From assembly GCF_020215665.1 (NCBI RefSeq), contig NZ_CP084061.1:4431001-4495000 (forward strand): a stretch of DNA of 64,000 nucleotides, read 5' to 3'. A program made the translations under genes and the position numbers. Of this stretch, positions 1 through 64,000 are shown one piece after another (position 1 is the first letter of the stretch; each line of letters opens with the position of its first letter). Under the pieces are notes generated by a model. That model saw only the letters and a program-made list of their open reading frames with translations, made no database searches and had not been told where the DNA came from. Source of the DNA: Blautia parvula (GTDB taxonomy: Bacteria > Bacillota > Clostridia > Lachnospirales > Lachnospiraceae).

Positions 1-239
1 ACAGAGGGATATATGAGAAAGGCATGAGGATACCGGAAGATGTGGCTGTTCTTGGGATTGATAATATAACATTAGGCGAATTTTATTATCCTCCTATTTC
101 CACTGTCGCTCAGGATTTTAAACAGCTTGCAAAATGCTGTATTGATTTTGTGGTAGGAGAGATAGAAGAAGGTAAAAAAGAGGATGCAAGAAAGATATTT
201 AAATTTCCGACAGAGATTATTGAAAGAAAATCTACATAA
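1..239 (+). CDS. LacI-family transcriptional regulator, C-terminal fragment
   Basis: The reading frame is open from the left edge (frame of base 3), so only about the last 79 residues are present. The segment beginning GMRIPEDVAVLGIDN and followed by a PPISTVAQDF stretch is the standard end of the periplasmic-binding-protein-like effector domain of LacI/GalR repressors. The DNA-binding domain lies outside the window. It ends 84 bases before the first gene of the sugar operon, and paired palindromes lie in that gap, so it is the probable local regulator of that operon. In E. coli the ycj cluster also has a LacI-type regulator (YcjW), placed downstream. The family call is firm; the target is inferred from position. 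Confidence 0.85.
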   Translation, partial: RGIYEKGMRIPEDVAVLGIDNITLGEFYYPPISTVAQDFKQLAKCCIDFVVGEIEEGKKEDARKIFKFPTEIIERKST

Positions 240-276
240 TACCATAAAAAAGGAAGGAGATACTTCCTTCCATAAT

Positions 277-307
277 GACAACGTTGTCTTTTAGTGACAA
301 CGTTGTC
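277..307. promoter_or_regulatory. Tandem palindromic operators before the ycj-like operon
   Basis: The perfect 12-bp palindrome GACAACGTTGTC occurs twice, at 277-288 and 296-307, with 19 bp between centres (nearly two helical turns). The central CG and the palindromic form are typical of LacI/GalR operators. They lie directly upstream of the AAGGAG ribosome binding site (311-316) of the first operon gene, so a bound repressor would block elongation or the promoter. The LacI-type gene ending at 239 is the obvious candidate ligand-responsive repressor. A short hairpin (GGAAG/CTTCC) at about 252-270 separates the two genes. Confidence 0.75.
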
Positions 308-322
308 AGAAAGGAGAAAAAT

Positions 323-2005
323 ATGAACCTGGAAACAAAGGCAAGACAGAGGCTGGCCGTCATCTATAAAGACGACGGAAAAATAAGCGAAGCCTGGGAC
401 AAAATTTCCCGTCAGCTGCAAAAGTATCAGCCGGCGGAAGAAAAAGGAAAGAAGTTAACCCAGAGAGATAGTATTTTGATCACATACGGAGATACTATCA
501 CCAAAAAGGGAGAACCGGGTCTTCAGGTACTTCATAAATTTTTGGAAGACTTTGTGGGGGATGCGGTGACGAATGTACATCTGCTCCCAATGTATCCCTA
601 TACATCAGATGACGGATTTTCTGTGGTGGATTACAGAAGCATCAATCCGGAACTGGGTGACTGGGAGGATATATCCGCACTATCTGAAAATTACGGGCTG
701 ATGTTTGACGCGGTGATCAACCATATATCCAAAAGCAGTGAATGGTTCAGCCGTTATCTGGAATGCGAGGCACCTTACAGAGATTATTTTATCACCTGTG
801 ATCCAAATGCGGATTACAGCACAGTGACCAGGCCAAGAGCACTTCCTCTTCTGACGGCCTTTCACACAAAGGAGGGGGAAAAGCATGTATGGACAACCTT
901 CAGTGAAGACCAGATCGACCTGAATTTTGAATGTCCCGATGTGCTTGCGGAGGTTCTCGATATTCTGGTCATGTACGCAAAGGCAGGGGCAAAATTTATA
1001 CGGCTGGATGCCATTGGGTTTATGTGGAAACAGCTTGGAACAACCTGTATGCATCTGCCGGAAACACATGAGCTTATCAAACTCATGAAGGATGTGCTGC
1101 AGGAATACGCACCGGGCACAAAACTGATCACAGAGACAAATGTTCCCCATGCGGATAATATCAGTTATTTCGGCAATGGGGAGGATGAAGCTGATCTGGT
1201 TTACCAGTTTCCGCTGCCGCCGCTCACCATGTATTCCCTCTTAAAGGGAGATGCATCCATTCTCAGTTCCTGGATGGCAGGCCTCAAACTTCCAGGCAGC
1301 AGGGTAACATATTTTAATTTTCTTAGTTCCCATGACGGAATCGGGGTGAGACCCACTGAGGGTATCCTGAGTGACGAAGACAGACAGTTTCTTGTGGAGG
1401 CGGCTCTTAAAAACGGAGGCAGGGTTTCTTATAAAGATAACGGAGACGGGACCAAAAGCCCTTACGAGCTGAATATCAATTATCAGGATGCCCTGGCAGG
1501 ACCCGATGAGTCAGACGAGGAACGGATTGGAAAATTCCTGGCAGCAGAGACTATTTTACTTTCCATGCAGGGTGTTCCCGGTATTTATATCCACAGCCTG
1601 CTGGGTTCCAGAAACGATTATTCCGGTATGACCACATCGGATATCCCCAGAAGGATCAACCGGGAGAAGATAGATTATGATTATCTGAAGCAGCAGTTAG
1701 ACGGAAAGACAAACAGAAGCAGGATCTTTCATGAAATGCGCAGAAGACTCCGGATCAGAAACGGGGAGAGCGCATTTTCACCGGAGGCAGAACAGGAGGT
1801 CATGGACCTGGATCCGAGAGTTCTGGCACTGAAACGTGAGAACAGGGAAACAGGAGAGATCATTTACGCGCTGATAAATGTATCCTCCCATAATGTTGAA
1901 CTGAATCTTCCGCACATCTGCGGAAAGGACCTGCTCTTTGATAAAGAGATACAGGAAAAAATCAGCATGGTACCATATGGTACAGTCTGGCTGAAGAAAC
2001 AGTGA
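323..2005 (+). CDS. ycjM: GH13_18 glucoside phosphorylase (sucrose/glucosylglycerate phosphorylase type)
   Basis: A 560-residue cytoplasmic enzyme of the GH13 subfamily 18 phosphorylases, which cleave an alpha-glucoside with phosphate to give alpha-glucose 1-phosphate. The nucleophile is seen in FIRLDAIGF (Asp229) and the acid/base in ITETNVPH (Glu271); the early VTNVHLLPMYPY and FDAVINHIS blocks are the usual GH13 regions. Length is nearer to E. coli YcjM, a glucosylglycerate phosphorylase, than to the ~490-residue sucrose phosphorylases. The start at 323 follows AAGGAG at 311; a longer frame from 275 would run through the operators and is not preferred. First gene of an operon matching ycjMNOPQRSTU. 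The true acceptor (sucrose, glucosylglycerate or another) cannot be told from sequence alone. Confidence 0.88.
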   Translation: MNLETKARQRLAVIYKDDGKISEAWDKISRQLQKYQPAEEKGKKLTQRDSILITYGDTITKKGEPGLQVLHKFLEDFVGDAVTNVHLLPMYPYTSDDGFSVVDYRSINPELGDWEDISALSENYGLMFDAVINHISKSSEWFSRYLECEAPYRDYFITCDPNADYSTVTRPRALPLLTAFHTKEGEKHVWTTFSEDQIDLNFECPDVLAEVLDILVMYAKAGAKFIRLDAIGFMWKQLGTTCMHLPETHELIKLMKDVLQEYAPGTKLITETNVPHADNISYFGNGEDEADLVYQFPLPPLTMYSLLKGDASILSSWMAGLKLPGSRVTYFNFLSSHDGIGVRPTEGILSDEDRQFLVEAALKNGGRVSYKDNGDGTKSPYELNINYQDALAGPDESDEERIGKFLAAETILLSMQGVPGIYIHSLLGSRNDYSGMTTSDIPRRINREKIDYDYLKQQLDGKTNRSRIFHEMRRRLRIRNGESAFSPEAEQEVMDLDPRVLALKRENRETGEIIYALINVSSHNVELNLPHICGKDLLFDKEIQEKISMVPYGTVWLKKQ

Positions 2006-2094
2006 TTGTTGCAGAAAGGCGGCGTCCGAATTGTTTTAAGACGGTCTTTTTGACACAAATAAATAATGAGAATTCAAAAAAAGGAGAAAAAATT

Positions 2095-3417
2095 ATGAAG
2101 AAAAAAGCATTGTGTGTATTACTGGCAGCAGCCATGGTTTCCACCTTTACAGCAGGCTGCGGAAGCAGCGGAAGCGGCAAAGAAGAAGCGAAAGGTGACA
2201 GCAAAAGCGGTAAGGTAAAGATTCAGTTCATGCACCAGCAGGTAGAACAGGAACGGCAGGATGTGGTGCAGGCGATTATCGACGATTTTGAGAAGGCAAA
2301 TGAAAACATTGAAGTGGAGTCCATCCCGGTAAATGAGGATGACTACGATTCTAAGATTGTAGCTCTCGGAGGAAGCGGCGAACTTCCGGCCATCATTGAA
2401 TACAGCCAGGACCAGGCAAAAACAAGTGTGTCAAATCAGTTTACAAATCTGGATGCGGTGAAAGAAGTCATTGACCAGAAGGGAGAGGATTCCTTCTACG
2501 AAGGTGCGCTGGATGTGACAAAGACAGAGGACGGAAGCGGATATGTAGGTGTTCCAATCTGCAGCTGGGTACAGGGAATCTGGGTCAACACAGCGATGCT
2601 TCAGGAAAAAGGACTGGAGCTGCCGGAAAACTGGGATGATATCCTGGAAGTGGCTGCAGCATTCAATGACCAGGCCAACAAAAAATACGGCATTGCTCTT
2701 CCCACATCAGAGTCAGCCTTTACAGAGCAGGTATTTTCACAGTACGCTCTGTCCAATGACGCAAACGTATTTGACAAAGATAAAAATGTTACGGTAAATA
2801 CACCGGAAATGAAAGAAGCAGTGGAATTCTACAAAGAGCTGGCATCTTACTCCATGCCGGGCTCCACAGAAGTTGCAGATGTAAAAGATGCTTTTGTCGG
2901 AAAGAACACACCGATGGCAATGTACTCCACCTATATTTTAAACGCAGTGAAGGAAGCCGGATTTGCTGAGGACCTGGCACTGGTTCTGCCGAACAAGAAA
3001 GAGCCTGTTTCTTACGGCTGTATCACAGTTCTGGGTATTGCTGACGGTATGGAGGACGCAGAAACAGATGCTGCCAAGAAATTTGTCTCTTTCCTTCTGG
3101 AAAAAGAGAATAATATCAATTGGCTGAACATGGCACCGGGCGGAATCCAGCCGGTATTAAAAGAAGTGAGTGATGATGCTGCCTACACCGATATGGAAGA
3201 GCGTAAGGCATTCGCAGGATTAAACGATGATATCGCAGCAGCAGTTGACAGCCTTCAGCTCTTTGGTACTGTTGACGGAAAGAATTTTACAGAGATGGGC
3301 GATGTGACAAACACAGGTGCTATCAGCAAAATGATCAACAATGTGGTTGTACAGAACGCTGACATTGACAAAGAACTTGAAACTGCACAGGAAGCAGTTG
3401 AAAAACTGATCAAATAA
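2095..3417 (+). CDS. ycjN: ABC sugar-binding lipoprotein (ycjN position)
   Basis: A 440-residue extracellular solute-binding protein of family 1. It opens with a lipoprotein signal peptide whose lipobox ends TAGC at about residue 19, followed by a Gly/Ser/Lys-rich linker. The body has the SBP pattern (IQFMHQQVEQERQDVVQAII, GVPICSWVQGIWVNTAML). The start at 2095 follows AAGGAG at about 2081; a longer frame to 2002 overlaps the previous gene and lacks a signal peptide. It lies between the phosphorylase and two permease genes, so it should deliver the glycoside handled by this operon. No ATPase gene is present in the operon, so a shared MsmK-type ATPase probably energises the importer (inference). 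Confidence 0.9.
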   Translation: MKKKALCVLLAAAMVSTFTAGCGSSGSGKEEAKGDSKSGKVKIQFMHQQVEQERQDVVQAIIDDFEKANENIEVESIPVNEDDYDSKIVALGGSGELPAIIEYSQDQAKTSVSNQFTNLDAVKEVIDQKGEDSFYEGALDVTKTEDGSGYVGVPICSWVQGIWVNTAMLQEKGLELPENWDDILEVAAAFNDQANKKYGIALPTSESAFTEQVFSQYALSNDANVFDKDKNVTVNTPEMKEAVEFYKELASYSMPGSTEVADVKDAFVGKNTPMAMYSTYILNAVKEAGFAEDLALVLPNKKEPVSYGCITVLGIADGMEDAETDAAKKFVSFLLEKENNINWLNMAPGGIQPVLKEVSDDAAYTDMEERKAFAGLNDDIAAAVDSLQLFGTVDGKNFTEMGDVTNTGAISKMINNVVVQNADIDKELETAQEAVEKLIK

Positions 3418-3494
3418 AGGAAAAGAGATGCTGTGCGGGCGGCGGACTGTCCGCCTGTACAGCAGCCTTTGATAAGAGCAGAAAGGGGAAAGGA

Positions 3495-4382
3495 ATGAAG
3501 TCCAAAAAGAAAAAACTGGGCGGAAATGATACCAGATTTGCTTATGCCCTGCTGGCACCAAGTCTGATCCTGCTGGTATTGCTGATAGGCTATCCAATGA
3601 TCTACAATATTGTGATCAGTTTCCAGGATGTGCCCATCAATCCCAGAATGGCGTCAGAGTTTGTGGGGCTTGATAATTTTAAGGCTGTATTTCAGGATAA
3701 AAGCTTCTACCAGTCCGTATTTGTCACCCTGATCTTCACCGTTCTGGTAACTGCAGTAAGTACCGCGTTCGGTCTGGCTATCGCAGTATTCATGAACCGG
3801 GAGTTTGTGGGTAAAAAGCTTGTAAATTCAATTATTATTCTGTCTTACGTGGTTCCGGCTGTGTGTCTTATTTTCGCATGGCGTTATATGTTCAACAATA
3901 TTTATGGTATCATTAACTATATCATAGTGGATGTGCTCAAGCTGGCAGATGAGGTTCCGTTATGGTTTGACCAGCCGGCAAGTGCGTTTATCCTTGTCAC
4001 TATATTTGCTATATGGAAATTCTATCCGTATGCATACATGTCCTTTGTGGCGATCCTGCAGTCTGTGGACAAGAGCCTGTATGAGGCTGCTGACATGGAT
4101 GGAGCTACCTCATGGCAGAAGTTCCTGGCAGTTACATATCCTGCCATCAAACCAACACTGGTAACAGTAGTCAGCCTGAGGACAATCTGGGTATTCTACA
4201 TTTATACGGAAGTATATCTCCTGACAAAACAGGTAAATGTACTGGGTGTATACCTGTACGATATGGCTTTTGCCACACATGATTTCGGCAAGGCAGCAGC
4301 CATTTCCATTGTATTGTTCGTGGTGATCTTCAGCCTTGTTATGCTGATCAGAAAGAAGGTGCTGAGAGTTGAAGAAGATTAA
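3495..4382 (+). CDS. ycjO: ABC sugar transporter permease, MalF/UgpA type (ycjO position)
   Basis: A 295-residue inner-membrane permease with about six transmembrane segments, the first at residues ~15-35 (FAYALLAPSLILLVLLIGYPM). The EAA loop that contacts the ATPase is visible as LYEAADMDGATSWQKFLAVTYP near residue 197. A GGGGAAAGGA ribosome binding site precedes the ATG. It overlaps the next permease by 14 bases, indicating translational coupling. With its partner it forms the channel of the sugar importer. Confidence 0.92.
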   Translation: MKSKKKKLGGNDTRFAYALLAPSLILLVLLIGYPMIYNIVISFQDVPINPRMASEFVGLDNFKAVFQDKSFYQSVFVTLIFTVLVTAVSTAFGLAIAVFMNREFVGKKLVNSIIILSYVVPAVCLIFAWRYMFNNIYGIINYIIVDVLKLADEVPLWFDQPASAFILVTIFAIWKFYPYAYMSFVAILQSVDKSLYEAADMDGATSWQKFLAVTYPAIKPTLVTVVSLRTIWVFYIYTEVYLLTKQVNVLGVYLYDMAFATHDFGKAAAISIVLFVVIFSLVMLIRKKVLRVEED

Positions 4383-5214
4383 GAGAAAAACATTAAAAGA
4401 GATATTTTTCTATGTGAGAGTAGTATTGCTGGTTGTGATCCTGCTGTTCCCATTCCTCATCATGCTCAGCGTGTCCATAAAATCCACAGCGGAAACCATT
4501 GCGTATCCGCCTACGGTCATTCCGAAGACATGGACCTTCCAGCACTTTATTGATATTTTTGATCCGGGTATTTTCCCGTATCTGAAATACTTTGGAAACA
4601 GTCTGTATATTGCCCTGACGGTCTCCGTACTGGCTGTATTTCTGGGGATCCTGGGCGGGTATGCGCTTTCAAAGCTGAAATTCAAAGGAAAAAAGGGAAT
4701 CAGCGAAATGTTTTTCCTGGTTTATATGTTTTCCGGGATTCTGCTTATCGTTCCCTTGTTCCGTATGCTCTCTGCCATCGGGTTAAAGAACAGCAGAGAG
4801 GCTGTAATTGTGTGTATGATCATCCAGACACTTCCCACAGCCATCTATATGACAAGAAGTTATTTTGACACTATACCGAAAGAACTGGAGGAGGCAGGAA
4901 GAGTGGATGGCCTCAGCAAGATGGGCATTATCTTCCGCATCATTGTTCCGCTTTCTATTTCAGGACTGATATCTGTATTCGTTTACGCATTTATGATCGC
5001 ATGGAATGATGTGCTTTTTGCATCCATATTCATTGACTCCCCGGATATGATGACGATTCCGATCGGACTCAACTCCCTGTTCAATACACCGGATTACGTA
5101 TGGGGAAGAATGATGGCGGCATCTTTGGTTACCTCGCTCCCTGTAGTGATCATGTATGGATTCAGCCAGAGACTGATCAAGGGCGGCAGAACTGACGGCG
5201 GTGTAAAAGGTTAA
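4369..5214 (+). CDS. ycjP: ABC sugar transporter permease, MalG/UgpE type (ycjP position)
   Basis: A 281-residue permease with six predicted membrane helices. The EAA motif is ELEEAGRVDGLSKMGIIFR around residue 165-183. Translation starts at a TTG codon inside the end of the preceding permease gene; AGAAGGTG a few bases upstream can serve as the ribosome binding site, and no in-frame ATG lies early enough to keep the first helix. It partners the upstream permease; the coupling overlap of 14 bases suggests equal synthesis. Confidence 0.9.
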   Translation: MKKIKRKTLKEIFFYVRVVLLVVILLFPFLIMLSVSIKSTAETIAYPPTVIPKTWTFQHFIDIFDPGIFPYLKYFGNSLYIALTVSVLAVFLGILGGYALSKLKFKGKKGISEMFFLVYMFSGILLIVPLFRMLSAIGLKNSREAVIVCMIIQTLPTAIYMTRSYFDTIPKELEEAGRVDGLSKMGIIFRIIVPLSISGLISVFVYAFMIAWNDVLFASIFIDSPDMMTIPIGLNSLFNTPDYVWGRMMAASLVTSLPVVIMYGFSQRLIKGGRTDGGVKG

Positions 5215-5233
5215 GGAAAAGAGGAGAACTGAC

Positions 5234-6298
5234 ATGAAAAAATTAGTGGCTACAGCACCCAGAGTTGCTGAACTGAAAGACTATACAGACAGAGAGATAA
5301 ACAGTAATGAAGTAAAGATAAAGGTGGAGTTCGCAGCTCCCAAACATGGCACTGAGCTGGCGGATTTCCGCGGCACCACTCCTTTTATTGACGGGAAATT
5401 CGATGAGGAGTGGAGGGTTTTCACAGAGCGGGGTGAAGATGAACCCAGAGGTATTGAATTTGGAGACCTGGCACTTGGAAATATGTTCGTTGGAACGATC
5501 GTAGAAAAGGGCGCAGATGTTACAGAGTATGAAGTGGGTGACCGCGTATGCTCCTACGGACCCATTAAAGAGACCCAGATCGTAAATGCAGTGGACAATT
5601 ACAAGCTCAGAAAAATGAGTAAAGAGGCATCCGCGAAGAATGCGGTCTGCTATGACCCTGCACAGTTTGCGCTGAGCGGAATCCGGGATGCGGATGTTCG
5701 CCCGGGCGACCGTGTTGTGGTGATCGGGCTCGGCGCCATCGGACAGATTGCCCTGCAGTTTGCGGCAAAGATCGGTGCCACCACAGTGATCGGTATTGAC
5801 CCCATTGCGAAGAGAAGAGAAATCGCAGAAAAACACGGCGCACATTACACCATTGATTCCATGAGCTGCGACGCCGGAATGGAGATCAAGAAGCTGACGG
5901 ATAAAAAGGGTGCTGATGTTATTATCGAGACAAGCGGTAATGTACATGCCCTGCAGTCCGCGCTGAAAGGTCTGGCTTATAACGGAACCATCGCTTATGT
6001 GGCATTTGCAAAACCATTCCCTGCAGGCCTGTGGCTTGGGCAGGAGGCACACTTCAATTACGGCAAGATCATTTTCTCCCGTGCCTGCAGTGAGCCGAAC
6101 CCGGAATATCCGCGCTGGGACAGACACAGAATCGAAGATGTGTGCTGGGAGCTTCTTATGAACGGTTATCTTGACTGTGATGACATTATTTATCCGGTAG
6201 TACCCTTTGACAAATGCGCGGAAGGATTCTGCTATTACGTTGACCAGCATCCGGAAGAGAGCATTAAACTGGGTGTAGACTTTACAGGGAGGGAATAA
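5234..6298 (+). CDS. ycjQ: MDR-type NAD-dependent sugar dehydrogenase (YcjQ-like)
   Basis: A 354-residue medium-chain dehydrogenase. The Rossmann part carries VVVIGLGAIGQIALQF followed by an acidic GIDP turn at the end of the second strand, which favours NAD. The usual catalytic Cys of zinc alcohol dehydrogenases (C-G-T-D-x-H) is not present; the equivalent stretch reads APKHGTELADFRG. In E. coli, YcjQ oxidises C3 of D-gulosides and works with YcjR and YcjS to turn gulosides into glucosides. The neighbouring genes here are homologues of the same partners in the same order, so that role is the best inference. It begins 19 bases after the permease. Confidence 0.82.
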   Translation: MKKLVATAPRVAELKDYTDREINSNEVKIKVEFAAPKHGTELADFRGTTPFIDGKFDEEWRVFTERGEDEPRGIEFGDLALGNMFVGTIVEKGADVTEYEVGDRVCSYGPIKETQIVNAVDNYKLRKMSKEASAKNAVCYDPAQFALSGIRDADVRPGDRVVVIGLGAIGQIALQFAAKIGATTVIGIDPIAKRREIAEKHGAHYTIDSMSCDAGMEIKKLTDKKGADVIIETSGNVHALQSALKGLAYNGTIAYVAFAKPFPAGLWLGQEAHFNYGKIIFSRACSEPNPEYPRWDRHRIEDVCWELLMNGYLDCDDIIYPVVPFDKCAEGFCYYVDQHPEESIKLGVDFTGRE

Positions 6299-6299
6299 T

Positions 6300-7091
6300 A
6301 TGCTGTTAGGAACACAGGATAAGGATTTTTTTCCGGAAGACCTGATTGAAAAATTCAAATTCGTAAAAAATATGGGATTTGAATGTTTTGAGATAGACGG
6401 AAAAGTGCTGACAGACAATGTAGAAACAGTAAAACAGGCCATTAAAGAGTCAGGTCTTCCCGTGTCCAGCGCCTGCGGCGGCTACAGAGGCTGGATCGGG
6501 GACTTTATAGAGGAGCGCAGGGAGAATGGTGTGGAGGATTTAAAAGAGATCATCCGTGCCTTGAAGGAAGTAGGGGGAACCGGTGTTGTGGTACCTGCTG
6601 CCTGGGGTATGTTCACTTTCCGTCTTCCGCCGATGGTATCTCCCAGAAGCCATGAAGGGGATGTTAAGGCTATTTTGAAATCACTTTCAGAGCTGGAGCC
6701 TGTGGCAAAGGAGAATGGGATCTACATTTACCTGGAACCTTTGAACCGTTATCAGGACCATATGCTGAACACCCTGCAGGATGCCATGGATATTATCCAC
6801 AGGGGCGGCTTTGAGATGGTCAAGATCACGGCTGACTTTTATCATATGGCCATCGAAGAGGATGATATCTCCCGCTCTCTTACAGAGTTCAGGGATGTGA
6901 TCGGACATATCCACATTGCGGAGAACCACAGATATCAGCCTGGTACCGGGTCCATTGACTGGAACAGGCATATGCAGACTTTAAAGAATATAGGATATGA
7001 GGGCGCTGTTGTAAATGAAGGAAGGATCCGCGGGGATGATCCGCTGGAGGTATATCAGAAATCCGTTGATTTTATGAAGCAGTTTCTGTAA
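6300..7091 (+). CDS. ycjR: Sugar epimerase/isomerase, TIM barrel (YcjR-like)
   Basis: A 263-residue AP-endonuclease-2/xylose-isomerase-like TIM barrel. Metal ligands of this family are visible as the acidic and His residues in IYLEPLNRYQDH (about 146), ITADFYHMAIEE (about 178), GHIHIAENHR (about 203) and AVVNEGRI (about 240). E. coli YcjR is a C4 epimerase acting on 3-keto-gulosides, and the gene lies between dehydrogenases in both organisms. It begins 1 base after the preceding stop codon, so the pair is translationally linked. A hairpin follows it. Confidence 0.82.
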   Translation: MLLGTQDKDFFPEDLIEKFKFVKNMGFECFEIDGKVLTDNVETVKQAIKESGLPVSSACGGYRGWIGDFIEERRENGVEDLKEIIRALKEVGGTGVVVPAAWGMFTFRLPPMVSPRSHEGDVKAILKSLSELEPVAKENGIYIYLEPLNRYQDHMLNTLQDAMDIIHRGGFEMVKITADFYHMAIEEDDISRSLTEFRDVIGHIHIAENHRYQPGTGSIDWNRHMQTLKNIGYEGAVVNEGRIRGDDPLEVYQKSVDFMKQFL

Positions 7092-7129
7092 AAAACACCG
7101 CCGGCGTCTCAGGATGCCGACGGTGTTTT
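7092..7129 (+). terminator. Hairpin inside the ycj-like operon
   Basis: The arms 7092-7105 and 7116-7129 (AAAACACCG.CGGC paired with GCCG.CGGTGTTTT) form a stable stem with one mismatch, ending in a short T4 run. It separates the ycjR- and ycjS-like genes, the only gap of more than 40 bases in the distal operon. It could act as a weak terminator or as a processing/stability element that lowers expression of the distal genes. Confidence 0.6.
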
Positions 7130-7154
7130 CTCTGCCCTCAAGAGGAGGATAAAG

Positions 7155-8198
7155 ATGGATAAATTGAAGATGGCGATCATTGGTTCCGGCCAGATTGCCA
7201 GGGTGACACATATACCAAATTATCAAAGCATGGAAAATGTAGAGCTGGTGGGAATTTGTGATACCAACCCTGACGCTGCGAAGGCAGTGGCAGAGCAGTT
7301 TGGGATTGCGCGGTATTTCGGAAATCATCTGGAAATGCTGTCTGAGCTTCGGCCGGATGCGGTGACAATCTGCGTGCCCAATAAATTCCACTGTCAGATC
7401 ACACTGGACGCGCTGGAGGCAGGCTGTCATGTATTATGTGAAAAGCCACCTGCCATAACTGTTCAGGAGGCACAGGCCATGGAAAAAAAGGCGGAAGAAA
7501 AGAAGCTGCTTCTGTCTTACGGGTTTCATTTCCGGCACAGTGAGCAGACTGCATTTTTGAAAGAGAAGATTCTGGCGGGGGATTTTGGTACCATTTATAA
7601 TACGAACGTGCAGTGGCACAGAAGAAGAGGAATTCCCGGCTGGGGTAATTTTACCAATAAAGCTATGCAGGGAGGCGGCCCGCTGATTGATATCGGGGCA
7701 CATATGCTGGACTGTGCGCTCTATCTTCTGGGATATCCGCAGATTTCTTACGTGTGTGCTTCTTCCAGTGACAGAATCGGAAAAAGAGGCGGCCAGGGCC
7801 TTATGGGAACATGGGACGGTGGACGCTTTACCGTGGAGGACGGACTCTTTGGGTTTATACATTTTGCTGATGGAACCAGTATGAGTCTGGAAACATCCTT
7901 TGCCATTAATATGAAAGAACGTGATCTGAGGAAAATACAGTTATACGGAGATAAGCTGGGCGCAAACGTATTTCCTCTTGAAATATACGGGGAAGAACAG
8001 GGACAGCTTACGGACAAAAGTTTTCCGTTCATGGAGATGAGGGACTGGCACAGAGACAGTGAGGAGAACTTTGTAAAAGCCTGTCTTGGCAGGGAGCCGC
8101 TGCTGGTCACAGCCGAGCAGGGGACATATGTTCAGCGTGTGATCGGGGCATTATACAAAGCAGCCGAAAGCGGCATGCCTTATATATGGCAGGAATAG
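7155..8198 (+). CDS. ycjS: Gfo/Idh/MocA-family sugar dehydrogenase (YcjS-like)
   Basis: A 347-residue oxidoreductase. The N-terminal Rossmann motif is AIIGSGQIARVTHIPNY, the family's CEKPPA motif (usually EKP) is near residue 96, and the C-terminal alpha/beta substrate domain includes GGGPLIDIGAHMLDCALYLLG with the catalytic-region Asp and His. E. coli YcjS is a D-glucoside 3-dehydrogenase that interconverts glucosides and 3-keto-glucosides. AGAGGAGG upstream gives a strong ribosome binding site. It should complete the guloside-to-glucoside path with the YcjQ- and YcjR-like proteins (inference from synteny). Confidence 0.85.
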   Translation: MDKLKMAIIGSGQIARVTHIPNYQSMENVELVGICDTNPDAAKAVAEQFGIARYFGNHLEMLSELRPDAVTICVPNKFHCQITLDALEAGCHVLCEKPPAITVQEAQAMEKKAEEKKLLLSYGFHFRHSEQTAFLKEKILAGDFGTIYNTNVQWHRRRGIPGWGNFTNKAMQGGGPLIDIGAHMLDCALYLLGYPQISYVCASSSDRIGKRGGQGLMGTWDGGRFTVEDGLFGFIHFADGTSMSLETSFAINMKERDLRKIQLYGDKLGANVFPLEIYGEEQGQLTDKSFPFMEMRDWHRDSEENFVKACLGREPLLVTAEQGTYVQRVIGALYKAAESGMPYIWQE

Positions 8199-8236
8199 CT
8201 GACGGACGGCTGACAGATGGGAGAGGAAGAGACAGA

Positions 8237-10555
8237 ATGATTCACTATGCGATTGAAAAACAGGGCGGAGAGATCTGGCTCAGACAGAAGAAATACGAAC
8301 CTCGTTTTGCTTTGAAGACAGAATCTGTGTTTGCACAGTGTAATGGATATATGGGTGTCCGGGCTTCCCTTGGCCTCCCCTCTCTGGATGGGAAGAAGGG
8401 GATGTTCATAGCCGGTCTCTACAACAGGGCCTATGAGGAGGAAGTTACGGAACTTGTCAACTGCCCTGATGTGACAGGCTATGAGCTGGTGCTGGACGGG
8501 GTGCCGGTGCTGCCGGACAGCCGCTGTCTTACAGAGTTTGAGCGGAAATTCAATATCCACACAGGAGAACTGGTGATCACATCTACCTATGAACTGGAAT
8601 CAGGCGCAAGCTTCTGCCTGACAGACCGCCGATTTGCCTCCATGGAAAATGAGCATCTGTTTGTACAGAGTATCGGAATCACCATGCAGAAGGGATGCAT
8701 AAAGCATGGCGGAATCTGTACCGGAATCGACGGACAGCAGACCAACAGCGGTGTGTCCCACTTTAAGAAGGTAAACTGCCGGGTGTACGACAGAAAGTAT
8801 CTGCATGTGGAGGGATATCTGGAGGAGGATACACTGAGTATTCTGGAAGGGGTAAGTTATACCGGAGAAGAGGAGGAGGCTGTGTTTACCCTGAAACGAA
8901 GAGGGATCACCGGCAGATATTTCTTCAGTATTCCGGATGGAGGAACCTGGGAATTTACCAAATATGTCTATATCCAAAATGAAAAAGACTCTCTTGGCCT
9001 GGACAGGCAGAAGAAGCTGCTGGAAAAATGCAGTGAGGCAGGGTATGCAGATGTCTTTTTAAAGCATAAGAAAATAATGCAGGATATCTGGAGACAGGCC
9101 CGGATTGAGATTGACGGGGCCAGTCCGGAGGAAGAGGCAGCAGTCAGTTTTGCCCAGTATCATCTGCTGGGAATGATGCCCTGGCACAGTACAGACTGCA
9201 GTATTGCGGCAAAAGGACTCACAGGTGAGGGGTACAAGGGACATGTGTTCTGGGATGCGGAGATTTTTATATTACCGTTTTTCCAGTATGTATTTCCGCA
9301 GGCAGCCAGAAATCTGCTGGAATTCCGGTATAAAGGTCTGGACGGAGCCAGGGAAAAGGCAGAGGCATATGGTTACAAGGGCGCCATGTATCCCTGGGAG
9401 GCAGCCGTAACAGGGCGGGAAGAGACACCGCTCTACGCAGCGCTTAACATACATACAGGCAAGGCCAACAAAGTGTGGTCCGGGATCAAAGAGCATCATG
9501 TGACAGCGGATATTGCCTATGCGGTATGGCAGTATTACAGTGTTACCGGGGACAGAGCATTTATGGAGCGGTTCGGTTATGAGATCATTTTTGAGACGGC
9601 TTCTTTCTGGGTATCCCGGGGGCAGTGGGATGAAAAAAGACAGGCTTATGTGATCTGTGACATTATCGGGCCTGATGAATATACGGAACACGTGGATAAT
9701 GACGCATATACCAATTATATGGCGCGCTACTGCTGCAGACTGGCCTCTGTTCTGGCTGAAAAGCTCTGTGCGGAGAGTCCGGATCTGTACCGTGAGCTGA
9801 ACCGCCGTCTGGGGATGGATAGGAACAGAAAGAGCTGGGAAGAGTTTGCGGACAGGCTGTACGTTCCTGTTCCCAATGAGGAGCTTGTCATCCCCCAGGA
9901 TGACACATTTCTCTCTAAAAAACGCATCCCGGATATTGAAAAATATAAAAAGTCTCAGATCAAACAGGCAGTCCTCCTGGACTACTCCAGGGACGAGGTG
10001 GTTGATATGCAGGTGCTGAAGCAGGCGGATGTGGTTATGCTCCTGAACCTGTTTCCATACATGTTCTCTAAAGAAGTGGTAAAAAAGAATGTTCTCTTTT
10101 ACGAGGAGAGGACCATACACGACTCTTCTCTGAGTTACTGTGCCCACGCACAGGCCTGCGCTGCCATCGGTGAGACGGAACTGTCCTGGGAGTTCTTTAA
10201 AAAGTGTATGGTCATTGACCTGGATGACAATCCAAATGATACAACGGATGGTATCCACGCTGCTTCCCTTGGGGGAATCTGGAGTTGTGTGATCTTTGGA
10301 TTTGCAGGCATCAGTTTTTCTGACGGAAGGCTGAATGTTTCTCCGCGGCTGCCAAAACACTGGAAGGAGATGCGTTTCTCTGTGAAGGTATATGGGCATG
10401 AAATAGATGTGAAAATAAACCGCCGGGAAGTTCTGCTGGAAAGCCGTGAGAAATTTGTGCAGCCTCTGTCTGTGCTGGTGAATGATGAAATATATACTCT
10501 GACAGATACCCTGTCAGTGAAGTGCAAAGACAAAGAGGAGGACATATGCGCATGA
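8237..10555 (+). CDS. ycjT: GH65 glycoside phosphorylase (kojibiose phosphorylase type, YcjT-like)
   Basis: A 772-residue inverting phosphorylase of family GH65, which releases beta-glucose 1-phosphate from an alpha-glucoside. The layout is typical: N-terminal beta-sandwich (to ~270), (alpha/alpha)6 catalytic barrel, and small C-terminal beta domain. The general acid Glu481 lies in IIGPDEYTEH. E. coli YcjT acts on kojibiose; trehalose and maltose phosphorylases are other members, so specificity is uncertain. The ATG at 8237 follows GAGGAAG at about 8223; an upstream in-frame ATG at 8186 overlaps the previous gene and lacks a site. The product would feed the next gene, a beta-phosphoglucomutase. 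Confidence 0.9.
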   Translation: MIHYAIEKQGGEIWLRQKKYEPRFALKTESVFAQCNGYMGVRASLGLPSLDGKKGMFIAGLYNRAYEEEVTELVNCPDVTGYELVLDGVPVLPDSRCLTEFERKFNIHTGELVITSTYELESGASFCLTDRRFASMENEHLFVQSIGITMQKGCIKHGGICTGIDGQQTNSGVSHFKKVNCRVYDRKYLHVEGYLEEDTLSILEGVSYTGEEEEAVFTLKRRGITGRYFFSIPDGGTWEFTKYVYIQNEKDSLGLDRQKKLLEKCSEAGYADVFLKHKKIMQDIWRQARIEIDGASPEEEAAVSFAQYHLLGMMPWHSTDCSIAAKGLTGEGYKGHVFWDAEIFILPFFQYVFPQAARNLLEFRYKGLDGAREKAEAYGYKGAMYPWEAAVTGREETPLYAALNIHTGKANKVWSGIKEHHVTADIAYAVWQYYSVTGDRAFMERFGYEIIFETASFWVSRGQWDEKRQAYVICDIIGPDEYTEHVDNDAYTNYMARYCCRLASVLAEKLCAESPDLYRELNRRLGMDRNRKSWEEFADRLYVPVPNEELVIPQDDTFLSKKRIPDIEKYKKSQIKQAVLLDYSRDEVVDMQVLKQADVVMLLNLFPYMFSKEVVKKNVLFYEERTIHDSSLSYCAHAQACAAIGETELSWEFFKKCMVIDLDDNPNDTTDGIHAASLGGIWSCVIFGFAGISFSDGRLNVSPRLPKHWKEMRFSVKVYGHEIDVKINRREVLLESREKFVQPLSVLVNDEIYTLTDTLSVKCKDKEEDICA

Positions 10556-11193
10556 GAGCAGTGATTTTTGATCTGGACGGTGTTGTAGTGGACACCGCAA
10601 AGTATCATTATCTGGCATGGAGAAAACTGGCCGCAGAGCTGGGCTTTGTATTTGACGAGGCAAATAATGAGCGTCTGAAGGGGGTCAGCAGAATGACATC
10701 CCTGGAGATCGTGCTGGAGACCGGAAAGATACAGAATCTGTCCATGGAGGAGAAAATAGCGCTGGCGGACAGGAAGAACGGGTACTACCTGGATATGGTG
10801 TCCACTATAGATGAATCTGAGATACTGCCGGGCATACCTGCGTTTCTGGAAAGACTGAGAGCGGAGGGTTATAAGATCGCCCTGGGCTCCGCCAGCAAAA
10901 GCGGCGGCATGATTCTGAAAAAGCTGGGTCTTATGCCATTCTTCGACGCAGTGGTGGACGGAAACCTGGTGGAACGTGCAAAACCGGACCCCCAGGTGTT
11001 TACAAAAGCGGCTGAAATGCTGGGCGTACCTTGTAAAGACTGTGTGGTGATAGAGGATTCGGCGGCAGGGATCGCTGCAGCGGCAGCAGGCGGAATGAAA
11101 AGTGTGGGGATTGGAAGCAGTGAAATTCTGGGAAATGCGGACATCGTAGTGCCGGATACGGCAGAACTTCCCGGATTAGACCTGCCGAAATAG
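10546..11193 (+). CDS. ycjU: Beta-phosphoglucomutase, HAD family (YcjU-like)
   Basis: A 215-residue HAD phosphatase-fold enzyme converting beta-glucose 1-phosphate to glucose 6-phosphate. The catalytic AVIFDLDGVVVDT motif (Asp9 and Asp11) starts at residue 5, with the cap-domain region and the later VIEDSAAGIAAA motif in place. AGGAGG at 10536-10541 lies 4 bases before the ATG at 10546 and 10 before a second ATG at 10552; either could be used, and both overlap the stop of the GH65 gene. It closes the operon and sends the glucose unit into glycolysis. Confidence 0.9.
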   Translation: MRMRAVIFDLDGVVVDTAKYHYLAWRKLAAELGFVFDEANNERLKGVSRMTSLEIVLETGKIQNLSMEEKIALADRKNGYYLDMVSTIDESEILPGIPAFLERLRAEGYKIALGSASKSGGMILKKLGLMPFFDAVVDGNLVERAKPDPQVFTKAAEMLGVPCKDCVVIEDSAAGIAAAAAGGMKSVGIGSSEILGNADIVVPDTAELPGLDLPK

Positions 11194-11222
11194 CCAAAAT
11201 CACAGAAAATCTCCCATATCCC

Positions 11223-11252
11223 TTGACATTTTCTTCTCTATCTATTTATAAT
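11223..11252 (+). promoter_or_regulatory. Promoter for the T-box-ileS transcript
   Basis: Consensus -35 TTGACA (11223-11228) and -10 TATAAT (11247-11252) are separated by 18 bp, just upstream of the T-box leader. Confidence 0.88.
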
Positions 11253-11261
11253 GAAATTTGA

Positions 11262-11500
11262 TAAAGACAAAGACGATGATGGAGACAGTATTCTGCAGGA
11301 GAAAACCACAGCGAGCCGGGGAAGGTGCAAGCCCGGTATGAGTATCAGCAGAAGAATATCACTCCGGAGCCGCTGCCTGAAATATAAGTAAGGGATGCCG
11401 GATTTCCCCCGTTAAAAGGAACGCGTATGATAGTATGTGTAAGAGGTGGTTAAACGATAGCTGAGGCTTTCGTCCTGTTGCAGGGCGGAGGCCTTTTTTA
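11262..11500 (+). promoter_or_regulatory. T-box leader and terminator upstream of ileS
   Basis: The 280-base leader between the promoter and ileS has T-box features: a Stem I region with a GA-rich kink-turn part (GACGATGATGGAGA), a candidate specifier ATC (Ile) at 11358-11360 followed by A, the T-box core AGAGGTGGTTAAACGATAGC at about 11442-11461, and TTTCGTCC at 11468-11475. The terminator is the GGC..CGTCCTG/CAGGGCGGAGGCC hairpin at about 11465-11492 followed by T7. Uncharged tRNA-Ile would stabilise the antiterminator and allow ileS expression. The core deviates slightly from the consensus AGGGTGG; the class assignment is firm because of the downstream ileS. Confidence 0.88.
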
Positions 11501-11533
11501 TATCCCCCAGGCACAGAGAAAGGAGAATAAGAC

Positions 11534-14500
11534 ATGTATCAGAAAGTCCCCACAAACATGAATTTTGTGGAAAGAGAAAAAAACATCGAGAAATTCTGGG
11601 AAGACAATGAAATTTTCAAAAAGAGCATGGAACACAGAAAAGAAGGTGAGACCTACACTTTCTATGACGGCCCGCCCACAGCCAATGGCAAGCCTCACAT
11701 CGGCCATGTTCTGACACGTGTTATCAAAGATATGATCCCGAGATACCGCACCATGAAAGGCTGCATGGTACCGAGAAAGGCAGGATGGGATACCCACGGC
11801 CTTCCGGTAGAGCTGGAAGTGGAGAAAATGCTGGGTCTGGACGGCAAGGAACAGATTGAAGAGTACGGTCTGGAACCATTTATCAACCACTGCAAGGAAT
11901 CTGTGTGGAAATACAAGGGAATGTGGGAGGATTTTTCGGGAACTGTAGGCTTCTGGGCAGATATGGATAATCCCTATGTCACCTACCATGATGATTTCAT
12001 CGAGTCCGAATGGTGGGCTTTAAAACAAATCTGGGACAAAGGCCTTTTGTATAAAGGATATAAAATCGTTCCCTACTGCCCGCGCTGCGGAACCCCGCTT
12101 TCCAGCCATGAGGTAGCCCAGGGATACAAGGACGTAAAAGAACGCTCCGCTATCGCCCGTTTTAAAGTAAAAGGCGAGGACGCATATATTCTGGCATGGA
12201 CCACAACACCCTGGACCCTTCCGTCCAATGTGGCACTGTGTGTGAACCCAAATGAAACCTATGTAAAAGTGACATCCGGGGAATACACCTACTATATGGC
12301 AGAAGCACTGCTTGATAAGGTTCTGGGAGAAGGAAATTATGAGATCCTGGAGCGCTATACAGGAAAAGAACTGGAGTACAAAGAGTATGAGCCGCTCTTC
12401 CCATTCGTAGAACTGAAAAAGAAAGCATACTATGTTACATGCGATACTTATGTAACGCTGACAGACGGTACCGGTGTGGTTCATATTGCACCTGCCTTCG
12501 GTGAAGATGACAGCAAGGTGGGAAGAGCCTATGACCTGCCGTTCTTACAGTTAGTAGATGAAAAAGGTGAGATGACCGCAGAGACTCCGTGGGCAGGTAC
12601 TTTCTGCAAAAAAGCAGACAAAGAAGTGCTGGTTGACCTGGAAAAACGCGGCCTGCTGTTTGATGCGCCTGTATTTGAGCACAGTTATCCCCACTGCTGG
12701 AGATGTGACACTCCGCTGATCTATTATGCAAGAGAGTCCTGGTTCATCAAGATGACAGCCGTGAAGGAAGACCTGATCCGCAACAACAATACGATCAACT
12801 GGATTCCGGAAAGTATCGGCAAGGGACGCTTCGGAGACTGGCTGGAAAATGTACAGGACTGGGGCATCAGCCGCAACCGCTACTGGGGAACCCCGCTGAA
12901 TGTGTGGGAATGTGAATGCGGACATATGCACTCCATCGGAAGCAAAGAAGAGTTAAAGGCAATGTCCGACAACTGTCCGGATGACATTGAGCTGCACAGG
13001 CCATACATTGACAATGTCACCATCCGCTGCCCGAAATGCGGCAAAGAGATGCACCGTGTGCCTGAGGTGATCGACTGCTGGTTTGACTCCGGTTCCATGC
13101 CTTTTGCACAGCATCACTATCCATTTGAAAATAAAGACCTGTTTGAGCAGCAGTTCCCGGCAGATTTCATCTCCGAGGCTGTGGACCAGACAAGAGGATG
13201 GTTCTACTCTCTGCTGGCTATCTCAACCCTGATCTTCAACAAGGCTCCGTTTAAGAATGTAATCGTGCTGGGCCATGTGCAGGATGAAAACGGACAGAAG
13301 ATGAGCAAATCAAAGGGCAATGCCGTTGATCCGTTTGAGGCTCTGGATACCTACGGGGCTGATGCCATCCGCTGGTATTTCTATGTAAACAGTGCGCCCT
13401 GGCTGCCGAACCGTTTCCACGGCAAGGCTGTACAGGAGGGACAGCGCAAATTCATGGGTACCCTGTGGAATACCTACGCGTTCTTCGTGCTGTATGCAAA
13501 TATCGACAACTTTGACGCTACAAAATACAAACTGGAATACGACAAGCTTCCTGTTATGGATAAATGGCTGCTGTCCAGGCTCAATACCCTGGTGAAAACC
13601 GTGGATGACAACCTGGCAAACTACCGCATCCCTGAGACAGCCCGCGCGCTGCAGGATTTTGTGGATGAGATGAGCAACTGGTATGTGAGAAGAAGCCGTG
13701 AGCGTTTCTGGGCAAAAGGTATGGAACAGGATAAGATCAATGCTTATATGACTCTGTACACAGCCCTTGTGACTGTTGCAAAAGCAGCAGCACCTATGAT
13801 TCCGTTCATGACAGAGGATATTTACCAGAACCTTGTGAGAAGCATTGACAAGGACGCACCGGAAAGTATCCATCTGTGTGATTTCCCGGAATGCAATGAG
13901 GCGTGGATCGACGCTGAACTGGAAGAGAACATGGAAGACCTTCTGGAAATCGTGGTAATGGGCCGTGCATGCAGAAATGCGGCAAATATCAAGAACCGCC
14001 AGCCAATCGGCAAAATGTTTGTCAAGGCCCCATTCCAGCTTTCCGACTTCTATAAAGAGATCATTGAGGATGAACTGAATGTGAAGAAAATGAGCTTTAC
14101 AGACGATGTGAGAGATTTTACATCCTACAGCTTCAAGCCTCAGTTAAAGACCGTGGGACCAAAATACGGCAAGCATCTGAACAGCATAAGAGCAGCCCTT
14201 TCCTCCATCGACGGCAATGCAGCCATGGATGAGCTGAAGGCCGGCGGCGAGCTGAAACTTGACATTGACGGTCAGGAAATAGTATTATTAGAAAGTGACT
14301 TACTCATTGACACTGCGCAGATGGAAGGATATGTTTCCGAATCAGACAATGACATCACGGTTGTACTCGATACAAACCTGACTCCGGAATTAATTGAAGA
14401 GGGCTTTGTGAGAGAGATCATCAGCAAAGTCCAGACCATGCGTAAAGAGGCTGGTTTCGAGGTAATGGATAAAATCAGAATTTCCCTTACAGGAAACCAG

Positions 14501-14650
14501 GTGATTGAGGGCATCTTCCGCGCTCACGAGGCGGACATCAAGGCAGAGGTACTGGCAGAAGACGTCAACTACAATGAAGTAAGCGGCTATACAAAGGATT
14601 GGAAGATCAATTCTGAAAGCGTGACATTAGGTGTGGAGAAGATTTCATAA
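11534..14650 (+). CDS. ileS: Isoleucyl-tRNA synthetase
   Basis: A 1038-residue class I aminoacyl-tRNA synthetase charging tRNA-Ile with isoleucine. The HIGH-type motif is GKPHIGHVL near residue 53 and the KMSKS loop is KMSKSKGNAVDP near residue 588; the Trp/Asp-rich catalytic core (WDTHGLPVE) and the CP1 editing domain lie between, and the C-terminal anticodon-binding domain starts around 680. The length and gene family match the eukaryote-like (type 2) IleRS found in many Clostridia, about 1040 residues, which often confers natural tolerance to mupirocin (family knowledge, not seen). AAAGGAG precedes the ATG. Controlled by the T-box leader. Confidence 0.97.
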   Translation: MYQKVPTNMNFVEREKNIEKFWEDNEIFKKSMEHRKEGETYTFYDGPPTANGKPHIGHVLTRVIKDMIPRYRTMKGCMVPRKAGWDTHGLPVELEVEKMLGLDGKEQIEEYGLEPFINHCKESVWKYKGMWEDFSGTVGFWADMDNPYVTYHDDFIESEWWALKQIWDKGLLYKGYKIVPYCPRCGTPLSSHEVAQGYKDVKERSAIARFKVKGEDAYILAWTTTPWTLPSNVALCVNPNETYVKVTSGEYTYYMAEALLDKVLGEGNYEILERYTGKELEYKEYEPLFPFVELKKKAYYVTCDTYVTLTDGTGVVHIAPAFGEDDSKVGRAYDLPFLQLVDEKGEMTAETPWAGTFCKKADKEVLVDLEKRGLLFDAPVFEHSYPHCWRCDTPLIYYARESWFIKMTAVKEDLIRNNNTINWIPESIGKGRFGDWLENVQDWGISRNRYWGTPLNVWECECGHMHSIGSKEELKAMSDNCPDDIELHRPYIDNVTIRCPKCGKEMHRVPEVIDCWFDSGSMPFAQHHYPFENKDLFEQQFPADFISEAVDQTRGWFYSLLAISTLIFNKAPFKNVIVLGHVQDENGQKMSKSKGNAVDPFEALDTYGADAIRWYFYVNSAPWLPNRFHGKAVQEGQRKFMGTLWNTYAFFVLYANIDNFDATKYKLEYDKLPVMDKWLLSRLNTLVKTVDDNLANYRIPETARALQDFVDEMSNWYVRRSRERFWAKGMEQDKINAYMTLYTALVTVAKAAAPMIPFMTEDIYQNLVRSIDKDAPESIHLCDFPECNEAWIDAELEENMEDLLEIVVMGRACRNAANIKNRQPIGKMFVKAPFQLSDFYKEIIEDELNVKKMSFTDDVRDFTSYSFKPQLKTVGPKYGKHLNSIRAALSSIDGNAAMDELKAGGELKLDIDGQEIVLLESDLLIDTAQMEGYVSESDNDITVVLDTNLTPELIEEGFVREIISKVQTMRKEAGFEVMDKIRISLTGNQVIEGIFRAHEADIKAEVLAEDVNYNEVSGYTKDWKINSESVTLGVEKIS

Positions 14651-14688
14651 GGAATCTTCCCGGCCGGTCAGTTCCGGAGGAGGAGAAA

Positions 14689-17151
14689 ATGTTAGATAAT
14701 AATTTCAAAAAAGAAGAGTTTAAGAAAAGCGTCAGGGAAAATGTAAAGATGCTTTACAGAAAGACCATTGAGGAGGCAAGCCAGGAGCAGATTTTCCAGG
14801 CAGTTTCCCTTGCGGTCAAGGACGTTATTATTGACAACTGGTTATTGACACAGAAGCAGTATGAAAAAGATGACCCGAAGATTGTATACTACCTGTCCAT
14901 GGAGTTCCTTATGGGCCGTGCGCTGGGCAACAACCTGATCAACCTGTGCGCATACAATGAAGTGAAAGAGGCACTGGAGGAACTGGGATTTGACTTAAAT
15001 GTGATCGAAGACCAGGAGCCGGACCCGGCCCTTGGAAACGGTGGTCTGGGAAGACTGGCAGCATGTTTCCTGGATTCCCTGGCAACTCTGGGTTACTGTG
15101 CTTACGGCTGCGGTATCCGTTACCACTATGGTCTGTTCAAACAGAAGATCGAGAACGGATTCCAGGTGGAAGTACCGGATAACTGGCTGAAAGACGGATA
15201 TCCATTCGAGCTTCGCCGTCCGGAATACGCCAAAGAAGTAAAATTCGGCGGATATGTAAAGGTAGTATATGACCCTGCCACAGGCAGAAACAATTTCGTA
15301 CAGGAAGGTTACCAGTCCGTACTGGCTATTCCATACGATATGCCTATCGTGGGTTACAACAATAAGATCGTCAACACCCTGAGAATCTGGGATGCACAGG
15401 CCATCAGTGAATTCCAGCTTGATCTGTTTGACAAGGGTGACTACAGAAAAGCAGTTGAGCAGGAGAACCTTGCAAAGAATATCTGTGATGTCCTTTATCC
15501 CAATGACAATCACTATGCAGGTAAAGAGCTGCGTCTGAAACAGCAGTATTTCTTCATCTCCGCAAGTATCCAGGCTGCCATTGAGAAATTCAAAAAATCT
15601 CACAGCGACCTGCATGATCTGCCGAAGAAAGTTACCTTCCAGTTAAATGATACCCATCCGACCATGACTGTGGCGGAGCTTATGCGTATCCTTCTGGACG
15701 AGGAAGGCATGACCTGGGAGGAGGCATGGGAAATCACAACCCATACCTGCGCTTACACCAATCATACCATTATGGCAGAGGCACTGGAAAAATGGCCCAT
15801 CGAGCTGTTCTCCAAACTGCTTCCCCGTATTTACCAGATCATTGAGGAGATCAACCGCAGATTCATCCAGGAGATCAACAATAAATATCCGGGCAATCAG
15901 GAGAAAGTCCGCAAAATGGCTATCATCTATGACGGCCAGGTCAAGATGGCACATCTGGCTATCGCAGGCGGTTACTCCGTAAACGGTGTTGCAAGGCTGC
16001 ACACGGAAATCCTGAAGAAACAGGAGTTAAAGGATTTCTATGAGATGTATCCTGACAAATTCAACAACAAGACAAACGGTATCACACAGAGACGTTTCCT
16101 GCTCCACGGCAACCCGCTGCTGGCAGACTGGGTAACAGACCATATCGGAGACGGATGGGTGACTGACCTTTCACAGCTCTCCAAGCTGAAAGTATATGCA
16201 GATGACAAGAGAGCACAGCAGGAGTTCATGAATATCAAATATCAGAACAAGGTGCGTCTTGCAAAATATATTCTGGAGCACAACGGCATTGAGGTGGATC
16301 CGCGTTCTATCTTCGATGTACAGGTAAAGCGTCTGCATGAGTACAAACGCCAGCTTATGAATATTCTGCATGTGATGTATCTGTATAACCAGATCAAAGA
16401 GCATCCGGAAATGGATTTCTATCCGAGAACCTTCATTTTCGGCGCAAAAGCCGCAGCGGGATACGTGCGTGCAAAACTTACGATCAAGCTGATCAACGCA
16501 GTTGCAGATGTGGTGAACAATGATAAATCTATCAACGGAAAACTGAAAGTAGTATTTATTGAGAACTATCGTGTATCCAATGCGGAGATGATCTTCGCTG
16601 CAGCCGATGTGTCTGAGCAGATATCTACTGCAAGTAAAGAGGCGTCAGGAACCGGTAACATGAAGTTCATGCTGAATGGTGCGGTTACTATCGGTACTAT
16701 GGATGGTGCCAATGTGGAGATCGTGGAAGAAGTGGGCGAGGAGAATGCGTTTATCTTCGGTCTGTCCTCCGACGAGGTTATCAACTATGAGAACCATGGC
16801 GGATATGATCCCATGCAGTATTTCAACAATGATCCGGATATCCGTAATGTGCTGATGCAGCTGATCAACGGAACGTATTCCAATGGTGACTTTGAGCTGT
16901 TCCGGGATATCTATGATTCACTGCTGAATACAAAGAGCAGTGACAGGGCAGATACTTACTTTATTCTGGCTGACTTTAAGGCTTATGCGGAAGCACAGAA
17001 GCGTGTGGAAGAGGCTTATAAGGATGAAGCGGGATGGGCTAAGAAGGCGCTGCTGAATACGGCATGCTCCGGTAAGTTCACGTCTGACAGGACGATACAG
17101 CAGTATGTGGATGAGATCTGGCATTTGGATAAGGTTACGGTTGATAAATAG
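14689..17151 (+). CDS. glgP: Glycogen/alpha-glucan phosphorylase
   Basis: An 820-residue GT35 enzyme that removes glucose 1-phosphate from glycogen. The PLP-lysine motif SGTGNMKFMLNGAVTIGTMD is near residue 655, and GNGGLGRLAACFLDSLATL (near 116) is the conserved N-terminal signature. A strong GGAGGAGGAG ribosome binding site precedes the ATG. It lies 38 bases after ileS with no terminator between, so it may be partly co-transcribed under the T-box, an unusual pairing. A terminator follows it. Confidence 0.97.
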   Translation: MLDNNFKKEEFKKSVRENVKMLYRKTIEEASQEQIFQAVSLAVKDVIIDNWLLTQKQYEKDDPKIVYYLSMEFLMGRALGNNLINLCAYNEVKEALEELGFDLNVIEDQEPDPALGNGGLGRLAACFLDSLATLGYCAYGCGIRYHYGLFKQKIENGFQVEVPDNWLKDGYPFELRRPEYAKEVKFGGYVKVVYDPATGRNNFVQEGYQSVLAIPYDMPIVGYNNKIVNTLRIWDAQAISEFQLDLFDKGDYRKAVEQENLAKNICDVLYPNDNHYAGKELRLKQQYFFISASIQAAIEKFKKSHSDLHDLPKKVTFQLNDTHPTMTVAELMRILLDEEGMTWEEAWEITTHTCAYTNHTIMAEALEKWPIELFSKLLPRIYQIIEEINRRFIQEINNKYPGNQEKVRKMAIIYDGQVKMAHLAIAGGYSVNGVARLHTEILKKQELKDFYEMYPDKFNNKTNGITQRRFLLHGNPLLADWVTDHIGDGWVTDLSQLSKLKVYADDKRAQQEFMNIKYQNKVRLAKYILEHNGIEVDPRSIFDVQVKRLHEYKRQLMNILHVMYLYNQIKEHPEMDFYPRTFIFGAKAAAGYVRAKLTIKLINAVADVVNNDKSINGKLKVVFIENYRVSNAEMIFAAADVSEQISTASKEASGTGNMKFMLNGAVTIGTMDGANVEIVEEVGEENAFIFGLSSDEVINYENHGGYDPMQYFNNDPDIRNVLMQLINGTYSNGDFELFRDIYDSLLNTKSSDRADTYFILADFKAYAEAQKRVEEAYKDEAGWAKKALLNTACSGKFTSDRTIQQYVDEIWHLDKVTVDK

Positions 17152-17190
17152 AGATAGTGTTATCCTGGTGAGTGCAGGGTGATGAGGTGA

Positions 17191-17239
17191 GGGAGCTGTC
17201 CTGATGAATTGAGAGGTTCATGAGGGGCGGCTCCTTTTT
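17191..17239 (+). terminator. Rho-independent terminator after glgP
   Basis: GGAGCTGTCCTGATGAA pairs, with G-U pairs, with TTCATGAGGGGCGGCTCC, and a T5 run follows at 17234-17238. Confidence 0.85.
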
Positions 17240-17259
17240 GTGTGGGGTAAAACCGGACG

Positions 17260-17440
17260 CCGGGTCTGGCCATAAGCTTCCCTGTACGGACGGGAGCAGA
17301 GAACTTCCGAGCTAACACGCAACCCGCACTAAGTTCATCGCCTTAGGGCTCTTCACTAAGTGCTTGCTAGCGTGTGGATCTCGTAAGATTCTCTAAGCGC
17401 TCCTAAACGCCCGTACAGGGAAGCTTATGGCCATACCCGG
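17260..17440. repeat. Long imperfect inverted-repeat element (~180 bp)
   Basis: The outer arms 17260-17292 and 17408-17440 are reverse complements at 31 of 33 positions (core GGCCATAAGCTTCCCTGTAC). Further inside, AGAGAACTTCCGAGCT (17298-17313) pairs roughly with GATCTCGTAAGATTCTCT (17377-17394), and GCTAACACGC with GCGTGT around 17370, so most of the element can fold into one long rod. It contains no gene and lies between the glgP terminator and the next promoter. It may be a MITE-like or intergenic repeat, or an expressed structured RNA; no target-site duplication was recognised. Confidence 0.8.
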
Positions 17441-17654
17441 CTGTGCGTTTATGCGGGAGGTGTAAGCAGTTCGATGCGGGACACGACATAGAACTCTGTT
17501 TGTGTCAGACGTTTACTTGCCGTTATCGGTTTAAAATATGGATAAAATACTGATAAAATAGAAAATGTTAAAATAATTTCTGAATTTGATGATAAAATAT
17601 ATCTGACATGTAATAATTGGTGTATTTGTCAAAACTACGTGCCAATCATTTCTT

Positions 17655-17683
17655 TTGACATCCTTTTTGGTCTATGGTACACT
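17655..17683 (+). promoter_or_regulatory. Promoter for the TPR/P-loop gene
   Basis: TTGACA (17655-17660), 17-bp spacer, TACACT (17678-17683). It rules out any translation start upstream of about 17690 for the following gene. Confidence 0.75.
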
Positions 17684-17770
17684 GAAAATAATTATGGAGA
17701 AATATACCCTACCGTAATAATGTCTGAAGACTACTCGAAATTGAAGAATATACTAACAGAGGTGAAAACA

Positions 17771-20629
17771 GTGGACAAGAACGAATACCGTGCCAAGCTG
17801 GACGTGATCAACGATCTGGTTGACAGGCAGGACTATAAGGGGGCTCTGGAGATTGTCGATACGATTGACTGGCGCAGGGTGCGAAGTGCAAGAACACTCT
17901 GTATGGTCGGCGAGATTTATGAGGCGAATAAACGGTATGAAGACAGCCGCAGGCTGCTCATACTGGCACATCAGAGGGCACCTATAGGAAAAACAGTAAT
18001 ATACCGGCTGGTTGAGCTGGCAATCAAAATGGGGAATTTTGATGAGGCAGTGGAATATTACAACCAGTTTGTAGAAATCTCCCCGAATGATAACTCACGT
18101 TACATATTAAAGTACAAGATCTACAGAGGAAGACGTTCACCCATCCAGGAACAGATCGCAATTCTGGAAGAATACAAGGGACGTGAGTATACGGAGCGCT
18201 GGTCTTATGAGCTGGCAAGGCTGTATGCCAAGGCTGGTATGAAGGACAAATGTGTGGAAGAATGCGATGACCTGATTCTCTGGTTCAGTGAAGGCAAATA
18301 CGTGATAAAAGCCATGGAGCTGAAAATGAAATATGCTCCGCTTTCTCCAAGCCAGGAGGAAAAGTATAGAAACCGTTATGTGGAACCGTCACCGGAGAGC
18401 GCCGCGGCAGCCGCAGCAGCTACAATAACCGCAGCCACACAGGCGGCTTCAAAGCTTGTCAGCCAGTCCGTGGGTACAGGAATTGCAGAACAGAATACAG
18501 ATGAAATGCCCCATATCGAGTCAGTCCGCTCCAGGGCAACCGGAAAGGCACCGGAGGAAGTAACCGTATTTTCACCGATTCTGGAAACAACAGGGGTTTT
18601 ACAGGATAAAATTGCAAAGGGTATCCGGGATGTATTCTCCGGCGGCCCGAAAGTAGAAGAGCCGGAGGCTGAGACAGATGCGCCGGCAGAATCTGCCGCA
18701 GATGATATACAGAGCTACGGCATGGAAGATGACACCAGGGATTACGTGGTAAAAGAACTGGAACCGGACAAACCTGCATCATCCAGCATCACACCTGCAG
18801 CCATGAAACAACCGGTATCAAGACCTGTCGAGGCACCGAAAGAGCCTGTCCGGGAGGTTGATTTGGACGCTATTCTGGCTGAGACAGCAGGAGAACTGGC
18901 ACAGGCAGTCGCAAAGGTATCCGAAGGGGTAACACCGGCAGTTGAAGCCGTGGCCGAAACAGCGGCAAATGTGGCAGAAGACACGGTGATGCCGTCTGAG
19001 ATATCGGCAGAATCCAATGCGGCAGATGCAGAAAACGATAGAAGTGAACCACAGCCAATATACGAAGCAGATCAGGAGCAGCAGCCGGTTTCAGAAGCAG
19101 TGGAGGAGCCGGTAAGAGAATATACGATCGGCTCACAGCCAACGGTTCCGGATGGGGAAGCTGCCCAGTCTGAACAGACAGTTTATGAGCCGGCTCAGCC
19201 ACAGCAGACGGAAGCAGGATCATTCCAGGCTGAACAGGCAGCATATGAACCGGCTCAGCCACAGCAGGCGGAAGCGGGATCATTCCAGTCTGAACAGACA
19301 GCATATGAATCAGCTCAGCCCCAGCAGGCGGAAGCGGAATCATTTCAGGCTGAGCAGACAGCATATGAACCGGCTCAGCCACAGCAGGCGGAAGCGGAAT
19401 CATTCCAGGCTGAGCAGACAGCACCGGAATCCCCCCAGTTTGACCAGGCAGTACCGGAGTCAGTTCAGCCACAGCAGGCGGCCCCGGAACCCGTCCAGCC
19501 AGAGCTGGAGCAGCCGTCCATGGAATCCATCATGGCAGAGGCAGCCATCACCTCAGAACCGGACGATTTAGAAGGCAGAACCATCGAAATACCGGTAGAT
19601 GAAGTGAAAGCAGGACTTGGCGGTATGACAATAGATCTGCAGAAAGCCCTGGAGTCAGCAGTTATGGAGCCGGAGACAACGGCACAGTCCAAGAGCGCCG
19701 CGCAGCCGGGAGATTATGCACAGCCAGGAAAAGCTGACCGGTCTGAAAGTTTTGAACAGCCTGAATATCCGGAGGATGAATTGGTCCAGACAGTTGCTGA
19801 AGACAAGCGTATGCCTAAAGAGGCATCCATGTCTCCTGCAGGGACTGCCACAGAATCCATACTGAGACATCACCTTACCCCGGAAGAACAGAAACGTCTC
19901 TTCACTTACTTTGCCCCCATACCGGGCCTGACCCAGCAGATTACAGAAGCACTTGACATTGCACAGGAGTCTGCCTGTGAAAGGACATCAAAATCCGGAA
20001 ATATAGTGATTACAGGACGCGAAGGTGCAGGCAAGACCCGCCTGTCAGAGGGCCTGATAAAAGCCATCTGTAAGGAGCGCCATATGGAAGGCGCCAAGAT
20101 CGCATATTTGGATGCGGAGAAGATGAATGAGAAGGACCCGGCCTATGTAGTTGACAAGCTGGCCGGCGGCTTTCTGGTAGTGGAAAACGCTTCATCATTA
20201 AAAGCGGATGTGATAGAGAAACTTTCCAAGGCCATGGAATTCAGGACAAACCGTCTGACTGTTATTTTGGAAGACTTGAAGCCGGGCATTCAGAGCCTGG
20301 AGAAGACGTATCCGGAGTTTATGGAGAAATTCGATTCCCGCGTAGTCATTCCGGTATTTACCAATGACGAGCTGGTATCCTTTGCAAAGACATATTCCAA
20401 AGAGATGGGATACAAAATTGATGACATGGCTGTTCTGGCCCTGTACACCTTGATTGGTGACAACCAGGACGAAGACGATCCCGTATCAGTGGGACAGGTA
20501 AAAGAGATGATGGACAACGCGATCAAACGTGCCTCCAGAGGCGGAAGACGCCCGGGCAAAAAAGTGGCAAAACGCCACCTGGATGAGAGCGGACGCATTA
20601 TGCTTTACGAAAAAGACTTTGATGTATAA
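17771..20629 (+). CDS. TPR protein with Pro/Gln/Glu tandem repeats and a C-terminal P-loop ATPase-like domain
   Basis: About 952 residues, not a family I can name. Residues 1-200 hold TPR-like helical pairs (ALEIVDTIDWRRVRSARTL, NFDEAVEYYNQF). Residues ~210-720 are acidic, low-complexity and rich in Ala, Glu, Pro and Gln, with 20-residue tandem repeats at ~466-577. The C-terminal ~230 residues contain a Walker A motif (ITGREGAGKTR, near 750), a possible Walker B (LTVILEDL) and a basic tail, suggesting an AAA+-like domain. The GTG at 17771 is chosen because AGAGGTG sits 6 bases before it; an ATG at 17720 is possible. No signal peptide is seen, so it is probably cytoplasmic. Function unknown; a scaffold or regulatory ATPase is plausible. 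Confidence 0.8.
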   Translation: MDKNEYRAKLDVINDLVDRQDYKGALEIVDTIDWRRVRSARTLCMVGEIYEANKRYEDSRRLLILAHQRAPIGKTVIYRLVELAIKMGNFDEAVEYYNQFVEISPNDNSRYILKYKIYRGRRSPIQEQIAILEEYKGREYTERWSYELARLYAKAGMKDKCVEECDDLILWFSEGKYVIKAMELKMKYAPLSPSQEEKYRNRYVEPSPESAAAAAAATITAATQAASKLVSQSVGTGIAEQNTDEMPHIESVRSRATGKAPEEVTVFSPILETTGVLQDKIAKGIRDVFSGGPKVEEPEAETDAPAESAADDIQSYGMEDDTRDYVVKELEPDKPASSSITPAAMKQPVSRPVEAPKEPVREVDLDAILAETAGELAQAVAKVSEGVTPAVEAVAETAANVAEDTVMPSEISAESNAADAENDRSEPQPIYEADQEQQPVSEAVEEPVREYTIGSQPTVPDGEAAQSEQTVYEPAQPQQTEAGSFQAEQAAYEPAQPQQAEAGSFQSEQTAYESAQPQQAEAESFQAEQTAYEPAQPQQAEAESFQAEQTAPESPQFDQAVPESVQPQQAAPEPVQPELEQPSMESIMAEAAITSEPDDLEGRTIEIPVDEVKAGLGGMTIDLQKALESAVMEPETTAQSKSAAQPGDYAQPGKADRSESFEQPEYPEDELVQTVAEDKRMPKEASMSPAGTATESILRHHLTPEEQKRLFTYFAPIPGLTQQITEALDIAQESACERTSKSGNIVITGREGAGKTRLSEGLIKAICKERHMEGAKIAYLDAEKMNEKDPAYVVDKLAGGFLVVENASSLKADVIEKLSKAMEFRTNRLTVILEDLKPGIQSLEKTYPEFMEKFDSRVVIPVFTNDELVSFAKTYSKEMGYKIDDMAVLALYTLIGDNQDEDDPVSVGQVKEMMDNAIKRASRGGRRPGKKVAKRHLDESGRIMLYEKDFDV
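19168..19490 (+). repeat. In-frame ~60-bp tandem repeats
   Basis: Roughly five units of 60 bp encode a repeat of the form EQTAYEPAQPQQAEAESFQA, the last units degenerating to shorter PESVQPQQAAPEP forms. The near-identity of middle units shows recent expansion, so copy number should vary between strains. Part of the disordered linker of the TPR/P-loop protein. Confidence 0.9.
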
Positions 20630-20635
20630 AATAAT

Positions 20636-20678
20636 CCCCGGCAGCGCATTGGAGTGTGTAAACTCCGGCCTGCCGGGG
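20636..20678 (+). terminator. Stem-loop between the TPR/P-loop gene and rsmA
   Basis: CCCCGGCAG (20636-20644) pairs with CTGCCGGGG (20670-20678), and GGAGT/ACTCC forms an inner stem. No T-run follows on the plus strand, so termination is uncertain; it could be a processing or stability element. Confidence 0.45.
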
Positions 20679-20707
20679 AACATTAAATTATGACGGGAGA
20701 TGAAAAG

Positions 20708-21592
20708 ATGACAGCCCCATACCTGGGAAATCCGAAAAGGACCATAGAGGTCCTGCAGAAATATGATTTTGTTTTTCAGAAAAAATACGGGCAGAACTTT
20801 TTAATCGATACCCATGTACTCGACAAAATAATAGATGCCGCACATATTACAAAGGATGACTTTGTGCTGGAGATAGGCCCCGGTATCGGAACCATGACCC
20901 AGTATCTGGCACAGGCCGCCGGAAAGGTATATGCGGTAGAGATCGACAAGACGCTGATTCCTATTTTGGAAGATACGCTTCAGGAATTTCCGAATGTGAC
21001 CATATTAAACGAAGACATTCTGAAAGTCGATATCAAAAAACTGGCAGAGGAGCACAACGCAGGAAAACCAATCAAAGTTGTGGCGAATCTGCCATATTAT
21101 ATTACGACGCCGATTATCATGGGATTATTTGAAAGTGATGTGCCTATTGCATCCATCACGGTTATGGTGCAGAAAGAGGTAGCAGACCGCATGCAGGTGG
21201 GACCGGGAACCAAAGACTACGGCGCCCTGTCTCTGGCAGTCCAGTATTACGCTGATCCGTACATTGTGGCAAATGTGCCTCCAAACTGCTTTATGCCGAG
21301 ACCGAAAGTGGGAAGTGCGGTCATACGCCTGACACGCCACAGAGAACCGCCTGTGGACGTAAGGGATGAAAAGCTCATGTTCCGATTGATCAGAGCCTCC
21401 TTTAACCAGAGGCGGAAGACACTGGCTAACGGACTGAACAATTCTCCGGAGCTGTCATTTTCCAAAGAGGAAATACAGCGCACCATAGAATCCTGCGGTT
21501 TTCAGGCCGGTATCCGGGGAGAGACACTGACGCTGGCGGACTTTGCGAGACTGGCAAATGCCCTTGCAGACGGAAATACCGCAAAAGAATAA
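20708..21592 (+). CDS. rsmA: 16S rRNA (adenine1518/1519-N6)-dimethyltransferase
   Basis: A 294-residue SAM-dependent methyltransferase (KsgA) that dimethylates two adenines near the 3' end of 16S rRNA during 30S maturation. The motifs KKYGQNFLID, VLEIGPGIGTMTQYLA and VANLPYYITTPII are diagnostic. The ATG at 20708 is preferred because GGGAG ends 8 bases before it; an in-frame ATG at 20690 has no site. It converges with the HD-domain gene 11 bases downstream on the other strand. Confidence 0.97.
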   Translation: MTAPYLGNPKRTIEVLQKYDFVFQKKYGQNFLIDTHVLDKIIDAAHITKDDFVLEIGPGIGTMTQYLAQAAGKVYAVEIDKTLIPILEDTLQEFPNVTILNEDILKVDIKKLAEEHNAGKPIKVVANLPYYITTPIIMGLFESDVPIASITVMVQKEVADRMQVGPGTKDYGALSLAVQYYADPYIVANVPPNCFMPRPKVGSAVIRLTRHREPPVDVRDEKLMFRLIRASFNQRRKTLANGLNNSPELSFSKEEIQRTIESCGFQAGIRGETLTLADFARLANALADGNTAKE

Positions 21593-21603
21593 CAACGGCG
21601 GTA

Positions 21604-22269
21604 TCAGCAGATCTTATTGCCGTTTGCCATCAGCTTGAATTTCATGCCCAGCATTTCCGAGGCCCGTTTACACATGAGCATACGCTGCATGAAAATCTCA
21701 AAGTAATCCATGATGGAACAAATCTCTTCATCCAGTTCAATATTGAGCTGGATGATTTTTTTATCCATATGAATGGAGAGTGCGGAGGAGATGGCAGCAT
21801 AATTGACTCTGTCGTGCTTATCGAAATTTTCCCGTATGGGGTTGCGCACTCGGTTGCGGCGCACATCCGTCTTGTCAGCCAGAATGACAGCCGCGGAGAC
21901 CGGATCTACAGCGCTGCCGGTTCCCTCATCGTGCTGACCGATGGCGCTTATGATCACTGCAGTGTCCCTTGGCGGAAGTTTATATTTTTGAAGAATGTGC
22001 ATAGCCATAAGCGCACCGCTGTGGGCGTGGTCGCTGCGGTTGATACAGTTTCCCACATCGTGAAGGAGTCCGGCCACTTTTGCAAGCTCCACTTCACGCT
22101 TTCCATATCCAAGTTTTTTCAGTATTTTTCCTGCTGTCTCAGCAACCTTGACGGCATGCCGGCAGGAGTGCTCCGTGAAGCCCAGGACACCCAGGCTGTG
22201 ATTGCCCTGTTCCATGTATGCTTTCACTTCTTCGGATTTCTTCAGTTCCTTATAAATATTTTCATTCAT
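21604..22269 (-). CDS. HD-domain phosphohydrolase
   Basis: A 221-residue protein with a complete HD metal site: EHSCRHAVKVAETA (His), AGLLHDVGNCI (HD pair), DHAHSGALMA (His) and LADKTDVRRNRV (Asp). Such proteins hydrolyse phosphate esters of nucleotides or similar substrates; the natural substrate is unknown. It is a lone gene on the minus strand, convergent with rsmA. Confidence 0.85.
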   Translation of the reverse strand: MNENIYKELKKSEEVKAYMEQGNHSLGVLGFTEHSCRHAVKVAETAGKILKKLGYGKREVELAKVAGLLHDVGNCINRSDHAHSGALMAMHILQKYKLPPRDTAVIISAIGQHDEGTGSAVDPVSAAVILADKTDVRRNRVRNPIRENFDKHDRVNYAAISSALSIHMDKKIIQLNIELDEEICSIMDYFEIFMQRMLMCKRASEMLGMKFKLMANGNKIC

Positions 22270-22768
22270 ATTTCTTTTCTTTTACCCTTCTGACGGCATC
22301 TGTAGCCGGGTCAGAATGTTCGCATTCATCTGCTGTGAGGGTGATCTGACAGCAGAGCGGATTTCCTTTCATATATTCTTATGCAGAGCTGAGGCCATTA
22401 GTCCTCTCATCCGGAAAAGGATGGTCAATCTGGTTCGGGTCTCCCGGCAGGATGACCTTCGCTCCTCAGCAGCATTAAATTCTTCAGCCGCCTGACGGAT
22501 TCTCTTGCGCGAGCGCCTTTTTCCCCTACTGCTTTCTGATCCACCCAGCTCCTTCAGTGTTTTTTTATCATACATCCATATAGGAAACAGTTCTATCATC
22601 CCATTGTTAAATCCACAGACAGTTTTTGTAAAACGGGACGTTCCGGCCTGCTTTACAGGCATTTAACGAAGAGCTTACGAAAACAGGATGGATGAAAAGA
22701 CGAAAATGCAGTTTAATAGGCATTGTCAGCAGCAGCGCTGTACATGAAAGGAAAGGAGAATACATTTC
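22270..22768. other. 500-bp gap without a convincing gene
   Basis: This gap separates the divergent HD-domain gene and the phosphonate operon. A minus-strand frame at 22369-22662 (97 codons, very Arg-rich) has no clear ribosome binding site or recognised family and may be a decayed remnant. No consensus promoter was found for the phosphonate operon; AAAGGAAAGGAG before 22769 is its ribosome binding site. Confidence 0.6.
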
Positions 22769-23539
22769 ATGTTAGAACTTCAGAATGTAAAGAAATCCTA
22801 TGACGGGGTCACCATTTTGCAGAATATCAATCTTTGTATCGAGGAGGGAGAAATCGTCTCTATACTGGGCCCGTCCGGATGCGGCAAGACAACACTTTTG
22901 AACCTGATACTGGGCATTACGGATTTAGATGAAGGAAAGATCATATTTAACGACAAAGATATCACAGACGTACCTATGGAGGAACGCGGATTTAATATTG
23001 TATTCCAGGATTATGCCCTGTTTCCCAATTTAAATGTATATGAAAACATTACATACGGCCTCAGAAACAAACCGGACATATCCAGCGAGAAGGAAGTACA
23101 GGAATTCATTCATCTTCTGGGGCTTGAGGAGCATCTGGAGAAGAAGATAGAACAGCTCTCCGGAGGCCAGAAGCAGCGTGTGGCGCTGGCCAGAACCATG
23201 GTGATGAAGCCTAAGATCCTTCTTCTGGACGAGCCTCTGAGTGCCCTGGACGGCGTTATCAAGGAATCCATCAAGGAGAAGATCAAAGAGATCTCCAGAG
23301 AATTCCATCTGACAACCATTATCGTCACCCACGATCCGGAGGAGGCGCTGACCCTGTCCGATAAAGTGCTGATCGTAAACAAAGGAACCATTTCCCAGTA
23401 CGGATGTCCGGAGGAAATCATAACTGCTCCGCAGAACCTCTTTGTAAAAGAGTTCATCCTGAACCAGTTGGAAATCAAGAAAAACAATATTTTCATGCTG
23501 TTCCGCCAGGATAAGCAGGTGAGTCTGCAGGTGGTGTGA
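22769..23539 (+). CDS. ABC transporter ATPase of a phosphonate (2-AEP type) importer
   Basis: A 256-residue ABC ATPase. Walker A is GPSGCGKTT (near 37), the signature LSGGQKQRVALART (near 131), Walker B ILLLDEPLSALD, and the H-loop IIVTHDPEEAL. This is the PotA/FbpC/PhnT type. It heads an operon ending in phnW and phnX, so the likely cargo is 2-aminoethylphosphonate (context inference). It energises the fused permease 4 bases downstream. Confidence 0.92.
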   Translation: MLELQNVKKSYDGVTILQNINLCIEEGEIVSILGPSGCGKTTLLNLILGITDLDEGKIIFNDKDITDVPMEERGFNIVFQDYALFPNLNVYENITYGLRNKPDISSEKEVQEFIHLLGLEEHLEKKIEQLSGGQKQRVALARTMVMKPKILLLDEPLSALDGVIKESIKEKIKEISREFHLTTIIVTHDPEEALTLSDKVLIVNKGTISQYGCPEEIITAPQNLFVKEFILNQLEIKKNNIFMLFRQDKQVSLQVV

Positions 23540-23543
23540 CTGT

Positions 23544-25223
23544 ATGATAAAAAGAAATGAAAAGGAAATAAAGGTGATTTATGTACTGGTGGTCCTCCTG
23601 TTTTTGATATTTCTTGCAGTTCCCATAGTAAGGCTGCTGGGAAAATCCTTTGAGGGGACAGATGGATTGTCCGCGGAAAACTACATTGCAGTGCTGACCG
23701 GAAAAGGATTCGGCAGGGCACTTTTGAACAGTCTGTGGATTTCCGTGTGCAGTGCGCTTCTGGCTACTCTGCTGGCATTTTTCCTGGCTTACACGATCCA
23801 TTACACCAATCTGAAAAAGAGGACAAAGAAACTGATTCGTACTTTGGCGGTTCTTCCCATGCTGCTCCCCACAATTACCTATGGGTTTGCCATTATTTAT
23901 TCCTTCGGCAAACAGGGACTTCTGACGAGGCTTTTCGGACGTCAGATCTTTGAGATTTACGGCTTTAACGGCCTGCTTCTGGGGTATGTGATCTATACAC
24001 TTCCCGTTTCCTTCCTGCTTATTTTGAACACCATGAGCTACATAGATAAAAAATTTATGGTGGTCTCAAGAGTCATGGGAGATAAACCTTTTGCCACCTT
24101 TATGGGAACCGTGGTGCGCTCACTTCTGGGCACTCTCGCAGCCTCCATGATACAGTGCTTTTTTCTGTGTTTTACTGACTACGGGATTCCCGCGTCGGTG
24201 GGAGGTAAGTTTGAGGTTGTGGCAACCGTTCTTTACAACGAAATGCTTGGCAGTGTGCCAAATTTCCGGAATGGAGCGGTAGTGGCAATGATGATGCTGC
24301 TCCCCTCTGTGCTGAGCATTTCCCTGCTTCACTGGCTGGAACGCTACAATGTCCGGTACAACAAGATTTCCGCCATAGAAATAAGACAGAACAGGAGAAG
24401 AGATTTTTTCTGCGGCCTGACAAGCGGTGTAGTTCTGCTTGTGATCCTCTCCGTATTTGCCGTGATCTTTGTGGTTCCCTTTGTGGAGGAATGGCCCTAC
24501 AGAACAAATTTTACCCTGTCTCATGTGACGGAAGTCTTCCGGGACAGCAGTCTGCTGGGGGTATTTAAGAATTCCCTGCTCATGGCAGTGCTGACTGCGC
24601 TGGCAGGACTTGTCACCACCTATGGAGCGGCCCTTGCCACAGCCAGAAGCCAGCTTGGAAGGAGGTGGAAGGGCATCATTGAGAGCATTGCCCTGGTCAC
24701 CAACACGATTCCGGGCATGGTGATCGGTATAGCATTTCTGCTTATTTTTACAGGTACACCGCTGCAGAATACCTTAGCGCTTATTATCCTGTGCAATGTG
24801 GTACATTTTTTTTCCACCCCGTACCTGATGATGAAAAACTCTCTGGAAAAGCTCAACAGTTCCTGGGAGACAACAGCCCTCCTGATGGGGGATTCCTGGG
24901 CGAAAACCATTTTCAGGATCGTAACGCCAAACATGCGCTCCACCATTCTGGAGGTATTCAGCTACTATTTTGTCAATGCCATGGTGACAGTCAGCGCCGT
25001 CATCTTTATCGCCGGAGCCAGAACCATGGTCATCACCACCAAAATAAAAGAGCTGCAGTATTACACCAGATTCAATGAAATATTCGTCCTGTCCCTTTTG
25101 ATCCTGGCAACGAATCTGGTGGTGAAAGGACTAGTGGGATACCTGTCCCAGAGAGAATTCCATCCTGGAAAGATCCTGGAATCATCCATATTAAAAAAGA
25201 AAAGAGGAGTACAGAAAGTATGA
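23544..25223 (+). CDS. Fused double-domain ABC permease (PhnU-PhnV/FbpB type)
   Basis: A 559-residue membrane protein with two permease halves, each of about six helices: first half residues ~10-270, second ~290-545. EAA-like loops occur at VVSRVMGDKPFATFMGTVV (near 172) and ETTALLMGDSWAKTIFRIV (near 450). In many bacteria these halves are separate proteins; here one chain forms the whole channel. It overlaps the binding-protein gene by 4 bases (ATGA), indicating coupling. Confidence 0.92.
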   Translation: MIKRNEKEIKVIYVLVVLLFLIFLAVPIVRLLGKSFEGTDGLSAENYIAVLTGKGFGRALLNSLWISVCSALLATLLAFFLAYTIHYTNLKKRTKKLIRTLAVLPMLLPTITYGFAIIYSFGKQGLLTRLFGRQIFEIYGFNGLLLGYVIYTLPVSFLLILNTMSYIDKKFMVVSRVMGDKPFATFMGTVVRSLLGTLAASMIQCFFLCFTDYGIPASVGGKFEVVATVLYNEMLGSVPNFRNGAVVAMMMLLPSVLSISLLHWLERYNVRYNKISAIEIRQNRRRDFFCGLTSGVVLLVILSVFAVIFVVPFVEEWPYRTNFTLSHVTEVFRDSSLLGVFKNSLLMAVLTALAGLVTTYGAALATARSQLGRRWKGIIESIALVTNTIPGMVIGIAFLLIFTGTPLQNTLALIILCNVVHFFSTPYLMMKNSLEKLNSSWETTALLMGDSWAKTIFRIVTPNMRSTILEVFSYYFVNAMVTVSAVIFIAGARTMVITTKIKELQYYTRFNEIFVLSLLILATNLVVKGLVGYLSQREFHPGKILESSILKKKRGVQKV

Positions 25224-26197
25224 AAATGAAAAAAGTGACAGCATTTATGATGACAGCAGCTCTGGCGGCATCCGTTCTTTCAGGGTGCGGTTCGGGCAGT
25301 GAGAAACAGGTAGTAATCTATTCCAATGCAGATGACGAGGCTGTGGAGGCTATGAAAGAGACACTGGACGCAAACGGTTATGAGGGAAAGTACCTGTTCC
25401 AGACCTTCGGCACCTCAGAACTGGGCGGCAAACTGCTGGCAGAGGGGAAAGATATTGAGGCGGACATGGTAACCATGAGCTCTTTCTATCTGGACAGTGC
25501 ACAGGAGCAGAACAATATGTTCCTGGATCTGACCTTTGACTATAAAACCCTCACTGAGTTTCCGGCATTTTATGCACCCATCACCTCCCAGGAGGGCGCC
25601 ATTATCCTGAACACAGAGATGCTCAGCGAAAACAACCTGGACAGACCGGAGAGCCTGAAAGACCTGACAAAACCGGAATACAAAGACCTGCTATCCGTGA
25701 CAGATATCAAAAGTTCATCCACAGCATGGCTTCTTATGCAGGCGCTTGTCAGTGAATACGGCGAGAACGGTGCCAAAGACGTCCTGAAAGGCATCTATGA
25801 AAATGCCGGCGCCCACATCGAGAGTTCAGGCTCTGCGCCGCTTAAGAAAATCCGTGCCGGTGAGGTGGCAGTGGGATTCGGCCTCCGCCACCAGGCAGTT
25901 GCTGACAAAAAAGACGGCCTTCCCGTGGACTACGTGGACCCCAAAGAGGGCAACTTCTCCCTCACAGAGTCCGTTGCAGTCATTGACAAAAAAGAGGCGA
26001 ACCCTCTGGCCATGGAAATGGCTCAGTGCATTGTGGAAAAAGGAAGAAGCGAGCTGATCAGGACATATCCGAACCCTATCTACGAGGGCGAGGAGGCAGA
26101 CCCTGAAAATATGTCCGCCTACCCAAAAGTATTTCCAGAGAAGCTCACCGTTTCCTTACTGGAACGGCACCAGGAGCTTTCGGAAGAATGTAAATAA
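25220..26197 (+). CDS. ABC substrate-binding lipoprotein, probably 2-aminoethylphosphonate
   Basis: A 325-residue lipoprotein with a signal peptide ending in lipobox LSGC at about residue 22. The body (VVIYSNADDEAVEAMKETL and GAIILNTEML) is of the iron/polyamine/phosphonate binding family (SBP_bac_6 type). Its placement between the permease and phnW makes 2-aminoethylphosphonate the best guess for the ligand. Confidence 0.88.
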   Translation: MKMKKVTAFMMTAALAASVLSGCGSGSEKQVVIYSNADDEAVEAMKETLDANGYEGKYLFQTFGTSELGGKLLAEGKDIEADMVTMSSFYLDSAQEQNNMFLDLTFDYKTLTEFPAFYAPITSQEGAIILNTEMLSENNLDRPESLKDLTKPEYKDLLSVTDIKSSSTAWLLMQALVSEYGENGAKDVLKGIYENAGAHIESSGSAPLKKIRAGEVAVGFGLRHQAVADKKDGLPVDYVDPKEGNFSLTESVAVIDKKEANPLAMEMAQCIVEKGRSELIRTYPNPIYEGEEADPENMSAYPKVFPEKLTVSLLERHQELSEECK

Positions 26198-26247
26198 ACG
26201 AAGGCTGTGAAAGATACCAATAAAATCACATACAGGAGAATAGAAAC

Positions 26248-27345
26248 ATGTTAAACTATAAATTATTAACCCCAGGTCCTCTGACCACGACAGACACCGT
26301 AAAAAAAGAGATGCTTTTTGACCACTGCACATGGGATGATGACTACAAAAAAATCACTCTTAGTATTCGCAGCCAGCTTCTGAAACTGGCTCATGTAACC
26401 GAACCGGAATACACAGTTGTCCTGATGCAGGGCAGCGGCACCTTCGGTGTGGAGTCCGTCCTCACCAGTGTGATCGGCAAGAGCGACAAACTTCTCATTG
26501 CCGCAAACGGTGCCTACGGCGAGAGAATGGCAGATATTGCTGCCCACGCAGGTATTCCCTATGTGCTGTACCGTGAGGAATACGACAAAGTCCCCTCAGC
26601 CAAGATCATCAAAAAGATCATAAAAGAAGACCCGGAGATCACCCATGTATCCATGGTCCACAGCGAAACAACCTCCGGTATCCTAAACGATATTGAATCT
26701 GTTGCAAAAGTGGTAAAAGACATGGGAAGGACCTTTATCGTGGATGCTATGTCCAGCTTCGGCGGTGTGGATATCCCGGCAGCAGACTGGGGCATTGATT
26801 TTCTTATCAGCAGTGCCAACAAATGCATCCAGGGTGTCCCCGGATTTTCCTTCATCATCTGCAGAAAAGACAAACTTATGGACAGCAGCGGAAAAGCCAG
26901 AAGCCTGTCCCTGGACCTGTACGACCAGTGGCTGACCATGAACAAAGACGGAAAATGGCGTTTCACATCCCCCACCCATGTAGTTCTGGCCTTCGCCAAG
27001 GCTCTTGAAGAACTGGAGGAGGAAGGCGGCATCCCGGCCCGTGCCAGACGCTATGAGGAAAACAACCGATATCTCATTGAAAAAATGGCAGAACTGGGCA
27101 TACGTCCCTACATAGAAGGCAAATACCAGGGCCCCATCATCACAACCTTCTACTACCCGGAAGGCAGCCACTTCTCCTTTCAGGAGATGTACCGGTACAT
27201 CAAAGAAAGAGGCTACGCCATCTATCCCGGCAAAGTCACAGATGCGGATACTTTCCGCATAGGAAACATAGGCGAGATTTACCATGAAGACATGGAAAAC
27301 CTCTATAACATTATCAAAGAATTTCTGGAGGCAGACAAGAGATGA
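26248..27345 (+). CDS. phnW: 2-aminoethylphosphonate-pyruvate transaminase
   Basis: A 365-residue class V PLP aminotransferase converting 2-aminoethylphosphonate and pyruvate to phosphonoacetaldehyde and alanine. Family marks are the start LLTPGPLTTTDTVKKEML, VDAMSSFGG (Asp that binds the PLP ring nitrogen) and the PLP lysine in SSANKCIQGVPGFSF. It overlaps phnX by 4 bases (ATGA). GGAGAA upstream of the ATG is the ribosome binding site. Confidence 0.96.
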   Translation: MLNYKLLTPGPLTTTDTVKKEMLFDHCTWDDDYKKITLSIRSQLLKLAHVTEPEYTVVLMQGSGTFGVESVLTSVIGKSDKLLIAANGAYGERMADIAAHAGIPYVLYREEYDKVPSAKIIKKIIKEDPEITHVSMVHSETTSGILNDIESVAKVVKDMGRTFIVDAMSSFGGVDIPAADWGIDFLISSANKCIQGVPGFSFIICRKDKLMDSSGKARSLSLDLYDQWLTMNKDGKWRFTSPTHVVLAFAKALEELEEEGGIPARARRYEENNRYLIEKMAELGIRPYIEGKYQGPIITTFYYPEGSHFSFQEMYRYIKERGYAIYPGKVTDADTFRIGNIGEIYHEDMENLYNIIKEFLEADKR

Positions 27346-28109
27346 GCAGATTTGACGCAGTTATATTTGACTGGGCAGGAACCACAGTAGACTACGGAAG
27401 CTTCGCACCCGTACAGGCATTCATAAAAGCCTTTGAAGAATTTGGTATCACCCCCACCATAGAGGAGGTGCGTGCCCCCATGGGCATGCTGAAAATAGAC
27501 CACATCCGCACTATGCTGTCCATGGAACGCATCCGTAATTTATGGTATCAGATCCACGGCGCTCCCTTCACAGAACAGGATGTAAAAGAGGTCTACGAGC
27601 ACAGCGAGACAGCAATACTGGAAATCCTCCCCGACTTCGCTGCCCCCAAGCCCTACGTCCCGGAGACCATAGAAAAACTCCGAAGCCTGGGCCTTCAGAT
27701 AGGCTCCACCACAGGATACACAGAACAAATGATGAAAATCGTAGCCCCCAAAGCCGCAGAGCAGGGATATGCCCCTGACTTTTGGTTCAGCCCCGACGAC
27801 GTAGGCGGTATTGGCCGACCCTACCCCTACATGATCTTCCGCAACATGGAATCCATGCACCTGATGGATGTCCGCCGCGTTCTCAAAGTAGGTGACACCA
27901 TAGCTGACATCAAAGAAGGCAAAAACGCCGGAATGCCAACCGCAGGCATCCTGGAAGGCAGCTCCGTCCTCGCCCTCACGGAACAGCAATACCAATCCCT
28001 CACTTCCAAGGCCCGTAACCACTGCCTCTATGAGACTGAACAAACATTCAAAACCGCCGGCGCCGATTACATCCTAAAAGACATCCGCGATATCCTGAAC
28101 CTCCTGTAA
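27342..28109 (+). CDS. phnX: Phosphonoacetaldehyde hydrolase
   Basis: A 255-residue HAD enzyme that splits phosphonoacetaldehyde into acetaldehyde and phosphate. The nucleophile is Asp10 in VIFDWAGTTVDYGS, and the Schiff-base lysine is Lys51 in MGMLKIDH. It completes the two-step phosphonatase pathway with phnW and ends the operon. Codon choice becomes visibly C-rich at third positions towards its end. Confidence 0.96.
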   Translation: MSRFDAVIFDWAGTTVDYGSFAPVQAFIKAFEEFGITPTIEEVRAPMGMLKIDHIRTMLSMERIRNLWYQIHGAPFTEQDVKEVYEHSETAILEILPDFAAPKPYVPETIEKLRSLGLQIGSTTGYTEQMMKIVAPKAAEQGYAPDFWFSPDDVGGIGRPYPYMIFRNMESMHLMDVRRVLKVGDTIADIKEGKNAGMPTAGILEGSSVLALTEQQYQSLTSKARNHCLYETEQTFKTAGADYILKDIRDILNLL

Positions 28110-28202
28110 CTCCACCAGATTCCACACCCCATATCCACACCCAGCTTCCCCAGCCGCAGTCAAATCACAAGGGGGGGGAAAGGGTTCAATATTCTTCACA
28201 AC

Positions 28203-28246
28203 AAAAGCCATCGCCCGGACATATCCAAACCGGGCGATGGCTTTTT
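28203..28246 (+). terminator. Strong, probably bidirectional terminator
   Basis: AAAAGCCATCGCCCGG (28203-28218) pairs perfectly with CCGGGCGATGGCTTTT (28230-28245) and T5 follows. The symmetrical A/T flanks let it serve phnX and the converging ROK gene. A run of eight G (28171-28178) lies just upstream. The remaining ~180 bases to the ROK gene are AT-rich with nothing recognised. Confidence 0.92.
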
Positions 28247-28427
28247 CTATAAATATTAAAGGAAGGAGAGCCGGTCTTTCGACCGACATATGAAAAAGAA
28301 AATATAAAAATAATGTTTGTTTTGAATTATTTTTATGATATAAGTATATTCCCCAAATATGTGCAAATCATGTTTAAGTTGTGAAGAATTCATGAACGAA
28401 AACCGAATCTTTTATGAATGTAAAAAA

Positions 28428-29594
28428 TTATCGTAAATTGTCACTAAACGGCACCCGTATTTTCAAATGTTTGATATCCAGAAAGTGCTCAGTCCCAAGC
28501 CGTATGCCGCCCATAAGTCCTGATGTATCCTGCAGTTTTGATGGAATGATGCGGCAGTCTCTGTTCTGGTGGCGGGCCAGATAGGCCACGATCCGCCGGT
28601 TGATGTCAGGGATATAGTTGGAGAAGGAGCTGTTCAGCACGATTAGGTCAATATTGAAGGTGTTGATGATATTATTAATGCCGATGGACATGTATTTTAC
28701 AAACAGATCCATCATTTCCAGCGCCTCGGGTTTCTGTTCCTGATAAGCTCTCAGAAAGCTGTCAATGGTGACAGAATCCTGATGTGTGCGTGCGGCATAT
28801 TCATTCAGTATGGCTCTCTCTGAGGCGTACAGCTCAAAACAGCCGTTATTGCCGCAGGGACAGGGCTTTCCGTCGGGAAACAGGATGGTGTGGCCAAACT
28901 CTCCGGCGTAGCCGTCACGGCCCTTGTAGAGCTGTTCATCGATCAGGATACCCATGCCGACACCGTCGTGGATATTCAGATGTATCATGTTTTTATAATT
29001 ATAGTGGAAAGCAGACTCGCCCAGCACGGACAGGTTGGATTCGTTCTCCACAGTGACCGGTATGCCAAACTCCTCAGCCAGTATTTTACCGAGATGAGGC
29101 TCCGGAAGGGGATAATAGGGAGTGAATATTATTTCATTATCCCGCACAACACCGTATATGCCGATGGAGATCCCCACGATTCCGTAAGGCGCATCCTGAC
29201 ACCGTGGAATCGTCTCCTTTATTATACGGCGGAGTAGTTCAAGCAGGCAGTCCTCCTCCCGGAAAGGGTATTCCCTTAAATGGCAGTCCTCACCTTTCAG
29301 ATCAGAGGTCAGGGTGATGATCTGTCTGGGATGGACGTCAATGGAGAAGGCATAGCCGCATTTTTTCTGGAATTCCATCAGGATCGGCTTTCTGCCCAGG
29401 GCGGTCTGGGCGCTCCCTATCTCAGCCACCAGATTCTGGTCCATAAGCTCCTGTACGATATTGGATATGGTTGCCTTTGTCAGGTGCAGCTCCTTGGCCA
29501 GGGCAGCGCGGGAAATGGGCGGATTGTTTACGATATACTCCAGGACCAGACGCCGGTTGTTGTCTCTTATCATTTCTTGGTTTGCGATTGCCAT
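28428..29594 (-). CDS. ROK-family transcriptional repressor (NagC/XylR type)
   Basis: A 388-residue protein with an N-terminal winged helix (SRAALAKELHLTKATISNIVQEL, near residue 29-51) followed by a ROK sugar-binding/kinase-like domain. The zinc-binding stretch GHTILFPDGKPCPCGNNGCFE is intact. Such repressors usually respond to a sugar. No sugar gene is adjacent; it diverges from the DUF1002 gene, and ACAGTAA-based repeats in the shared gap are candidate operators. GGAGG precedes the ATG on the minus strand. Confidence 0.92.
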   Translation of the reverse strand: MAIANQEMIRDNNRRLVLEYIVNNPPISRAALAKELHLTKATISNIVQELMDQNLVAEIGSAQTALGRKPILMEFQKKCGYAFSIDVHPRQIITLTSDLKGEDCHLREYPFREEDCLLELLRRIIKETIPRCQDAPYGIVGISIGIYGVVRDNEIIFTPYYPLPEPHLGKILAEEFGIPVTVENESNLSVLGESAFHYNYKNMIHLNIHDGVGMGILIDEQLYKGRDGYAGEFGHTILFPDGKPCPCGNNGCFELYASERAILNEYAARTHQDSVTIDSFLRAYQEQKPEALEMMDLFVKYMSIGINNIINTFNIDLIVLNSSFSNYIPDINRRIVAYLARHQNRDCRIIPSKLQDTSGLMGGIRLGTEHFLDIKHLKIRVPFSDNLR

Positions 29595-29636
29595 AAAGAT
29601 CCTCCGTGATGCAGCAGCTGATCATGCCGCATCTTT

Positions 29637-29730
29637 TTACTGTTACAGTAATCATACCACTTTTTTGGTGCCTGGGGCAAGCAGTTTGTTTACCCACTAT
29701 ACAAATATTGTGAACAGTAACAACAGTAAC
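29637..29730. promoter_or_regulatory. Palindrome and repeated half-sites between the ROK and DUF1002 genes
   Basis: TTACTGTTACAGTAA (29637-29651) is a perfect 15-bp palindrome. The half-site ACAGTAA recurs twice as direct repeats at 29714-29720 and 29723-29729 within AACAGTAACAACAGTAAC. The gap holds both divergent promoters, so a dimeric repressor such as the ROK protein could control both. Confidence 0.55.
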
Positions 29731-29834
29731 TTAATAGAAACTTTAGATGCAGGATTTGGCGATTTGTGCTATTCTTAATAGCAAGCAGGGACATCCTGCG
29801 AGCTGCAAGGGGATAAATGAAAGGAGTTATGATT

Positions 29835-30722
29835 ATGATGAAACGAGGAATTGCGTTCCTGGCTGCGGGGATCATGCTGCTGGCATCACCAGTCAGTGTA
29901 CTGGCAGACAGGGAGGACGCCAAACTGGAAAAACCATATGTATCATTAGGCGCGGATCTGAATGCGCAGGAGCGTGCAACCGTACTGGAGCTTCTGGGGG
30001 TTACAGAGGATGACCTGAAAAATTATACGGTAGCCACTATCACCAACCAGGATGAACACGACTATCTGGATGCTTATCTGGACAAGAGTGTGATTGGTTC
30101 CAGAGCGCTCTCATCCGTACTGGTAGAAGGCAAGACGGACGGGAACGGAATCAAGGTAACAACTCACAACATTTCCTATTGTACCACCGGTATGTACCAG
30201 AATGCCCTGGTGACAGCAGGCATCAAGGATGCGGATATTGTAGTTGCGGGACCATTTAAGATCTCAGGGACAGCAGCTCTTGTAGGCGCCATTAAGTCCT
30301 ACGAGAACATGACCGGAGAGAAAGTGGAGCAGGAAAATGTGGACACAGCCACCAATGAGCTGGTCATCACAGGAAAGCTGGCTGAGAATGTGGGAGACAG
30401 CGAGAAGGCAGAGCAGCTTGTGGGCGCGGTCAAGGAAAAGGTCGTGGAGGCCCAGAACATGTCAGAGGATGAGATAGGTGACGTGGTGGACCAGGCGGCA
30501 GATGAGATGGAGATCAATCTTTCCGCTGAGGACAGACAGGCTATTGTGAATCTGATGGAGAAGATCAAGGGGCTGGATCTGGACGTGGACAGCCTGAAGG
30601 AACAGGCAAAGGATTTGTATAACAAGATTGAGGACCTGGGACTGAAGCTGGATATTAACCAGGAAAAGGTACAGGGATTTTTTGATAAGATCATAGAGTT
30701 CTTTAAGAACCTCTTTAGCTGA
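29835..30722 (+). CDS. DUF1002 secreted protein
   Basis: A 295-residue protein with an N-terminal signal peptide (to about VLA at residue 25). The region of residues 30-185 (LGADLNAQERATVLELLGV, GIKVTTHNISYCTTGMYQNAL) is the DUF1002 family of extracytoplasmic proteins of unknown function in Firmicutes. The rest is predicted helical and acidic. The ATG at 29835 is chosen because AAAGGAG ends 8 bases before it; ATGs at 29817 and 29829 are too close to or upstream of that site. Confidence 0.85.
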   Translation: MMKRGIAFLAAGIMLLASPVSVLADREDAKLEKPYVSLGADLNAQERATVLELLGVTEDDLKNYTVATITNQDEHDYLDAYLDKSVIGSRALSSVLVEGKTDGNGIKVTTHNISYCTTGMYQNALVTAGIKDADIVVAGPFKISGTAALVGAIKSYENMTGEKVEQENVDTATNELVITGKLAENVGDSEKAEQLVGAVKEKVVEAQNMSEDEIGDVVDQAADEMEINLSAEDRQAIVNLMEKIKGLDLDVDSLKEQAKDLYNKIEDLGLKLDINQEKVQGFFDKIIEFFKNLFS

Positions 30723-30735
30723 TAAATAAAAGGAT

Positions 30736-30777
30736 GGCCCCGGGCATGCAGAATATCTGCGGCCAGGGGCCTCTCTT
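30736..30777 (+). terminator. Terminator after the DUF1002 gene
   Basis: GGCCCC/GGGGCC with an inner GCAGA/TCTGC stem, followed by a pyrimidine tract TCTCTTT. Confidence 0.75.
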
Positions 30778-30822
30778 TCATACTTCTTAACAGCCGGCAC
30801 TCTTTAAGGCCGGCCCGGACGT

Positions 30823-31485
30823 CTAATCATTATCATAACCGGTGCTGCACTTCTGAATTGCCTCGTTCAGGGACAGCATACGGCGGTCAAGCTGGGATGC
30901 TATTTTGGCACATTCCTGTAATTCACTGCTTATATAGGCCGGAGCATTTCCCTCAAATTTGTAATAAATCTTGTGCTCCAGGCTTGCCCAGAAGTCCTGG
31001 GCGATGGTGCGGATCTGTATTTCCACCTTGGTCTCCACTACTCCGTCTGACAGGAAGATGGGTACGGTTACGATCATATGGTAACTCTGATAACCGCTCT
31101 CCTTAGGATTCTTGATGTAATCCTTCAGGGAAAGTATCTTCAAATCAGTCTGTTTTGCAATCATGTCGGCTATGCGGTAAATATCTGAAGTGAAAGAACA
31201 GATGATTCGGATACCTGCAATATCGTTTACATACTTGACCATGTTCTCGATATTGGAATCATATCCGTTCTTCCTCAGTTTCTTTACAATACTCTCAGGA
31301 GTTTTAATCCTGGATTTTACATGTTCTATCGGATTATAACGGTGGATGTGCTGAAATTCTTCGTTCAGAATATCAATCTTGGTCCCCACTTCCTTCAATG
31401 CGGCATTGTACAGGAACATCAGAGTTTCCCAGCTGTTTACGTCCTCGTAATTGGTAATATGAAGGGCGCTGCTCATTCTTTTCAC
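30823..31485 (-). CDS. relQ: Small alarmone synthetase, (p)ppGpp synthetase RelQ/YjbM type
   Basis: A 220-residue single-domain synthetase with no hydrolase or regulatory domains. The synthetase motifs RIKTPESIVKKLRKNGYD, VNDIAGIRIICSF, NPKESGYQSYHM and VEIQIRTIAQDFWASLEHKIYYK are all present. It makes pppGpp/ppGpp from ATP and GTP/GDP and is typically induced by envelope stress in Firmicutes. A possible minus-strand promoter lies about 85-115 bases upstream. Confidence 0.94.
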   Translation of the reverse strand: MKRMSSALHITNYEDVNSWETLMFLYNAALKEVGTKIDILNEEFQHIHRYNPIEHVKSRIKTPESIVKKLRKNGYDSNIENMVKYVNDIAGIRIICSFTSDIYRIADMIAKQTDLKILSLKDYIKNPKESGYQSYHMIVTVPIFLSDGVVETKVEIQIRTIAQDFWASLEHKIYYKFEGNAPAYISSELQECAKIASQLDRRMLSLNEAIQKCSTGYDND

Positions 31486-31569
31486 ATCCTCTTTCGTGAT
31501 TCGTGGCAGTTCAAGGACACTCTGTCAGGTGTATTTTACTGCCGGCAGGAAGATTTCCCACTTTTATCA

Positions 31570-31598
31570 AGTATATCACAAAAGCGTCAGATTGTCAC
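31570..31598 (-). promoter_or_regulatory. Possible promoter for relQ
   Basis: Read on the minus strand, GTGACA (31598-31593) is followed after about 17 bases by TATACT (31575-31570). Confidence 0.45.
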
Positions 31599-31643
31599 AT
31601 TTTTGACGATTGTTAATGAAAATTTTATAGGATTGACAATATT

Positions 31644-32702
31644 TTACACTTCCAGCTTCATATCACCATTCTTGATCCAGTTCAGCTTCCGCATACAGTT
31701 GCAGAAGAACAGGGACAGAAGTCCCGGCAGCAGAAAATGGATCACAATGATTTTCACCATTACGAGTACGGCCCCCTCTGCGGGAACCATAGTCTGCCAT
31801 GTCATGATCTGGCCTACAAGCCCTGCGGTTCCCATTCCGGAACCGGTGGCGTTGTTGGTCATTTTAAATACCATGGTGCCGATGGGTCCCAGAATCGCAC
31901 TGGACAGGATTACCGGCAGCCAGATGACCGGTTTTCTTACTATGTTGGGCACCTGGAGCATGGATGTACCGATTCCCTGTGCCAGAAGACCGGAAACCCC
32001 GTTCTCCTTAAAACTTGCCACAGCAAAGCCTACCATGTTGCAGCAGCATCCTACGGTTGCTGCGCCGGCAGCCAGACCGGACAGATTCAGGATAACGCCC
32101 AGTGCGGCAGAGCTTATAGGCAGCGTAAGTATCATGCCCATAAGGACAGACACGATGATGCCCATAAGAAACGGCTGCTGTTCGGTTCCCCAGTTGATAA
32201 GGGAGCCTAACTGTGTCATCATGCGGCTGATGGGAGGGCCTACAAGTATGCCCACAGCAGAACCGGAGAGGATACCCACAAGGGGTGCCAGGATAATATC
32301 CAGGCGTGTTCTGCCTGCTACCAGCCTTGCCAGTTCAATAGCAACATAAGCGGCCACAAAGGCACCGAGAGGTTCCCCGGGGCCGGACAGGATGACAGAA
32401 CCGTCCTCTGCAAATACGGCGCCCGCAGTGATCTTACCTGCGAAACCGCCCACCATGCCTGCGGTGGCGGCAGAGAGCACCACAAGAGGTGCCTCCTTAA
32501 ATCTGCAGGCCACACCCACACCGATTCCGGCGCTTGTCATGGCTGCAGCCATCTTGCCGAACTGGTACAGCAGAGTCCCGATATTTCCGCCAATGAGATT
32601 TCCTATCTGCTGGATGATCGTGCCGATGATCAGCGTGGCAAAAAGCCCGGAGGCCATGCCGCTCAAACCATCCACGAAAATCCGGTTCAGTAATTTTTTC
32701 AA
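31644..32702 (-). CDS. PTS_EIIC_2-type membrane protein
   Basis: A 352-residue, very hydrophobic protein with about nine or ten helices. The Gly-rich GLSGMASGLFATLIIGTIIQQIG start and AGLVGQIMTW blocks fit the PTS EIIC_2 family of putative sugar or other small-molecule transporters that lack adjacent EIIA/EIIB genes. The start is a TTG with AGGAG 9 bases upstream. It lies 17 bases after the S1-domain gene and is probably co-transcribed with it. Substrate unknown. Confidence 0.82.
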   Translation of the reverse strand: MKKLLNRIFVDGLSGMASGLFATLIIGTIIQQIGNLIGGNIGTLLYQFGKMAAAMTSAGIGVGVACRFKEAPLVVLSAATAGMVGGFAGKITAGAVFAEDGSVILSGPGEPLGAFVAAYVAIELARLVAGRTRLDIILAPLVGILSGSAVGILVGPPISRMMTQLGSLINWGTEQQPFLMGIIVSVLMGMILTLPISSAALGVILNLSGLAAGAATVGCCCNMVGFAVASFKENGVSGLLAQGIGTSMLQVPNIVRKPVIWLPVILSSAILGPIGTMVFKMTNNATGSGMGTAGLVGQIMTWQTMVPAEGAVLVMVKIIVIHFLLPGLLSLFFCNCMRKLNWIKNGDMKLEV

Positions 32703-32719
32703 TGTTCTGTACTCCTGTC

Positions 32720-33424
32720 TTAATCCAGTTTGATATTTTTAAACAGGGAGCCGAGAGTGGTGGTCAGCTCTTCGCTTTTCGGAATTTCGATATCTTCAAA
32801 CTCATCTTTCTCTTCCGGCACTTCCTGGAGTGCTTTCATGCTGAGGCTGATCTTGCCGTCTTCATTCTTGATCACTTTAACAGTTACCTTATCGCCTACA
32901 GATAAAACTGCTTTCGGGGATTTGATCCTCTTCTGGCTAATCTGGGATACGTGTACCAGACCGGAGATACCGTCACCTAAGTCCACGAATGCGCCGTAGT
33001 TCTGCAGTGTCTCAACAGTGCCTTCCAGAACTGTGCCGACTTTGATGTCAGCGATTTTTTCACGTCTCTCAGCGTCTCTCTTCTCTCTTAAGACTTCTCT
33101 TGCTGAGAGGACCAGGTTGTTCTCCTCCTCATTCACATCAAAGACGCGGACAGTCAGAGTTTTTTTCAGGAACTCTTCCGGGTCTTCCACATACTGCAGG
33201 GACAGCTTGGATACGGGGATGAAAGCGCGGATGCCTTCCACGTAAGCGATAGCGCCGCCTTTTACAATACCCTCAATAGTCACTTCAAATTCGGTCTTGT
33301 CCTCTTTCATCTTCTCCAGCTTCTCCCAGATGTCCATATCCGCATCTCTGAAACTTTCAAAAGAAGCATCGATCTCCTTTGCGAAGTCGTCCATAGTTTC
33401 CTGGTTTTTCATTTCTTCTGCCAT
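32720..33424 (-). CDS. S1-domain RNA-binding protein (short S1-like)
   Basis: A 234-residue protein with two S1 domains: residues ~35-110 (EVTIEGIVKGGAIAYVEGIRAFIP) and ~120-195 (GTVLEGTVETLQNYGAFVDLGDGISGLVHVSQIS). The second is canonical; the first is the degenerate form found in short Firmicute S1 homologues. It probably binds mRNA or the ribosome. The start at 33424 has GGAGGG close upstream; a longer frame to 33451 lacks a site. Confidence 0.9.
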   Translation of the reverse strand: MAEEMKNQETMDDFAKEIDASFESFRDADMDIWEKLEKMKEDKTEFEVTIEGIVKGGAIAYVEGIRAFIPVSKLSLQYVEDPEEFLKKTLTVRVFDVNEEENNLVLSAREVLREKRDAERREKIADIKVGTVLEGTVETLQNYGAFVDLGDGISGLVHVSQISQKRIKSPKAVLSVGDKVTVKVIKNEDGKISLSMKALQEVPEEKDEFEDIEIPKSEELTTTLGSLFKNIKLD

Positions 33425-33523
33425 GATTTTCCCTCCTGTGTCGGTTAGCAAATTCTTTTGCTTTCGATTATATCACAGAAAGGGGAAGGTCTGCAATGTC
33501 CGTGTGCAGTTCTTTCTATATCG

Positions 33524-33568
33524 GTGCATCGCGAAGCGTGTTACCAAGCACACAGTTGAACAGTAACC
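33524..33568 (+). repeat. Dispersed repeat copy A (~45 bp)
   Basis: Begins GTGCATCGCGAAGCGTGTTA and ends GAACAGTAACC. A second, inverted copy lies at 42601-42644, matching at about 38 of 45 positions with one inserted base. It sits between the S1-domain gene and the end of the Rpn-like gene. Confidence 0.8.
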
Positions 33569-33591
33569 GGTTTTGAGGGTATGGGCAGGAT

Positions 33592-34326
33592 TTATTGGAT
33601 TTTCTGTTCAAAGTCCTGAATTGTCTCGGCCCTGGCCGCATATCTGAGCCAACGGTCCAGAACTTCGGTATCGTTCTGCTCCATAATATTTTGCTGCAGT
33701 TTTTCAGATACTTCACCCAGATCTTTAAGCAGAGTTATAATGCCCTCTGCCTTACCCAGAGCCAGACCTTCCGCTTTTTTGGCTTCCAGCTCATCCTTCA
33801 TCAACTCTTCCAACGCTTCACACATAATCTTCGCCTCCTCGAATTTACCTCTGTTTGCACGGACAATAAGATCCATAACGGATTTATACAGGTTATTTTC
33901 TTTATGCTTTCCATACTGCTCAATCAAGCGTTTTGCCATTTCTGTTTCTTCCAGTTCATCTGTCAAGTGCCGCATGAGACTGCGCGGATACCGGTGGCAT
34001 ACAAAGGTTATGGTAATGTCATGAATGGCGATGCTGTCAGCCTGCGCGGTATCTGCCTTATAAAAATCATCCACGCTCAGATAATCCTTAGGACTTTTAT
34101 ATTCCACAATATTGTGCGTCCTGAAAATCCTTCCGATATTTTTCCGGATAGAAACATCTCTTTCTTTTTTTACAATCAGCACATCGATTTCCTTTGGTTT
34201 TGTCCCCAATTGATGCTCGTTTTCAAAGAGCAGCAGATCTGCCTCCGCTTCCAGTTCAATTTGAATCCCGGCATAAAAAGCAGGATGCCACTGCAGGGCA
34301 TGCGGCTGCTGTTTCCGTTCTTCCAT
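33592..34326 (-). CDS. Rpn/PD-(D/E)XK nuclease-family protein, internally shortened
   Basis: A 244-residue member of the Rpn (recombination-promoting nuclease)/transposase_31-like family. The catalytic core is recognisable: AGIQIELEAEADLL (Glu), KPKEIDVLIVKK (Asp) and NIVEYKSPKDYLSVDDFYK (E-x-K). After HRYPRSLMRHLTDELE the sequence jumps directly to ETEMAKRLIEQYGKHKEN; from memory of the family about 60 residues normally lie between, so an in-frame internal deletion is likely. The C-terminal helical tail is intact. AAAGGAGG precedes the ATG. Activity is doubtful. Confidence 0.78.
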   Translation of the reverse strand: MEERKQQPHALQWHPAFYAGIQIELEAEADLLLFENEHQLGTKPKEIDVLIVKKERDVSIRKNIGRIFRTHNIVEYKSPKDYLSVDDFYKADTAQADSIAIHDITITFVCHRYPRSLMRHLTDELEETEMAKRLIEQYGKHKENNLYKSVMDLIVRANRGKFEEAKIMCEALEELMKDELEAKKAEGLALGKAEGIITLLKDLGEVSEKLQQNIMEQNDTEVLDRWLRYAARAETIQDFEQKIQ

Positions 34327-34913
34327 ATAAAACCTCCTTTTTAGTTATAGACGCAGGAGGTTTCCAACCTTTCCGAAAACTCCTGCAAAAAATGTGGTGA
34401 AAAGCACGAATTTTCCGAAAGGACAGGCCGTACATACGTCGACCCGTTATTATGAAATGATATAAGATATTTTGAATCCCAAGACAGATTCAAAAAAAGA
34501 AAGATGATCCAGAAAATATGCTTTTTCTTAATTTTAGCACAGGCTTTTCCTGCCGGCAACAGGTATTTCCGGTCTATAACTGAAATATATTATGGTTCGG
34601 CCAGGGTCATCCAAGCAAATCTTATCTCCGCATAAAATCTGACAAAACAGTACGGAGGACACTGATCAGCAAACGATAAATCCCCATAACTGTTTATAAT
34701 GAAAAAGGATATGAAAAAGGGCAGGTAAATTGATATTCTCCCAAAAGTATGTTAGGATGTAACTATTCAACAGGCCAGTGTATTTACCACACTGACCGCA
34801 GGAATTCCCCGGTAGGGGATCACGTTTAGCCGTCAGGCAGAAATACAATGCATAGACTGGAAAATTCTACAGAAAATTATAATTATATAGAAACAAGGGA
34901 AAGGACGCAGAGA
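34327..34913. other. Intergenic region with promoter of the pyrophosphatase gene
   Basis: No gene was recognised. A promoter TTGATA (34730-34735), 17-bp spacer, TAGGAT (34753-34758) is plausible. The 5' leader contains two small hairpins, CCAGTGT/ACACTG (about 34772-34796) and CCCC/GGGG (about 34807-34819). The 34330-34700 part shows only short frames and AT-rich sequence. Confidence 0.5.
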
Positions 34914-36572
34914 ATGGCAAAACAAGGGAAAATCTATATTATGGGCCATAAAAACCCGGATACGGATTCCATCTGCTCAGCTATCGCCTATACGGATATC
35001 AAGAACCGCTCCGGCGATGGAAGAAGATATTTGGCAAAGAGAGCAGGACAGATCAACAGTGAGACGGAGTATGTACTGAAGCGTTTCGGCATGGAAGCGC
35101 CGGGTTATCTGGCAGATGTGGGAACACAGGTGAAGGATATGGAGATCAGGGAGACACCCGGTGTTTCCAGCAGTATTTCCATCAAGGATGCCTGGGCCAT
35201 CATGAAGGAGAGCAATGCCGTGACGCTGCCCATAACAAAAGAGGACGGACAGCTTGAGGGACTCATCACCACAGGAGATATTGCAAAATCCTATATGGAT
35301 GCCCACGACAACTATTTCCTGTCAAATGCCAGAACCCAGTACAGGAGCATTGCCAACACTGTGGATGGAACTGTAGTGACGGGAAATCCCCATGGATATT
35401 TTGTCAAAGGCAAAGTGGTTATCGGTGCGGCCCATCCGGACAAGCTGGGAGAATTTCTGGAGGAGGACGACCTGGTGATCCTGGGTGACAGACACGAGGA
35501 TCATTTGTGTGCCATCCGCGAGAACGTGAGCTGCTTTATTGTCTGCAACAACACCGAGGTGGCGGAGAATATCAAGGATGCAGCCGTGAAAAACGACTGT
35601 GTGATCATCCGTTCCCCCCTGGATACATTTACAGTGGCAAGACTTATCAACCAGAGTATTCCGGTAAAACACATCATGAAAAAGGATAATCTGATCACCT
35701 TCCAGACCGACGATTTCACAGACGATATCAAGGATGTGATGGTCAAGAACAGACACCGGGCTTTCCCTGTGGTGAACAAACATGGAAAATACATCGGAAC
35801 CGTGTCAAGACGTAACCTGTTAGGCATGAAGAAGAAAGAGCTGATCCTGGTGGATCACAATGAGAAGACCCAGGCAGTGGATAATATTGATGCAGCGGAT
35901 ATCCTGGAGATCATTGACCACCACAGACTGGGATCTCTGGAAACCATCTCACCCATCATGTTCAGAAATCAACCGGTGGGATGCACTGCCACCATTATGT
36001 ATCAGATTTATACGGAAAAAGCCATGGAAATACAGCCAAACATTGCAGGGCTTCTCTGTGCGGCCATCATTTCCGACACGCTTATGTTCCGTTCCCCCAC
36101 CTGCACCCATATGGACAAAATGGCAGCAGGGGCGCTGGCTCTCATTGCCGGTATAAATATAGAAGAATTTGCAAAAGAAATGTTCACAGCGGGAAGCAAT
36201 CTGAAAGGAAAGACCACAGAGGGCATTTTCTATCAGGATTTCAAACGCTTTACCGCAGACGACACCAATTTCGGCGTGGGACAGATCAGCTCCATGAATG
36301 AGGAGGAGCTGAAGGACCTGAAAAAACGCTTGATTCCGTTTATGAAAAAAGAATGCGGCAAGAACGGGATCACCATGGTATTCATCATGCTTACCAACAT
36401 ACTGGACGAATCCTCAGAGATTATCTGTTACGGGGACGGAAGCGGGAAACTGGTGGAGGATGCCTTTGGTGTGAAAGAGGAGGAGGGCGGCTATATCCTT
36501 CAGGGAGTCGTATCCAGGAAGAAACAGCTTATCCCGGCCTTTATCGGTACGCTGCAGCAGAATAATAACTAG
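34914..36572 (+). CDS. Manganese-dependent inorganic pyrophosphatase with CBS and DRTGG domains
   Basis: A 552-residue family II pyrophosphatase. The DHH catalytic part is split: GHKNPDTDSICSAIAY at the N terminus, DHHRLGSLE near 345 and SDTLMFRSPTCT near 396. Inserted between are a CBS domain (SIKDAWAIMKESNAVTLPI), a DRTGG domain and a second CBS domain (DDIKDVMVKNRHRAFPVV), which in characterised enzymes bind AMP/ATP to control activity. The ATG at 34914 follows GGGAAAGGA; a longer frame from 34848 has no site. Cytoplasmic. Confidence 0.95.
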   Translation: MAKQGKIYIMGHKNPDTDSICSAIAYTDIKNRSGDGRRYLAKRAGQINSETEYVLKRFGMEAPGYLADVGTQVKDMEIRETPGVSSSISIKDAWAIMKESNAVTLPITKEDGQLEGLITTGDIAKSYMDAHDNYFLSNARTQYRSIANTVDGTVVTGNPHGYFVKGKVVIGAAHPDKLGEFLEEDDLVILGDRHEDHLCAIRENVSCFIVCNNTEVAENIKDAAVKNDCVIIRSPLDTFTVARLINQSIPVKHIMKKDNLITFQTDDFTDDIKDVMVKNRHRAFPVVNKHGKYIGTVSRRNLLGMKKKELILVDHNEKTQAVDNIDAADILEIIDHHRLGSLETISPIMFRNQPVGCTATIMYQIYTEKAMEIQPNIAGLLCAAIISDTLMFRSPTCTHMDKMAAGALALIAGINIEEFAKEMFTAGSNLKGKTTEGIFYQDFKRFTADDTNFGVGQISSMNEEELKDLKKRLIPFMKKECGKNGITMVFIMLTNILDESSEIICYGDGSGKLVEDAFGVKEEEGGYILQGVVSRKKQLIPAFIGTLQQNNN

Positions 36573-36603
36573 GGCTCTGCGGGGTCTAATACGGGAGGAA
36601 GAT

Positions 36604-38112
36604 ATGGTATTTCCAATTTTAGAAAATGAATACTGGTACGGCGGATATGTATACGGCTCCTGTGCGCAGCCCTATGATGCCTCCAGTGAAGCAGAGATCG
36701 ATCTGCGGAGAAATGACAGTACAAATCAGGCGGTTCCCTTCTTTGTATCCACAAAGGGCCGCTACATCTGGTGTGAAGAGGGCTTTCTGCTGCATTTCGG
36801 CGGCGGAAACATTACAATTGACCGGAATGTGGAATTGAGGGAAGGTTATGTAAACCTAAAAGGCGCATATCTGGCCGCCTGCAGAGAACATTTTCCTTTC
36901 AGGGAAAACACCCTGAGTGATGAGTTTTTCAAAAATCCGGTCTACAATTCATGGATAGAGCTTACATTCTGGCAGAATGAAGAAGACATTCTCCGTTATG
37001 CGGATCACATTCTGGAAAACGACATGCCTGCAGGTGTGCTCATGATCGATGACGGCTGGTCTGATTACTATGGAAAATGGGTTTTCAGCCGGGAAAAATT
37101 CCCTCATGCGGAGGAAATGCTGAAGACACTTCACAGCAAAGGCTTTTTTGTCATGCTCTGGATCTGTCCCTACATTACCCCGGACACCCTGCAGTACCGT
37201 CAGGCCAAGGCCATGGATATTCTCATCAAAAATCCTGACGGAAAGCCTCTCATCACAGAGTGGTGGAACGGCTGGTCCGCTGCCCTGGATCTGTCGAACC
37301 CCGCGGCTGTAAACTGGCTGGACGAGCAGCTTCAGGCACTGAGAGCCATGGGCGTGGATGGTTTTAAGTTCGATGGGGCGGACGTGCTGTATTATCCTGA
37401 CGACATGGTCACTGCCGGCGGTGTTACACCCAATGAGATGGCACGCCTCTGGTGCGCCTACGCAGAGAAATTCCCGTTCAACGAGCTGCGCATGGCCTTT
37501 AAGGCAGGGGGAATGTCCCTGATGCAGAGACTCTGTGACAAGCCCCACAACTGGGGAGAGGAGGGCATCCGGGCGCTGCTGCCCGACACTCTTATGCAGG
37601 GGATCACAGGACATCCCTTTGGCAGTCCGGATATGATCGGCGGCGGTGAATACGTGAATTTCCAGGAAAACAGCGGTAATCTGGACCAGGAGCTGTTCAA
37701 CCGGCACAGTGAGATCGCCTGTCTCCTGCCTGTTATGCAGTTCTCCGCAGCACCCTGGAGAGTGCTTGGCAGGGAAAGCTATGACAGGATATTAAAGAGT
37801 GTGAAACTGAGGGAACGCTATGCGGCCAGGATCCTGGAGCTTGCCCACCATGCCGCGCGGACAGGGGAACCCATTGCCCGGTATATGGCATATGAATTTC
37901 CTGAGGGCGGATACGAGAGAGTCAATGACCAGTTCATGCTGGGAGAAGATATCCTGGTGGCACCCATCTGCGAAAAAGGCAGAACGTCCAGAAATGTGGC
38001 AGTGCCAAAAGGGAAATGGCGTTTCCGCGGCACTGTGATCGAGAGCGAAGGAACCCTCATGGAACTTGCTCCGGAGGACGGTGAGCCGATTGTGCTCGAA
38101 AAATGCGAATAA
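36604..38112 (+). CDS. GH31-family alpha-glycosidase, short form
   Basis: A 502-residue glycoside hydrolase with the GH31 barrel. MIDDGWSDYYGKW and WICPYITPDT are barrel strands, the nucleophile Asp lies in GVDGFKFDGADV (near 259), and HPFGSPDMIGGGEY carries the acid/base Asp. Shorter than the usual 650-800 residues: the N-terminal beta-sandwich is reduced. No signal peptide, so cytoplasmic. Substrate unknown (alpha-glucoside, xyloside or sulfoquinovoside are family options). Confidence 0.88.
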   Translation: MVFPILENEYWYGGYVYGSCAQPYDASSEAEIDLRRNDSTNQAVPFFVSTKGRYIWCEEGFLLHFGGGNITIDRNVELREGYVNLKGAYLAACREHFPFRENTLSDEFFKNPVYNSWIELTFWQNEEDILRYADHILENDMPAGVLMIDDGWSDYYGKWVFSREKFPHAEEMLKTLHSKGFFVMLWICPYITPDTLQYRQAKAMDILIKNPDGKPLITEWWNGWSAALDLSNPAAVNWLDEQLQALRAMGVDGFKFDGADVLYYPDDMVTAGGVTPNEMARLWCAYAEKFPFNELRMAFKAGGMSLMQRLCDKPHNWGEEGIRALLPDTLMQGITGHPFGSPDMIGGGEYVNFQENSGNLDQELFNRHSEIACLLPVMQFSAAPWRVLGRESYDRILKSVKLRERYAARILELAHHAARTGEPIARYMAYEFPEGGYERVNDQFMLGEDILVAPICEKGRTSRNVAVPKGKWRFRGTVIESEGTLMELAPEDGEPIVLEKCE

Positions 38113-38136
38113 AAACCTTTGAAGAAAGGAAACAAA

Positions 38137-38721
38137 ATGTCTAAAATAGAATGGAAGCCCGGAAACATGCTTTACCCGCTGCCGGCCGTGATGGTGACAG
38201 TGGCGGATGAAGAAGGGCATGACAATATCATTACCGTGGCATGGGCCGGGACGGTCTGCACCAATCCGCCCATGGTATCCATCTCCGTAAGGCCGGAGCG
38301 CTACTCCTATAAAATGCTCTGCAGCACCAGGGAGTTTGTTATAAATCTGACCACGGAAAAGCTGGCATATGCCACAGATTACTGCGGGGTAAAATCCGGC
38401 AGAGATGTGGACAAGTTTAAAATGGCCCATCTCACCAAAGAGGAGGCTTCCCATGTGGGTGCCCCGATGATAAAAGAATCACCGGTCTCCATAGAGTGCC
38501 GTGTGAAGGAGATCACGGAGTACGGGAGCCACAGTATGTTCCTTGCGGATGTGCTGGCCGTACATGTGGATAAAGAATACATGGATGAGAAGGGGAAATT
38601 TGACCTGGCCCTTGCCAATCCCATTGTCTATTCCCACGGAGAGTATTACAGCCTCGGGAAAAAGCTGGGAACCTTCGGATACAGTATTAAGAAACGCAGA
38701 AAGAAGAAAAGCAGAAAATGA
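38137..38721 (+). CDS. Flavin reductase-like FMN-binding protein
   Basis: A 194-residue flavin reductase-domain protein (split-barrel fold). PLPAVMVTVADEEGHDNIITVAWAGTVCTNPPMVSISVRP is the FMN-binding region typical of this family. The ATG at 38137 has GAAAGGA upstream; a TTG at 38119 is unlikely. It overlaps aroK by 4 bases. Likely an electron-transfer or flavin-binding oxidoreductase with unknown partner. Confidence 0.9.
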   Translation: MSKIEWKPGNMLYPLPAVMVTVADEEGHDNIITVAWAGTVCTNPPMVSISVRPERYSYKMLCSTREFVINLTTEKLAYATDYCGVKSGRDVDKFKMAHLTKEEASHVGAPMIKESPVSIECRVKEITEYGSHSMFLADVLAVHVDKEYMDEKGKFDLALANPIVYSHGEYYSLGKKLGTFGYSIKKRRKKKSRK

Positions 38722-39224
38722 AAAGAAACATAGTATTGATCGGAATGCCCGGTGTGGGCAAAAGTACGGTTGGAGTCATTCTGGCAAAGGTACTGGGATA
38801 CCGGTTCATAGACGCAGACCTGGTGATCCAGGAGAGAGAGAACCGGCTGTTAAGTGAGATCATTGCCCAGGACGGGCTGGAAGGATTCCTAAGAGCAGAG
38901 GAAAATGCCAATATACAGGTTGCCAATGAGGCCAAAAAGGCTGTTATCGCCACAGGGGGGAGCGTGGTGTACTGCAGCCGGGCTATGGAGAAATTATCAG
39001 AGACAGGACAGATCGTCTATCTGAAACTGGATTACGACACCCTGGACAAACGCCTCAGTAATTTGAAGGGACGCGGCGTTGTCCTGAAGGAAGGTCAGGA
39101 CCTGAGAGGACTCTACGATGAGCGCATACCGCTGTACGAAAAATATGCGGATATCACAGTTGATGAGAAAAATCTGGATGTGGAGGAAACTTTACAGAAA
39201 ATTGTAGAAAGACTGAAACAGTGA
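38718..39224 (+). CDS. aroK: Shikimate kinase
   Basis: A 168-residue P-loop kinase phosphorylating shikimate in the chorismate pathway. Walker A GMPGVGKSTVG is at 9-19, the substrate-binding FIDADLVIQ Asp pair near 30, and the ATGGSVV shikimate-binding loop near 77. Co-transcribed with the flavin reductase gene (ATGA overlap) rather than with other aro genes. Confidence 0.93.
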   Translation: MKRNIVLIGMPGVGKSTVGVILAKVLGYRFIDADLVIQERENRLLSEIIAQDGLEGFLRAEENANIQVANEAKKAVIATGGSVVYCSRAMEKLSETGQIVYLKLDYDTLDKRLSNLKGRGVVLKEGQDLRGLYDERIPLYEKYADITVDEKNLDVEETLQKIVERLKQ

Positions 39225-39277
39225 CAGAGAATAGAGAATGTCGGTTTATGAAGAAAAAATGAAAATATTAATTTTTG

Positions 39278-39306
39278 TTTACAAATTGCTTTATCTGTTA
39301 TAATAT
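39278..39306 (+). promoter_or_regulatory. Promoter for murA
   Basis: TTTACA (39278-39283) with TATAAT (39299-39304, 15-bp spacer) or TAATAT (39301-39306, 17-bp spacer). A ~165-base leader follows; no riboswitch was recognised in it. Confidence 0.6.
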
Positions 39307-39476
39307 AATATTTAAGTCGTAGACTATCTTAGCAGGAAGACAAATCATGAACCTGCCGGAAAGTCTGTCTTTTATCCGATCAGATGAATTAAGAAAAGTA
39401 AATTTGAAGACGAGATTATGTTTTCTGGTACCGAGTATACCGGCGGGGAGCATAAATAAAATATAGAGGTGTGAAT

Positions 39477-40769
39477 ATGGAACAATATGTTATCAAAGGC
39501 GGTAACCCGTTAGTCGGCGAAGTGGAGATCGGCGGCGCGAAGAATGCGGCACTGGCCATCCTTGCGGCGGCAATTATGACGGATGAAATGGTTTACATCG
39601 AGAACTTACCGGACGTACGTGACATCAATGTTTTATTAGAGGCAATCAGGGAAATCGGCGCATCTGTTGAGAGAATCAGTCCCACAGAGGTGAAGATCAC
39701 AGGTTCCACCATAGCCAACATCAGCGTGGAATACGAATATATCAAGAAGATCAGAGCGTCCTACTATCTTTTGGGCGCGCTGCTTGGAAAATACAAGACA
39801 GCGGAAGTTCCTCTTCCCGGAGGCTGCAACATCGGAAGCAGGCCCATTGACCAGCATCTGAAAGGTTTCCGGGCTCTTGGTGCGTCCGTTGATATTCTCC
39901 ACGGCGCAGTAGTCGCCAAAGCGGAGAAGCTGACAGGAAAGCATATTTTCCTGGACATGGTGTCCGTAGGAGCGACCATCAATATCATGATGGCAGCCGC
40001 CATGGCAGAGGGCAATACCACCATCGAGAATGCGGCCAGAGAGCCTCACGTGGTGGATGTGGCCAACTTCCTGAACAGTATGGGAGCCAACATCAAGGGC
40101 GCCGGTACGGATGTTATCCGTATCAAAGGCGTGGAGAAGCTTCACGGAACCAGTTATTCCATCATCCCGGATCAGATTGAGGCGGGTACTTTCATGTGCG
40201 CTGCAGCAGCTACCATGGGGGATATTATGGTGAAGAACGTGATTCCGAAGCATCTTGAGGCGACCACAGCCAAATTAGAGGAGATCGGATGTGAGGTGGA
40301 GGAATTCGATGACGCGGTACGCGTAGTAGCCTCCAAACGCCTGAAACGCACCCATGTAAAAACCATGCCCTATCCGGGCTATCCCACAGACATGCAGCCC
40401 CAGTTTACTGTGGCACTGACACTGGCGGAGGGGACAAGCATTGTGACGGAGTCCATTTTCGAGAACCGTTTCAAATACGCGGACGAGCTTTCCCGTATGG
40501 GAGCCAGCATCAAGGTGGAGGGCAATACAGCCATTATTGACGGGGTACACAAACTGACCGGTGCCAGGGTAAGTGCGCCCGATCTGCGCGCGGGAGCGGC
40601 TCTTGTCATTGCAGGACTTGCGGCAGAGGGACTTACCATTGTGGACGATATTGTTTATATCCAGCGGGGATATGAGCGTTTTGAAGAGAAATTAAGATGC
40701 CTGGGAGCAGAGATTGAGAAGGTTTCCAGTGAGAAGGATATACAGAAATTTCAGCTTCGTGTAGGCTGA
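39477..40769 (+). CDS. murA: UDP-N-acetylglucosamine 1-carboxyvinyltransferase
   Basis: A 430-residue enzyme that transfers enolpyruvate from PEP to UDP-GlcNAc, the first committed step of peptidoglycan synthesis. GGAKNAALAILAA near residue 18 and PLPGGCNIGSRPIDQHLKG are diagnostic; the catalytic-loop Cys117, the fosfomycin target residue, is present. The ATG at 39477 is chosen over an in-frame GTG at 39471 because AGAGGT ends 6 bases before it. Confidence 0.97.
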   Translation: MEQYVIKGGNPLVGEVEIGGAKNAALAILAAAIMTDEMVYIENLPDVRDINVLLEAIREIGASVERISPTEVKITGSTIANISVEYEYIKKIRASYYLLGALLGKYKTAEVPLPGGCNIGSRPIDQHLKGFRALGASVDILHGAVVAKAEKLTGKHIFLDMVSVGATINIMMAAAMAEGNTTIENAAREPHVVDVANFLNSMGANIKGAGTDVIRIKGVEKLHGTSYSIIPDQIEAGTFMCAAAATMGDIMVKNVIPKHLEATTAKLEEIGCEVEEFDDAVRVVASKRLKRTHVKTMPYPGYPTDMQPQFTVALTLAEGTSIVTESIFENRFKYADELSRMGASIKVEGNTAIIDGVHKLTGARVSAPDLRAGAALVIAGLAAEGLTIVDDIVYIQRGYERFEEKLRCLGAEIEKVSSEKDIQKFQLRVG

Positions 40770-40787
40770 CAGGAAATAAAAAAACAG

Positions 40788-40822
40788 GGATGCTGCGCAG
40801 GGCGTGCGGCATCCTATTTTGT
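40788..40822 (+). terminator. Terminator after murA
   Basis: GGATGCTGC (40788-40796) pairs with GCGGCATCC (40806-40814), followed by TATTTTGTTT. Confidence 0.8.
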
Positions 40823-40861
40823 TTGTCGAAATATGTCGAAAAAGCATGGGGGAAGGTACAT

Positions 40862-41701
40862 ATGAAAAAGATCATGGACGATAAGATACTGGCCTATATA
40901 GAGACACATTTGGATATGGAGTACGGGCAGGATGATATTGCAGAGGCTTTCGGCTATTCCACAGATCATTTTCGCCACCTTTTCCGCATGTATTACGATA
41001 TGCCTCTGGGAGAGTATATACGCAGGAGGCGGCTTCTCAAAGCAGCAGCCAGGATTGGGGACGGAGAACAGATTGGGAATGCCGCGTCAATGTATGGTTT
41101 TGAGACAGCAGCTGGATTTGCCAAAGCCTTTAAGAAGGAATTTGGTTTTCCTGCCAGTGAATTAAAGCGGCAGGATGATATCAGGCTGGATGTGCTGCCT
41201 GAACCGGAATACGACGGGAATCAGATACGCATTTCATTTCTGGAGACACAGGAGCTGAAGATGGCCGGACGGTCAATCATTCCGGAGGAAGGAGCAGATA
41301 TTGACCTTCTGGAGGAGGTGGCTTACTGGCTGGACCATGAGTTTCCGGAAATAGATAACGCGGAGCTTTCCGGAATGCAGTGTTTCAAGGATGATTACAT
41401 AGCCATGTGGTATCATCCCCTGGACAGCCAGGAGATCACATATCTTATGGGGCCTGTCGTCAAAAATTTCTCCTGTGTGCCCGAGGGTCTTGTAACTGTA
41501 ACCATACCGGGGAGGCGCTATGCTGTGTTCGAGACAAAACAGGATTCAGACAAAAAAGAGCTGGCAGAGACCGTGAGATATCTCTGCAAATACATATTCA
41601 GGGAGTGGGTGCCTGCCAATGATGTCATTGCAGACAGAATGGGTTTTACATTTGAACGGTATTACGGAAATAAAGTTTCTGTTTATCTTCCTTTAATATA
41701 A
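40862..41701 (+). CDS. AraC-family regulator with GyrI-like effector domain
   Basis: A 279-residue regulator. The N-terminal ~100 residues hold the two AraC helix-turn-helix motifs (QDDIAEAFGYSTDHFRHLFRM and GNAASMYGFETAAGFAKAFKKEFG), and the C-terminal ~150 residues form a GyrI-like small-molecule binding domain (IPGRRYAVFETKQ). This arrangement, as in Rob and related multidrug regulators, suggests response to a hydrophobic compound. The ATG at 40862 is chosen over 40790, which lies inside the murA terminator. No target gene is adjacent. Confidence 0.88.
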   Translation: MKKIMDDKILAYIETHLDMEYGQDDIAEAFGYSTDHFRHLFRMYYDMPLGEYIRRRRLLKAAARIGDGEQIGNAASMYGFETAAGFAKAFKKEFGFPASELKRQDDIRLDVLPEPEYDGNQIRISFLETQELKMAGRSIIPEEGADIDLLEEVAYWLDHEFPEIDNAELSGMQCFKDDYIAMWYHPLDSQEITYLMGPVVKNFSCVPEGLVTVTIPGRRYAVFETKQDSDKKELAETVRYLCKYIFREWVPANDVIADRMGFTFERYYGNKVSVYLPLI

Positions 41702-41772
41702 CCAGTTTGGACAACAAAAATATTCCCTCTCTATGTTATAATGGCACATATGCAAGGCGGGAGTGAAGAAAG

Positions 41773-42585
41773 ATGGAATATTGTGTACTGGAACGAAAAA
41801 ATGTTATTCGCGCAGCGGAGGAGGATATGCAGATACCTGCCTGTTACCAAATGCTGGGCGTGTGTTTTCTTAAGAATAATATCAAGGTAAAGAACATAAA
41901 ACTGCCCGCTGTCCGTGTCGTGGGTACAGAGGCGTTTTTTAACTGCACAGCTCTCAGGCATGCAGCGCTGCCCAGAGTATATGTGATCAAGAAGGGTGCC
42001 TTCGGCAACTGCAGCAATCTGAGGGAGATACTGCTGCCAAAGACAGTGAGGGAATTGGGAAAAGGCGTATTTGACGGATGCAAGAGGATGGAGAAAGCCC
42101 TGTTTGACCCCATGGGAAACTGCAGGATACTGCCGGACATGACATTTGCCAACTGCCGTGCCCTTTCCAATGTTACACTGCCCGAGGTGATGTGGACAAT
42201 TGGGAATCAGGCGTTCTATAAGTGCGAGTCCCTGGAGGATATAAAATTTCCCGAAAAACTGCACAGGATAGAAAACCAGGCATTTTATCAGTGTGGCCTC
42301 AAATCCCTGCATTTTCCGGAACATCTGGAAATGATCGGTGAGAGTGCATTTCTAAAATGTAAGAAGCTGGAGTATGTTTTCATTCCGCCGTCGGTGCAGA
42401 AGATAGGAAAATGGGCTTTTCATGGCTGCAATAACCTGAAGGTGCTGGAAATCCTCCATGACCCACAGGATGTGGGGGAATGGCTGACCAATAAGAACTG
42501 TGTCATCCGCTGCCGCCGGGGAAGTAAGATGGAGACCTATGCGGCACAATACGGCATTCAGGTGGAATATGCCGACGGCATCTGA
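41773..42585 (+). CDS. LRR_5 (BspA-like) leucine-rich repeat protein
   Basis: A 270-residue protein made of about eight LRR_5 repeats with the pattern I-G-x-x-A-F-x-x-C-x-x-L-x-x-I-x-x-P (for example IGNQAFYKCESLEDIKFP). No signal peptide or anchor is visible, so unlike typical BspA surface proteins it may be cytoplasmic. An extended -10 (TGTTATAAT) lies at 41734-41742. Function unknown. Confidence 0.85.
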   Translation: MEYCVLERKNVIRAAEEDMQIPACYQMLGVCFLKNNIKVKNIKLPAVRVVGTEAFFNCTALRHAALPRVYVIKKGAFGNCSNLREILLPKTVRELGKGVFDGCKRMEKALFDPMGNCRILPDMTFANCRALSNVTLPEVMWTIGNQAFYKCESLEDIKFPEKLHRIENQAFYQCGLKSLHFPEHLEMIGESAFLKCKKLEYVFIPPSVQKIGKWAFHGCNNLKVLEILHDPQDVGEWLTNKNCVIRCRRGSKMETYAAQYGIQVEYADGI

Positions 42586-42600
42586 AAAATAGTGACATAT

Positions 42601-42644
42601 GGTTACTGTTCACTGCGTGCCCAGTAACACGTTTCGCGATGCAC
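42601..42644 (-). repeat. Dispersed repeat copy B, inverted
   Basis: Reverse complement of the repeat at 33524-33568 (shared ends GTGCATCGCGAA and GAACAGTAACC). It sits immediately after the LRR gene. Downstream, an 11-bp stem CAAAATGCAAT/ATTGCATTTTG (42664-42687) may belong to the same unit. Confidence 0.8.
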
Positions 42645-42813
42645 AGTTCTGCCCTTTAGGGTACAAAATGCAATAAATTGCATTTTGGCGCTGGCTAACT
42701 CGGGATTTTGCTTCGCATCGCGCAGCATCCCCTTGGAGAAAACACCTCCCGGGGCAATGGCGTGTGACCTGTTATGACATATGTACAAAGTAAGAAAATT
42801 ATTGCACAGTATA

Positions 42814-42842
42814 TTGACAAATATTACCAAATGAGTTAGAAT
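42814..42842 (+). promoter_or_regulatory. Promoter of the corrinoid-uptake gene train
   Basis: TTGACA (42814-42819), 17-bp spacer, TAGAAT (42837-42842). It is the only strong promoter seen before the two cobalamin riboswitches, so one RNA probably carries both. Confidence 0.85.
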
Positions 42843-42874
42843 GTAGCCATATCGAGAATATAGAAAAAAGATTG

Positions 42875-42995
42875 CAGTTTATTCTGATGCATAATGTCAG
42901 AATAATAATGGGAAATCCGGTGAGAATCCGGAACAGATGTAAATCTACTGTAAACAAAGTCAGTGCCCGCTGTTTTCCTGTCATGTACAAGGGAG
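42875..42995 (+). promoter_or_regulatory. Cobalamin riboswitch 1 (compact variant)
   Basis: GGGAAATCCGGTGAGAATCC (42909-42928) is the conserved P3-P4 part of cobalamin riboswitches; it is followed by a shortened CTACTGTAA and AAGTCAGTGCCCGCTG in place of the usual AGTCAGGATACCTGC. A TTATTCTGA/TCAGAATAA stem precedes it. The peripheral arms are small, so it may belong to a compact subclass whose ligand preference differs. Its own terminator follows at 43025. Confidence 0.8.
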
Positions 42996-43024
42996 CAGTC
43001 TGGGTATATTTATTATGAATCCAT

Positions 43025-43057
43025 AACGCCTTCCTGTATGTACGGGAAGGCGTTTTA
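43025..43057 (+). terminator. Terminator of cobalamin riboswitch 1
   Basis: AACGCCTTCC (43025-43034) pairs with GGAAGGCGTT (43045-43054), followed by TTATA. Confidence 0.85.
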
Positions 43058-43087
43058 TAGTTTGAACAGAAAAATTAAATATATCTT

Positions 43088-43240
43088 CTGTGGTCAGGGC
43101 AATAGCCCTGTTTAAAGGAATCCGGTGAGAATCCGGGCAGAACATCCCTGCTGTAAGGGGGACGAACAAAGCAGCAAAGCCACTGGGCATCATTCCCGGG
43201 AAGGCGCTTTTAGTAGGACGAACCCAAGTCAGAACACAAA
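43088..43240 (+). promoter_or_regulatory. Cobalamin riboswitch 2 (classical)
   Basis: Contains GAATCCGGTGAGAATCCGG (43118-43136), CTGCTGTAAGGGGGACGAAC, the GCCACTGGG ... GGGAAGGC arm (43179-43206), and the closing GACGAACCCAAGTCAGAACA. All core elements of a B12 riboswitch are present in order. It lies on the same leader as riboswitch 1 and has its own terminator at 43269. Confidence 0.93.
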
Positions 43241-43268
43241 CACAGTTGTGGCAAACCAATTATTTGCA

Positions 43269-43300
43269 GTGTCCGAAGGCATGACGGACGTGTATTTTTT
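43269..43300 (+). terminator. Terminator of cobalamin riboswitch 2
   Basis: GTGTCCG (43269-43275) pairs, with G-U pairs at the base, with CGGACGT (43285-43291), followed by TATTTTTT. Confidence 0.8.
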
Positions 43301-43409
43301 GTACCATTTTTTGAATAATTTAATAGATTATGACAAGACGAGGGCCCAGTCTTGTTGTGATAGATACTGCCGGAAGGCAAAATAAAAAATATCATAAGGA
43401 GGAAACAAA

Positions 43410-43934
43410 ATGAAAAAAGGTATGAAACGGTTTTTAGGTATTGTATTGGCAATGGTTATGATGCTGTCGATGAGCATCAGTGTGTTTGCAGCCGATAATG
43501 ATATTTCCGTAACGGTGACGTTAAATGCTGTGGCGGATGGGACACATCCTGCATTGAACGGGAGTGCTACAGTTAAAGTGGCGCCTGGTACCAATGTGGA
43601 GTTAATAGTAAAAGAAGCGCTTCCTAAGATGAACCTTGATATTACAAAGGGATTCTGGAAGGTGGTACCGGATTGGCAGAATCCAGATATTAAATACAAC
43701 GCAATAGATGGACTGTATATAGGTGGAACCGCAGAAACAAATCTGTTTTATCAGGGAAAAGCGTACGAGTCAGATGCTGCATATTATGGTGTGGGCTGGA
43801 CGTATTCGGGATTTGATGGAAATACACCATTAAATGAAAACAATTATATGAGCCAGAATACAATTAGCCAGGATCGTTCATCAGTTGTACTTAGCTATGC
43901 TAGCTACTATTATCCTAAAACTACTTCTAAATAA
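43410..43934 (+). CDS. Small secreted DUF4430-like protein
   Basis: A 174-residue protein with a clear signal peptide (cleavage after VFA, about residue 27) and no anchor. The mature part reads as one beta domain: ISVTVTLNAV...GSATVKVAPGTNVELIVKEALPKM, then GWTYSGFDGNTPLNENNYMSQ, which matches in layout the GWMYSVN...Y.L..GD motif of the DUF4430 domains in two downstream proteins. DUF4430 is the family of the C-terminal beta domain of intrinsic factor and transcobalamin. First gene after the two cobalamin riboswitches. Probably a released or partner-bound corrinoid-binding subunit (inference). Confidence 0.8.
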   Translation: MKKGMKRFLGIVLAMVMMLSMSISVFAADNDISVTVTLNAVADGTHPALNGSATVKVAPGTNVELIVKEALPKMNLDITKGFWKVVPDWQNPDIKYNAIDGLYIGGTAETNLFYQGKAYESDAAYYGVGWTYSGFDGNTPLNENNYMSQNTISQDRSSVVLSYASYYYPKTTSK

Positions 43935-43956
43935 AGAATATTAATATTCCAGGAGG

Positions 43957-43990
43957 ACAGGGCGGTATGGAGACATACTGCCCTGTTTCT
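43957..43990 (+). terminator. Attenuating terminator after the small secreted gene
   Basis: ACAGGGCGGTATG (43957-43969) pairs with CATACTGCCCTGT (43974-43986) around GAGA, with TTTCTT after it. It should make the first gene more abundant than the long genes that follow. Confidence 0.75.
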
Positions 43991-44027
43991 TAGTGAATTA
44001 ATATGAATATAATATGGAGGAAGAAAT

Positions 44028-47000
44028 ATGAAGAAGTTGCTAAAGATTTTGAGTATGGCAGTTCTTGTAATGATCGCAGTACTAAACAAGACAGATGTAT
44101 GGGCAGCAGAGAATACAGCAGATAATTCTCAGATACAGATAAATATAAAAAATAGCGACCATGAATTTTCATTACAGCCATTGGAAGAAAACGGAAATAT
44201 CTTTGTCGGAAACAAGGATTTTTATAGAATTTTTTATAATGATCAAATTATAATAGAAGGCGTTTTACCAGATTCCGAAAGCAAAGTTACAGAGGTCTTT
44301 GGTTCCTTGGATATATATAATGAAGAGGGAACCCTGTTCGCTGATTCAGATAAAAAAATAGAGAATACAGTAAAAGATGGAAAGACACATTTTATTATAA
44401 CCTATTCCAATATTATGAGTGATATGCAAATGTATTCCAATACATCTATATTTGGCGCATTGTATTTTGATATTAAAGTAGAAGCTGCAAATGGGAAAGA
44501 GACAGATCTTATAGCTGTTTTCAATACGGAAACGTCCTTTGGAGCAGACTCGGGTTATCCGTTTCTGGTTGAATATTTAGGCATTAAAAACAATGAGACA
44601 GATGAAATTTTATCAGGGGAAACAGAGAAAACAAATTTTGAAGACGGTCTATATCATTATGCTGAGCTGTCTGGTGATATAGATAATTTTTCCATGGTAG
44701 TAAACAGGCAGCAAAATAAAATGGAAACAATTAACCTAAGTGCCATAACGAAATCCTGCTTTTATTGGATGAATATAGGAAATAATTATATGTCAGTAAA
44801 CGGCAGCTCTCCACAACGGTTTGATGTAATCAGTAATATATATAAAGGAAAATACAACACTCCGGTCATCAAGCCTCATAAGGGTTTGAACGTAGTTAAT
44901 TTATCTTTTATTTTGGGTGTACCACCTATAAAGATGGATATTGATTTTAGTGAAATGCCTCCTGTGATGAAGATATTAGATACGAATATTAGCGTACCAG
45001 GATTAAACGAATCCGATAATATGCTGCCGAGATATGTTTTGAATATACCTTATATCTTTTACTGGGATGGTGAAGAGGCTGATATTGAAGAAAGCAGTGA
45101 CACGAAAATATCTGAGATTAAGGCAGTATCTTTTCCTGAAAACTATGTGTTCCCAATACAATATGAGACAGCGTTAGACAAGGAGTCCGGGAATTATATC
45201 ATCAGTGTTCCTAAAACATCAAAGAACAATAAACTTTTGCTCAGTGTTCTTCCCTCTGCCGGCGGAGCGAAGGTAAATGTCCTTGGAAACGAAAATAGCG
45301 AAGGTGGTTATTTTGATGACGGAAAAGGGGAATGCGGCAATTATATAGGAGTTAATTTAGATGATTCGGGTATAGAGATAGATGAGAGTGGAAACAAGAT
45401 TATAGATGTTGAAATTACTGCGCCGGATGGAGTGAGCAAAGATATATACAAAATAAAGGTGGTCCGTAAATCAAGTGGGTGTTCCTTAGAAGCTTTAACC
45501 ATAAAAGGAGGTACGGTAAAAGATTTAGAGCAAAGTTTGAACAGCGGGGAGAATAGTTTTATTCTGGAACTGGATTCTGATGATGGAGAGATAACGTTTG
45601 ATGATATTCAGATTTCTGCTGATGCAACTTATACAATAGACGGAACAGAAGTCGAAGATAATACTTACACGGTCAATGCAGGCGATGTCACCAGAATTGA
45701 GGTGACGGCTGAAGATGGATTGAATTCTAAGGTATATATTTTCCTTCATCAGAAACAAGATGGTACACTTCCATATTACTCTATTTCTCAGGAGACAAAA
45801 GATCTGGCGAATGATATTCTTTCCGGATGGTACGCACGTCCAGAAGAAGAGAAAAAGAATCTGGGAGGTTCATGGCCAATATTTATGGCATGTGCTACAT
45901 CAACAGATGAGAATAATAATTTGGACGGGGCGGCTGTGAATGATGTAAATGAAAATACATATAGTCAGCCCACCGACTATGCAAGGACAATCATTCAATT
46001 AATTATGACAGGAGAAAACCCATATAATTATACAGACGATAAAGGAAATAACCTGGTTGAACATTTGGAAAAAAATTGGACGGGACCATATGCTAATACG
46101 ATATGGGCGTTGATGGCTTTAAAAGCAGCAGGTGCCAATATACCTGATGGGTTGATAGATGATGTGACGGGGTTAGCTGCTTCTGATACGTTTGATCTGG
46201 ACATGCGTGCGTGGGCACTGGGGGCTATTGCTGACCAGGTTTCCAAAACTAAATTAGCATCCCTTGTGGAAGGATTTCGGTCGACGTTAATCACTGAGGG
46301 AGACGAAGCAGGAATGTTTTATAATTTCTGGTACAAGTATGCAAATACGATATCTCACGGCTGTGTACTTGAAGGAATGGCAGCAGCAGGAATCGATATT
46401 GAAAAAGTCTTTGCAGTAAGCGATACAATTACACCATTAAAGGCGCTTCAGAGATATCAGTTGGAGGATGGGTCGTTTTGGTATGATATCAGCCAAACAC
46501 AATCTATGTGGTCAAAAGATGCGATTATAGGTTTGGGAGATACTGTACATGGAGATAACGTATGGAGTCGTTATGCCCTGACTCTTGACAAATATGATAA
46601 TCTGATTGATACGGCCATGGAGTGTTATGGCGAAGACGGTTCCTCTATTACTGATGAAACCAAGAGAAAAGCTCTGGAGGATGCTCTGAATACAGCAAAT
46701 TCGGCACGTGCAGATGCGGAAAGCATTCAGGGGCTTGGGGACGAATATTATGCGTTATACGCAGCCGTTGCAGATGTGGATTATACATTGGTAGGACAAC
46801 CTCAGGTAAGAGTCTGCAGTTATGAAGAGTCCGTGCAGATTGACGCTGTAATTGAGTCTATCAGTAAATTGGAAGATTTAGCTTCTGTAACAAAAGAATC
46901 AGTTCAGACTGCCGGAAGTGCCTATGAAGCCCTTGGCGGTGATGATACAGAATTAAAGGAAAAGCTTCAGGGATATGTTACAAATAAGAGCGTTTTGAAA

Positions 47001-49280
47001 AAAGCAGAAGCCTATCTGAATTTCTCCGAATTAGTGGATGTCGTGGGAGAAGTAACCTTAGAAAGCGGACAGGCTATTCAGGATGCGGAAGCTGTATATG
47101 AAAACTTAGATGTGTCCTATAAAGACGATCAGTCATTTGCGGACAAGTACCAGGTATTGCTGGACAGCAGAAAAGTATATGATGTACTGTCAGCTATTGC
47201 GGCTCTGCCGTCTGAGATCACTTTGGATGATGCAGATACAGTGGAAAGCATCCGCACATCATATGACGCTCTTACAGATGATTTGAAATCAAAAGTTAGT
47301 AATGCATCCGCTCTTATACAGGCTGAAAAGACAATAAAAGATCTAAAAGCAGTTAAGAGTGTGGAAGCGCTGATCGCAGAACTGCCTTCTCCGGATGAGG
47401 TGACGGCAGAGGATGAGGCTGCTATTCTGGAGGCATACAGTAACTATAATCTGCTGACATCTGAACAGAAAGCAATGGTAAATGCTGAATTGTCGGAGAA
47501 ACTGGAAACGGTTTATTCTGCACTTGATCAGGCGAAAAAGGATGCGGCAGCTGTAAAAGATGTGATTGATAATATTGCAAAACTGGAAAATCTTGATGAT
47601 GTCACACTGGAGGATCAGGAGTTTATCAGAAATGTGCGCAGTCTCTATGATAATTTGTCCTCAGATGCTCTTCGTTCGCAGGTGAGTAATTATGATCTGC
47701 TGGTTGCGGCGGAGAAGAAACTTGAGACACTTGCCAAAGAAAATTTGTTGAATAAAGTTGAGAACCTCCCGTCACCGGATGAATTGGAAGGAACAAAGCC
47801 GGATGGATCTGATATCCAGATGACAGAAGAAATCCTGCGGGCAATTGCTGATGCAGTCAGCACATATCAACAGATGGATGATGCACAGCAGAAGATATTT
47901 GCGAATGAGAATCCCGATGCATATGAAAAGTTAATGACATTAAATACGATTGCGGAGCAGTACGAAGGATACGTGAATGAAGTCCTTGCACCTATTGTTG
48001 CAAGAATCGCAGCGTTTGAACTTCCTGTAACAAAATTCAATCTGGGAGAGGCTGGCGATCTGCTTACAAAATATGAGGCCAATGAGGATGCACGTACATA
48101 TCTTGACAGCATTGTCTGGGAAGACGGAACAAAGCTCGTTGACAAGATGGCTGCTCTAAAAGAGCAGATAGGACAGGTGAATGAGGATCTTACGCAGGCA
48201 GCAGCAGTAGATGCTATGATTGAGAAACTGCCGTCTGAGGTGACTGCAGATAATCTGTCGGATGTGAAAGCGGCACTGGAAGCGATCAAAACTGCTTATG
48301 AGGCATTAAATGAGCAGGCGCAGGAGTATGTGAATGATACAGGCACGTGGAACACTGTGGAGTCATTGGTAAAGAACTTCGAGAAATCACAGGAGAATGC
48401 AGAAAAAGTACTTGAAATGATGAAGGATGCTGTGGATGAAGATGCTTATGAGCTGACATCTGAAGAAATTATTACAGTGTTGAAAAGTGCGCAGGAGGCA
48501 TACGATGCCCTGACACCGGCTGAACAGGCATTGATACCGGCTGATGCTGTTGAGAACATGGAAACTTTGAAGGAGAAAATATCCAAGACTAAGACCAAGG
48601 ATTCTTCAGAGAACAATCTGGTTACATACAAGGGAAACATTCCATGGGATGTAGTCATCGAGATAGAATCAGTGGCACAGTCAGATAATTCCTATACAAC
48701 ACTCAGTGGAAAGCTGGATACAGATAAGAAAGCTTCTGTTATGAAAGTATTTGAAATCAAAGCGTACAGAGTACTTGCCGATGGAACGAAAACAGATTTC
48801 ATGGTAAGCGGAGGATTAACCTTTGTTGTACATACAGGAAACGATCTTACGGGTAAAACCATAGTTCTCGTTCATCTTCTGGACGATGGAACCGTCGAGT
48901 ATCTGGACTGTAAAGCAGATGGCAGTGATCTTACATTTACTGTGAAAAGTCTGTCCGCGTTTGCAGTCGGAGAGGTCAAGACAACATCCGGAACAGATGA
49001 TGAAGAGAAGGGTAACAACAATAATAACAATAATAACAATAATAACAACACAAACGGAAGCGGAAATAATTCTGGTTCCGGAAATAAATCAACATCCGGC
49101 TCTTCCAACAATAAATCTTCTGGAAGCGGTAATAAGTCCACTACTACAGGAGGAAGTACAGGTGTACCTAAAACAGGAGATACACTGGCATCTCAAATGG
49201 ACATTATGAATCTTCTTGTACTTGCCGGAAGCTTTATCCTGTTTGCATGCCTGAAAAAAAAGAGAGAGAATAACAGATAA
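44028..49280 (+). CDS. Giant sortase-anchored surface protein with alpha/alpha-toroid (intrinsic-factor-like) domain
   Basis: 1750 residues. Order: signal peptide (1-27); beta-rich N-terminal region without a family I know (28-340); two cadherin-like beta domains (about 362-580, with VVRKSSGCSLEALTI); an alpha/alpha-toroid domain (about 581-870, YYSISQETKDLANDILSGWY, ANTIWALMALKAAGANIP, DGSFWYDISQTQSMWSKDA) of the squalene-cyclase/intrinsic-factor alpha type; about nine helical repeats of ~70 residues (880-1525) forming a stalk; a beta domain (1530-1650); an Asn/Ser/Gly linker; sorting signal VPKTG (1713-1717), hydrophobic helix and KKKRENNR tail. It is far more AT-rich at its 5' part than its neighbours. 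Riboswitch control implies a corrinoid capture role. Confidence 0.85.
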   Translation: MKKLLKILSMAVLVMIAVLNKTDVWAAENTADNSQIQINIKNSDHEFSLQPLEENGNIFVGNKDFYRIFYNDQIIIEGVLPDSESKVTEVFGSLDIYNEEGTLFADSDKKIENTVKDGKTHFIITYSNIMSDMQMYSNTSIFGALYFDIKVEAANGKETDLIAVFNTETSFGADSGYPFLVEYLGIKNNETDEILSGETEKTNFEDGLYHYAELSGDIDNFSMVVNRQQNKMETINLSAITKSCFYWMNIGNNYMSVNGSSPQRFDVISNIYKGKYNTPVIKPHKGLNVVNLSFILGVPPIKMDIDFSEMPPVMKILDTNISVPGLNESDNMLPRYVLNIPYIFYWDGEEADIEESSDTKISEIKAVSFPENYVFPIQYETALDKESGNYIISVPKTSKNNKLLLSVLPSAGGAKVNVLGNENSEGGYFDDGKGECGNYIGVNLDDSGIEIDESGNKIIDVEITAPDGVSKDIYKIKVVRKSSGCSLEALTIKGGTVKDLEQSLNSGENSFILELDSDDGEITFDDIQISADATYTIDGTEVEDNTYTVNAGDVTRIEVTAEDGLNSKVYIFLHQKQDGTLPYYSISQETKDLANDILSGWYARPEEEKKNLGGSWPIFMACATSTDENNNLDGAAVNDVNENTYSQPTDYARTIIQLIMTGENPYNYTDDKGNNLVEHLEKNWTGPYANTIWALMALKAAGANIPDGLIDDVTGLAASDTFDLDMRAWALGAIADQVSKTKLASLVEGFRSTLITEGDEAGMFYNFWYKYANTISHGCVLEGMAAAGIDIEKVFAVSDTITPLKALQRYQLEDGSFWYDISQTQSMWSKDAIIGLGDTVHGDNVWSRYALTLDKYDNLIDTAMECYGEDGSSITDETKRKALEDALNTANSARADAESIQGLGDEYYALYAAVADVDYTLVGQPQVRVCSYEESVQIDAVIESISKLEDLASVTKESVQTAGSAYEALGGDDTELKEKLQGYVTNKSVLKKAEAYLNFSELVDVVGEVTLESGQAIQDAEAVYENLDVSYKDDQSFADKYQVLLDSRKVYDVLSAIAALPSEITLDDADTVESIRTSYDALTDDLKSKVSNASALIQAEKTIKDLKAVKSVEALIAELPSPDEVTAEDEAAILEAYSNYNLLTSEQKAMVNAELSEKLETVYSALDQAKKDAAAVKDVIDNIAKLENLDDVTLEDQEFIRNVRSLYDNLSSDALRSQVSNYDLLVAAEKKLETLAKENLLNKVENLPSPDELEGTKPDGSDIQMTEEILRAIADAVSTYQQMDDAQQKIFANENPDAYEKLMTLNTIAEQYEGYVNEVLAPIVARIAAFELPVTKFNLGEAGDLLTKYEANEDARTYLDSIVWEDGTKLVDKMAALKEQIGQVNEDLTQAAAVDAMIEKLPSEVTADNLSDVKAALEAIKTAYEALNEQAQEYVNDTGTWNTVESLVKNFEKSQENAEKVLEMMKDAVDEDAYELTSEEIITVLKSAQEAYDALTPAEQALIPADAVENMETLKEKISKTKTKDSSENNLVTYKGNIPWDVVIEIESVAQSDNSYTTLSGKLDTDKKASVMKVFEIKAYRVLADGTKTDFMVSGGLTFVVHTGNDLTGKTIVLVHLLDDGTVEYLDCKADGSDLTFTVKSLSAFAVGEVKTTSGTDDEEKGNNNNNNNNNNNNTNGSGNNSGSGNKSTSGSSNNKSSGSGNKSTTTGGSTGVPKTGDTLASQMDIMNLLVLAGSFILFACLKKKRENNR

Positions 49281-49295
49281 GAAAAGAGGAAGCAT

Positions 49296-52200
49296 ATGAA
49301 CAGAGGGAAAATGACATTAAAAAGAATATGGGCTTTCCTGATGGCATGCTTTCTTGGGCTGGGACTGGCGCTGGGAAATCCGGCGCCGGTTATGGCCAAG
49401 GATGCGTCCAGCTCCGTGATTTTATCCGTAGAGCGTTTTGCTCTGGGGAAGGGATGGGTGACAGTGCCTGATGTGGTGCCGCTGCAGAACGGAGATACGG
49501 TGGCTACGCTTCTGGAACGGTATATGGAAGAACAGGGATACCCTTGTATTGTTAAGCGGGATAGTTCCTATGGGTGGTACCTGGAGGGAATTACTGATGC
49601 GGATGGGGATGGACTTCCTCTCAGCATACCTCAAATCATCAAAAACAAAGCAAAAAAAGATGGATATAAGCTGGATGACAGCCTGATAAATGAGTACAAA
49701 CCAAACCTCACAGAGTATTCATATTCAAAAGAAAGCGCAGGAACCACAACGTCCGGATGGATGTATTCGGTCAATGAAGAGTTTCCGGGATATAGTATGA
49801 ACGGTTATAAACTGCAGGGCGGAGATGTTGTCCGGGTGCAGTTTAGTTTATATGGGACGGGGCTTGATGTGGAAGGGACTAATGCCTATGATTCCATTTA
49901 CAAAAAGGCTGATAAATCACAATTACTGACTAAGATTGCTTATATTAATCAGGATACAGAGTCCTGGCTTCCGGAAGAATCAGACAGAGCGGCATATGAT
50001 ACAGCGCTGACAGTAATGCAGAAGCTGAATGCCTCACAGAGTGAAGTGGATAAAGCACTGGAAAATCTGCCTCAGACACAAACAGTTTGGCCGGAGACCG
50101 TGGTTTTGTCAAGCAGTACCCTTAGTTTGTATGATAATGACAGTGCAGTGCACCTCAGTGCGGATATATATCCTCAGGAGACTTTATTTAAAAAAATTGC
50201 ATGGAGTTCTTCTGACGAGTCCATAGTCAGTGTTGACAATAATGGAAATATTATACCTCATGCACCTGGAGAGGCGGATATTACAGCAACCGCTCAGAAC
50301 GGCGTGAGTGCTTCATGCAGGGTTACGGTTACATACAGGCCATATACAGCCATTGGATTGGATAAGACGGCATTATTCTTTCAGGCAGAACAGACATACC
50401 AGTTCCAGGTGACCGGCACACCATCTAATGCGACAGAAGAACTCCAATTGGAGTGGAGCAGCAGCGACGAAAATGTGGCTGTAGTTTCCCAGGAAGGGCT
50501 TGTGACTGCAGTCTCAGCGGGAAATGCAGTTATTACGGTTGTAAAAGCAGGAAGTCAGATATCTGCGTCTTGTCAGGTCACAGTGGGTAATGCTATGGAG
50601 ATGGCAGAAGCAGCAGCGGGGCTGATCAGAGCACTTCCGAAAGCCGGAGAACTGACGATTCAGGATTCCGCTCAGGTGGCAGAAGCATCGGGAGCATATC
50701 AGTCGTTGTCTGAGGAGGCTAAAACGTATCTTGAAGACCGGGCAGAGCTGGAACAGAAGCTGGACAGGTGTGTATCCATGATGGAGGCTCTGCAGAAGAA
50801 GTATGCAAATGTAGCAGCAGCAGAAGAGCTGATAGGGCAGATTCCTTCTTTATCGGCACTGACCATTGACAGCAGCAAGACAGTGGAGGAAGCCCGGACC
50901 GCATATGAAGGTTTGAGGGCAGAAGAAAAGGTTTTGATCGATACTTCACTTAAGAACAAGCTGGACAGCGCAGTAAAACGTATGGAAGAATTAAAAGAGC
51001 ACGTGAATACAGTAAACAGTATCCTGGCATCTCTTCCTGAAACGTTAACCCTGGAGGAAGCTGAGCTGATTGGTCAGGCCGCAGAAGAGTATAATAATTT
51101 GGATGACGCGCAGAGGGCACAGCTTTTTACCGGTGCCGAGGAACGGCTGTCACAGGCACTTTCTGCATTGCCCCAGTTGATCACTGAGGCAGCGGAGGTC
51201 ATGGACACTACTGCTAAAGTAAATCTTGAGGCGGCAGAGACAGCAAATTTTCTCAAAGCAGCAGAAGCTTTTGATCAGTGGAAGGATTTGCTGGCCGTAA
51301 GTGAGAGTACAGCCAAAAAGATTCAGGATGTTAAGAATTGGATTGGAAGCAATATCCATAGCCAGAACGGTGTGACTGCAGATAGTTACTGGTATATTAA
51401 AACAAATGCAGAAAAAACCGGGGATACCCGGGAGGCTGAAAAAGCAATCCGTAAAAAATATAAGAACGCAGAGGATTGTAAGTCAGCATGGAATTTGTCT
51501 TATACTGACATCAGAGATGGTAATAGTTATGAGCAGGAAAAAAATGTAACCATGACTTTTTCAGTGAGCAAACTGTCTTCTATGGAGAATCCTGTCCTTT
51601 TTTCCTATAAAGATGGCAAACTGAAAAAAATGAAGGCGGAGATAAATTCTAAAGCAGATACGATTTCCACCAAGGCAAAGACAGACGGAATGTATTTGAT
51701 AGTGAATGTCCCTGTTCCTCTTACCGGGCTGAGTATGGAGAGTCAGATCCAGATTACAAAAGGCAATAGTAAAACGCTGACTCCAGAAAAAGTACCGGCA
51801 GATGCAACCAGTAAGGTGAATTATGTGTGGAAAAGTTCAGATTCTTCCGTTGTATCTGTGGACAGCAGTGGTGTAATTACAGCTAAAAAAGAAGGTACAG
51901 CCACTGTGACAGCTTCGGTTGAGGGCAAATCATCTATTAAAGCATCTGTAAAAGTAAAAGTCATAACAAAAGCGGACTCTCTGTCCCGTTCCGTGTCAGA
52001 TGTACTGGCAGAGACAAAGGCATATGTTCTTGCCACAGATAAAAACCCCACTGTTGGAAGCGAATGGTATGTGATCGCTCTTGCACGGGGAGGGATGGAT
52101 TTAAATGACAGTTATTTTTCTACATATTACAATCATCTGGCAAATTATTTAGCAGAGAAGAAGGGAGTGCTGACTGACACTAAAAAGTATTCTGAGTACA

Positions 52201-53351
52201 GTAAAACTATATTAACAGTAACTGCAATAGGCAAAGATGCGCGGAATGTGGCAGGTTATAATCTTCTTGAATATCTGTCGGATTTTAACAATGTCAAGGC
52301 ACAAGGCCGCAACGGCCCTATTTGGGCTTTGATCGCCCTTAACTGTCATCCGGATTATACAATCCCTGAAAAGTCAGGAGTATCCAATCAGACAACAGAA
52401 CAAAAACTGATAGATTATATTGTGGATGCACAGGTAAAGGACGGCGGCTGGACACTGACCGGATCAACAGCAGATTCGGATATGACAGGAATGGCACTTC
52501 AGGCTTTGGCACCCTATTATAAGAAAGACGGATATGATAAGGTGACAAAGGCAGTTGATAAAGCTCTGGATAATCTCAGTTCCATGCAGTTGTCAAGTGG
52601 TGGATTTGGTACCATGAATGTGGAAACCTCAGAGTCGGGAGCACAGATTCTTACAGCGCTGAGCGCATTAGGGATAGATCCTCAGACAGATGCAAGGTTC
52701 ATTAAAAATGGTAAATGGATTGTGGGAAATATGATATCTTATCATATTAAAGACAGCGGGTTTATGCACGTAAAGGCCGGAGCGGAAAACAACGGTGGTG
52801 CCGAGCCGGGAACGGTGGACGGTCTTGCAACAGGGCAGGGGTTCTATTCTCTGGTAGCATATCAGCGTTTTCTGGATAAGAAGACAAGCCTTTACGATAT
52901 GTCGGATTTGATTGTGCAGCCGGGAGGCTCCGGTGATGGAAGCGGAACCGGTCTGCCGGAGGAAGAAACTTCAGAATCAGTGCAATCGAAGCAGACGGGA
53001 ACTTCTCAATCGTCATCTTCAGGCAGCAGTAAGACAGCATCAGGAAGCAGCAATAAGAAGACAGCGGCCGGCACTACAGCTAAGAAAAAGACTGAAGAAA
53101 ACGATTCCAAGAAAAAAGAGAAGGATACACTCTGGAGTTTCAATGGGGACACATACGAGCCGGAAGTCAGAGAAAAAGCCGGAATGGATGCGTCTGAAGA
53201 TACAGAAGAAACAGCAGCGGACAGCAGCGGAGGTGAGAGCAAACAGGGACTGGCCAGGATTTTCAATAAAAATACACTGCCGTATATTCTCTGTATAGCC
53301 TGCGGAGCAGCAGTCATTGGTGTCTGTGTTTATTTTAAAAAGAAAAATTAG
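49296..53351 (+). CDS. Membrane-anchored surface protein with DUF4430 beta domain and alpha/alpha toroid
   Basis: 1351 residues. Order: signal peptide (1-34); DUF4430 beta domain (about 40-190) with SGWMYSVNEEFPGYSMNGYK and GGDVVRVQFSLYG; two Big_2 domains (about 265-430); about three helical stalk repeats (435-690); a beta region (745-805); a third Big_2 (808-890); an alpha/alpha toroid (about 898-1200) with repeats KDGGWTLTGSTADSDMTGMA and SGGFGTMNVETSESGAQILT; a Ser/Lys linker; and a C-terminal helix ending KKKN without a clear LPXTG motif. Both halves of an intrinsic-factor-like cobalamin binder are therefore in one chain, but in reversed order. Known family relations; the binding role is inferred. 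Confidence 0.85.
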   Translation: MNRGKMTLKRIWAFLMACFLGLGLALGNPAPVMAKDASSSVILSVERFALGKGWVTVPDVVPLQNGDTVATLLERYMEEQGYPCIVKRDSSYGWYLEGITDADGDGLPLSIPQIIKNKAKKDGYKLDDSLINEYKPNLTEYSYSKESAGTTTSGWMYSVNEEFPGYSMNGYKLQGGDVVRVQFSLYGTGLDVEGTNAYDSIYKKADKSQLLTKIAYINQDTESWLPEESDRAAYDTALTVMQKLNASQSEVDKALENLPQTQTVWPETVVLSSSTLSLYDNDSAVHLSADIYPQETLFKKIAWSSSDESIVSVDNNGNIIPHAPGEADITATAQNGVSASCRVTVTYRPYTAIGLDKTALFFQAEQTYQFQVTGTPSNATEELQLEWSSSDENVAVVSQEGLVTAVSAGNAVITVVKAGSQISASCQVTVGNAMEMAEAAAGLIRALPKAGELTIQDSAQVAEASGAYQSLSEEAKTYLEDRAELEQKLDRCVSMMEALQKKYANVAAAEELIGQIPSLSALTIDSSKTVEEARTAYEGLRAEEKVLIDTSLKNKLDSAVKRMEELKEHVNTVNSILASLPETLTLEEAELIGQAAEEYNNLDDAQRAQLFTGAEERLSQALSALPQLITEAAEVMDTTAKVNLEAAETANFLKAAEAFDQWKDLLAVSESTAKKIQDVKNWIGSNIHSQNGVTADSYWYIKTNAEKTGDTREAEKAIRKKYKNAEDCKSAWNLSYTDIRDGNSYEQEKNVTMTFSVSKLSSMENPVLFSYKDGKLKKMKAEINSKADTISTKAKTDGMYLIVNVPVPLTGLSMESQIQITKGNSKTLTPEKVPADATSKVNYVWKSSDSSVVSVDSSGVITAKKEGTATVTASVEGKSSIKASVKVKVITKADSLSRSVSDVLAETKAYVLATDKNPTVGSEWYVIALARGGMDLNDSYFSTYYNHLANYLAEKKGVLTDTKKYSEYSKTILTVTAIGKDARNVAGYNLLEYLSDFNNVKAQGRNGPIWALIALNCHPDYTIPEKSGVSNQTTEQKLIDYIVDAQVKDGGWTLTGSTADSDMTGMALQALAPYYKKDGYDKVTKAVDKALDNLSSMQLSSGGFGTMNVETSESGAQILTALSALGIDPQTDARFIKNGKWIVGNMISYHIKDSGFMHVKAGAENNGGAEPGTVDGLATGQGFYSLVAYQRFLDKKTSLYDMSDLIVQPGGSGDGSGTGLPEEETSESVQSKQTGTSQSSSSGSSKTASGSSNKKTAAGTTAKKKTEENDSKKKEKDTLWSFNGDTYEPEVREKAGMDASEDTEETAADSSGGESKQGLARIFNKNTLPYILCIACGAAVIGVCVYFKKKN

Positions 53352-53356
53352 CATTG

Positions 53357-53394
53357 AAAAGAGGGAAAGTGCATTAGGGCACTCTCCCTTTTGG
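53357..53394 (+). terminator. Terminator between surface-protein and lipoprotein genes
   Basis: AAAAGAGGGAAAGTGC pairs imperfectly with GCACTCTCCCTTTT (ends 53392). Partial read-through is expected, because the transporter genes downstream have no other clear promoter. Confidence 0.65.
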
Positions 53395-53416
53395 TGCTGT
53401 GTTGGAGGCGAAACAA

Positions 53417-54631
53417 ATGAAAAGGAAGAGAAAAGTATTCCTGGTCCTTTTAATTGCTTTTGTAATTTTAATAACCGGAGGATGCAGCCAGAAGGTAAAA
53501 AGTGATCAAATCACACAGCTTGACAGAGTAGAAACCACAGAGAAAAAGGGTACATCAGTCAAAAAACTTGAAAAGATAAATCAAATACCAGATGACGGTA
53601 TTATCACAGCCGCTCAAATGGATACGATATCCGGTGAAGATGGTCAATTCCAATTTTCCGGAAAGGATCAGGATAAAGGGATTACTTATGTATGGACCTA
53701 TGAAGGAAAACGAATCAAAAACCCTGTTGATCAGAATCTAAAAGTTGAATTTTCTGATGCCAAGATAGAAGAGGTAAAAAAAGCCGGGGGAAATGCTCCG
53801 TATGGCCTGGCCATTACACTGCAGAAAATGAATTTGGCGGCGCCGGCAGCTCTGGGCCTTACTTTAAATGAAAAGTGGGATGCAGATAATGCCGTTTTAT
53901 GCAAATATGTGGATGGAGAAGCAAGGAAGGTTTGTGATGTGGTTGTAGGCTCTGTCTCCGGAATCGGGGATAAGGCGCTGACTAATCTTGCTTTTAATGT
54001 TTTAGAAGTAGGTGATACTTATTATATACTTGCCGGCAAAAGTAAAGAAGATAATGAGGAAAACAAAGGCGCAGAGGAGAAAACAAAAAATAACGGAAAC
54101 AATGATCAGCAAAGTCATGAGGTAGACAATTCACCGACAGGTAATAATCAAAATGACTCAGAACAGGCTGCAGAGACTCAGAGCGGGCAATCGTCCGGCG
54201 AAAATCAAAATGATCAGGGCTCGTCCCATACCTGCACCATATCGATTGAATGTTCCACAATTCTTAATAATTGGGATGATTTAAATGAAGCAAAAGCGGA
54301 TTTTGTACCCTCAGATGGGTGGATTCTATATACCTCTGAGGTAGAGTACTCTCCGGGTGAAACTGTGTATGATGTCTTGTACCGGGTGTGTAAAGATACT
54401 TCCATCCAAATGAGTGCAAAGTATACACCTGCCTATGGTTCTTACTATGTGGAAGGCATCAACCAGCTCTATGAGTTTGACTGCGGCGAATTGTCCGGCT
54501 GGATGTACAGCGTGAATGGCTGGTTCCCAAATTACGGCTGTTCTCAGTATGAAGTCAGCGATGGTGACATAATCGAATGGCGCTACACCTGTGACCTGGG
54601 CCGTGATGTGGGAGATCAGTATTATGAATAA
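53417..54631 (+). CDS. Lipoprotein with C-terminal DUF4430 domain
   Basis: A 404-residue lipoprotein: lipobox ILITGGC at about residues 12-18, a mixed domain to ~205, an Asn/Gln/Glu/Ser-rich linker (205-272), then a DUF4430 domain (about 275-404) with ECSTILNNWDDL, ETVYDVLYRVCKD and SGWMYSVNGWFPNYG near residue 360. The SGWMYSVN motif is shared with the protein at 49296. Being fixed to the outer face of the membrane next to ECF transporter genes, it is a good candidate for the last handover step to the transporter (inference). The ATG at 53417 follows GGAGG by 8 bases. It overlaps the EcfT gene. Confidence 0.85.
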   Translation: MKRKRKVFLVLLIAFVILITGGCSQKVKSDQITQLDRVETTEKKGTSVKKLEKINQIPDDGIITAAQMDTISGEDGQFQFSGKDQDKGITYVWTYEGKRIKNPVDQNLKVEFSDAKIEEVKKAGGNAPYGLAITLQKMNLAAPAALGLTLNEKWDADNAVLCKYVDGEARKVCDVVVGSVSGIGDKALTNLAFNVLEVGDTYYILAGKSKEDNEENKGAEEKTKNNGNNDQQSHEVDNSPTGNNQNDSEQAAETQSGQSSGENQNDQGSSHTCTISIECSTILNNWDDLNEAKADFVPSDGWILYTSEVEYSPGETVYDVLYRVCKDTSIQMSAKYTPAYGSYYVEGINQLYEFDCGELSGWMYSVNGWFPNYGCSQYEVSDGDIIEWRYTCDLGRDVGDQYYE

Positions 54632-55670
54632 ACGGTCGGATGCATTTTCAGCCTGCCATCCTGCTGTAAATTTCTTTTACTTCATGCTTGTACTGCTGGT
54701 CACCATGTTTCTCAGCCATCCGGTCCTTCTGGGCATTTCCTTTTTGGGCGCATTTTTCTATGCGGTGCGCCTGAAGGGGTGGAAGGCTGTGGCAAAATTC
54801 AATTTGATCTTCACGCTTCCTGCTATGGTGATCGTGGCATTTATCAACCCGGCGTTTAACCACTATGGCGTCACTACGCTTTTTTATCTGAAGACAGGGC
54901 CGGTGACGTTGGAGGCTATTGTGTATGGAATCGTTCTGGCCTCCATGCTGTTTATTGCTATATTGTGGTTTTCCTGTTATAACGAGGTTATGACCACAGA
55001 TAAGTTCGTCTACCTGTTTGGCAGGGTGATTCCGGCGCTTTCCCTGGTGCTTTCCATGGTATTCCGCTTTGTGCCGAAATTCAATGCACAGGTAAAGGTT
55101 ATACGAAACGGGCAGAAATGCGTGGGACGTGATATGAGCAATGGAAAACTGATAAAGAAAATCCGTTATGGACTCACGATCCTTTCCATCCTGATCACCT
55201 GGGCCTTGGAGAACGCCATAGACACCTCAGATTCCATGAGGGCCAGAGGATACGGCCTGAAGGGCCGTTCCTCGTTCTCCATCTATCACTTTGACAGAAG
55301 GGATGTGACGGTCACAGGTATTCTGGCCGGGCTTCTGGGAGTATGCCTCTTGGGATTTCACTATGGGTTTTCCTTTGCGCAGTATGATCCGGTGATTAAG
55401 ATCGGCGGTATCCCGCTGACGCCTTGGAGCGTAATCACCTATCTGGCCTGGACGTTTATATGCTTTTTCCCCTTTCTGCTGGGATTATGGGAGGATGAGA
55501 GCTTTAAGAAACTGGAGAAGAAAATGCGTATGGACAGGGATATCCCCTGGTACTTAAAGGAAGATGAACCGGGCAGTGAGCAGAAGATTTTGAAGACAGA
55601 CATGACATTTACAGAATATATGAATGGCGGGAAAGAAACAGAGGGAGGAACGGAATGTGAATTGTATTGA
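54624..55670 (+). CDS. ECF transporter T component (EcfT/CbiQ type)
   Basis: A 348-residue membrane protein with about six helices. The coupling-helix signature is DTSDSMRARGYGLKGR (near 200-215), the arginine-containing motif that contacts the ATPases. The ATG at 54624 follows GGGAGA and overlaps the preceding stop codon. It lies with its own ATPase and S component, so this is a dedicated (group I) ECF system rather than one sharing a common energising module. Confidence 0.92.
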   Translation: MNKRSDAFSACHPAVNFFYFMLVLLVTMFLSHPVLLGISFLGAFFYAVRLKGWKAVAKFNLIFTLPAMVIVAFINPAFNHYGVTTLFYLKTGPVTLEAIVYGIVLASMLFIAILWFSCYNEVMTTDKFVYLFGRVIPALSLVLSMVFRFVPKFNAQVKVIRNGQKCVGRDMSNGKLIKKIRYGLTILSILITWALENAIDTSDSMRARGYGLKGRSSFSIYHFDRRDVTVTGILAGLLGVCLLGFHYGFSFAQYDPVIKIGGIPLTPWSVITYLAWTFICFFPFLLGLWEDESFKKLEKKMRMDRDIPWYLKEDEPGSEQKILKTDMTFTEYMNGGKETEGGTECELY

Positions 55671-57423
55671 AATAGAAAAGTTCAGTTTTCTGTATCCCCA
55701 GCAGACGGTACCTGCGCTGGCCGGGGTGGATATGACAGTGGAGGAGGGCAGCTTTGTTGTGCTGTGCGGAAAAAGCGGATGCGGAAAAAGTACACTTTTG
55801 AGACAGATGAAGACAGTCCTTGCCTCCCATGGACAGAAAAGCGGATGTATACGGTATTTTGGAACAGAGCTTGAAGAGGTGGATGAGAGAACCCAGAGTG
55901 CGGAGATTGGTTATGTGCTTCAGAATCCTGACAACCAGATCGTGACGGACAAAGTCTGGCATGAGCTGGCTTTCGGACTGGAGAGTCTTGGCTATGACAG
56001 TGCCACTATACGGCTCAGAGTGGCTGAGATGGCTTCTTATTTCGGTATACAGGCATGGTTCCTGCGTAATGTAAACGAGCTGTCAGGAGGCCAGAAGCAG
56101 CTTCTGAATCTGGCTTCTGTTATGGCTATGCATCCGAGGCTGCTGATCCTGGATGAGCCTACATCCCAGCTTGACCCCATAGCAGCCTCGGATTTTCTGG
56201 AGACAGTGAGGAAGATCAACAGGGATGTGGGAACCACGGTTATTCTTACAGAACACCGCCTGGAGGATGTGATCCCCTGGGCAGACCAGGTATATGTCAT
56301 GGATGGCGGCAGAATGATTGCTGACGGCACGCCCTCAGAGATAGGGCGGAAACTCAAGGAGCTGGGGCATGATATGTTTCTTTCCATGCCCACGCCTATG
56401 CAGGTATATGCCGGGGTGGAGAGCAGCCGGGAGTGTCCCCTGACCGTAAGGCAGGGAAGGAGATGGCTGGAAAAGGAGCTTGAAGACCTTCAGCTAAAGG
56501 CCGCAGAGTGTGAAGAAAACATAGGCGGAAACGGCAGGGAAACAGAATCCGTTCATCATGAGACAGAATCCGTCAGGAAGAGAACCCATGTATTTTCAGA
56601 GAAGGAAGTACCGGAAATACGTCTCAGAGATATCTGGTTCCGCTATGAGCGTGAGCTGCCCGATGTGGTGAAGGGACTTTCCCTGGATGTAAGGAAACGG
56701 GAAATCTTCGCGCTGGTGGGCGGCAACGGCACCGGCAAAAGTACCACCATGAATCTGATCGCCCGTATCCGCCACCCGTACAGAGGGAAAATATGGCTGG
56801 AGGGGAAGAGCATAGATAAATACACGGATAATGAGCTGTATCACGGCTTCCTCGGCGTAATGCCCCAGAATCCCCAGAGTCTTTTTGTGAAGAAGACAGT
56901 GCGGGACGATCTGTATGAAATGATTGACGGAAAAAAAGAAAAAAGGAGCGACGCTTTTTCCATAGAAATGAGCAAGAGAGATGCTGTTGCGGGAATTGTG
57001 TCCCTGACAAAGCTGGCGGACCTTTTAGACCGTCATCCCTATGATCTGAGCGGCGGAGAACAGCAGCGGCTGGCACTTGCAAAGGTGCTGCTGCTGCGCC
57101 CCAGGATCCTGCTCATGGATGAGCCTACGAAGGGGATAGACAACCACTATAAAAAAGAACTGGGAGAAATCCTGCGAAAGCTGACAGAACATGGTGTTAC
57201 CATTCTTCTCATTTCTCATGATGTGGAATTCTGTGCGCAGTACGCGGACCGGGTGGGTCTGTTCTTTGAGGGAAATGTGGTGACAAATAAACCGGCAAAA
57301 GAATTTTTTGCGGGAAACAGTTTCTATACAACCGCTGCAAACCGTATGTCACGACAGTTCTTTCCTGACGCGGTGACCGTGGAGGATGTGGTTGCAGGAG
57401 TGGATGCATACGTCAGGAGGTGA
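55657..57423 (+). CDS. Fused double ECF ATPase
   Basis: 588 residues containing two ABC ATPase domains: domain 1 with Walker A GKSGCGKST (near 35) and LSGGQKQLLNLASV, and domain 2 (from ~310) with Walker A GGNGTGKST and LSGGEQQRLALAKVLLL, both with DEPT Walker B ends. Together they replace the separate EcfA1 and EcfA2. The linker (~265-310) is charged. Start is GTG at 55657, 8 bases after GAGGGAGG and overlapping the end of the EcfT gene; an ATG at 55624 is possible but lacks a site. Confidence 0.92.
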   Translation: MNCIEIEKFSFLYPQQTVPALAGVDMTVEEGSFVVLCGKSGCGKSTLLRQMKTVLASHGQKSGCIRYFGTELEEVDERTQSAEIGYVLQNPDNQIVTDKVWHELAFGLESLGYDSATIRLRVAEMASYFGIQAWFLRNVNELSGGQKQLLNLASVMAMHPRLLILDEPTSQLDPIAASDFLETVRKINRDVGTTVILTEHRLEDVIPWADQVYVMDGGRMIADGTPSEIGRKLKELGHDMFLSMPTPMQVYAGVESSRECPLTVRQGRRWLEKELEDLQLKAAECEENIGGNGRETESVHHETESVRKRTHVFSEKEVPEIRLRDIWFRYERELPDVVKGLSLDVRKREIFALVGGNGTGKSTTMNLIARIRHPYRGKIWLEGKSIDKYTDNELYHGFLGVMPQNPQSLFVKKTVRDDLYEMIDGKKEKRSDAFSIEMSKRDAVAGIVSLTKLADLLDRHPYDLSGGEQQRLALAKVLLLRPRILLMDEPTKGIDNHYKKELGEILRKLTEHGVTILLISHDVEFCAQYADRVGLFFEGNVVTNKPAKEFFAGNSFYTTAANRMSRQFFPDAVTVEDVVAGVDAYVRR

Positions 57424-57428
57424 ACAGT

Positions 57429-58289
57429 ATGCTGCGGGATGATAAATTAGATGATTTTCTGGATGTGTTTTGGGATGAGAAGAGTGCAGACTCCGTGGAC
57501 ACGGATTTTTGGGAGGAGCCTCAGGGAAAGGAGAAACTTAATTATCTGGAATACAGTGACTTGATGGCTGTCCCGAAGAATAAGGGGAAACTGCCGCCCA
57601 GGACTCTGGCGGCTATATTTCTGATCGTGGTCATGATACCTGTGACCATATGGGTGGGGATACATTTTTTCAATGACAGGAAATATCTCCTGATCAGTCT
57701 GTTCATTGTGTTCTATTCTATGATACCGTTTTTTCTGACCTTTGAAAGCCGAAGGCCCCAGGCCAGGGAAGTGTTGATCATCGCAGTGCTCACGGCCATA
57801 GCGGTGGCCGGCAGGGCGGCATTTTTCATGGTACCCAGTTTTAAGCCGGTCATGGCGTTTGTGATCATATCGGCAGTGTGTTTTGGGGCCGAGTCCGGAT
57901 TTTTGGTAGGGGCACTTTCCATGCTGGTGTCAAATATGCTGTTTGGGCAGGGGCCATGGACGCCCTGGCAGATGTTCTCCATGGGTATCATCGGGTTTCT
58001 GGCCGGAATACTGTTCCAGAAAGGATGGCTGAAGGCCAGGAAGGTTTCTCTCTGTATCTTTGGTTTCTGGGCAGCCCTGTTTATTTACGGAGGAATCATG
58101 AACCCGGTGTCGCTGCTTATGTCCTCCTATGCCATAACGAAGAGGAACCTTCTGGCTATCTATATATCAGGGCTGCCGGTGGACATGGTGCACGGGGCGG
58201 CAACGGTTATCTTTCTTCTGCTCGCCAGTAAACCCATGATCGAGAAGCTGGAGAGAATCAAAATAAAATACGGTTTGATTGAGGAGTAG
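57429..58289 (+). CDS. ECF transporter S component, probably corrinoid-specific
   Basis: 286 residues: an acidic soluble N-terminal extension of ~55 residues, then about seven or eight helices. The core GRAAFFMVPSFKPVMAFVII and GFLVGALSMLVSNMLFGQGP block followed by WTPWQM fits the S-component fold of B12-linked ECF systems (CblT-like). The ATG at 57429 has AGGAGG 8 bases upstream; a GTG at 57420 is an alternative. Cobalamin or its precursor as substrate is inferred from the riboswitches, EcfT/EcfA neighbours and cbiZ. The long acidic N terminus is unusual for this family. Confidence 0.85.
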   Translation: MLRDDKLDDFLDVFWDEKSADSVDTDFWEEPQGKEKLNYLEYSDLMAVPKNKGKLPPRTLAAIFLIVVMIPVTIWVGIHFFNDRKYLLISLFIVFYSMIPFFLTFESRRPQAREVLIIAVLTAIAVAGRAAFFMVPSFKPVMAFVIISAVCFGAESGFLVGALSMLVSNMLFGQGPWTPWQMFSMGIIGFLAGILFQKGWLKARKVSLCIFGFWAALFIYGGIMNPVSLLMSSYAITKRNLLAIYISGLPVDMVHGAATVIFLLLASKPMIEKLERIKIKYGLIEE

Positions 58290-58292
58290 AGT

Positions 58293-59126
58293 ATGACAGA
58301 AGAGAAAAGGACGGAAGAGAAAGAAGCGGAAGACGTAAAGTCTGCGGATAAAAAGAAAAAAAACAGGATTCTGAATATTGTGATACTGTGTGCGGTATGC
58401 ATCATCGCCTATGGAGTCTTCAATATGATATCCCTGCAGAAGCAGTATAAACGGGCCGGGGAGGAATATGCCCGGGTGCAGAAGACTGCCGGTATGGATC
58501 AGGCAGAGGATGTTTCGGCTGATCCGAAGAAGGATGACGGGGATGCGGATGTTCCGGAGGTTCCGGATGTGCAGGTGGATCTGAAGTCTCTTCAGAAGGA
58601 GAATCCGGACACGGTGGCCTGGCTCTATTACCCGGCTCTTGGCATTAACTATCCGGTCATGCAGGATGAGGATAATACATATTATATCAAGCATACATTT
58701 TCCGGGGATAAGAACGCGGTGGGAAGTATTTTTCTGGATGCGTACGGAAATAAGGATTTTTCAGATGCAAATACCTTCATCTTCGGCCACAACATGAGGG
58801 ATGGCTCCATGTTCGGCAGTATGAAGAATATACGGGATGAGGGGACCGTCAAAGAGAATCCGTATTTCTGGATCTATACAGCGGATGGCTGGAGCAGATA
58901 CCGGATATTCTCCTATCATGATGCCAACGCCACAAAAAAAGATATGGCATTCCAGATCAAGTTTGAAAACGAGCAGGCGCATCAGCAGTTCCTGCAGACC
59001 ATACTGGACGCTTCAGAAGAGAAGCTGGGCGTGGAAGTGACGATCAGGGATAAAGTGGTGACCCTGGCCACCTGTACCAGTGACGCATCCGTAAGGCTTG
59101 TCATTCACGGGGTACAGAAGGATTAA
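58293..59126 (+). CDS. srtB: Class B sortase
   Basis: A 277-residue sortase with an N-terminal membrane helix (about 25-47) and a linker rich in Asp/Pro. The domain start NPDTVAWLYYPALGINYPVMQ is class B. Catalytic residues are His166 (FGHNM), Cys261 (LATCTSD) and Arg268 (VRLVIHG). Only one sorting signal (VPKTG) is seen in the window, in the 44028 protein, so it is the likely substrate. Gene order inside the corrinoid train supports this. Confidence 0.92.
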   Translation: MTEEKRTEEKEAEDVKSADKKKKNRILNIVILCAVCIIAYGVFNMISLQKQYKRAGEEYARVQKTAGMDQAEDVSADPKKDDGDADVPEVPDVQVDLKSLQKENPDTVAWLYYPALGINYPVMQDEDNTYYIKHTFSGDKNAVGSIFLDAYGNKDFSDANTFIFGHNMRDGSMFGSMKNIRDEGTVKENPYFWIYTADGWSRYRIFSYHDANATKKDMAFQIKFENEQAHQQFLQTILDASEEKLGVEVTIRDKVVTLATCTSDASVRLVIHGVQKD

Positions 59127-59158
59127 AAAGTATAAGGACGGCGAAAAGGAAAAGATAT

Positions 59159-60247
59159 ATGATGCAGGATAAAAGGTTTCTGCCCGGCAAAGGGGATAAA
59201 CTCTATAGAGATGAAAAATATATTGCCGCGGTTTTCGGAGGAAAAAGGAAGGTTCTGAGCACTTCGCCCCAGAACGGGGGATTGAGGACAGACTTAAAAG
59301 CTGTATATAATTATGACGGCGGACAGGAGGGGGAAAAGGAGATACGGCTTGAGGGAGGGACCTATGAAAGTCATATGCGTTATGTCTCTGACAGCATCAT
59401 AGGTTTGTCAGCGGACTCGTCATCAGGTATTATGACAGCCGCCTCTATGAAAAATGCCTCTTATGTCAGGACACAGTACAGGGATATTGCCGTCAGCGTG
59501 ATCGCAACAGGCGGTATTGAAGTCAACGCCGGGCGTGCAGGGGACCGGGCATCCTGGTACGAGAAGGACGGGGTCTGGGTGGATCTGGACGGGGAATGCA
59601 GGCATACACTGGGAACGATCAATCTTATGATTTTCCTGAATGCGGACCTGACAGACGGGGCCATTGCCAAGGCCCTGATAACCTGTACAGAGGCAAAAAC
59701 AGCCGCGATCCAGGAGCTGTGCATAGCCAGCAGATATTCCCACGGGCTTGCCACGGGTTCCGGTACAGACGGCACGATCATTGTGGCTGACATGGAGTCT
59801 GATTTTAAGATCACGGAGACGGGCGCACACAGCAAAATAGGAGAAATGATAGGATGTGCGGTGAAAGAGGCTGTGATGGAATCCCTGTTTCTGCAGACTG
59901 GCGCAGGCGCCAGGATGCAGCACAATGTCTTCCGAAGGCTGGAGAGATTCTGCATAACGGCAGATGCGGCAGCCTCCCGTGCTGTGGAGACAGGCGTCAT
60001 AGAGCCGTCAGAACAGGCGGATTTTAAGCGGCAGGCAGAAGAGTGGGCAGGCTGCGGAGATGCAGTTTCATGGGCCGCTCTTGAAGCGCATCTGCTGGAT
60101 GAGAGGGAGTGGGGGATGCTGAAGGAAAGGGAAGTGCTGGATGCGGAGAGGAAGCTTCTGTGTGCATTCGGGATGGACAGTCCCCGTATGGGAGAGGATG
60201 CTGTTCTCATGGATCATATTATTTTTGCGATTAAAGAAAGAATATGA
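59159..60247 (+). CDS. cbiZ: Adenosylcobinamide amidohydrolase CbiZ
   Basis: A 362-residue protein. The CbiZ core is unmistakable: VSVIATGGIEVNAGRAGD (near 113-130), GTINLMIFLNADLTDGAIAKA and ATGSGTDGTIIVADM. CbiZ cleaves the aminopropanol-phosphate-nucleotide arm from adenosyl-corrinoids such as pseudocobalamin and gives cobyric acid, so imported foreign corrinoids can be rebuilt with the cell's own lower ligand. About 130 extra C-terminal residues are helical. Starts: ATG at 59159 (or 59162), with AAAAGGA upstream. Last gene of the train. Confidence 0.93.
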   Translation: MMQDKRFLPGKGDKLYRDEKYIAAVFGGKRKVLSTSPQNGGLRTDLKAVYNYDGGQEGEKEIRLEGGTYESHMRYVSDSIIGLSADSSSGIMTAASMKNASYVRTQYRDIAVSVIATGGIEVNAGRAGDRASWYEKDGVWVDLDGECRHTLGTINLMIFLNADLTDGAIAKALITCTEAKTAAIQELCIASRYSHGLATGSGTDGTIIVADMESDFKITETGAHSKIGEMIGCAVKEAVMESLFLQTGAGARMQHNVFRRLERFCITADAAASRAVETGVIEPSEQADFKRQAEEWAGCGDAVSWAALEAHLLDEREWGMLKEREVLDAERKLLCAFGMDSPRMGEDAVLMDHIIFAIKERI

Positions 60248-60257
60248 GCCGGAGGAA

Positions 60258-60286
60258 TTGACAGATACCGGCCATTGTGCTAAAGT
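60258..60286 (+). promoter_or_regulatory. Possible promoter for the riboswitch 3 transcript
   Basis: TTGACA (60258-60263), 17-bp spacer, TAAAGT (60281-60286). A TATAAA at 60296 is an alternative -10. Confidence 0.55.
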
Positions 60287-60349
60287 AATCATGTGTATAA
60301 ATTCCATATCAGCTTGCCAAGTGCATCAGGATTTAGTTTTGCCCTCTTT

Positions 60350-60500
60350 TAGAAAATCCTGGTGAAAAGGGAATCAGGTGTAAGTCCTGGACGATCCGGT
60401 CACTGTGAGCGGGGAGCGAAGCGCATAAGTCCATTGTATAAGAGATTATATGAGAAGGAGCGCCGAACGAAGATCCGTGAGTCAGGAAACCTGCTTGGAT
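60350..60500 (+). promoter_or_regulatory. Cobalamin riboswitch 3, before the DUF2284 gene
   Basis: GGGAATCAGGTGTAAGTCCT (60369-60388), GGTCACTGTGA, then the closing GAGTCAGGAAACCTGC (60479-60494), the canonical B12-box end. The leader continues 350 bases to the gene and includes GCAGGAGG.GCCC (60622-60639) pairing with GGGCCTCCTGC (60711-60721), and a terminator at 60743. Confidence 0.9.
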
Positions 60501-60742
60501 GAGTAAAAGGTTGAGACTTCCGAAGAAAGTTTTCCATCCATTATGTTATTTGATATGGAATGCCTGCTTAGAACGTGAACGAAACAGGAACCTGTGTGAG
60601 GAATTTATGCATCCATGAAAAGCAGGAGGAGCCCAAGAGACGATTTTGTTTCTATATGTTTTATCCTCCGCACCCCAAATGTATAGATTGGTCTGACATC
60701 ATCCGCTCATGGGCCTCCTGCAGGTAAAGGAAATAGTGTTAG

Positions 60743-60780
60743 AAGCTGCTGCGGGATAACTGCCTGTCAGCAGCTTTATT
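60743..60780 (+). terminator. Terminator of the riboswitch 3 leader
   Basis: AAGCTGCTG (60743-60751) pairs with CAGCAGCTT (60768-60776), followed by TATTTAT. It lies ~250 bases after the aptamer, so the long stem 60622-60721 probably transmits the signal. Confidence 0.75.
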
Positions 60781-60851
60781 TATGACAGGGACAGCCGGCA
60801 GAGTGTCCGTGCGAGACAGACCGGAGGGATTCAGAAGGGAGAATCAGTAAT

Positions 60852-61403
60852 ATGCGTGAAGAAGATTTGATTGCAGTCGCTGAGGATGCGGGGTTTGCGA
60901 AAGCCGCCGTAATGAACACGGAAGATTTAGAATTTGAACATGAGTTCCGCAAGTTCTGCGAACAGAACGACTGTGGAAATTATGGCAATAACTATGGATG
61001 TCCACCCTACTGCGGAACCCCCGAAGAGATGGAGAACAGAGTTATGCAGTACCGCCGGGCGGTAGTTTTCCAGTCCAGAACACCTGTTAACAACATCTTT
61101 GATGATGCGGAGACAAAACAGATCAAGAAGATACACACCCGGATGACACTGCGCACAGTAGAAGAACTCAAGAGAAGAGGACTGGATAAGGACGGCATGT
61201 TCGTCATGTGCGGACCCTGCAACCTGTGCGACGCATGTAATATGCCGGAAGGAAAACCATGCGTGCAGGAGCAGAATCGTTTTTCCTGTCTGTCTGCGTA
61301 TTGTATAGATGCGGCGAAGATGGCGAAACACTGCAATATGAATATGCAGTGGAATGGGGATGTGGTTTCGTTTTTTAGTATGTATCTTTTTGATAAAAAA
61401 TAA
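60852..61403 (+). CDS. DUF2284 Cys-rich metal-binding protein
   Basis: A 183-residue protein with 12 cysteines in two groups: near 35-55 (CEQNDCGNYGNNYGCPPYC) and near 118-160 (MCGPCNLCDACNMPEGKPC and further Cys). The pattern is that of DUF2284, predicted metal or iron-sulfur binding proteins. Cobalamin riboswitch control links it to corrinoid metabolism, perhaps as a reductase or reactivase part for the Co centre; this is inference. GAAGGGAG upstream of ATG. Confidence 0.85.
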   Translation: MREEDLIAVAEDAGFAKAAVMNTEDLEFEHEFRKFCEQNDCGNYGNNYGCPPYCGTPEEMENRVMQYRRAVVFQSRTPVNNIFDDAETKQIKKIHTRMTLRTVEELKRRGLDKDGMFVMCGPCNLCDACNMPEGKPCVQEQNRFSCLSAYCIDAAKMAKHCNMNMQWNGDVVSFFSMYLFDKK

Positions 61404-61471
61404 AGAATAACGGATTGCAGAGAAGGTCAGATACGGAGCAGTCCGGACTGATAAATATATGAATATTAGAT

Positions 61472-61503
61472 GGTACTTCGTAAATGGAGTACCATTTTTT
61501 TAA
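61472..61503 (+). terminator. Terminator after the DUF2284 gene
   Basis: ATGGTACT (61472-61479) pairs with AGTACCAT (61490-61497), followed by T6. Confidence 0.88.
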
Positions 61504-61600
61504 TGTGTTTTGTATCATATCTGCTGATTGAGACAGAGCATTCCCAAAAGTTAGTAAATATTCACAAAATTTAATGACAAATTTCGCATATTATAGACAA

Positions 61601-61629
61601 TTGCCAAAAGCGATTGTATAGATTATAAT
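61601..61629 (+). promoter_or_regulatory. Promoter of the LacI-type regulator gene
   Basis: TTGCCA (61601-61606), 17-bp spacer, TATAAT (61624-61629). The operator-like sequence lies just downstream of the expected transcription start. Confidence 0.85.
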
Positions 61630-61641
61630 ACAATTATTAAA

Positions 61642-61655
61642 CGTGCACGGACACG
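61642..61655. promoter_or_regulatory. Operator copy 1, upstream of the LacI-type gene
   Basis: CGTGCACGGACACG; ends CGTG/CACG are inverted. The identical 14 bases recur at 62749-62762. Position after the -10 element fits autorepression. Confidence 0.75.
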
Positions 61656-61669
61656 GTGTAGGAGAAACC

Positions 61670-62698
61670 ATGAAAGTTACAATCCGAGAAGTCGCAGAAG
61701 CAGCGAATGTATCAAGAGGGACAGTGGACCGGGCCTTAAATCACAGACCGGGTGTAAATCCGCAGGTAGCGGAAAGAATCATAAAAATAGCAGACGAGCT
61801 GGGGTATAAGCCCGATATGGCAGCCAGAACACTGGCAAATAAAAGATATACTAAGACAATAGGCGTAATTCTTTGTTCGGAGGGCAATCCATTTTTTAAT
61901 GATGTTATCAATGGTGTCAACAACGCACTGGAGGAAATGGGGCATTTTGGAATACAGAATATTGTCAGAAAGATTAAAGGGTTTGACGCGGACCTTTTAC
62001 TAAAAGAAATAGATGGACTTCTGGCAGAAAAAATATCCGGTCTTGTAATAACTCCGGTTAATTCCCCAAATGTGGCACAGAAGATCCAGGAATTGGAAGA
62101 CGCAAATATACCGGTAGTAACTATAAATACAGACATATCCAGTGTAAAACATCTTGCGTATGTGGGGTGCGATTATATAACCAGCGGATGTGTGGCAGGT
62201 GAACTGCTGGGTATGATGAGCAATGGATTCGAGGAACATGTCGCCCTGATCATCGGTTCCAGTATGGTCATGGCACAGGAGCAGCGTCTCAGGGGAATAA
62301 AGAAAACCCTGAAAAGAGATTACAGTAATATAACAGTGGAAGCAGTTATTGAGAATGACGACGATGACCAGAAATCATATGAACAGGTGAAAGCGCTGCT
62401 GAAAGAGAAGCCTGAACTGACTACGATCTGTTTTGCATCAGCAGGTGTGGAGGGTGGTATAAAGGCCGTCCGTGAGTCGGAATGCGGAAGAAAGCTCCGT
62501 ATAATAACGTATGACCTTACGGATATTGTGCGGGAAAATTTGAAATCCGGTGTTGTCTCAGCCACCATTTGTCAGGAGCCCTTCAGGCAGGGATTTCTGG
62601 GAGTTGAAATTTTAGGGCGTTATCTTTTATATGGCACAAAACCAAAGGAATCTACAGTAAAGACGCATATATTTATAGCAACAAAATATAACTTATGA
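61670..62698 (+). CDS. LacI/PurR-family transcriptional regulator
   Basis: A 342-residue regulator. The helix-turn-helix and hinge, TIREVAEAANVSRGTVDRALN to YKPDMAARTLANKR, are complete, followed by a periplasmic-binding-like effector domain (TIGVILCSEGNPFFNDVINGV) of the type that binds sugars or polyols. The ATG at 61670 follows AGGAG; the frame open to 61643 would start inside the operator. It precedes a UroD-like gene that has the same operator, so it probably controls itself and that gene. Confidence 0.93.
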   Translation: MKVTIREVAEAANVSRGTVDRALNHRPGVNPQVAERIIKIADELGYKPDMAARTLANKRYTKTIGVILCSEGNPFFNDVINGVNNALEEMGHFGIQNIVRKIKGFDADLLLKEIDGLLAEKISGLVITPVNSPNVAQKIQELEDANIPVVTINTDISSVKHLAYVGCDYITSGCVAGELLGMMSNGFEEHVALIIGSSMVMAQEQRLRGIKKTLKRDYSNITVEAVIENDDDDQKSYEQVKALLKEKPELTTICFASAGVEGGIKAVRESECGRKLRIITYDLTDIVRENLKSGVVSATICQEPFRQGFLGVEILGRYLLYGTKPKESTVKTHIFIATKYNL

Positions 62699-62748
62699 AA
62701 GTTTCTCTTTATCCGATCAAGGGTAAAGAGAAAAAATTTAACCTTTAT

Positions 62749-62762
62749 CGTGCACGGACACG
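62749..62762. promoter_or_regulatory. Operator copy 2, upstream of the UroD-like gene
   Basis: Exact second copy of CGTGCACGGACACG. A CTCTTTATCC/GGGTAAAGAG hairpin (62704-62730) precedes it; on the plus strand it is followed by A-runs, so it terminates better on the other strand. Confidence 0.75.
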
Positions 62763-62872
62763 AAAGAAAAGATTAGTTTTAAGCGTATGCTTTTACTAAT
62801 AAATTTCAAAGGGTTTTATGAAACTCGAGATAGTAAAATTCTTTGATGAACTACATTGGAGGAGGAAGAAAA

Positions 62873-64000
62873 ATGGCAACCAGCAGAGAAAGGCTGAATC
62901 AGACACTGAATCATATTGAGCCGGAAGAAGTGGTCGTAGATATGGGGGCGACACCAATTACCGGAATCAATGCAAATGCTCTTGACCGGTTAAGGAGGGC
63001 ACTGGGCCTGGAGGAAAAAAGAGTAAAGATCAACGAACCTCTTCAGTTATTGGGGGAAGTGGAAGAGGATGTTCGTCAGAAACTGCATCTTGACTGTGTG
63101 GAAGTATCCACAGGCATGAACATGTTCGGATTTTCCAATTCGGGCCGTAAGCCCTGGGTATTGCAGTCCGGTCTTGCAGTTGATGTTCCCTTGAATTTTA
63201 ATACCACAGTAGATGAGACAGGTCGTACATATCTGTATCCCCAGGGGGATTTAAGCGTACCGCCATCCGGTATGATGCCAAAAGGGGGATTTTTCTTTGA
63301 CAACATTACCAGAGGAAATATCGAGTTTGATGAAGACACAGACAGTGCGCGGGTGGATTTTAAGGATGACTTTGCTGTCATTACAGATGAACAGCTGGAT
63401 GAACTGAAACGGCAGTGTGACTACTACTATAACAATACAGATTACGGAATTGTTTACAGCGGTGCCATAGCCTCAATAGGTGATTTTGCAACGGTTCCCG
63501 GACCGAATGTGAAATATCCGAAAGGAATCAGGAACCTGTCAGATTTTATGATGGCACATCATGTATGTCCGGACTATATCCATGAGATTTTTGAGATGCA
63601 GGTGGAGACGGGACTAAAAAATGCAGAATTGATCCGCCAGGCCTGCGGCGACAAAATCCAGGTGATTTACATATCAGGGACAGACTTTGGAACTCAGAAC
63701 GGGCCGTTTATGTCATTGGATTCGTTTAGAGAGTTTTACAAACCGTATTATAAAAGAATCAATGACTGGGTGCACAAAAATACAAATTGGAAAACATTTT
63801 ATCATACATGCGGCGCAGTCATGACATTTTTACAGGACTTTTACGAAGCAGGAATGGATATTCTGAATCCTGTTCAGCTCTCAGCCAAGGGAATGAATGG
63901 TAAGATCCTGAAGGAAGAGTGGGGCGATAAGTTTGTTTTCTGGGGTGGAGGTATTGATACACAGCATACTCTGCCTTTCGGTACACCGGATGAAGTATAT
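62873..64000 (+). CDS. UroD-like methyltransferase-family protein, 5' part
   Basis: An open frame of 376 codons that runs off the right edge; strong GGAGGAGG upstream of ATG (62873). It reads as a uroporphyrinogen decarboxylase-fold protein. The stretch FYHTCGAVMTFLQDFYEAG contains the H-x-C zinc-ligand motif typical of the corrinoid:CoM/folate methyltransferase branch (MtaA/MtbA-like), not of true HemE. DILNPVQLSAKGM and FWGGGIDTQHTLPFGTP complete the family pattern. With the LacI-type regulator it probably belongs to a corrinoid-dependent demethylation or sugar-linked module; the substrate is unknown. Confidence 0.85.
   Translation, partial: MATSRERLNQTLNHIEPEEVVVDMGATPITGINANALDRLRRALGLEEKRVKINEPLQLLGEVEEDVRQKLHLDCVEVSTGMNMFGFSNSGRKPWVLQSGLAVDVPLNFNTTVDETGRTYLYPQGDLSVPPSGMMPKGGFFFDNITRGNIEFDEDTDSARVDFKDDFAVITDEQLDELKRQCDYYYNNTDYGIVYSGAIASIGDFATVPGPNVKYPKGIRNLSDFMMAHHVCPDYIHEIFEMQVETGLKNAELIRQACGDKIQVIYISGTDFGTQNGPFMSLDSFREFYKPYYKRINDWVHKNTNWKTFYHTCGAVMTFLQDFYEAGMDILNPVQLSAKGMNGKILKEEWGDKFVFWGGGIDTQHTLPFGTPDEVY

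Follow-up and report, generated by a model that had tools for sequence, protein, structure and literature searches.

In the gut, corrinoids are cofactors subject to competition, and experimental work on the proteins that capture them has been carried out in Bacteroides. For Gram-positive bacteria, the open-licence literature offers a prediction made in 2007 and the transporter ECF-CbrT, and we found in it no experimental study of surface proteins with toroid and DUF4430 domains. Burroughs et al. described bacterial surface proteins in which an alpha/alpha toroid is combined with an SLBB domain of transcobalamin type, encoded in operons with CbiO/CbiQ-like genes and often with a second, paralogous SLBB protein, and proposed that they scavenge B12 (PMC1796856). 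B12 synthesis was usually absent from the hosts of these systems, a usual rather than a defining trait; the main text of that article does not use the words riboswitch and sortase, and its passages on these proteins name no CbrT-type S component or CbiZ. ECF-CbrT of Lactobacillus delbrueckii (6FNP), composed of the S component, EcfT and two ATPase domains, was shown by experiment to transport cobalamin and cobinamide (PMC5997447). In Bacteroides, the surface lipoproteins BtuG (PMC6143338) and BtuH (PMC8941943) capture B12 at the cell surface in a Gram-negative route that involves BtuB.

Here, we analyzed a locus of Blautia parvula within a window, i.e., the whole stretch of 64,000 nucleotides under study. 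An initial sequence-only reading doubted that a bacterial equivalent had been described; the 2007 article answers this doubt, and B12 capture by bacterial toroid-SLBB surface proteins, predicted there, is not new in principle. The present analysis adds CbrT, riboswitch, cbiD-profile and structural evidence, which makes the 2007 idea firmer, and a variant with a sorting signal, a sortase and CbiZ. Like the systems described in 2007, the window combines DUF4430/SLBB domains and toroids on secreted or wall-anchored proteins with paralogous SLBB genes and ECF motor genes. It encodes a CbiO-like ATPase (TIGR04520) and a CbiQ-like membrane protein (EcfT, by position and conservation), PF14478 matches two of its proteins, the hairpin of this domain is seen in the model of a relative (locus L089), and toroids are present in the same protein or operon. 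In contrast to the usual host, B. parvula is a predicted cobamide maker. The locus shares with ECF-CbrT a homologous S component, EcfT and two ATPase domains, but has dedicated motor genes in the operon, a one-chain double ATPase, an N-terminal extension of the S component, and extracellular DUF4430 and toroid proteins. The likeness to BtuG and BtuH considered here is a functional one, a proposed role in B12 capture at the cell surface.

Gene content of the locus

The region between positions 43410 and 60247 contains nine genes, all on the plus strand, with intergenic gaps of -47 to +93 bases. Genes and their domains are as follows.

43410..43934, +, small protein of 174 aa with a signal-peptide-like start; not DUF4430 by profile
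44028..49280, +, giant surface protein of 1750 aa with a single divergent toroid, helical repeats and a VPKTG sorting signal at the C-terminus
45786..46559, +, alpha/alpha toroid of the 1750-aa protein, residues 587-844 (toroid profiles, E 2.4e-50)
49164..49181, +, VPKTGD sorting motif of the 1750-aa protein, read directly from the sequence
49296..53351, +, surface protein of 1351 aa with DUF4430, Big_2 domains (Ig-like), helical repeats, a toroid and, at the C-terminus, a membrane anchor
49428..49856, +, DUF4430 domain of the 1351-aa protein, residues 45-187 (family profile E 8.4e-42; PF14478 E 2.7e-6)
52047..52910, +, toroid of the 1351-aa protein, residues 918-1205 (toroid profile E 1.6e-109)
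53417..54631, +, DUF4430 protein of 404 aa, directly 5' of the EcfT gene (PF14478 E 1.6e-18)
54233..54613, +, DUF4430 domain of the 404-aa protein (family profile E 1e-59)
54627..55670, +, EcfT-type transmembrane protein; a GTG start at 54591 is also possible
55624..57423, +, single-chain EcfA-EcfA' double ATPase (TIGR04520 E 1.5e-103; ABC_tran matched in two stretches)
57420..58289, +, CbrT-like S component with a long N-terminal extension; closest solved relative 6fnp_A
58293..59126, +, class B sortase (TIGR03064, 165 bits, cut-off 153.75, E 1.4e-48)
59159..60247, +, CbiZ, adenosylcobinamide amidohydrolase family (PF01955 E 1.1e-52)

The two toroids are related to each other: that of the 1750-aa protein scored 40.1 bits (E 1.5e-14) in a single-sequence search with the profile seeded from its 1351-aa neighbor, and the profiles seeded from each gathered 38 and 39 open reading frames, 38 of which were common to both. 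The 1750-aa protein ends in VPKTGD...KKKRENNR, i.e., motif, hydrophobic stretch and basic tail, with the TIGR03064 sortase encoded nearby; the motif is conserved in three relatives (L067, L068 and L080), and a sortase is also present at L068 and L080. No LPXTG motif was seen at the C-terminus of the 1351-aa protein. Anchoring varies among relatives, which carry sorting signals, membrane anchors or S-layer-like C-termini (the last recognized by eye). The 404-aa protein, judged from its sequence, is a probable lipoprotein; its lipobox, TGGC, is atypical, and the relatives in L068 and L067 have LAGC and AAGC, respectively. Identities in the DUF4430 set ranged from 27 to 70%.

The EcfT gene, which had no match in Pfam and NCBIfam, was assigned by position and conservation. 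The S component matched 6fnp_A with an E-value of 1.3e-10 alone and 9e-20 as a profile, the next match being at 2e-4; 6fnp chain A (182 aa) appears to be CbrT, judged from its size.

The sequence-only reading had listed most of these features, and complete T, A and S components, the class B sortase, CbiZ, the two giant toroid proteins and the DUF4430 domains in the proteins at 49296 and 53417 were all recovered. It had also called the 43410 protein DUF4430-like, which did not hold up: the protein scored 2.5 bits against the DUF4430 profile, had nothing over the cut-off in Pfam, and a search of 13 related genomes gave short or broken partial matches only, in 2 of them, so that this assignment was rejected.

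Riboswitches and transcription signals

Control elements lie on either side of the operon.

42814..42842, +, promoter-like site TTGACA, 17 nt, TAGAAT (11/12 consensus matches), directly 5' of riboswitch 1
42858..42988, +, cobalamin riboswitch 1, compact (RF00174, 36.5 bits, E 1.2e-5)
43025..43054, +, intrinsic terminator separating riboswitch 1 from riboswitch 2 (13-pair stem, T-rich tail; -21.3 kcal/mol, z -5.8)
43074..43258, +, cobalamin riboswitch 2, full-length (RF00174, 72.4 bits, E 6.5e-16)
60322..60512, +, cobalamin riboswitch 3, behind the operon (RF00174, 88.3 bits, E 1.8e-20)

All three riboswitches lie where they had been read from the sequence and exceed the gathering score of the RF00174 covariance model (31.5). 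In the genome (6.25 Mb), 6 cobalamin riboswitches above the threshold were found, and these three make up half of them. In riboswitch 1, 68 model positions stand opposite 2 nt, and the missing region comprises most of the P7-P11 arms. The terminator that follows is probably its expression platform; the region contained 2 terminator-like sites, with 1.0 expected. As 2 promoter-like sites were present and 2.2 were expected in shuffles, position is the main argument for the site at 42814.

Structural comparison with animal B12 carriers

An AlphaFold2 model of the window toroid (residues 890-1222 of the 1351-aa protein) had a pLDDT of 96.5 and a pTM of 0.94. Among the 50 PDB matches listed by Foldseek, transcobalamin (4zrp_B) had the highest query-normalised TM score, 0.59. 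By E-value, squalene cyclase ranked first and transcobalamin 29th, and by target-normalised TM score, transcobalamin (0.50) is matched or surpassed by a GH88 glycoside hydrolase (4q88_B, 0.52). The two normalisations rank the matches of this toroid differently.

For the tandem, we modelled (AlphaFold2) a natural toroid-DUF4430 protein from the homologous locus of Tissierella simiarum (L089). Animal carriers (transcobalamin, intrinsic factor and haptocorrin) filled the first 15 places among its PDB matches (E 3.3e-11 to 1.3e-8), ahead of all other solved structures. Over the query length, TM scores to these 15 carriers were 0.40-0.44, with an rmsd of 10.0-11.6 A and 11-15% identity, and their closed clamp geometry was not reproduced by the model; against the isolated beta domain of human transcobalamin (5no0 and 5np4), the target-normalised TM scores were 0.77 and 0.74, with an rmsd of 2.6 A. 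A helix (373-384) is followed in the model by strands 388-393 and 398-404, forming a beta-hairpin.

Searches by sequence retrieved no animal B12 carrier: none was among the 34 matches of the toroid profile (E up to 1), where squalene cyclases and prenyltransferases appeared instead, none among 25 matches of the tandem profile (E up to 10), and the DUF4430 profile found nothing in PDB. The link to the animal carriers therefore rests on structure comparison. No match to PF01122, the Cobalamin_bind toroid family that the sequence-only reading had put forward for a search, appeared with an E-value of 0.1 or less in the ten window proteins compared with Pfam (for the ATPase, among the best 25 of 42 matches). 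The view that toroid and DUF4430 correspond to the two halves of intrinsic factor gained support from the PDB matches of the window toroid and the L089 tandem; the models support them as structural counterparts, with the DUF4430 model coming from the relative and the window DUF4430 domains assigned by sequence. Unlike in the animal carriers, these domains reside on separate or very large proteins.

Distribution and genomic linkage

Relatives of EcfT were found in 45 of 200 family genomes surveyed (B. parvula included) and in at least 575 stretches of named genomes, many of them next to the same companion genes. The corrin synthesis gene cbiD was present in 10 of the 45 system-bearing genomes and thus absent from 35, versus 110 of the 155 others (Fisher P 7e-9; the genomes are related, and the Fisher and Poisson values reported here, computed as if they were independent, overstate the significance).

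Riboswitch linkage was tallied in 40 of the 44 other system-bearing genomes, B. parvula and four system-bearing genomes being left out. The 40 genomes contained 62 cobalamin riboswitches, all but one of which exceeded the Rfam cut-off; 23 of the 62 were located within 12 kb of an EcfT gene, compared with 0.51 expected. These 23 occur in 22 of the 40 genomes, and 8 of the 40 had no detected cobalamin riboswitch. In the same genomes, 12 of 23 DUF4430 genes more than 15 kb away from EcfT were within 6 kb of a cobalamin riboswitch, with 0.24 expected, where some of the 12 adjoin each other and one of the 23 places is below the curated cut-off. A covariance search detected cobalamin riboswitches in 18 of 21 named loci from other genera, hand-picked from 80 for long flanks and mostly from cultured strains; a crude pattern count (31 of 80 named loci) was set aside as evidence.

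Gene content was compared in 126 loci, many cut by contig ends: 46 from the family (one being the window and two coming from one genome) and 80 named. A DUF4430 gene was directly 5' of EcfT in 100. Toroids were found in 96 loci, all 96 of which have a DUF4430 gene; 19 loci, some cut by contig ends, had a DUF4430 gene and no toroid found, and 51 encode separate toroid and DUF4430 proteins, none fused. Sortase and CbiZ were rare: their relatives numbered 0 and 1, respectively, in 45 fetched family loci (window aside), and 2 and 3 among the 80 named loci.

Proposed function and alternatives

The riboswitches, the CbrT-like S component, CbiZ and the cbiD profile support the earlier reading of the nine-gene operon as a corrinoid system. 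Together with the computed domain identities, folds and gene linkage, they make it very probable that this is a Gram-positive system for capturing and importing corrinoids under riboswitch control, with intrinsic-factor-like surface domains, ECF-CbrT-like import and salvage or remodelling by CbiZ. We infer that cobalamin, acting on the tandem riboswitches, would turn the operon off. The class B sortase of the operon would anchor the 1750-aa protein to the wall, where its toroid, and the toroid and DUF4430 domains of the membrane-anchored proteins, may bind corrinoids in the fashion of intrinsic factor and transcobalamin. From the membrane-bound DUF4430 protein, whose gene adjoins that of EcfT, the ligand would pass to the CbrT-like S component, import would be powered by the EcfT/EcfAA' motor, and CbiZ could open imported cobamides or cobinamide, to be rebuilt in B. 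parvula by the cell's own late cobamide genes. Since the genome encodes the anaerobic cobamide pathway, import is not essential to B. parvula by gene content. This point weighs against the reading, as do the failure of the sequence profiles to retrieve animal carriers, the rank of squalene cyclase and GH88 matches relative to transcobalamin for the window toroid alone, the clamp geometry missed by the tandem model, the genomes with no cobalamin riboswitch detected, and the rarity of sortase and CbiZ.

A more specific version, to which we give somewhat less than an even chance, is a split intrinsic factor, in which toroid and DUF4430, often on different proteins, close on one corrinoid in trans: the wall protein would bring the ligand, and the clamp would be completed by the DUF4430 protein that sits on the transporter in the membrane; this protein would then feed CbrT. 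If so, the animal carriers would go back to an ancient bacterial uptake relay whose parts became fused, and Gram-positive bacteria would have a physical wall-to-membrane path for a vitamin. The 51 loci with separate, unfused proteins look as if both were needed, and the giant-protein genes lie in a tight co-linear operon with the transporter. Both observations speak against a variant, compatible with the core of the main reading, in which there is no relay: the giant proteins would retain or store corrinoid, or take it away from competitors or from carriers of the host, while lipoprotein and transporter act alone. This variant, which seems rather doubtful though still credible, draws on the 19 loci without a detected toroid, where the transporter may manage without toroid proteins, on the varying anchoring among relatives, and on BtuG, which takes B12 from intrinsic factor (PMC6143338).

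The S component also matches ECF-ribofla_trS (E 1.2e-13), and folT below the cut-off, in Pfam and NCBIfam; a pectic acid lyase match (E 9e-5) lies within the toroid of the 1351-aa protein, and its model matches glycosyl hydrolase folds. The locus might thus encode a transporter for riboflavin or folate, accompanied by adhesins or glycan-active toroids. This is very unlikely given that, among solved S components, CbrT is the closest, with an E-value 15 orders of magnitude below that of the next, and in view of the riboswitch linkage, the cbiD profile and the carrier-like tandem. Cobalt uptake under cobalamin control appears even more improbable: cobalamin riboswitches do control cobalt transporters too, and in B. 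parvula CbiM and CbiQ genes follow one, but the S component is CbrT-like, none of the ten window proteins searched had a CbiM-type match in Pfam, and the 35 genomes without cbiD would hardly need cobalt for making corrins.

If the corrinoid reading is true, widespread Bacillota, mostly without cbiD in the family tested, take up B12 through intrinsic-factor-like surface proteins. This would provide a function for DUF4430, an origin of the animal B12 carriers that can be tested and, in gut species, a candidate competitor for host B12.

The gene behind riboswitch 3

One more gene lies downstream of the operon.

60852..61403, +, DUF2284 Cys-rich putative metal-binding protein (PF10050 E 3.2e-44)

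We considered, and dropped, the idea that DUF2284 is generally linked to cobalamin riboswitches: in 30 chosen genomes, 22 of which had a DUF2284 match, inspection by eye of the riboswitches listed revealed the window pair as the only one within about 10 kb. The Cys-rich protein that had been read after the third riboswitch is present and identified by Pfam as DUF2284, and its gene is probably a separate unit behind that riboswitch.

Operon organization and control region

The B. parvula genome carrying the window is a single contig of 6.25 Mb. Nine genes follow one another between 43410 and 60247, all on the + strand, with intergenic gaps of -47 to +93 bases. The sequence-only reading had placed two tandem cobalamin riboswitches before these genes and a third before a gene for a Cys-rich protein, and all three were found:

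42814-42842: promoter-like site, upstream of compact riboswitch 1
42858-42988: cobalamin riboswitch 1, compact, downstream of the promoter-like site
43025-43054: strong terminator (-21.3 kcal/mol, z -5.8), separating riboswitches 1 and 2
43074-43258: cobalamin riboswitch 2, full-length
43410-60247, + strand: genes, in order, for a small protein whose start resembles a signal peptide, two surface proteins (the first of 1750 aa, the second of 1351 aa), a lipoprotein with DUF4430, EcfT, EcfA in double form, the S component and, last, a class B sortase and CbiZ
60322-60512: cobalamin riboswitch 3, a strong match, preceding the DUF2284 Cys-rich gene (unit 60322-61403)

In riboswitch 1, 2 nt stand in place of 68 model positions. 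The tandem (42858-43258) is of unlike architecture, compact and then full, with the terminator between, and may possibly act as a two-ligand gate. Five further DUF2284 genes were found in the B. parvula genome, none of them near a detected cobalamin riboswitch.

The layout of the window, namely, a VPKTG-ending toroid protein, a DUF4430-toroid protein, a lipoprotein, EcfT, EcfA, and S, was also observed in the homologous loci L067, L068, and L080 of relatives, in all of which the VPKTG-ending toroid gene runs off the locus edge. Since a sortase gene follows S in L068 and L080 and none is present within 2.3 kb behind S in L067, we regard the sortase and CbiZ as accessories. In many relatives (loci L024-L029, L031, L040, L110, L135, and others), a single polypeptide of about 800-1060 aa carries both EcfA and the S component as a fusion.

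Transporter and domain assignment

The S-component profile, compared with the PDB sequence set, matched 6fnp_A at 9e-20, the following entry being at 2e-4, and the window S protein as a single query matched 6fnp_A at 1.3e-10. This closest PDB match, 6FNP, is ECF-CbrT, for which import of cobalamin and cobinamide has been demonstrated (PMC5997447).

DUF4430 domains had been read into three proteins. Those of the 53417 protein (the lipoprotein) and the 49296 protein (1351 aa) score over the Pfam cut-off, whereas the small 43410 protein fails the profile and was ruled out as a DUF4430 protein. Profiles built from the two DUF4430 domains of the window each collected an identical set of 67 ORFs, and those from its two toroids collected 38 and 39 ORFs, 38 of them in common. 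The aligned DUF4430 set shows 27-70% identity to the 53417 domain, with 33% for the other DUF4430 of the window.

Distribution among relatives

EcfT matches were obtained in 45 of the 200 family genomes, B. parvula counted. The resulting family set numbers 46 loci, made up of the window and 45 loci fetched from 44 genomes; DUF4430 was present in 44 of the 46 and toroids in 34. The scan of named genomes gave at least 575 confirmed EcfT candidates, and the 80 loci returned, from genera that include Blautia, Acetobacterium, Clostridium, Terrisporobacter, Paenibacillus, and Enterococcus, contained S in 73, DUF4430 in 71, and a toroid in 62 cases. Among these 126 loci, 45 encode a fused toroid-DUF4430 protein, 51 separate proteins only, 19 DUF4430 alone, and 11 neither; there was no toroid without a DUF4430 gene. 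A DUF4430 gene lies immediately 5' of EcfT in 100 of the 126.

Probable association with corrinoids

Of the 62 cobalamin riboswitches found in 40 family genomes with the system, 23 were located at most 12 kb from an EcfT gene (0.51 expected). Such proximity was seen in 22 of these genomes, and in 8 no cobalamin riboswitch was found. Of 21 hand-picked named loci, 18 contained a riboswitch, counted anywhere in the 13-21 kb stretch and at any position or strand with respect to the operon; L103, L104, and L135 had none in 13-21 kb. DUF4430 genes distant from EcfT showed a similar picture, with 12 of 23 at most 6 kb from a cobalamin riboswitch (0.24 expected).

Among the 45 genomes that have the system, 10 carry cbiD, against 110 of the 155 without the system (Fisher P 7e-9), a scarcity that fits a scavenging role. 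B. parvula is one of these 10 genomes; its cobamide-synthesis homologues comprise CbiK, CbiL, CbiH, CbiF, CbiG, CbiD, CbiJ-E-T, CbiC, CbiA, CbiB, CobD, CobU (partial match), CobS, and CobT. Another gene of the CbiA/CobQ type is taken as CbiP. In a strain thus predicted to make cobamides, import together with CbiZ would save cost or convert foreign cobamides. Corrinoid capture and import is a well supported reading, which we consider very probable.

Comparison with animal B12 carriers

For the 1351-aa protein, an 86-row alignment yielded a model of the toroid (residues 890-1222) with pLDDT 96.5 and pTM 0.94. By Foldseek E, a squalene cyclase ranked 1st (1.2e-5) and transcobalamin 29th (3.8e-4). 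By query-normalised TM, transcobalamin chains were at the top among the 50 hits listed (4zrp_B, 0.59; 7qbf_A, 0.57; 2v3n, 0.56; next, 0.53), whereas with target-length normalisation 4q88_B (GH88) reached 0.52 and 4zrp_B 0.50. Taken alone, the window toroid therefore fits the carrier fold without singling it out.

A natural toroid-DUF4430 tandem is encoded in L089, the homologous locus of Tissierella simiarum (residues 612-1078; model pLDDT 92.1, pTM 0.77). Its PDB hits 1-15 were all transcobalamin, intrinsic factor, or haptocorrin, and it also matched the lone human transcobalamin beta domain (target TM 0.77 and 0.74). One of these entries, 5np4, is by its PDB title a transcobalamin beta domain bound to cyanocobalamin, which shows that a domain of this kind is able to bind cobalamin in the absence of the toroid. 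The window DUF4430 domains are linked to the modelled L089 domain by sequence. The expected resemblance to intrinsic factor and transcobalamin was partly borne out, in the retrieval of carriers by the tandem and in the fold of the window toroid. The L089 model did not recover the two-domain orientation of the carriers (rmsd 10.0-11.6 Å). A relay with a split clamp is a plausible, testable hypothesis that we put forward tentatively.

Relation to previous work

The first reading knew of no described bacterial equivalent; one had in fact been predicted. Burroughs et al. (2007; PMC1796856) defined the SLBB superfamily and described toroid fusions in both orders, Gram-positive anchors, and operons in which CbiO-/CbiQ-like genes are accompanied by a second paralogue of SLBB. 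They proposed a role in B12 scavenging and that the pair was later transferred to animals. The core idea is therefore already known, and our literature search recognised no experimental test of toroid/DUF4430 surface proteins. The main text of a survey of cobalamin riboswitch regulons (PMC3766115) lacks the words DUF, surface, and CbrT. New here are the CbrT assignment, the riboswitch enrichment, the cbiD profile, and the structural retrieval of all three animal carriers, as is the variant that combines a sorting signal with a sortase and CbiZ.

Other units in the B. parvula genome

A second, minimal unit (L066:5937-7107; genome 4592936-4594106) consists of a 140-aa DUF4430 protein adjoining a 179-aa CbrT-like S component, which matched 6fnp_A (2.9e-14) and no other PDB entry up to an E of 1. 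It is preceded by a weak AdoCbl riboswitch (32.5 bits, under the gathering threshold of 50; E 0.0086), and this arrangement supports the corrinoid link.

Cobalamin riboswitches were also observed in three other stretches of this genome. In L065 (4091-9042), one at about 7400-7591 (- strand, 94.3 bits) has a MATE-family gene on one side and, on the other, a gene for valyl-tRNA synthetase located about 500 bases downstream of the riboswitch; the synthetase is not a partner that would have been expected. In L064, one at about 11527-11706 (- strand, 117.4 bits) precedes an ABC transporter of the peptide/nickel type (7136-11390), whose binding protein is of the SBP_bac_5 family; PMC2667541 mentions that C. 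tetani and D. hafniense have a B12 riboswitch ahead of NikABCDE. In L063 (3436-6950), a 554-aa fusion of a CbiO-type ATPase and the cobalt chelatase CbiK lies behind a cobalamin riboswitch and adjoins CbiQ, a 99-aa CbiN-sized protein, and CbiM.
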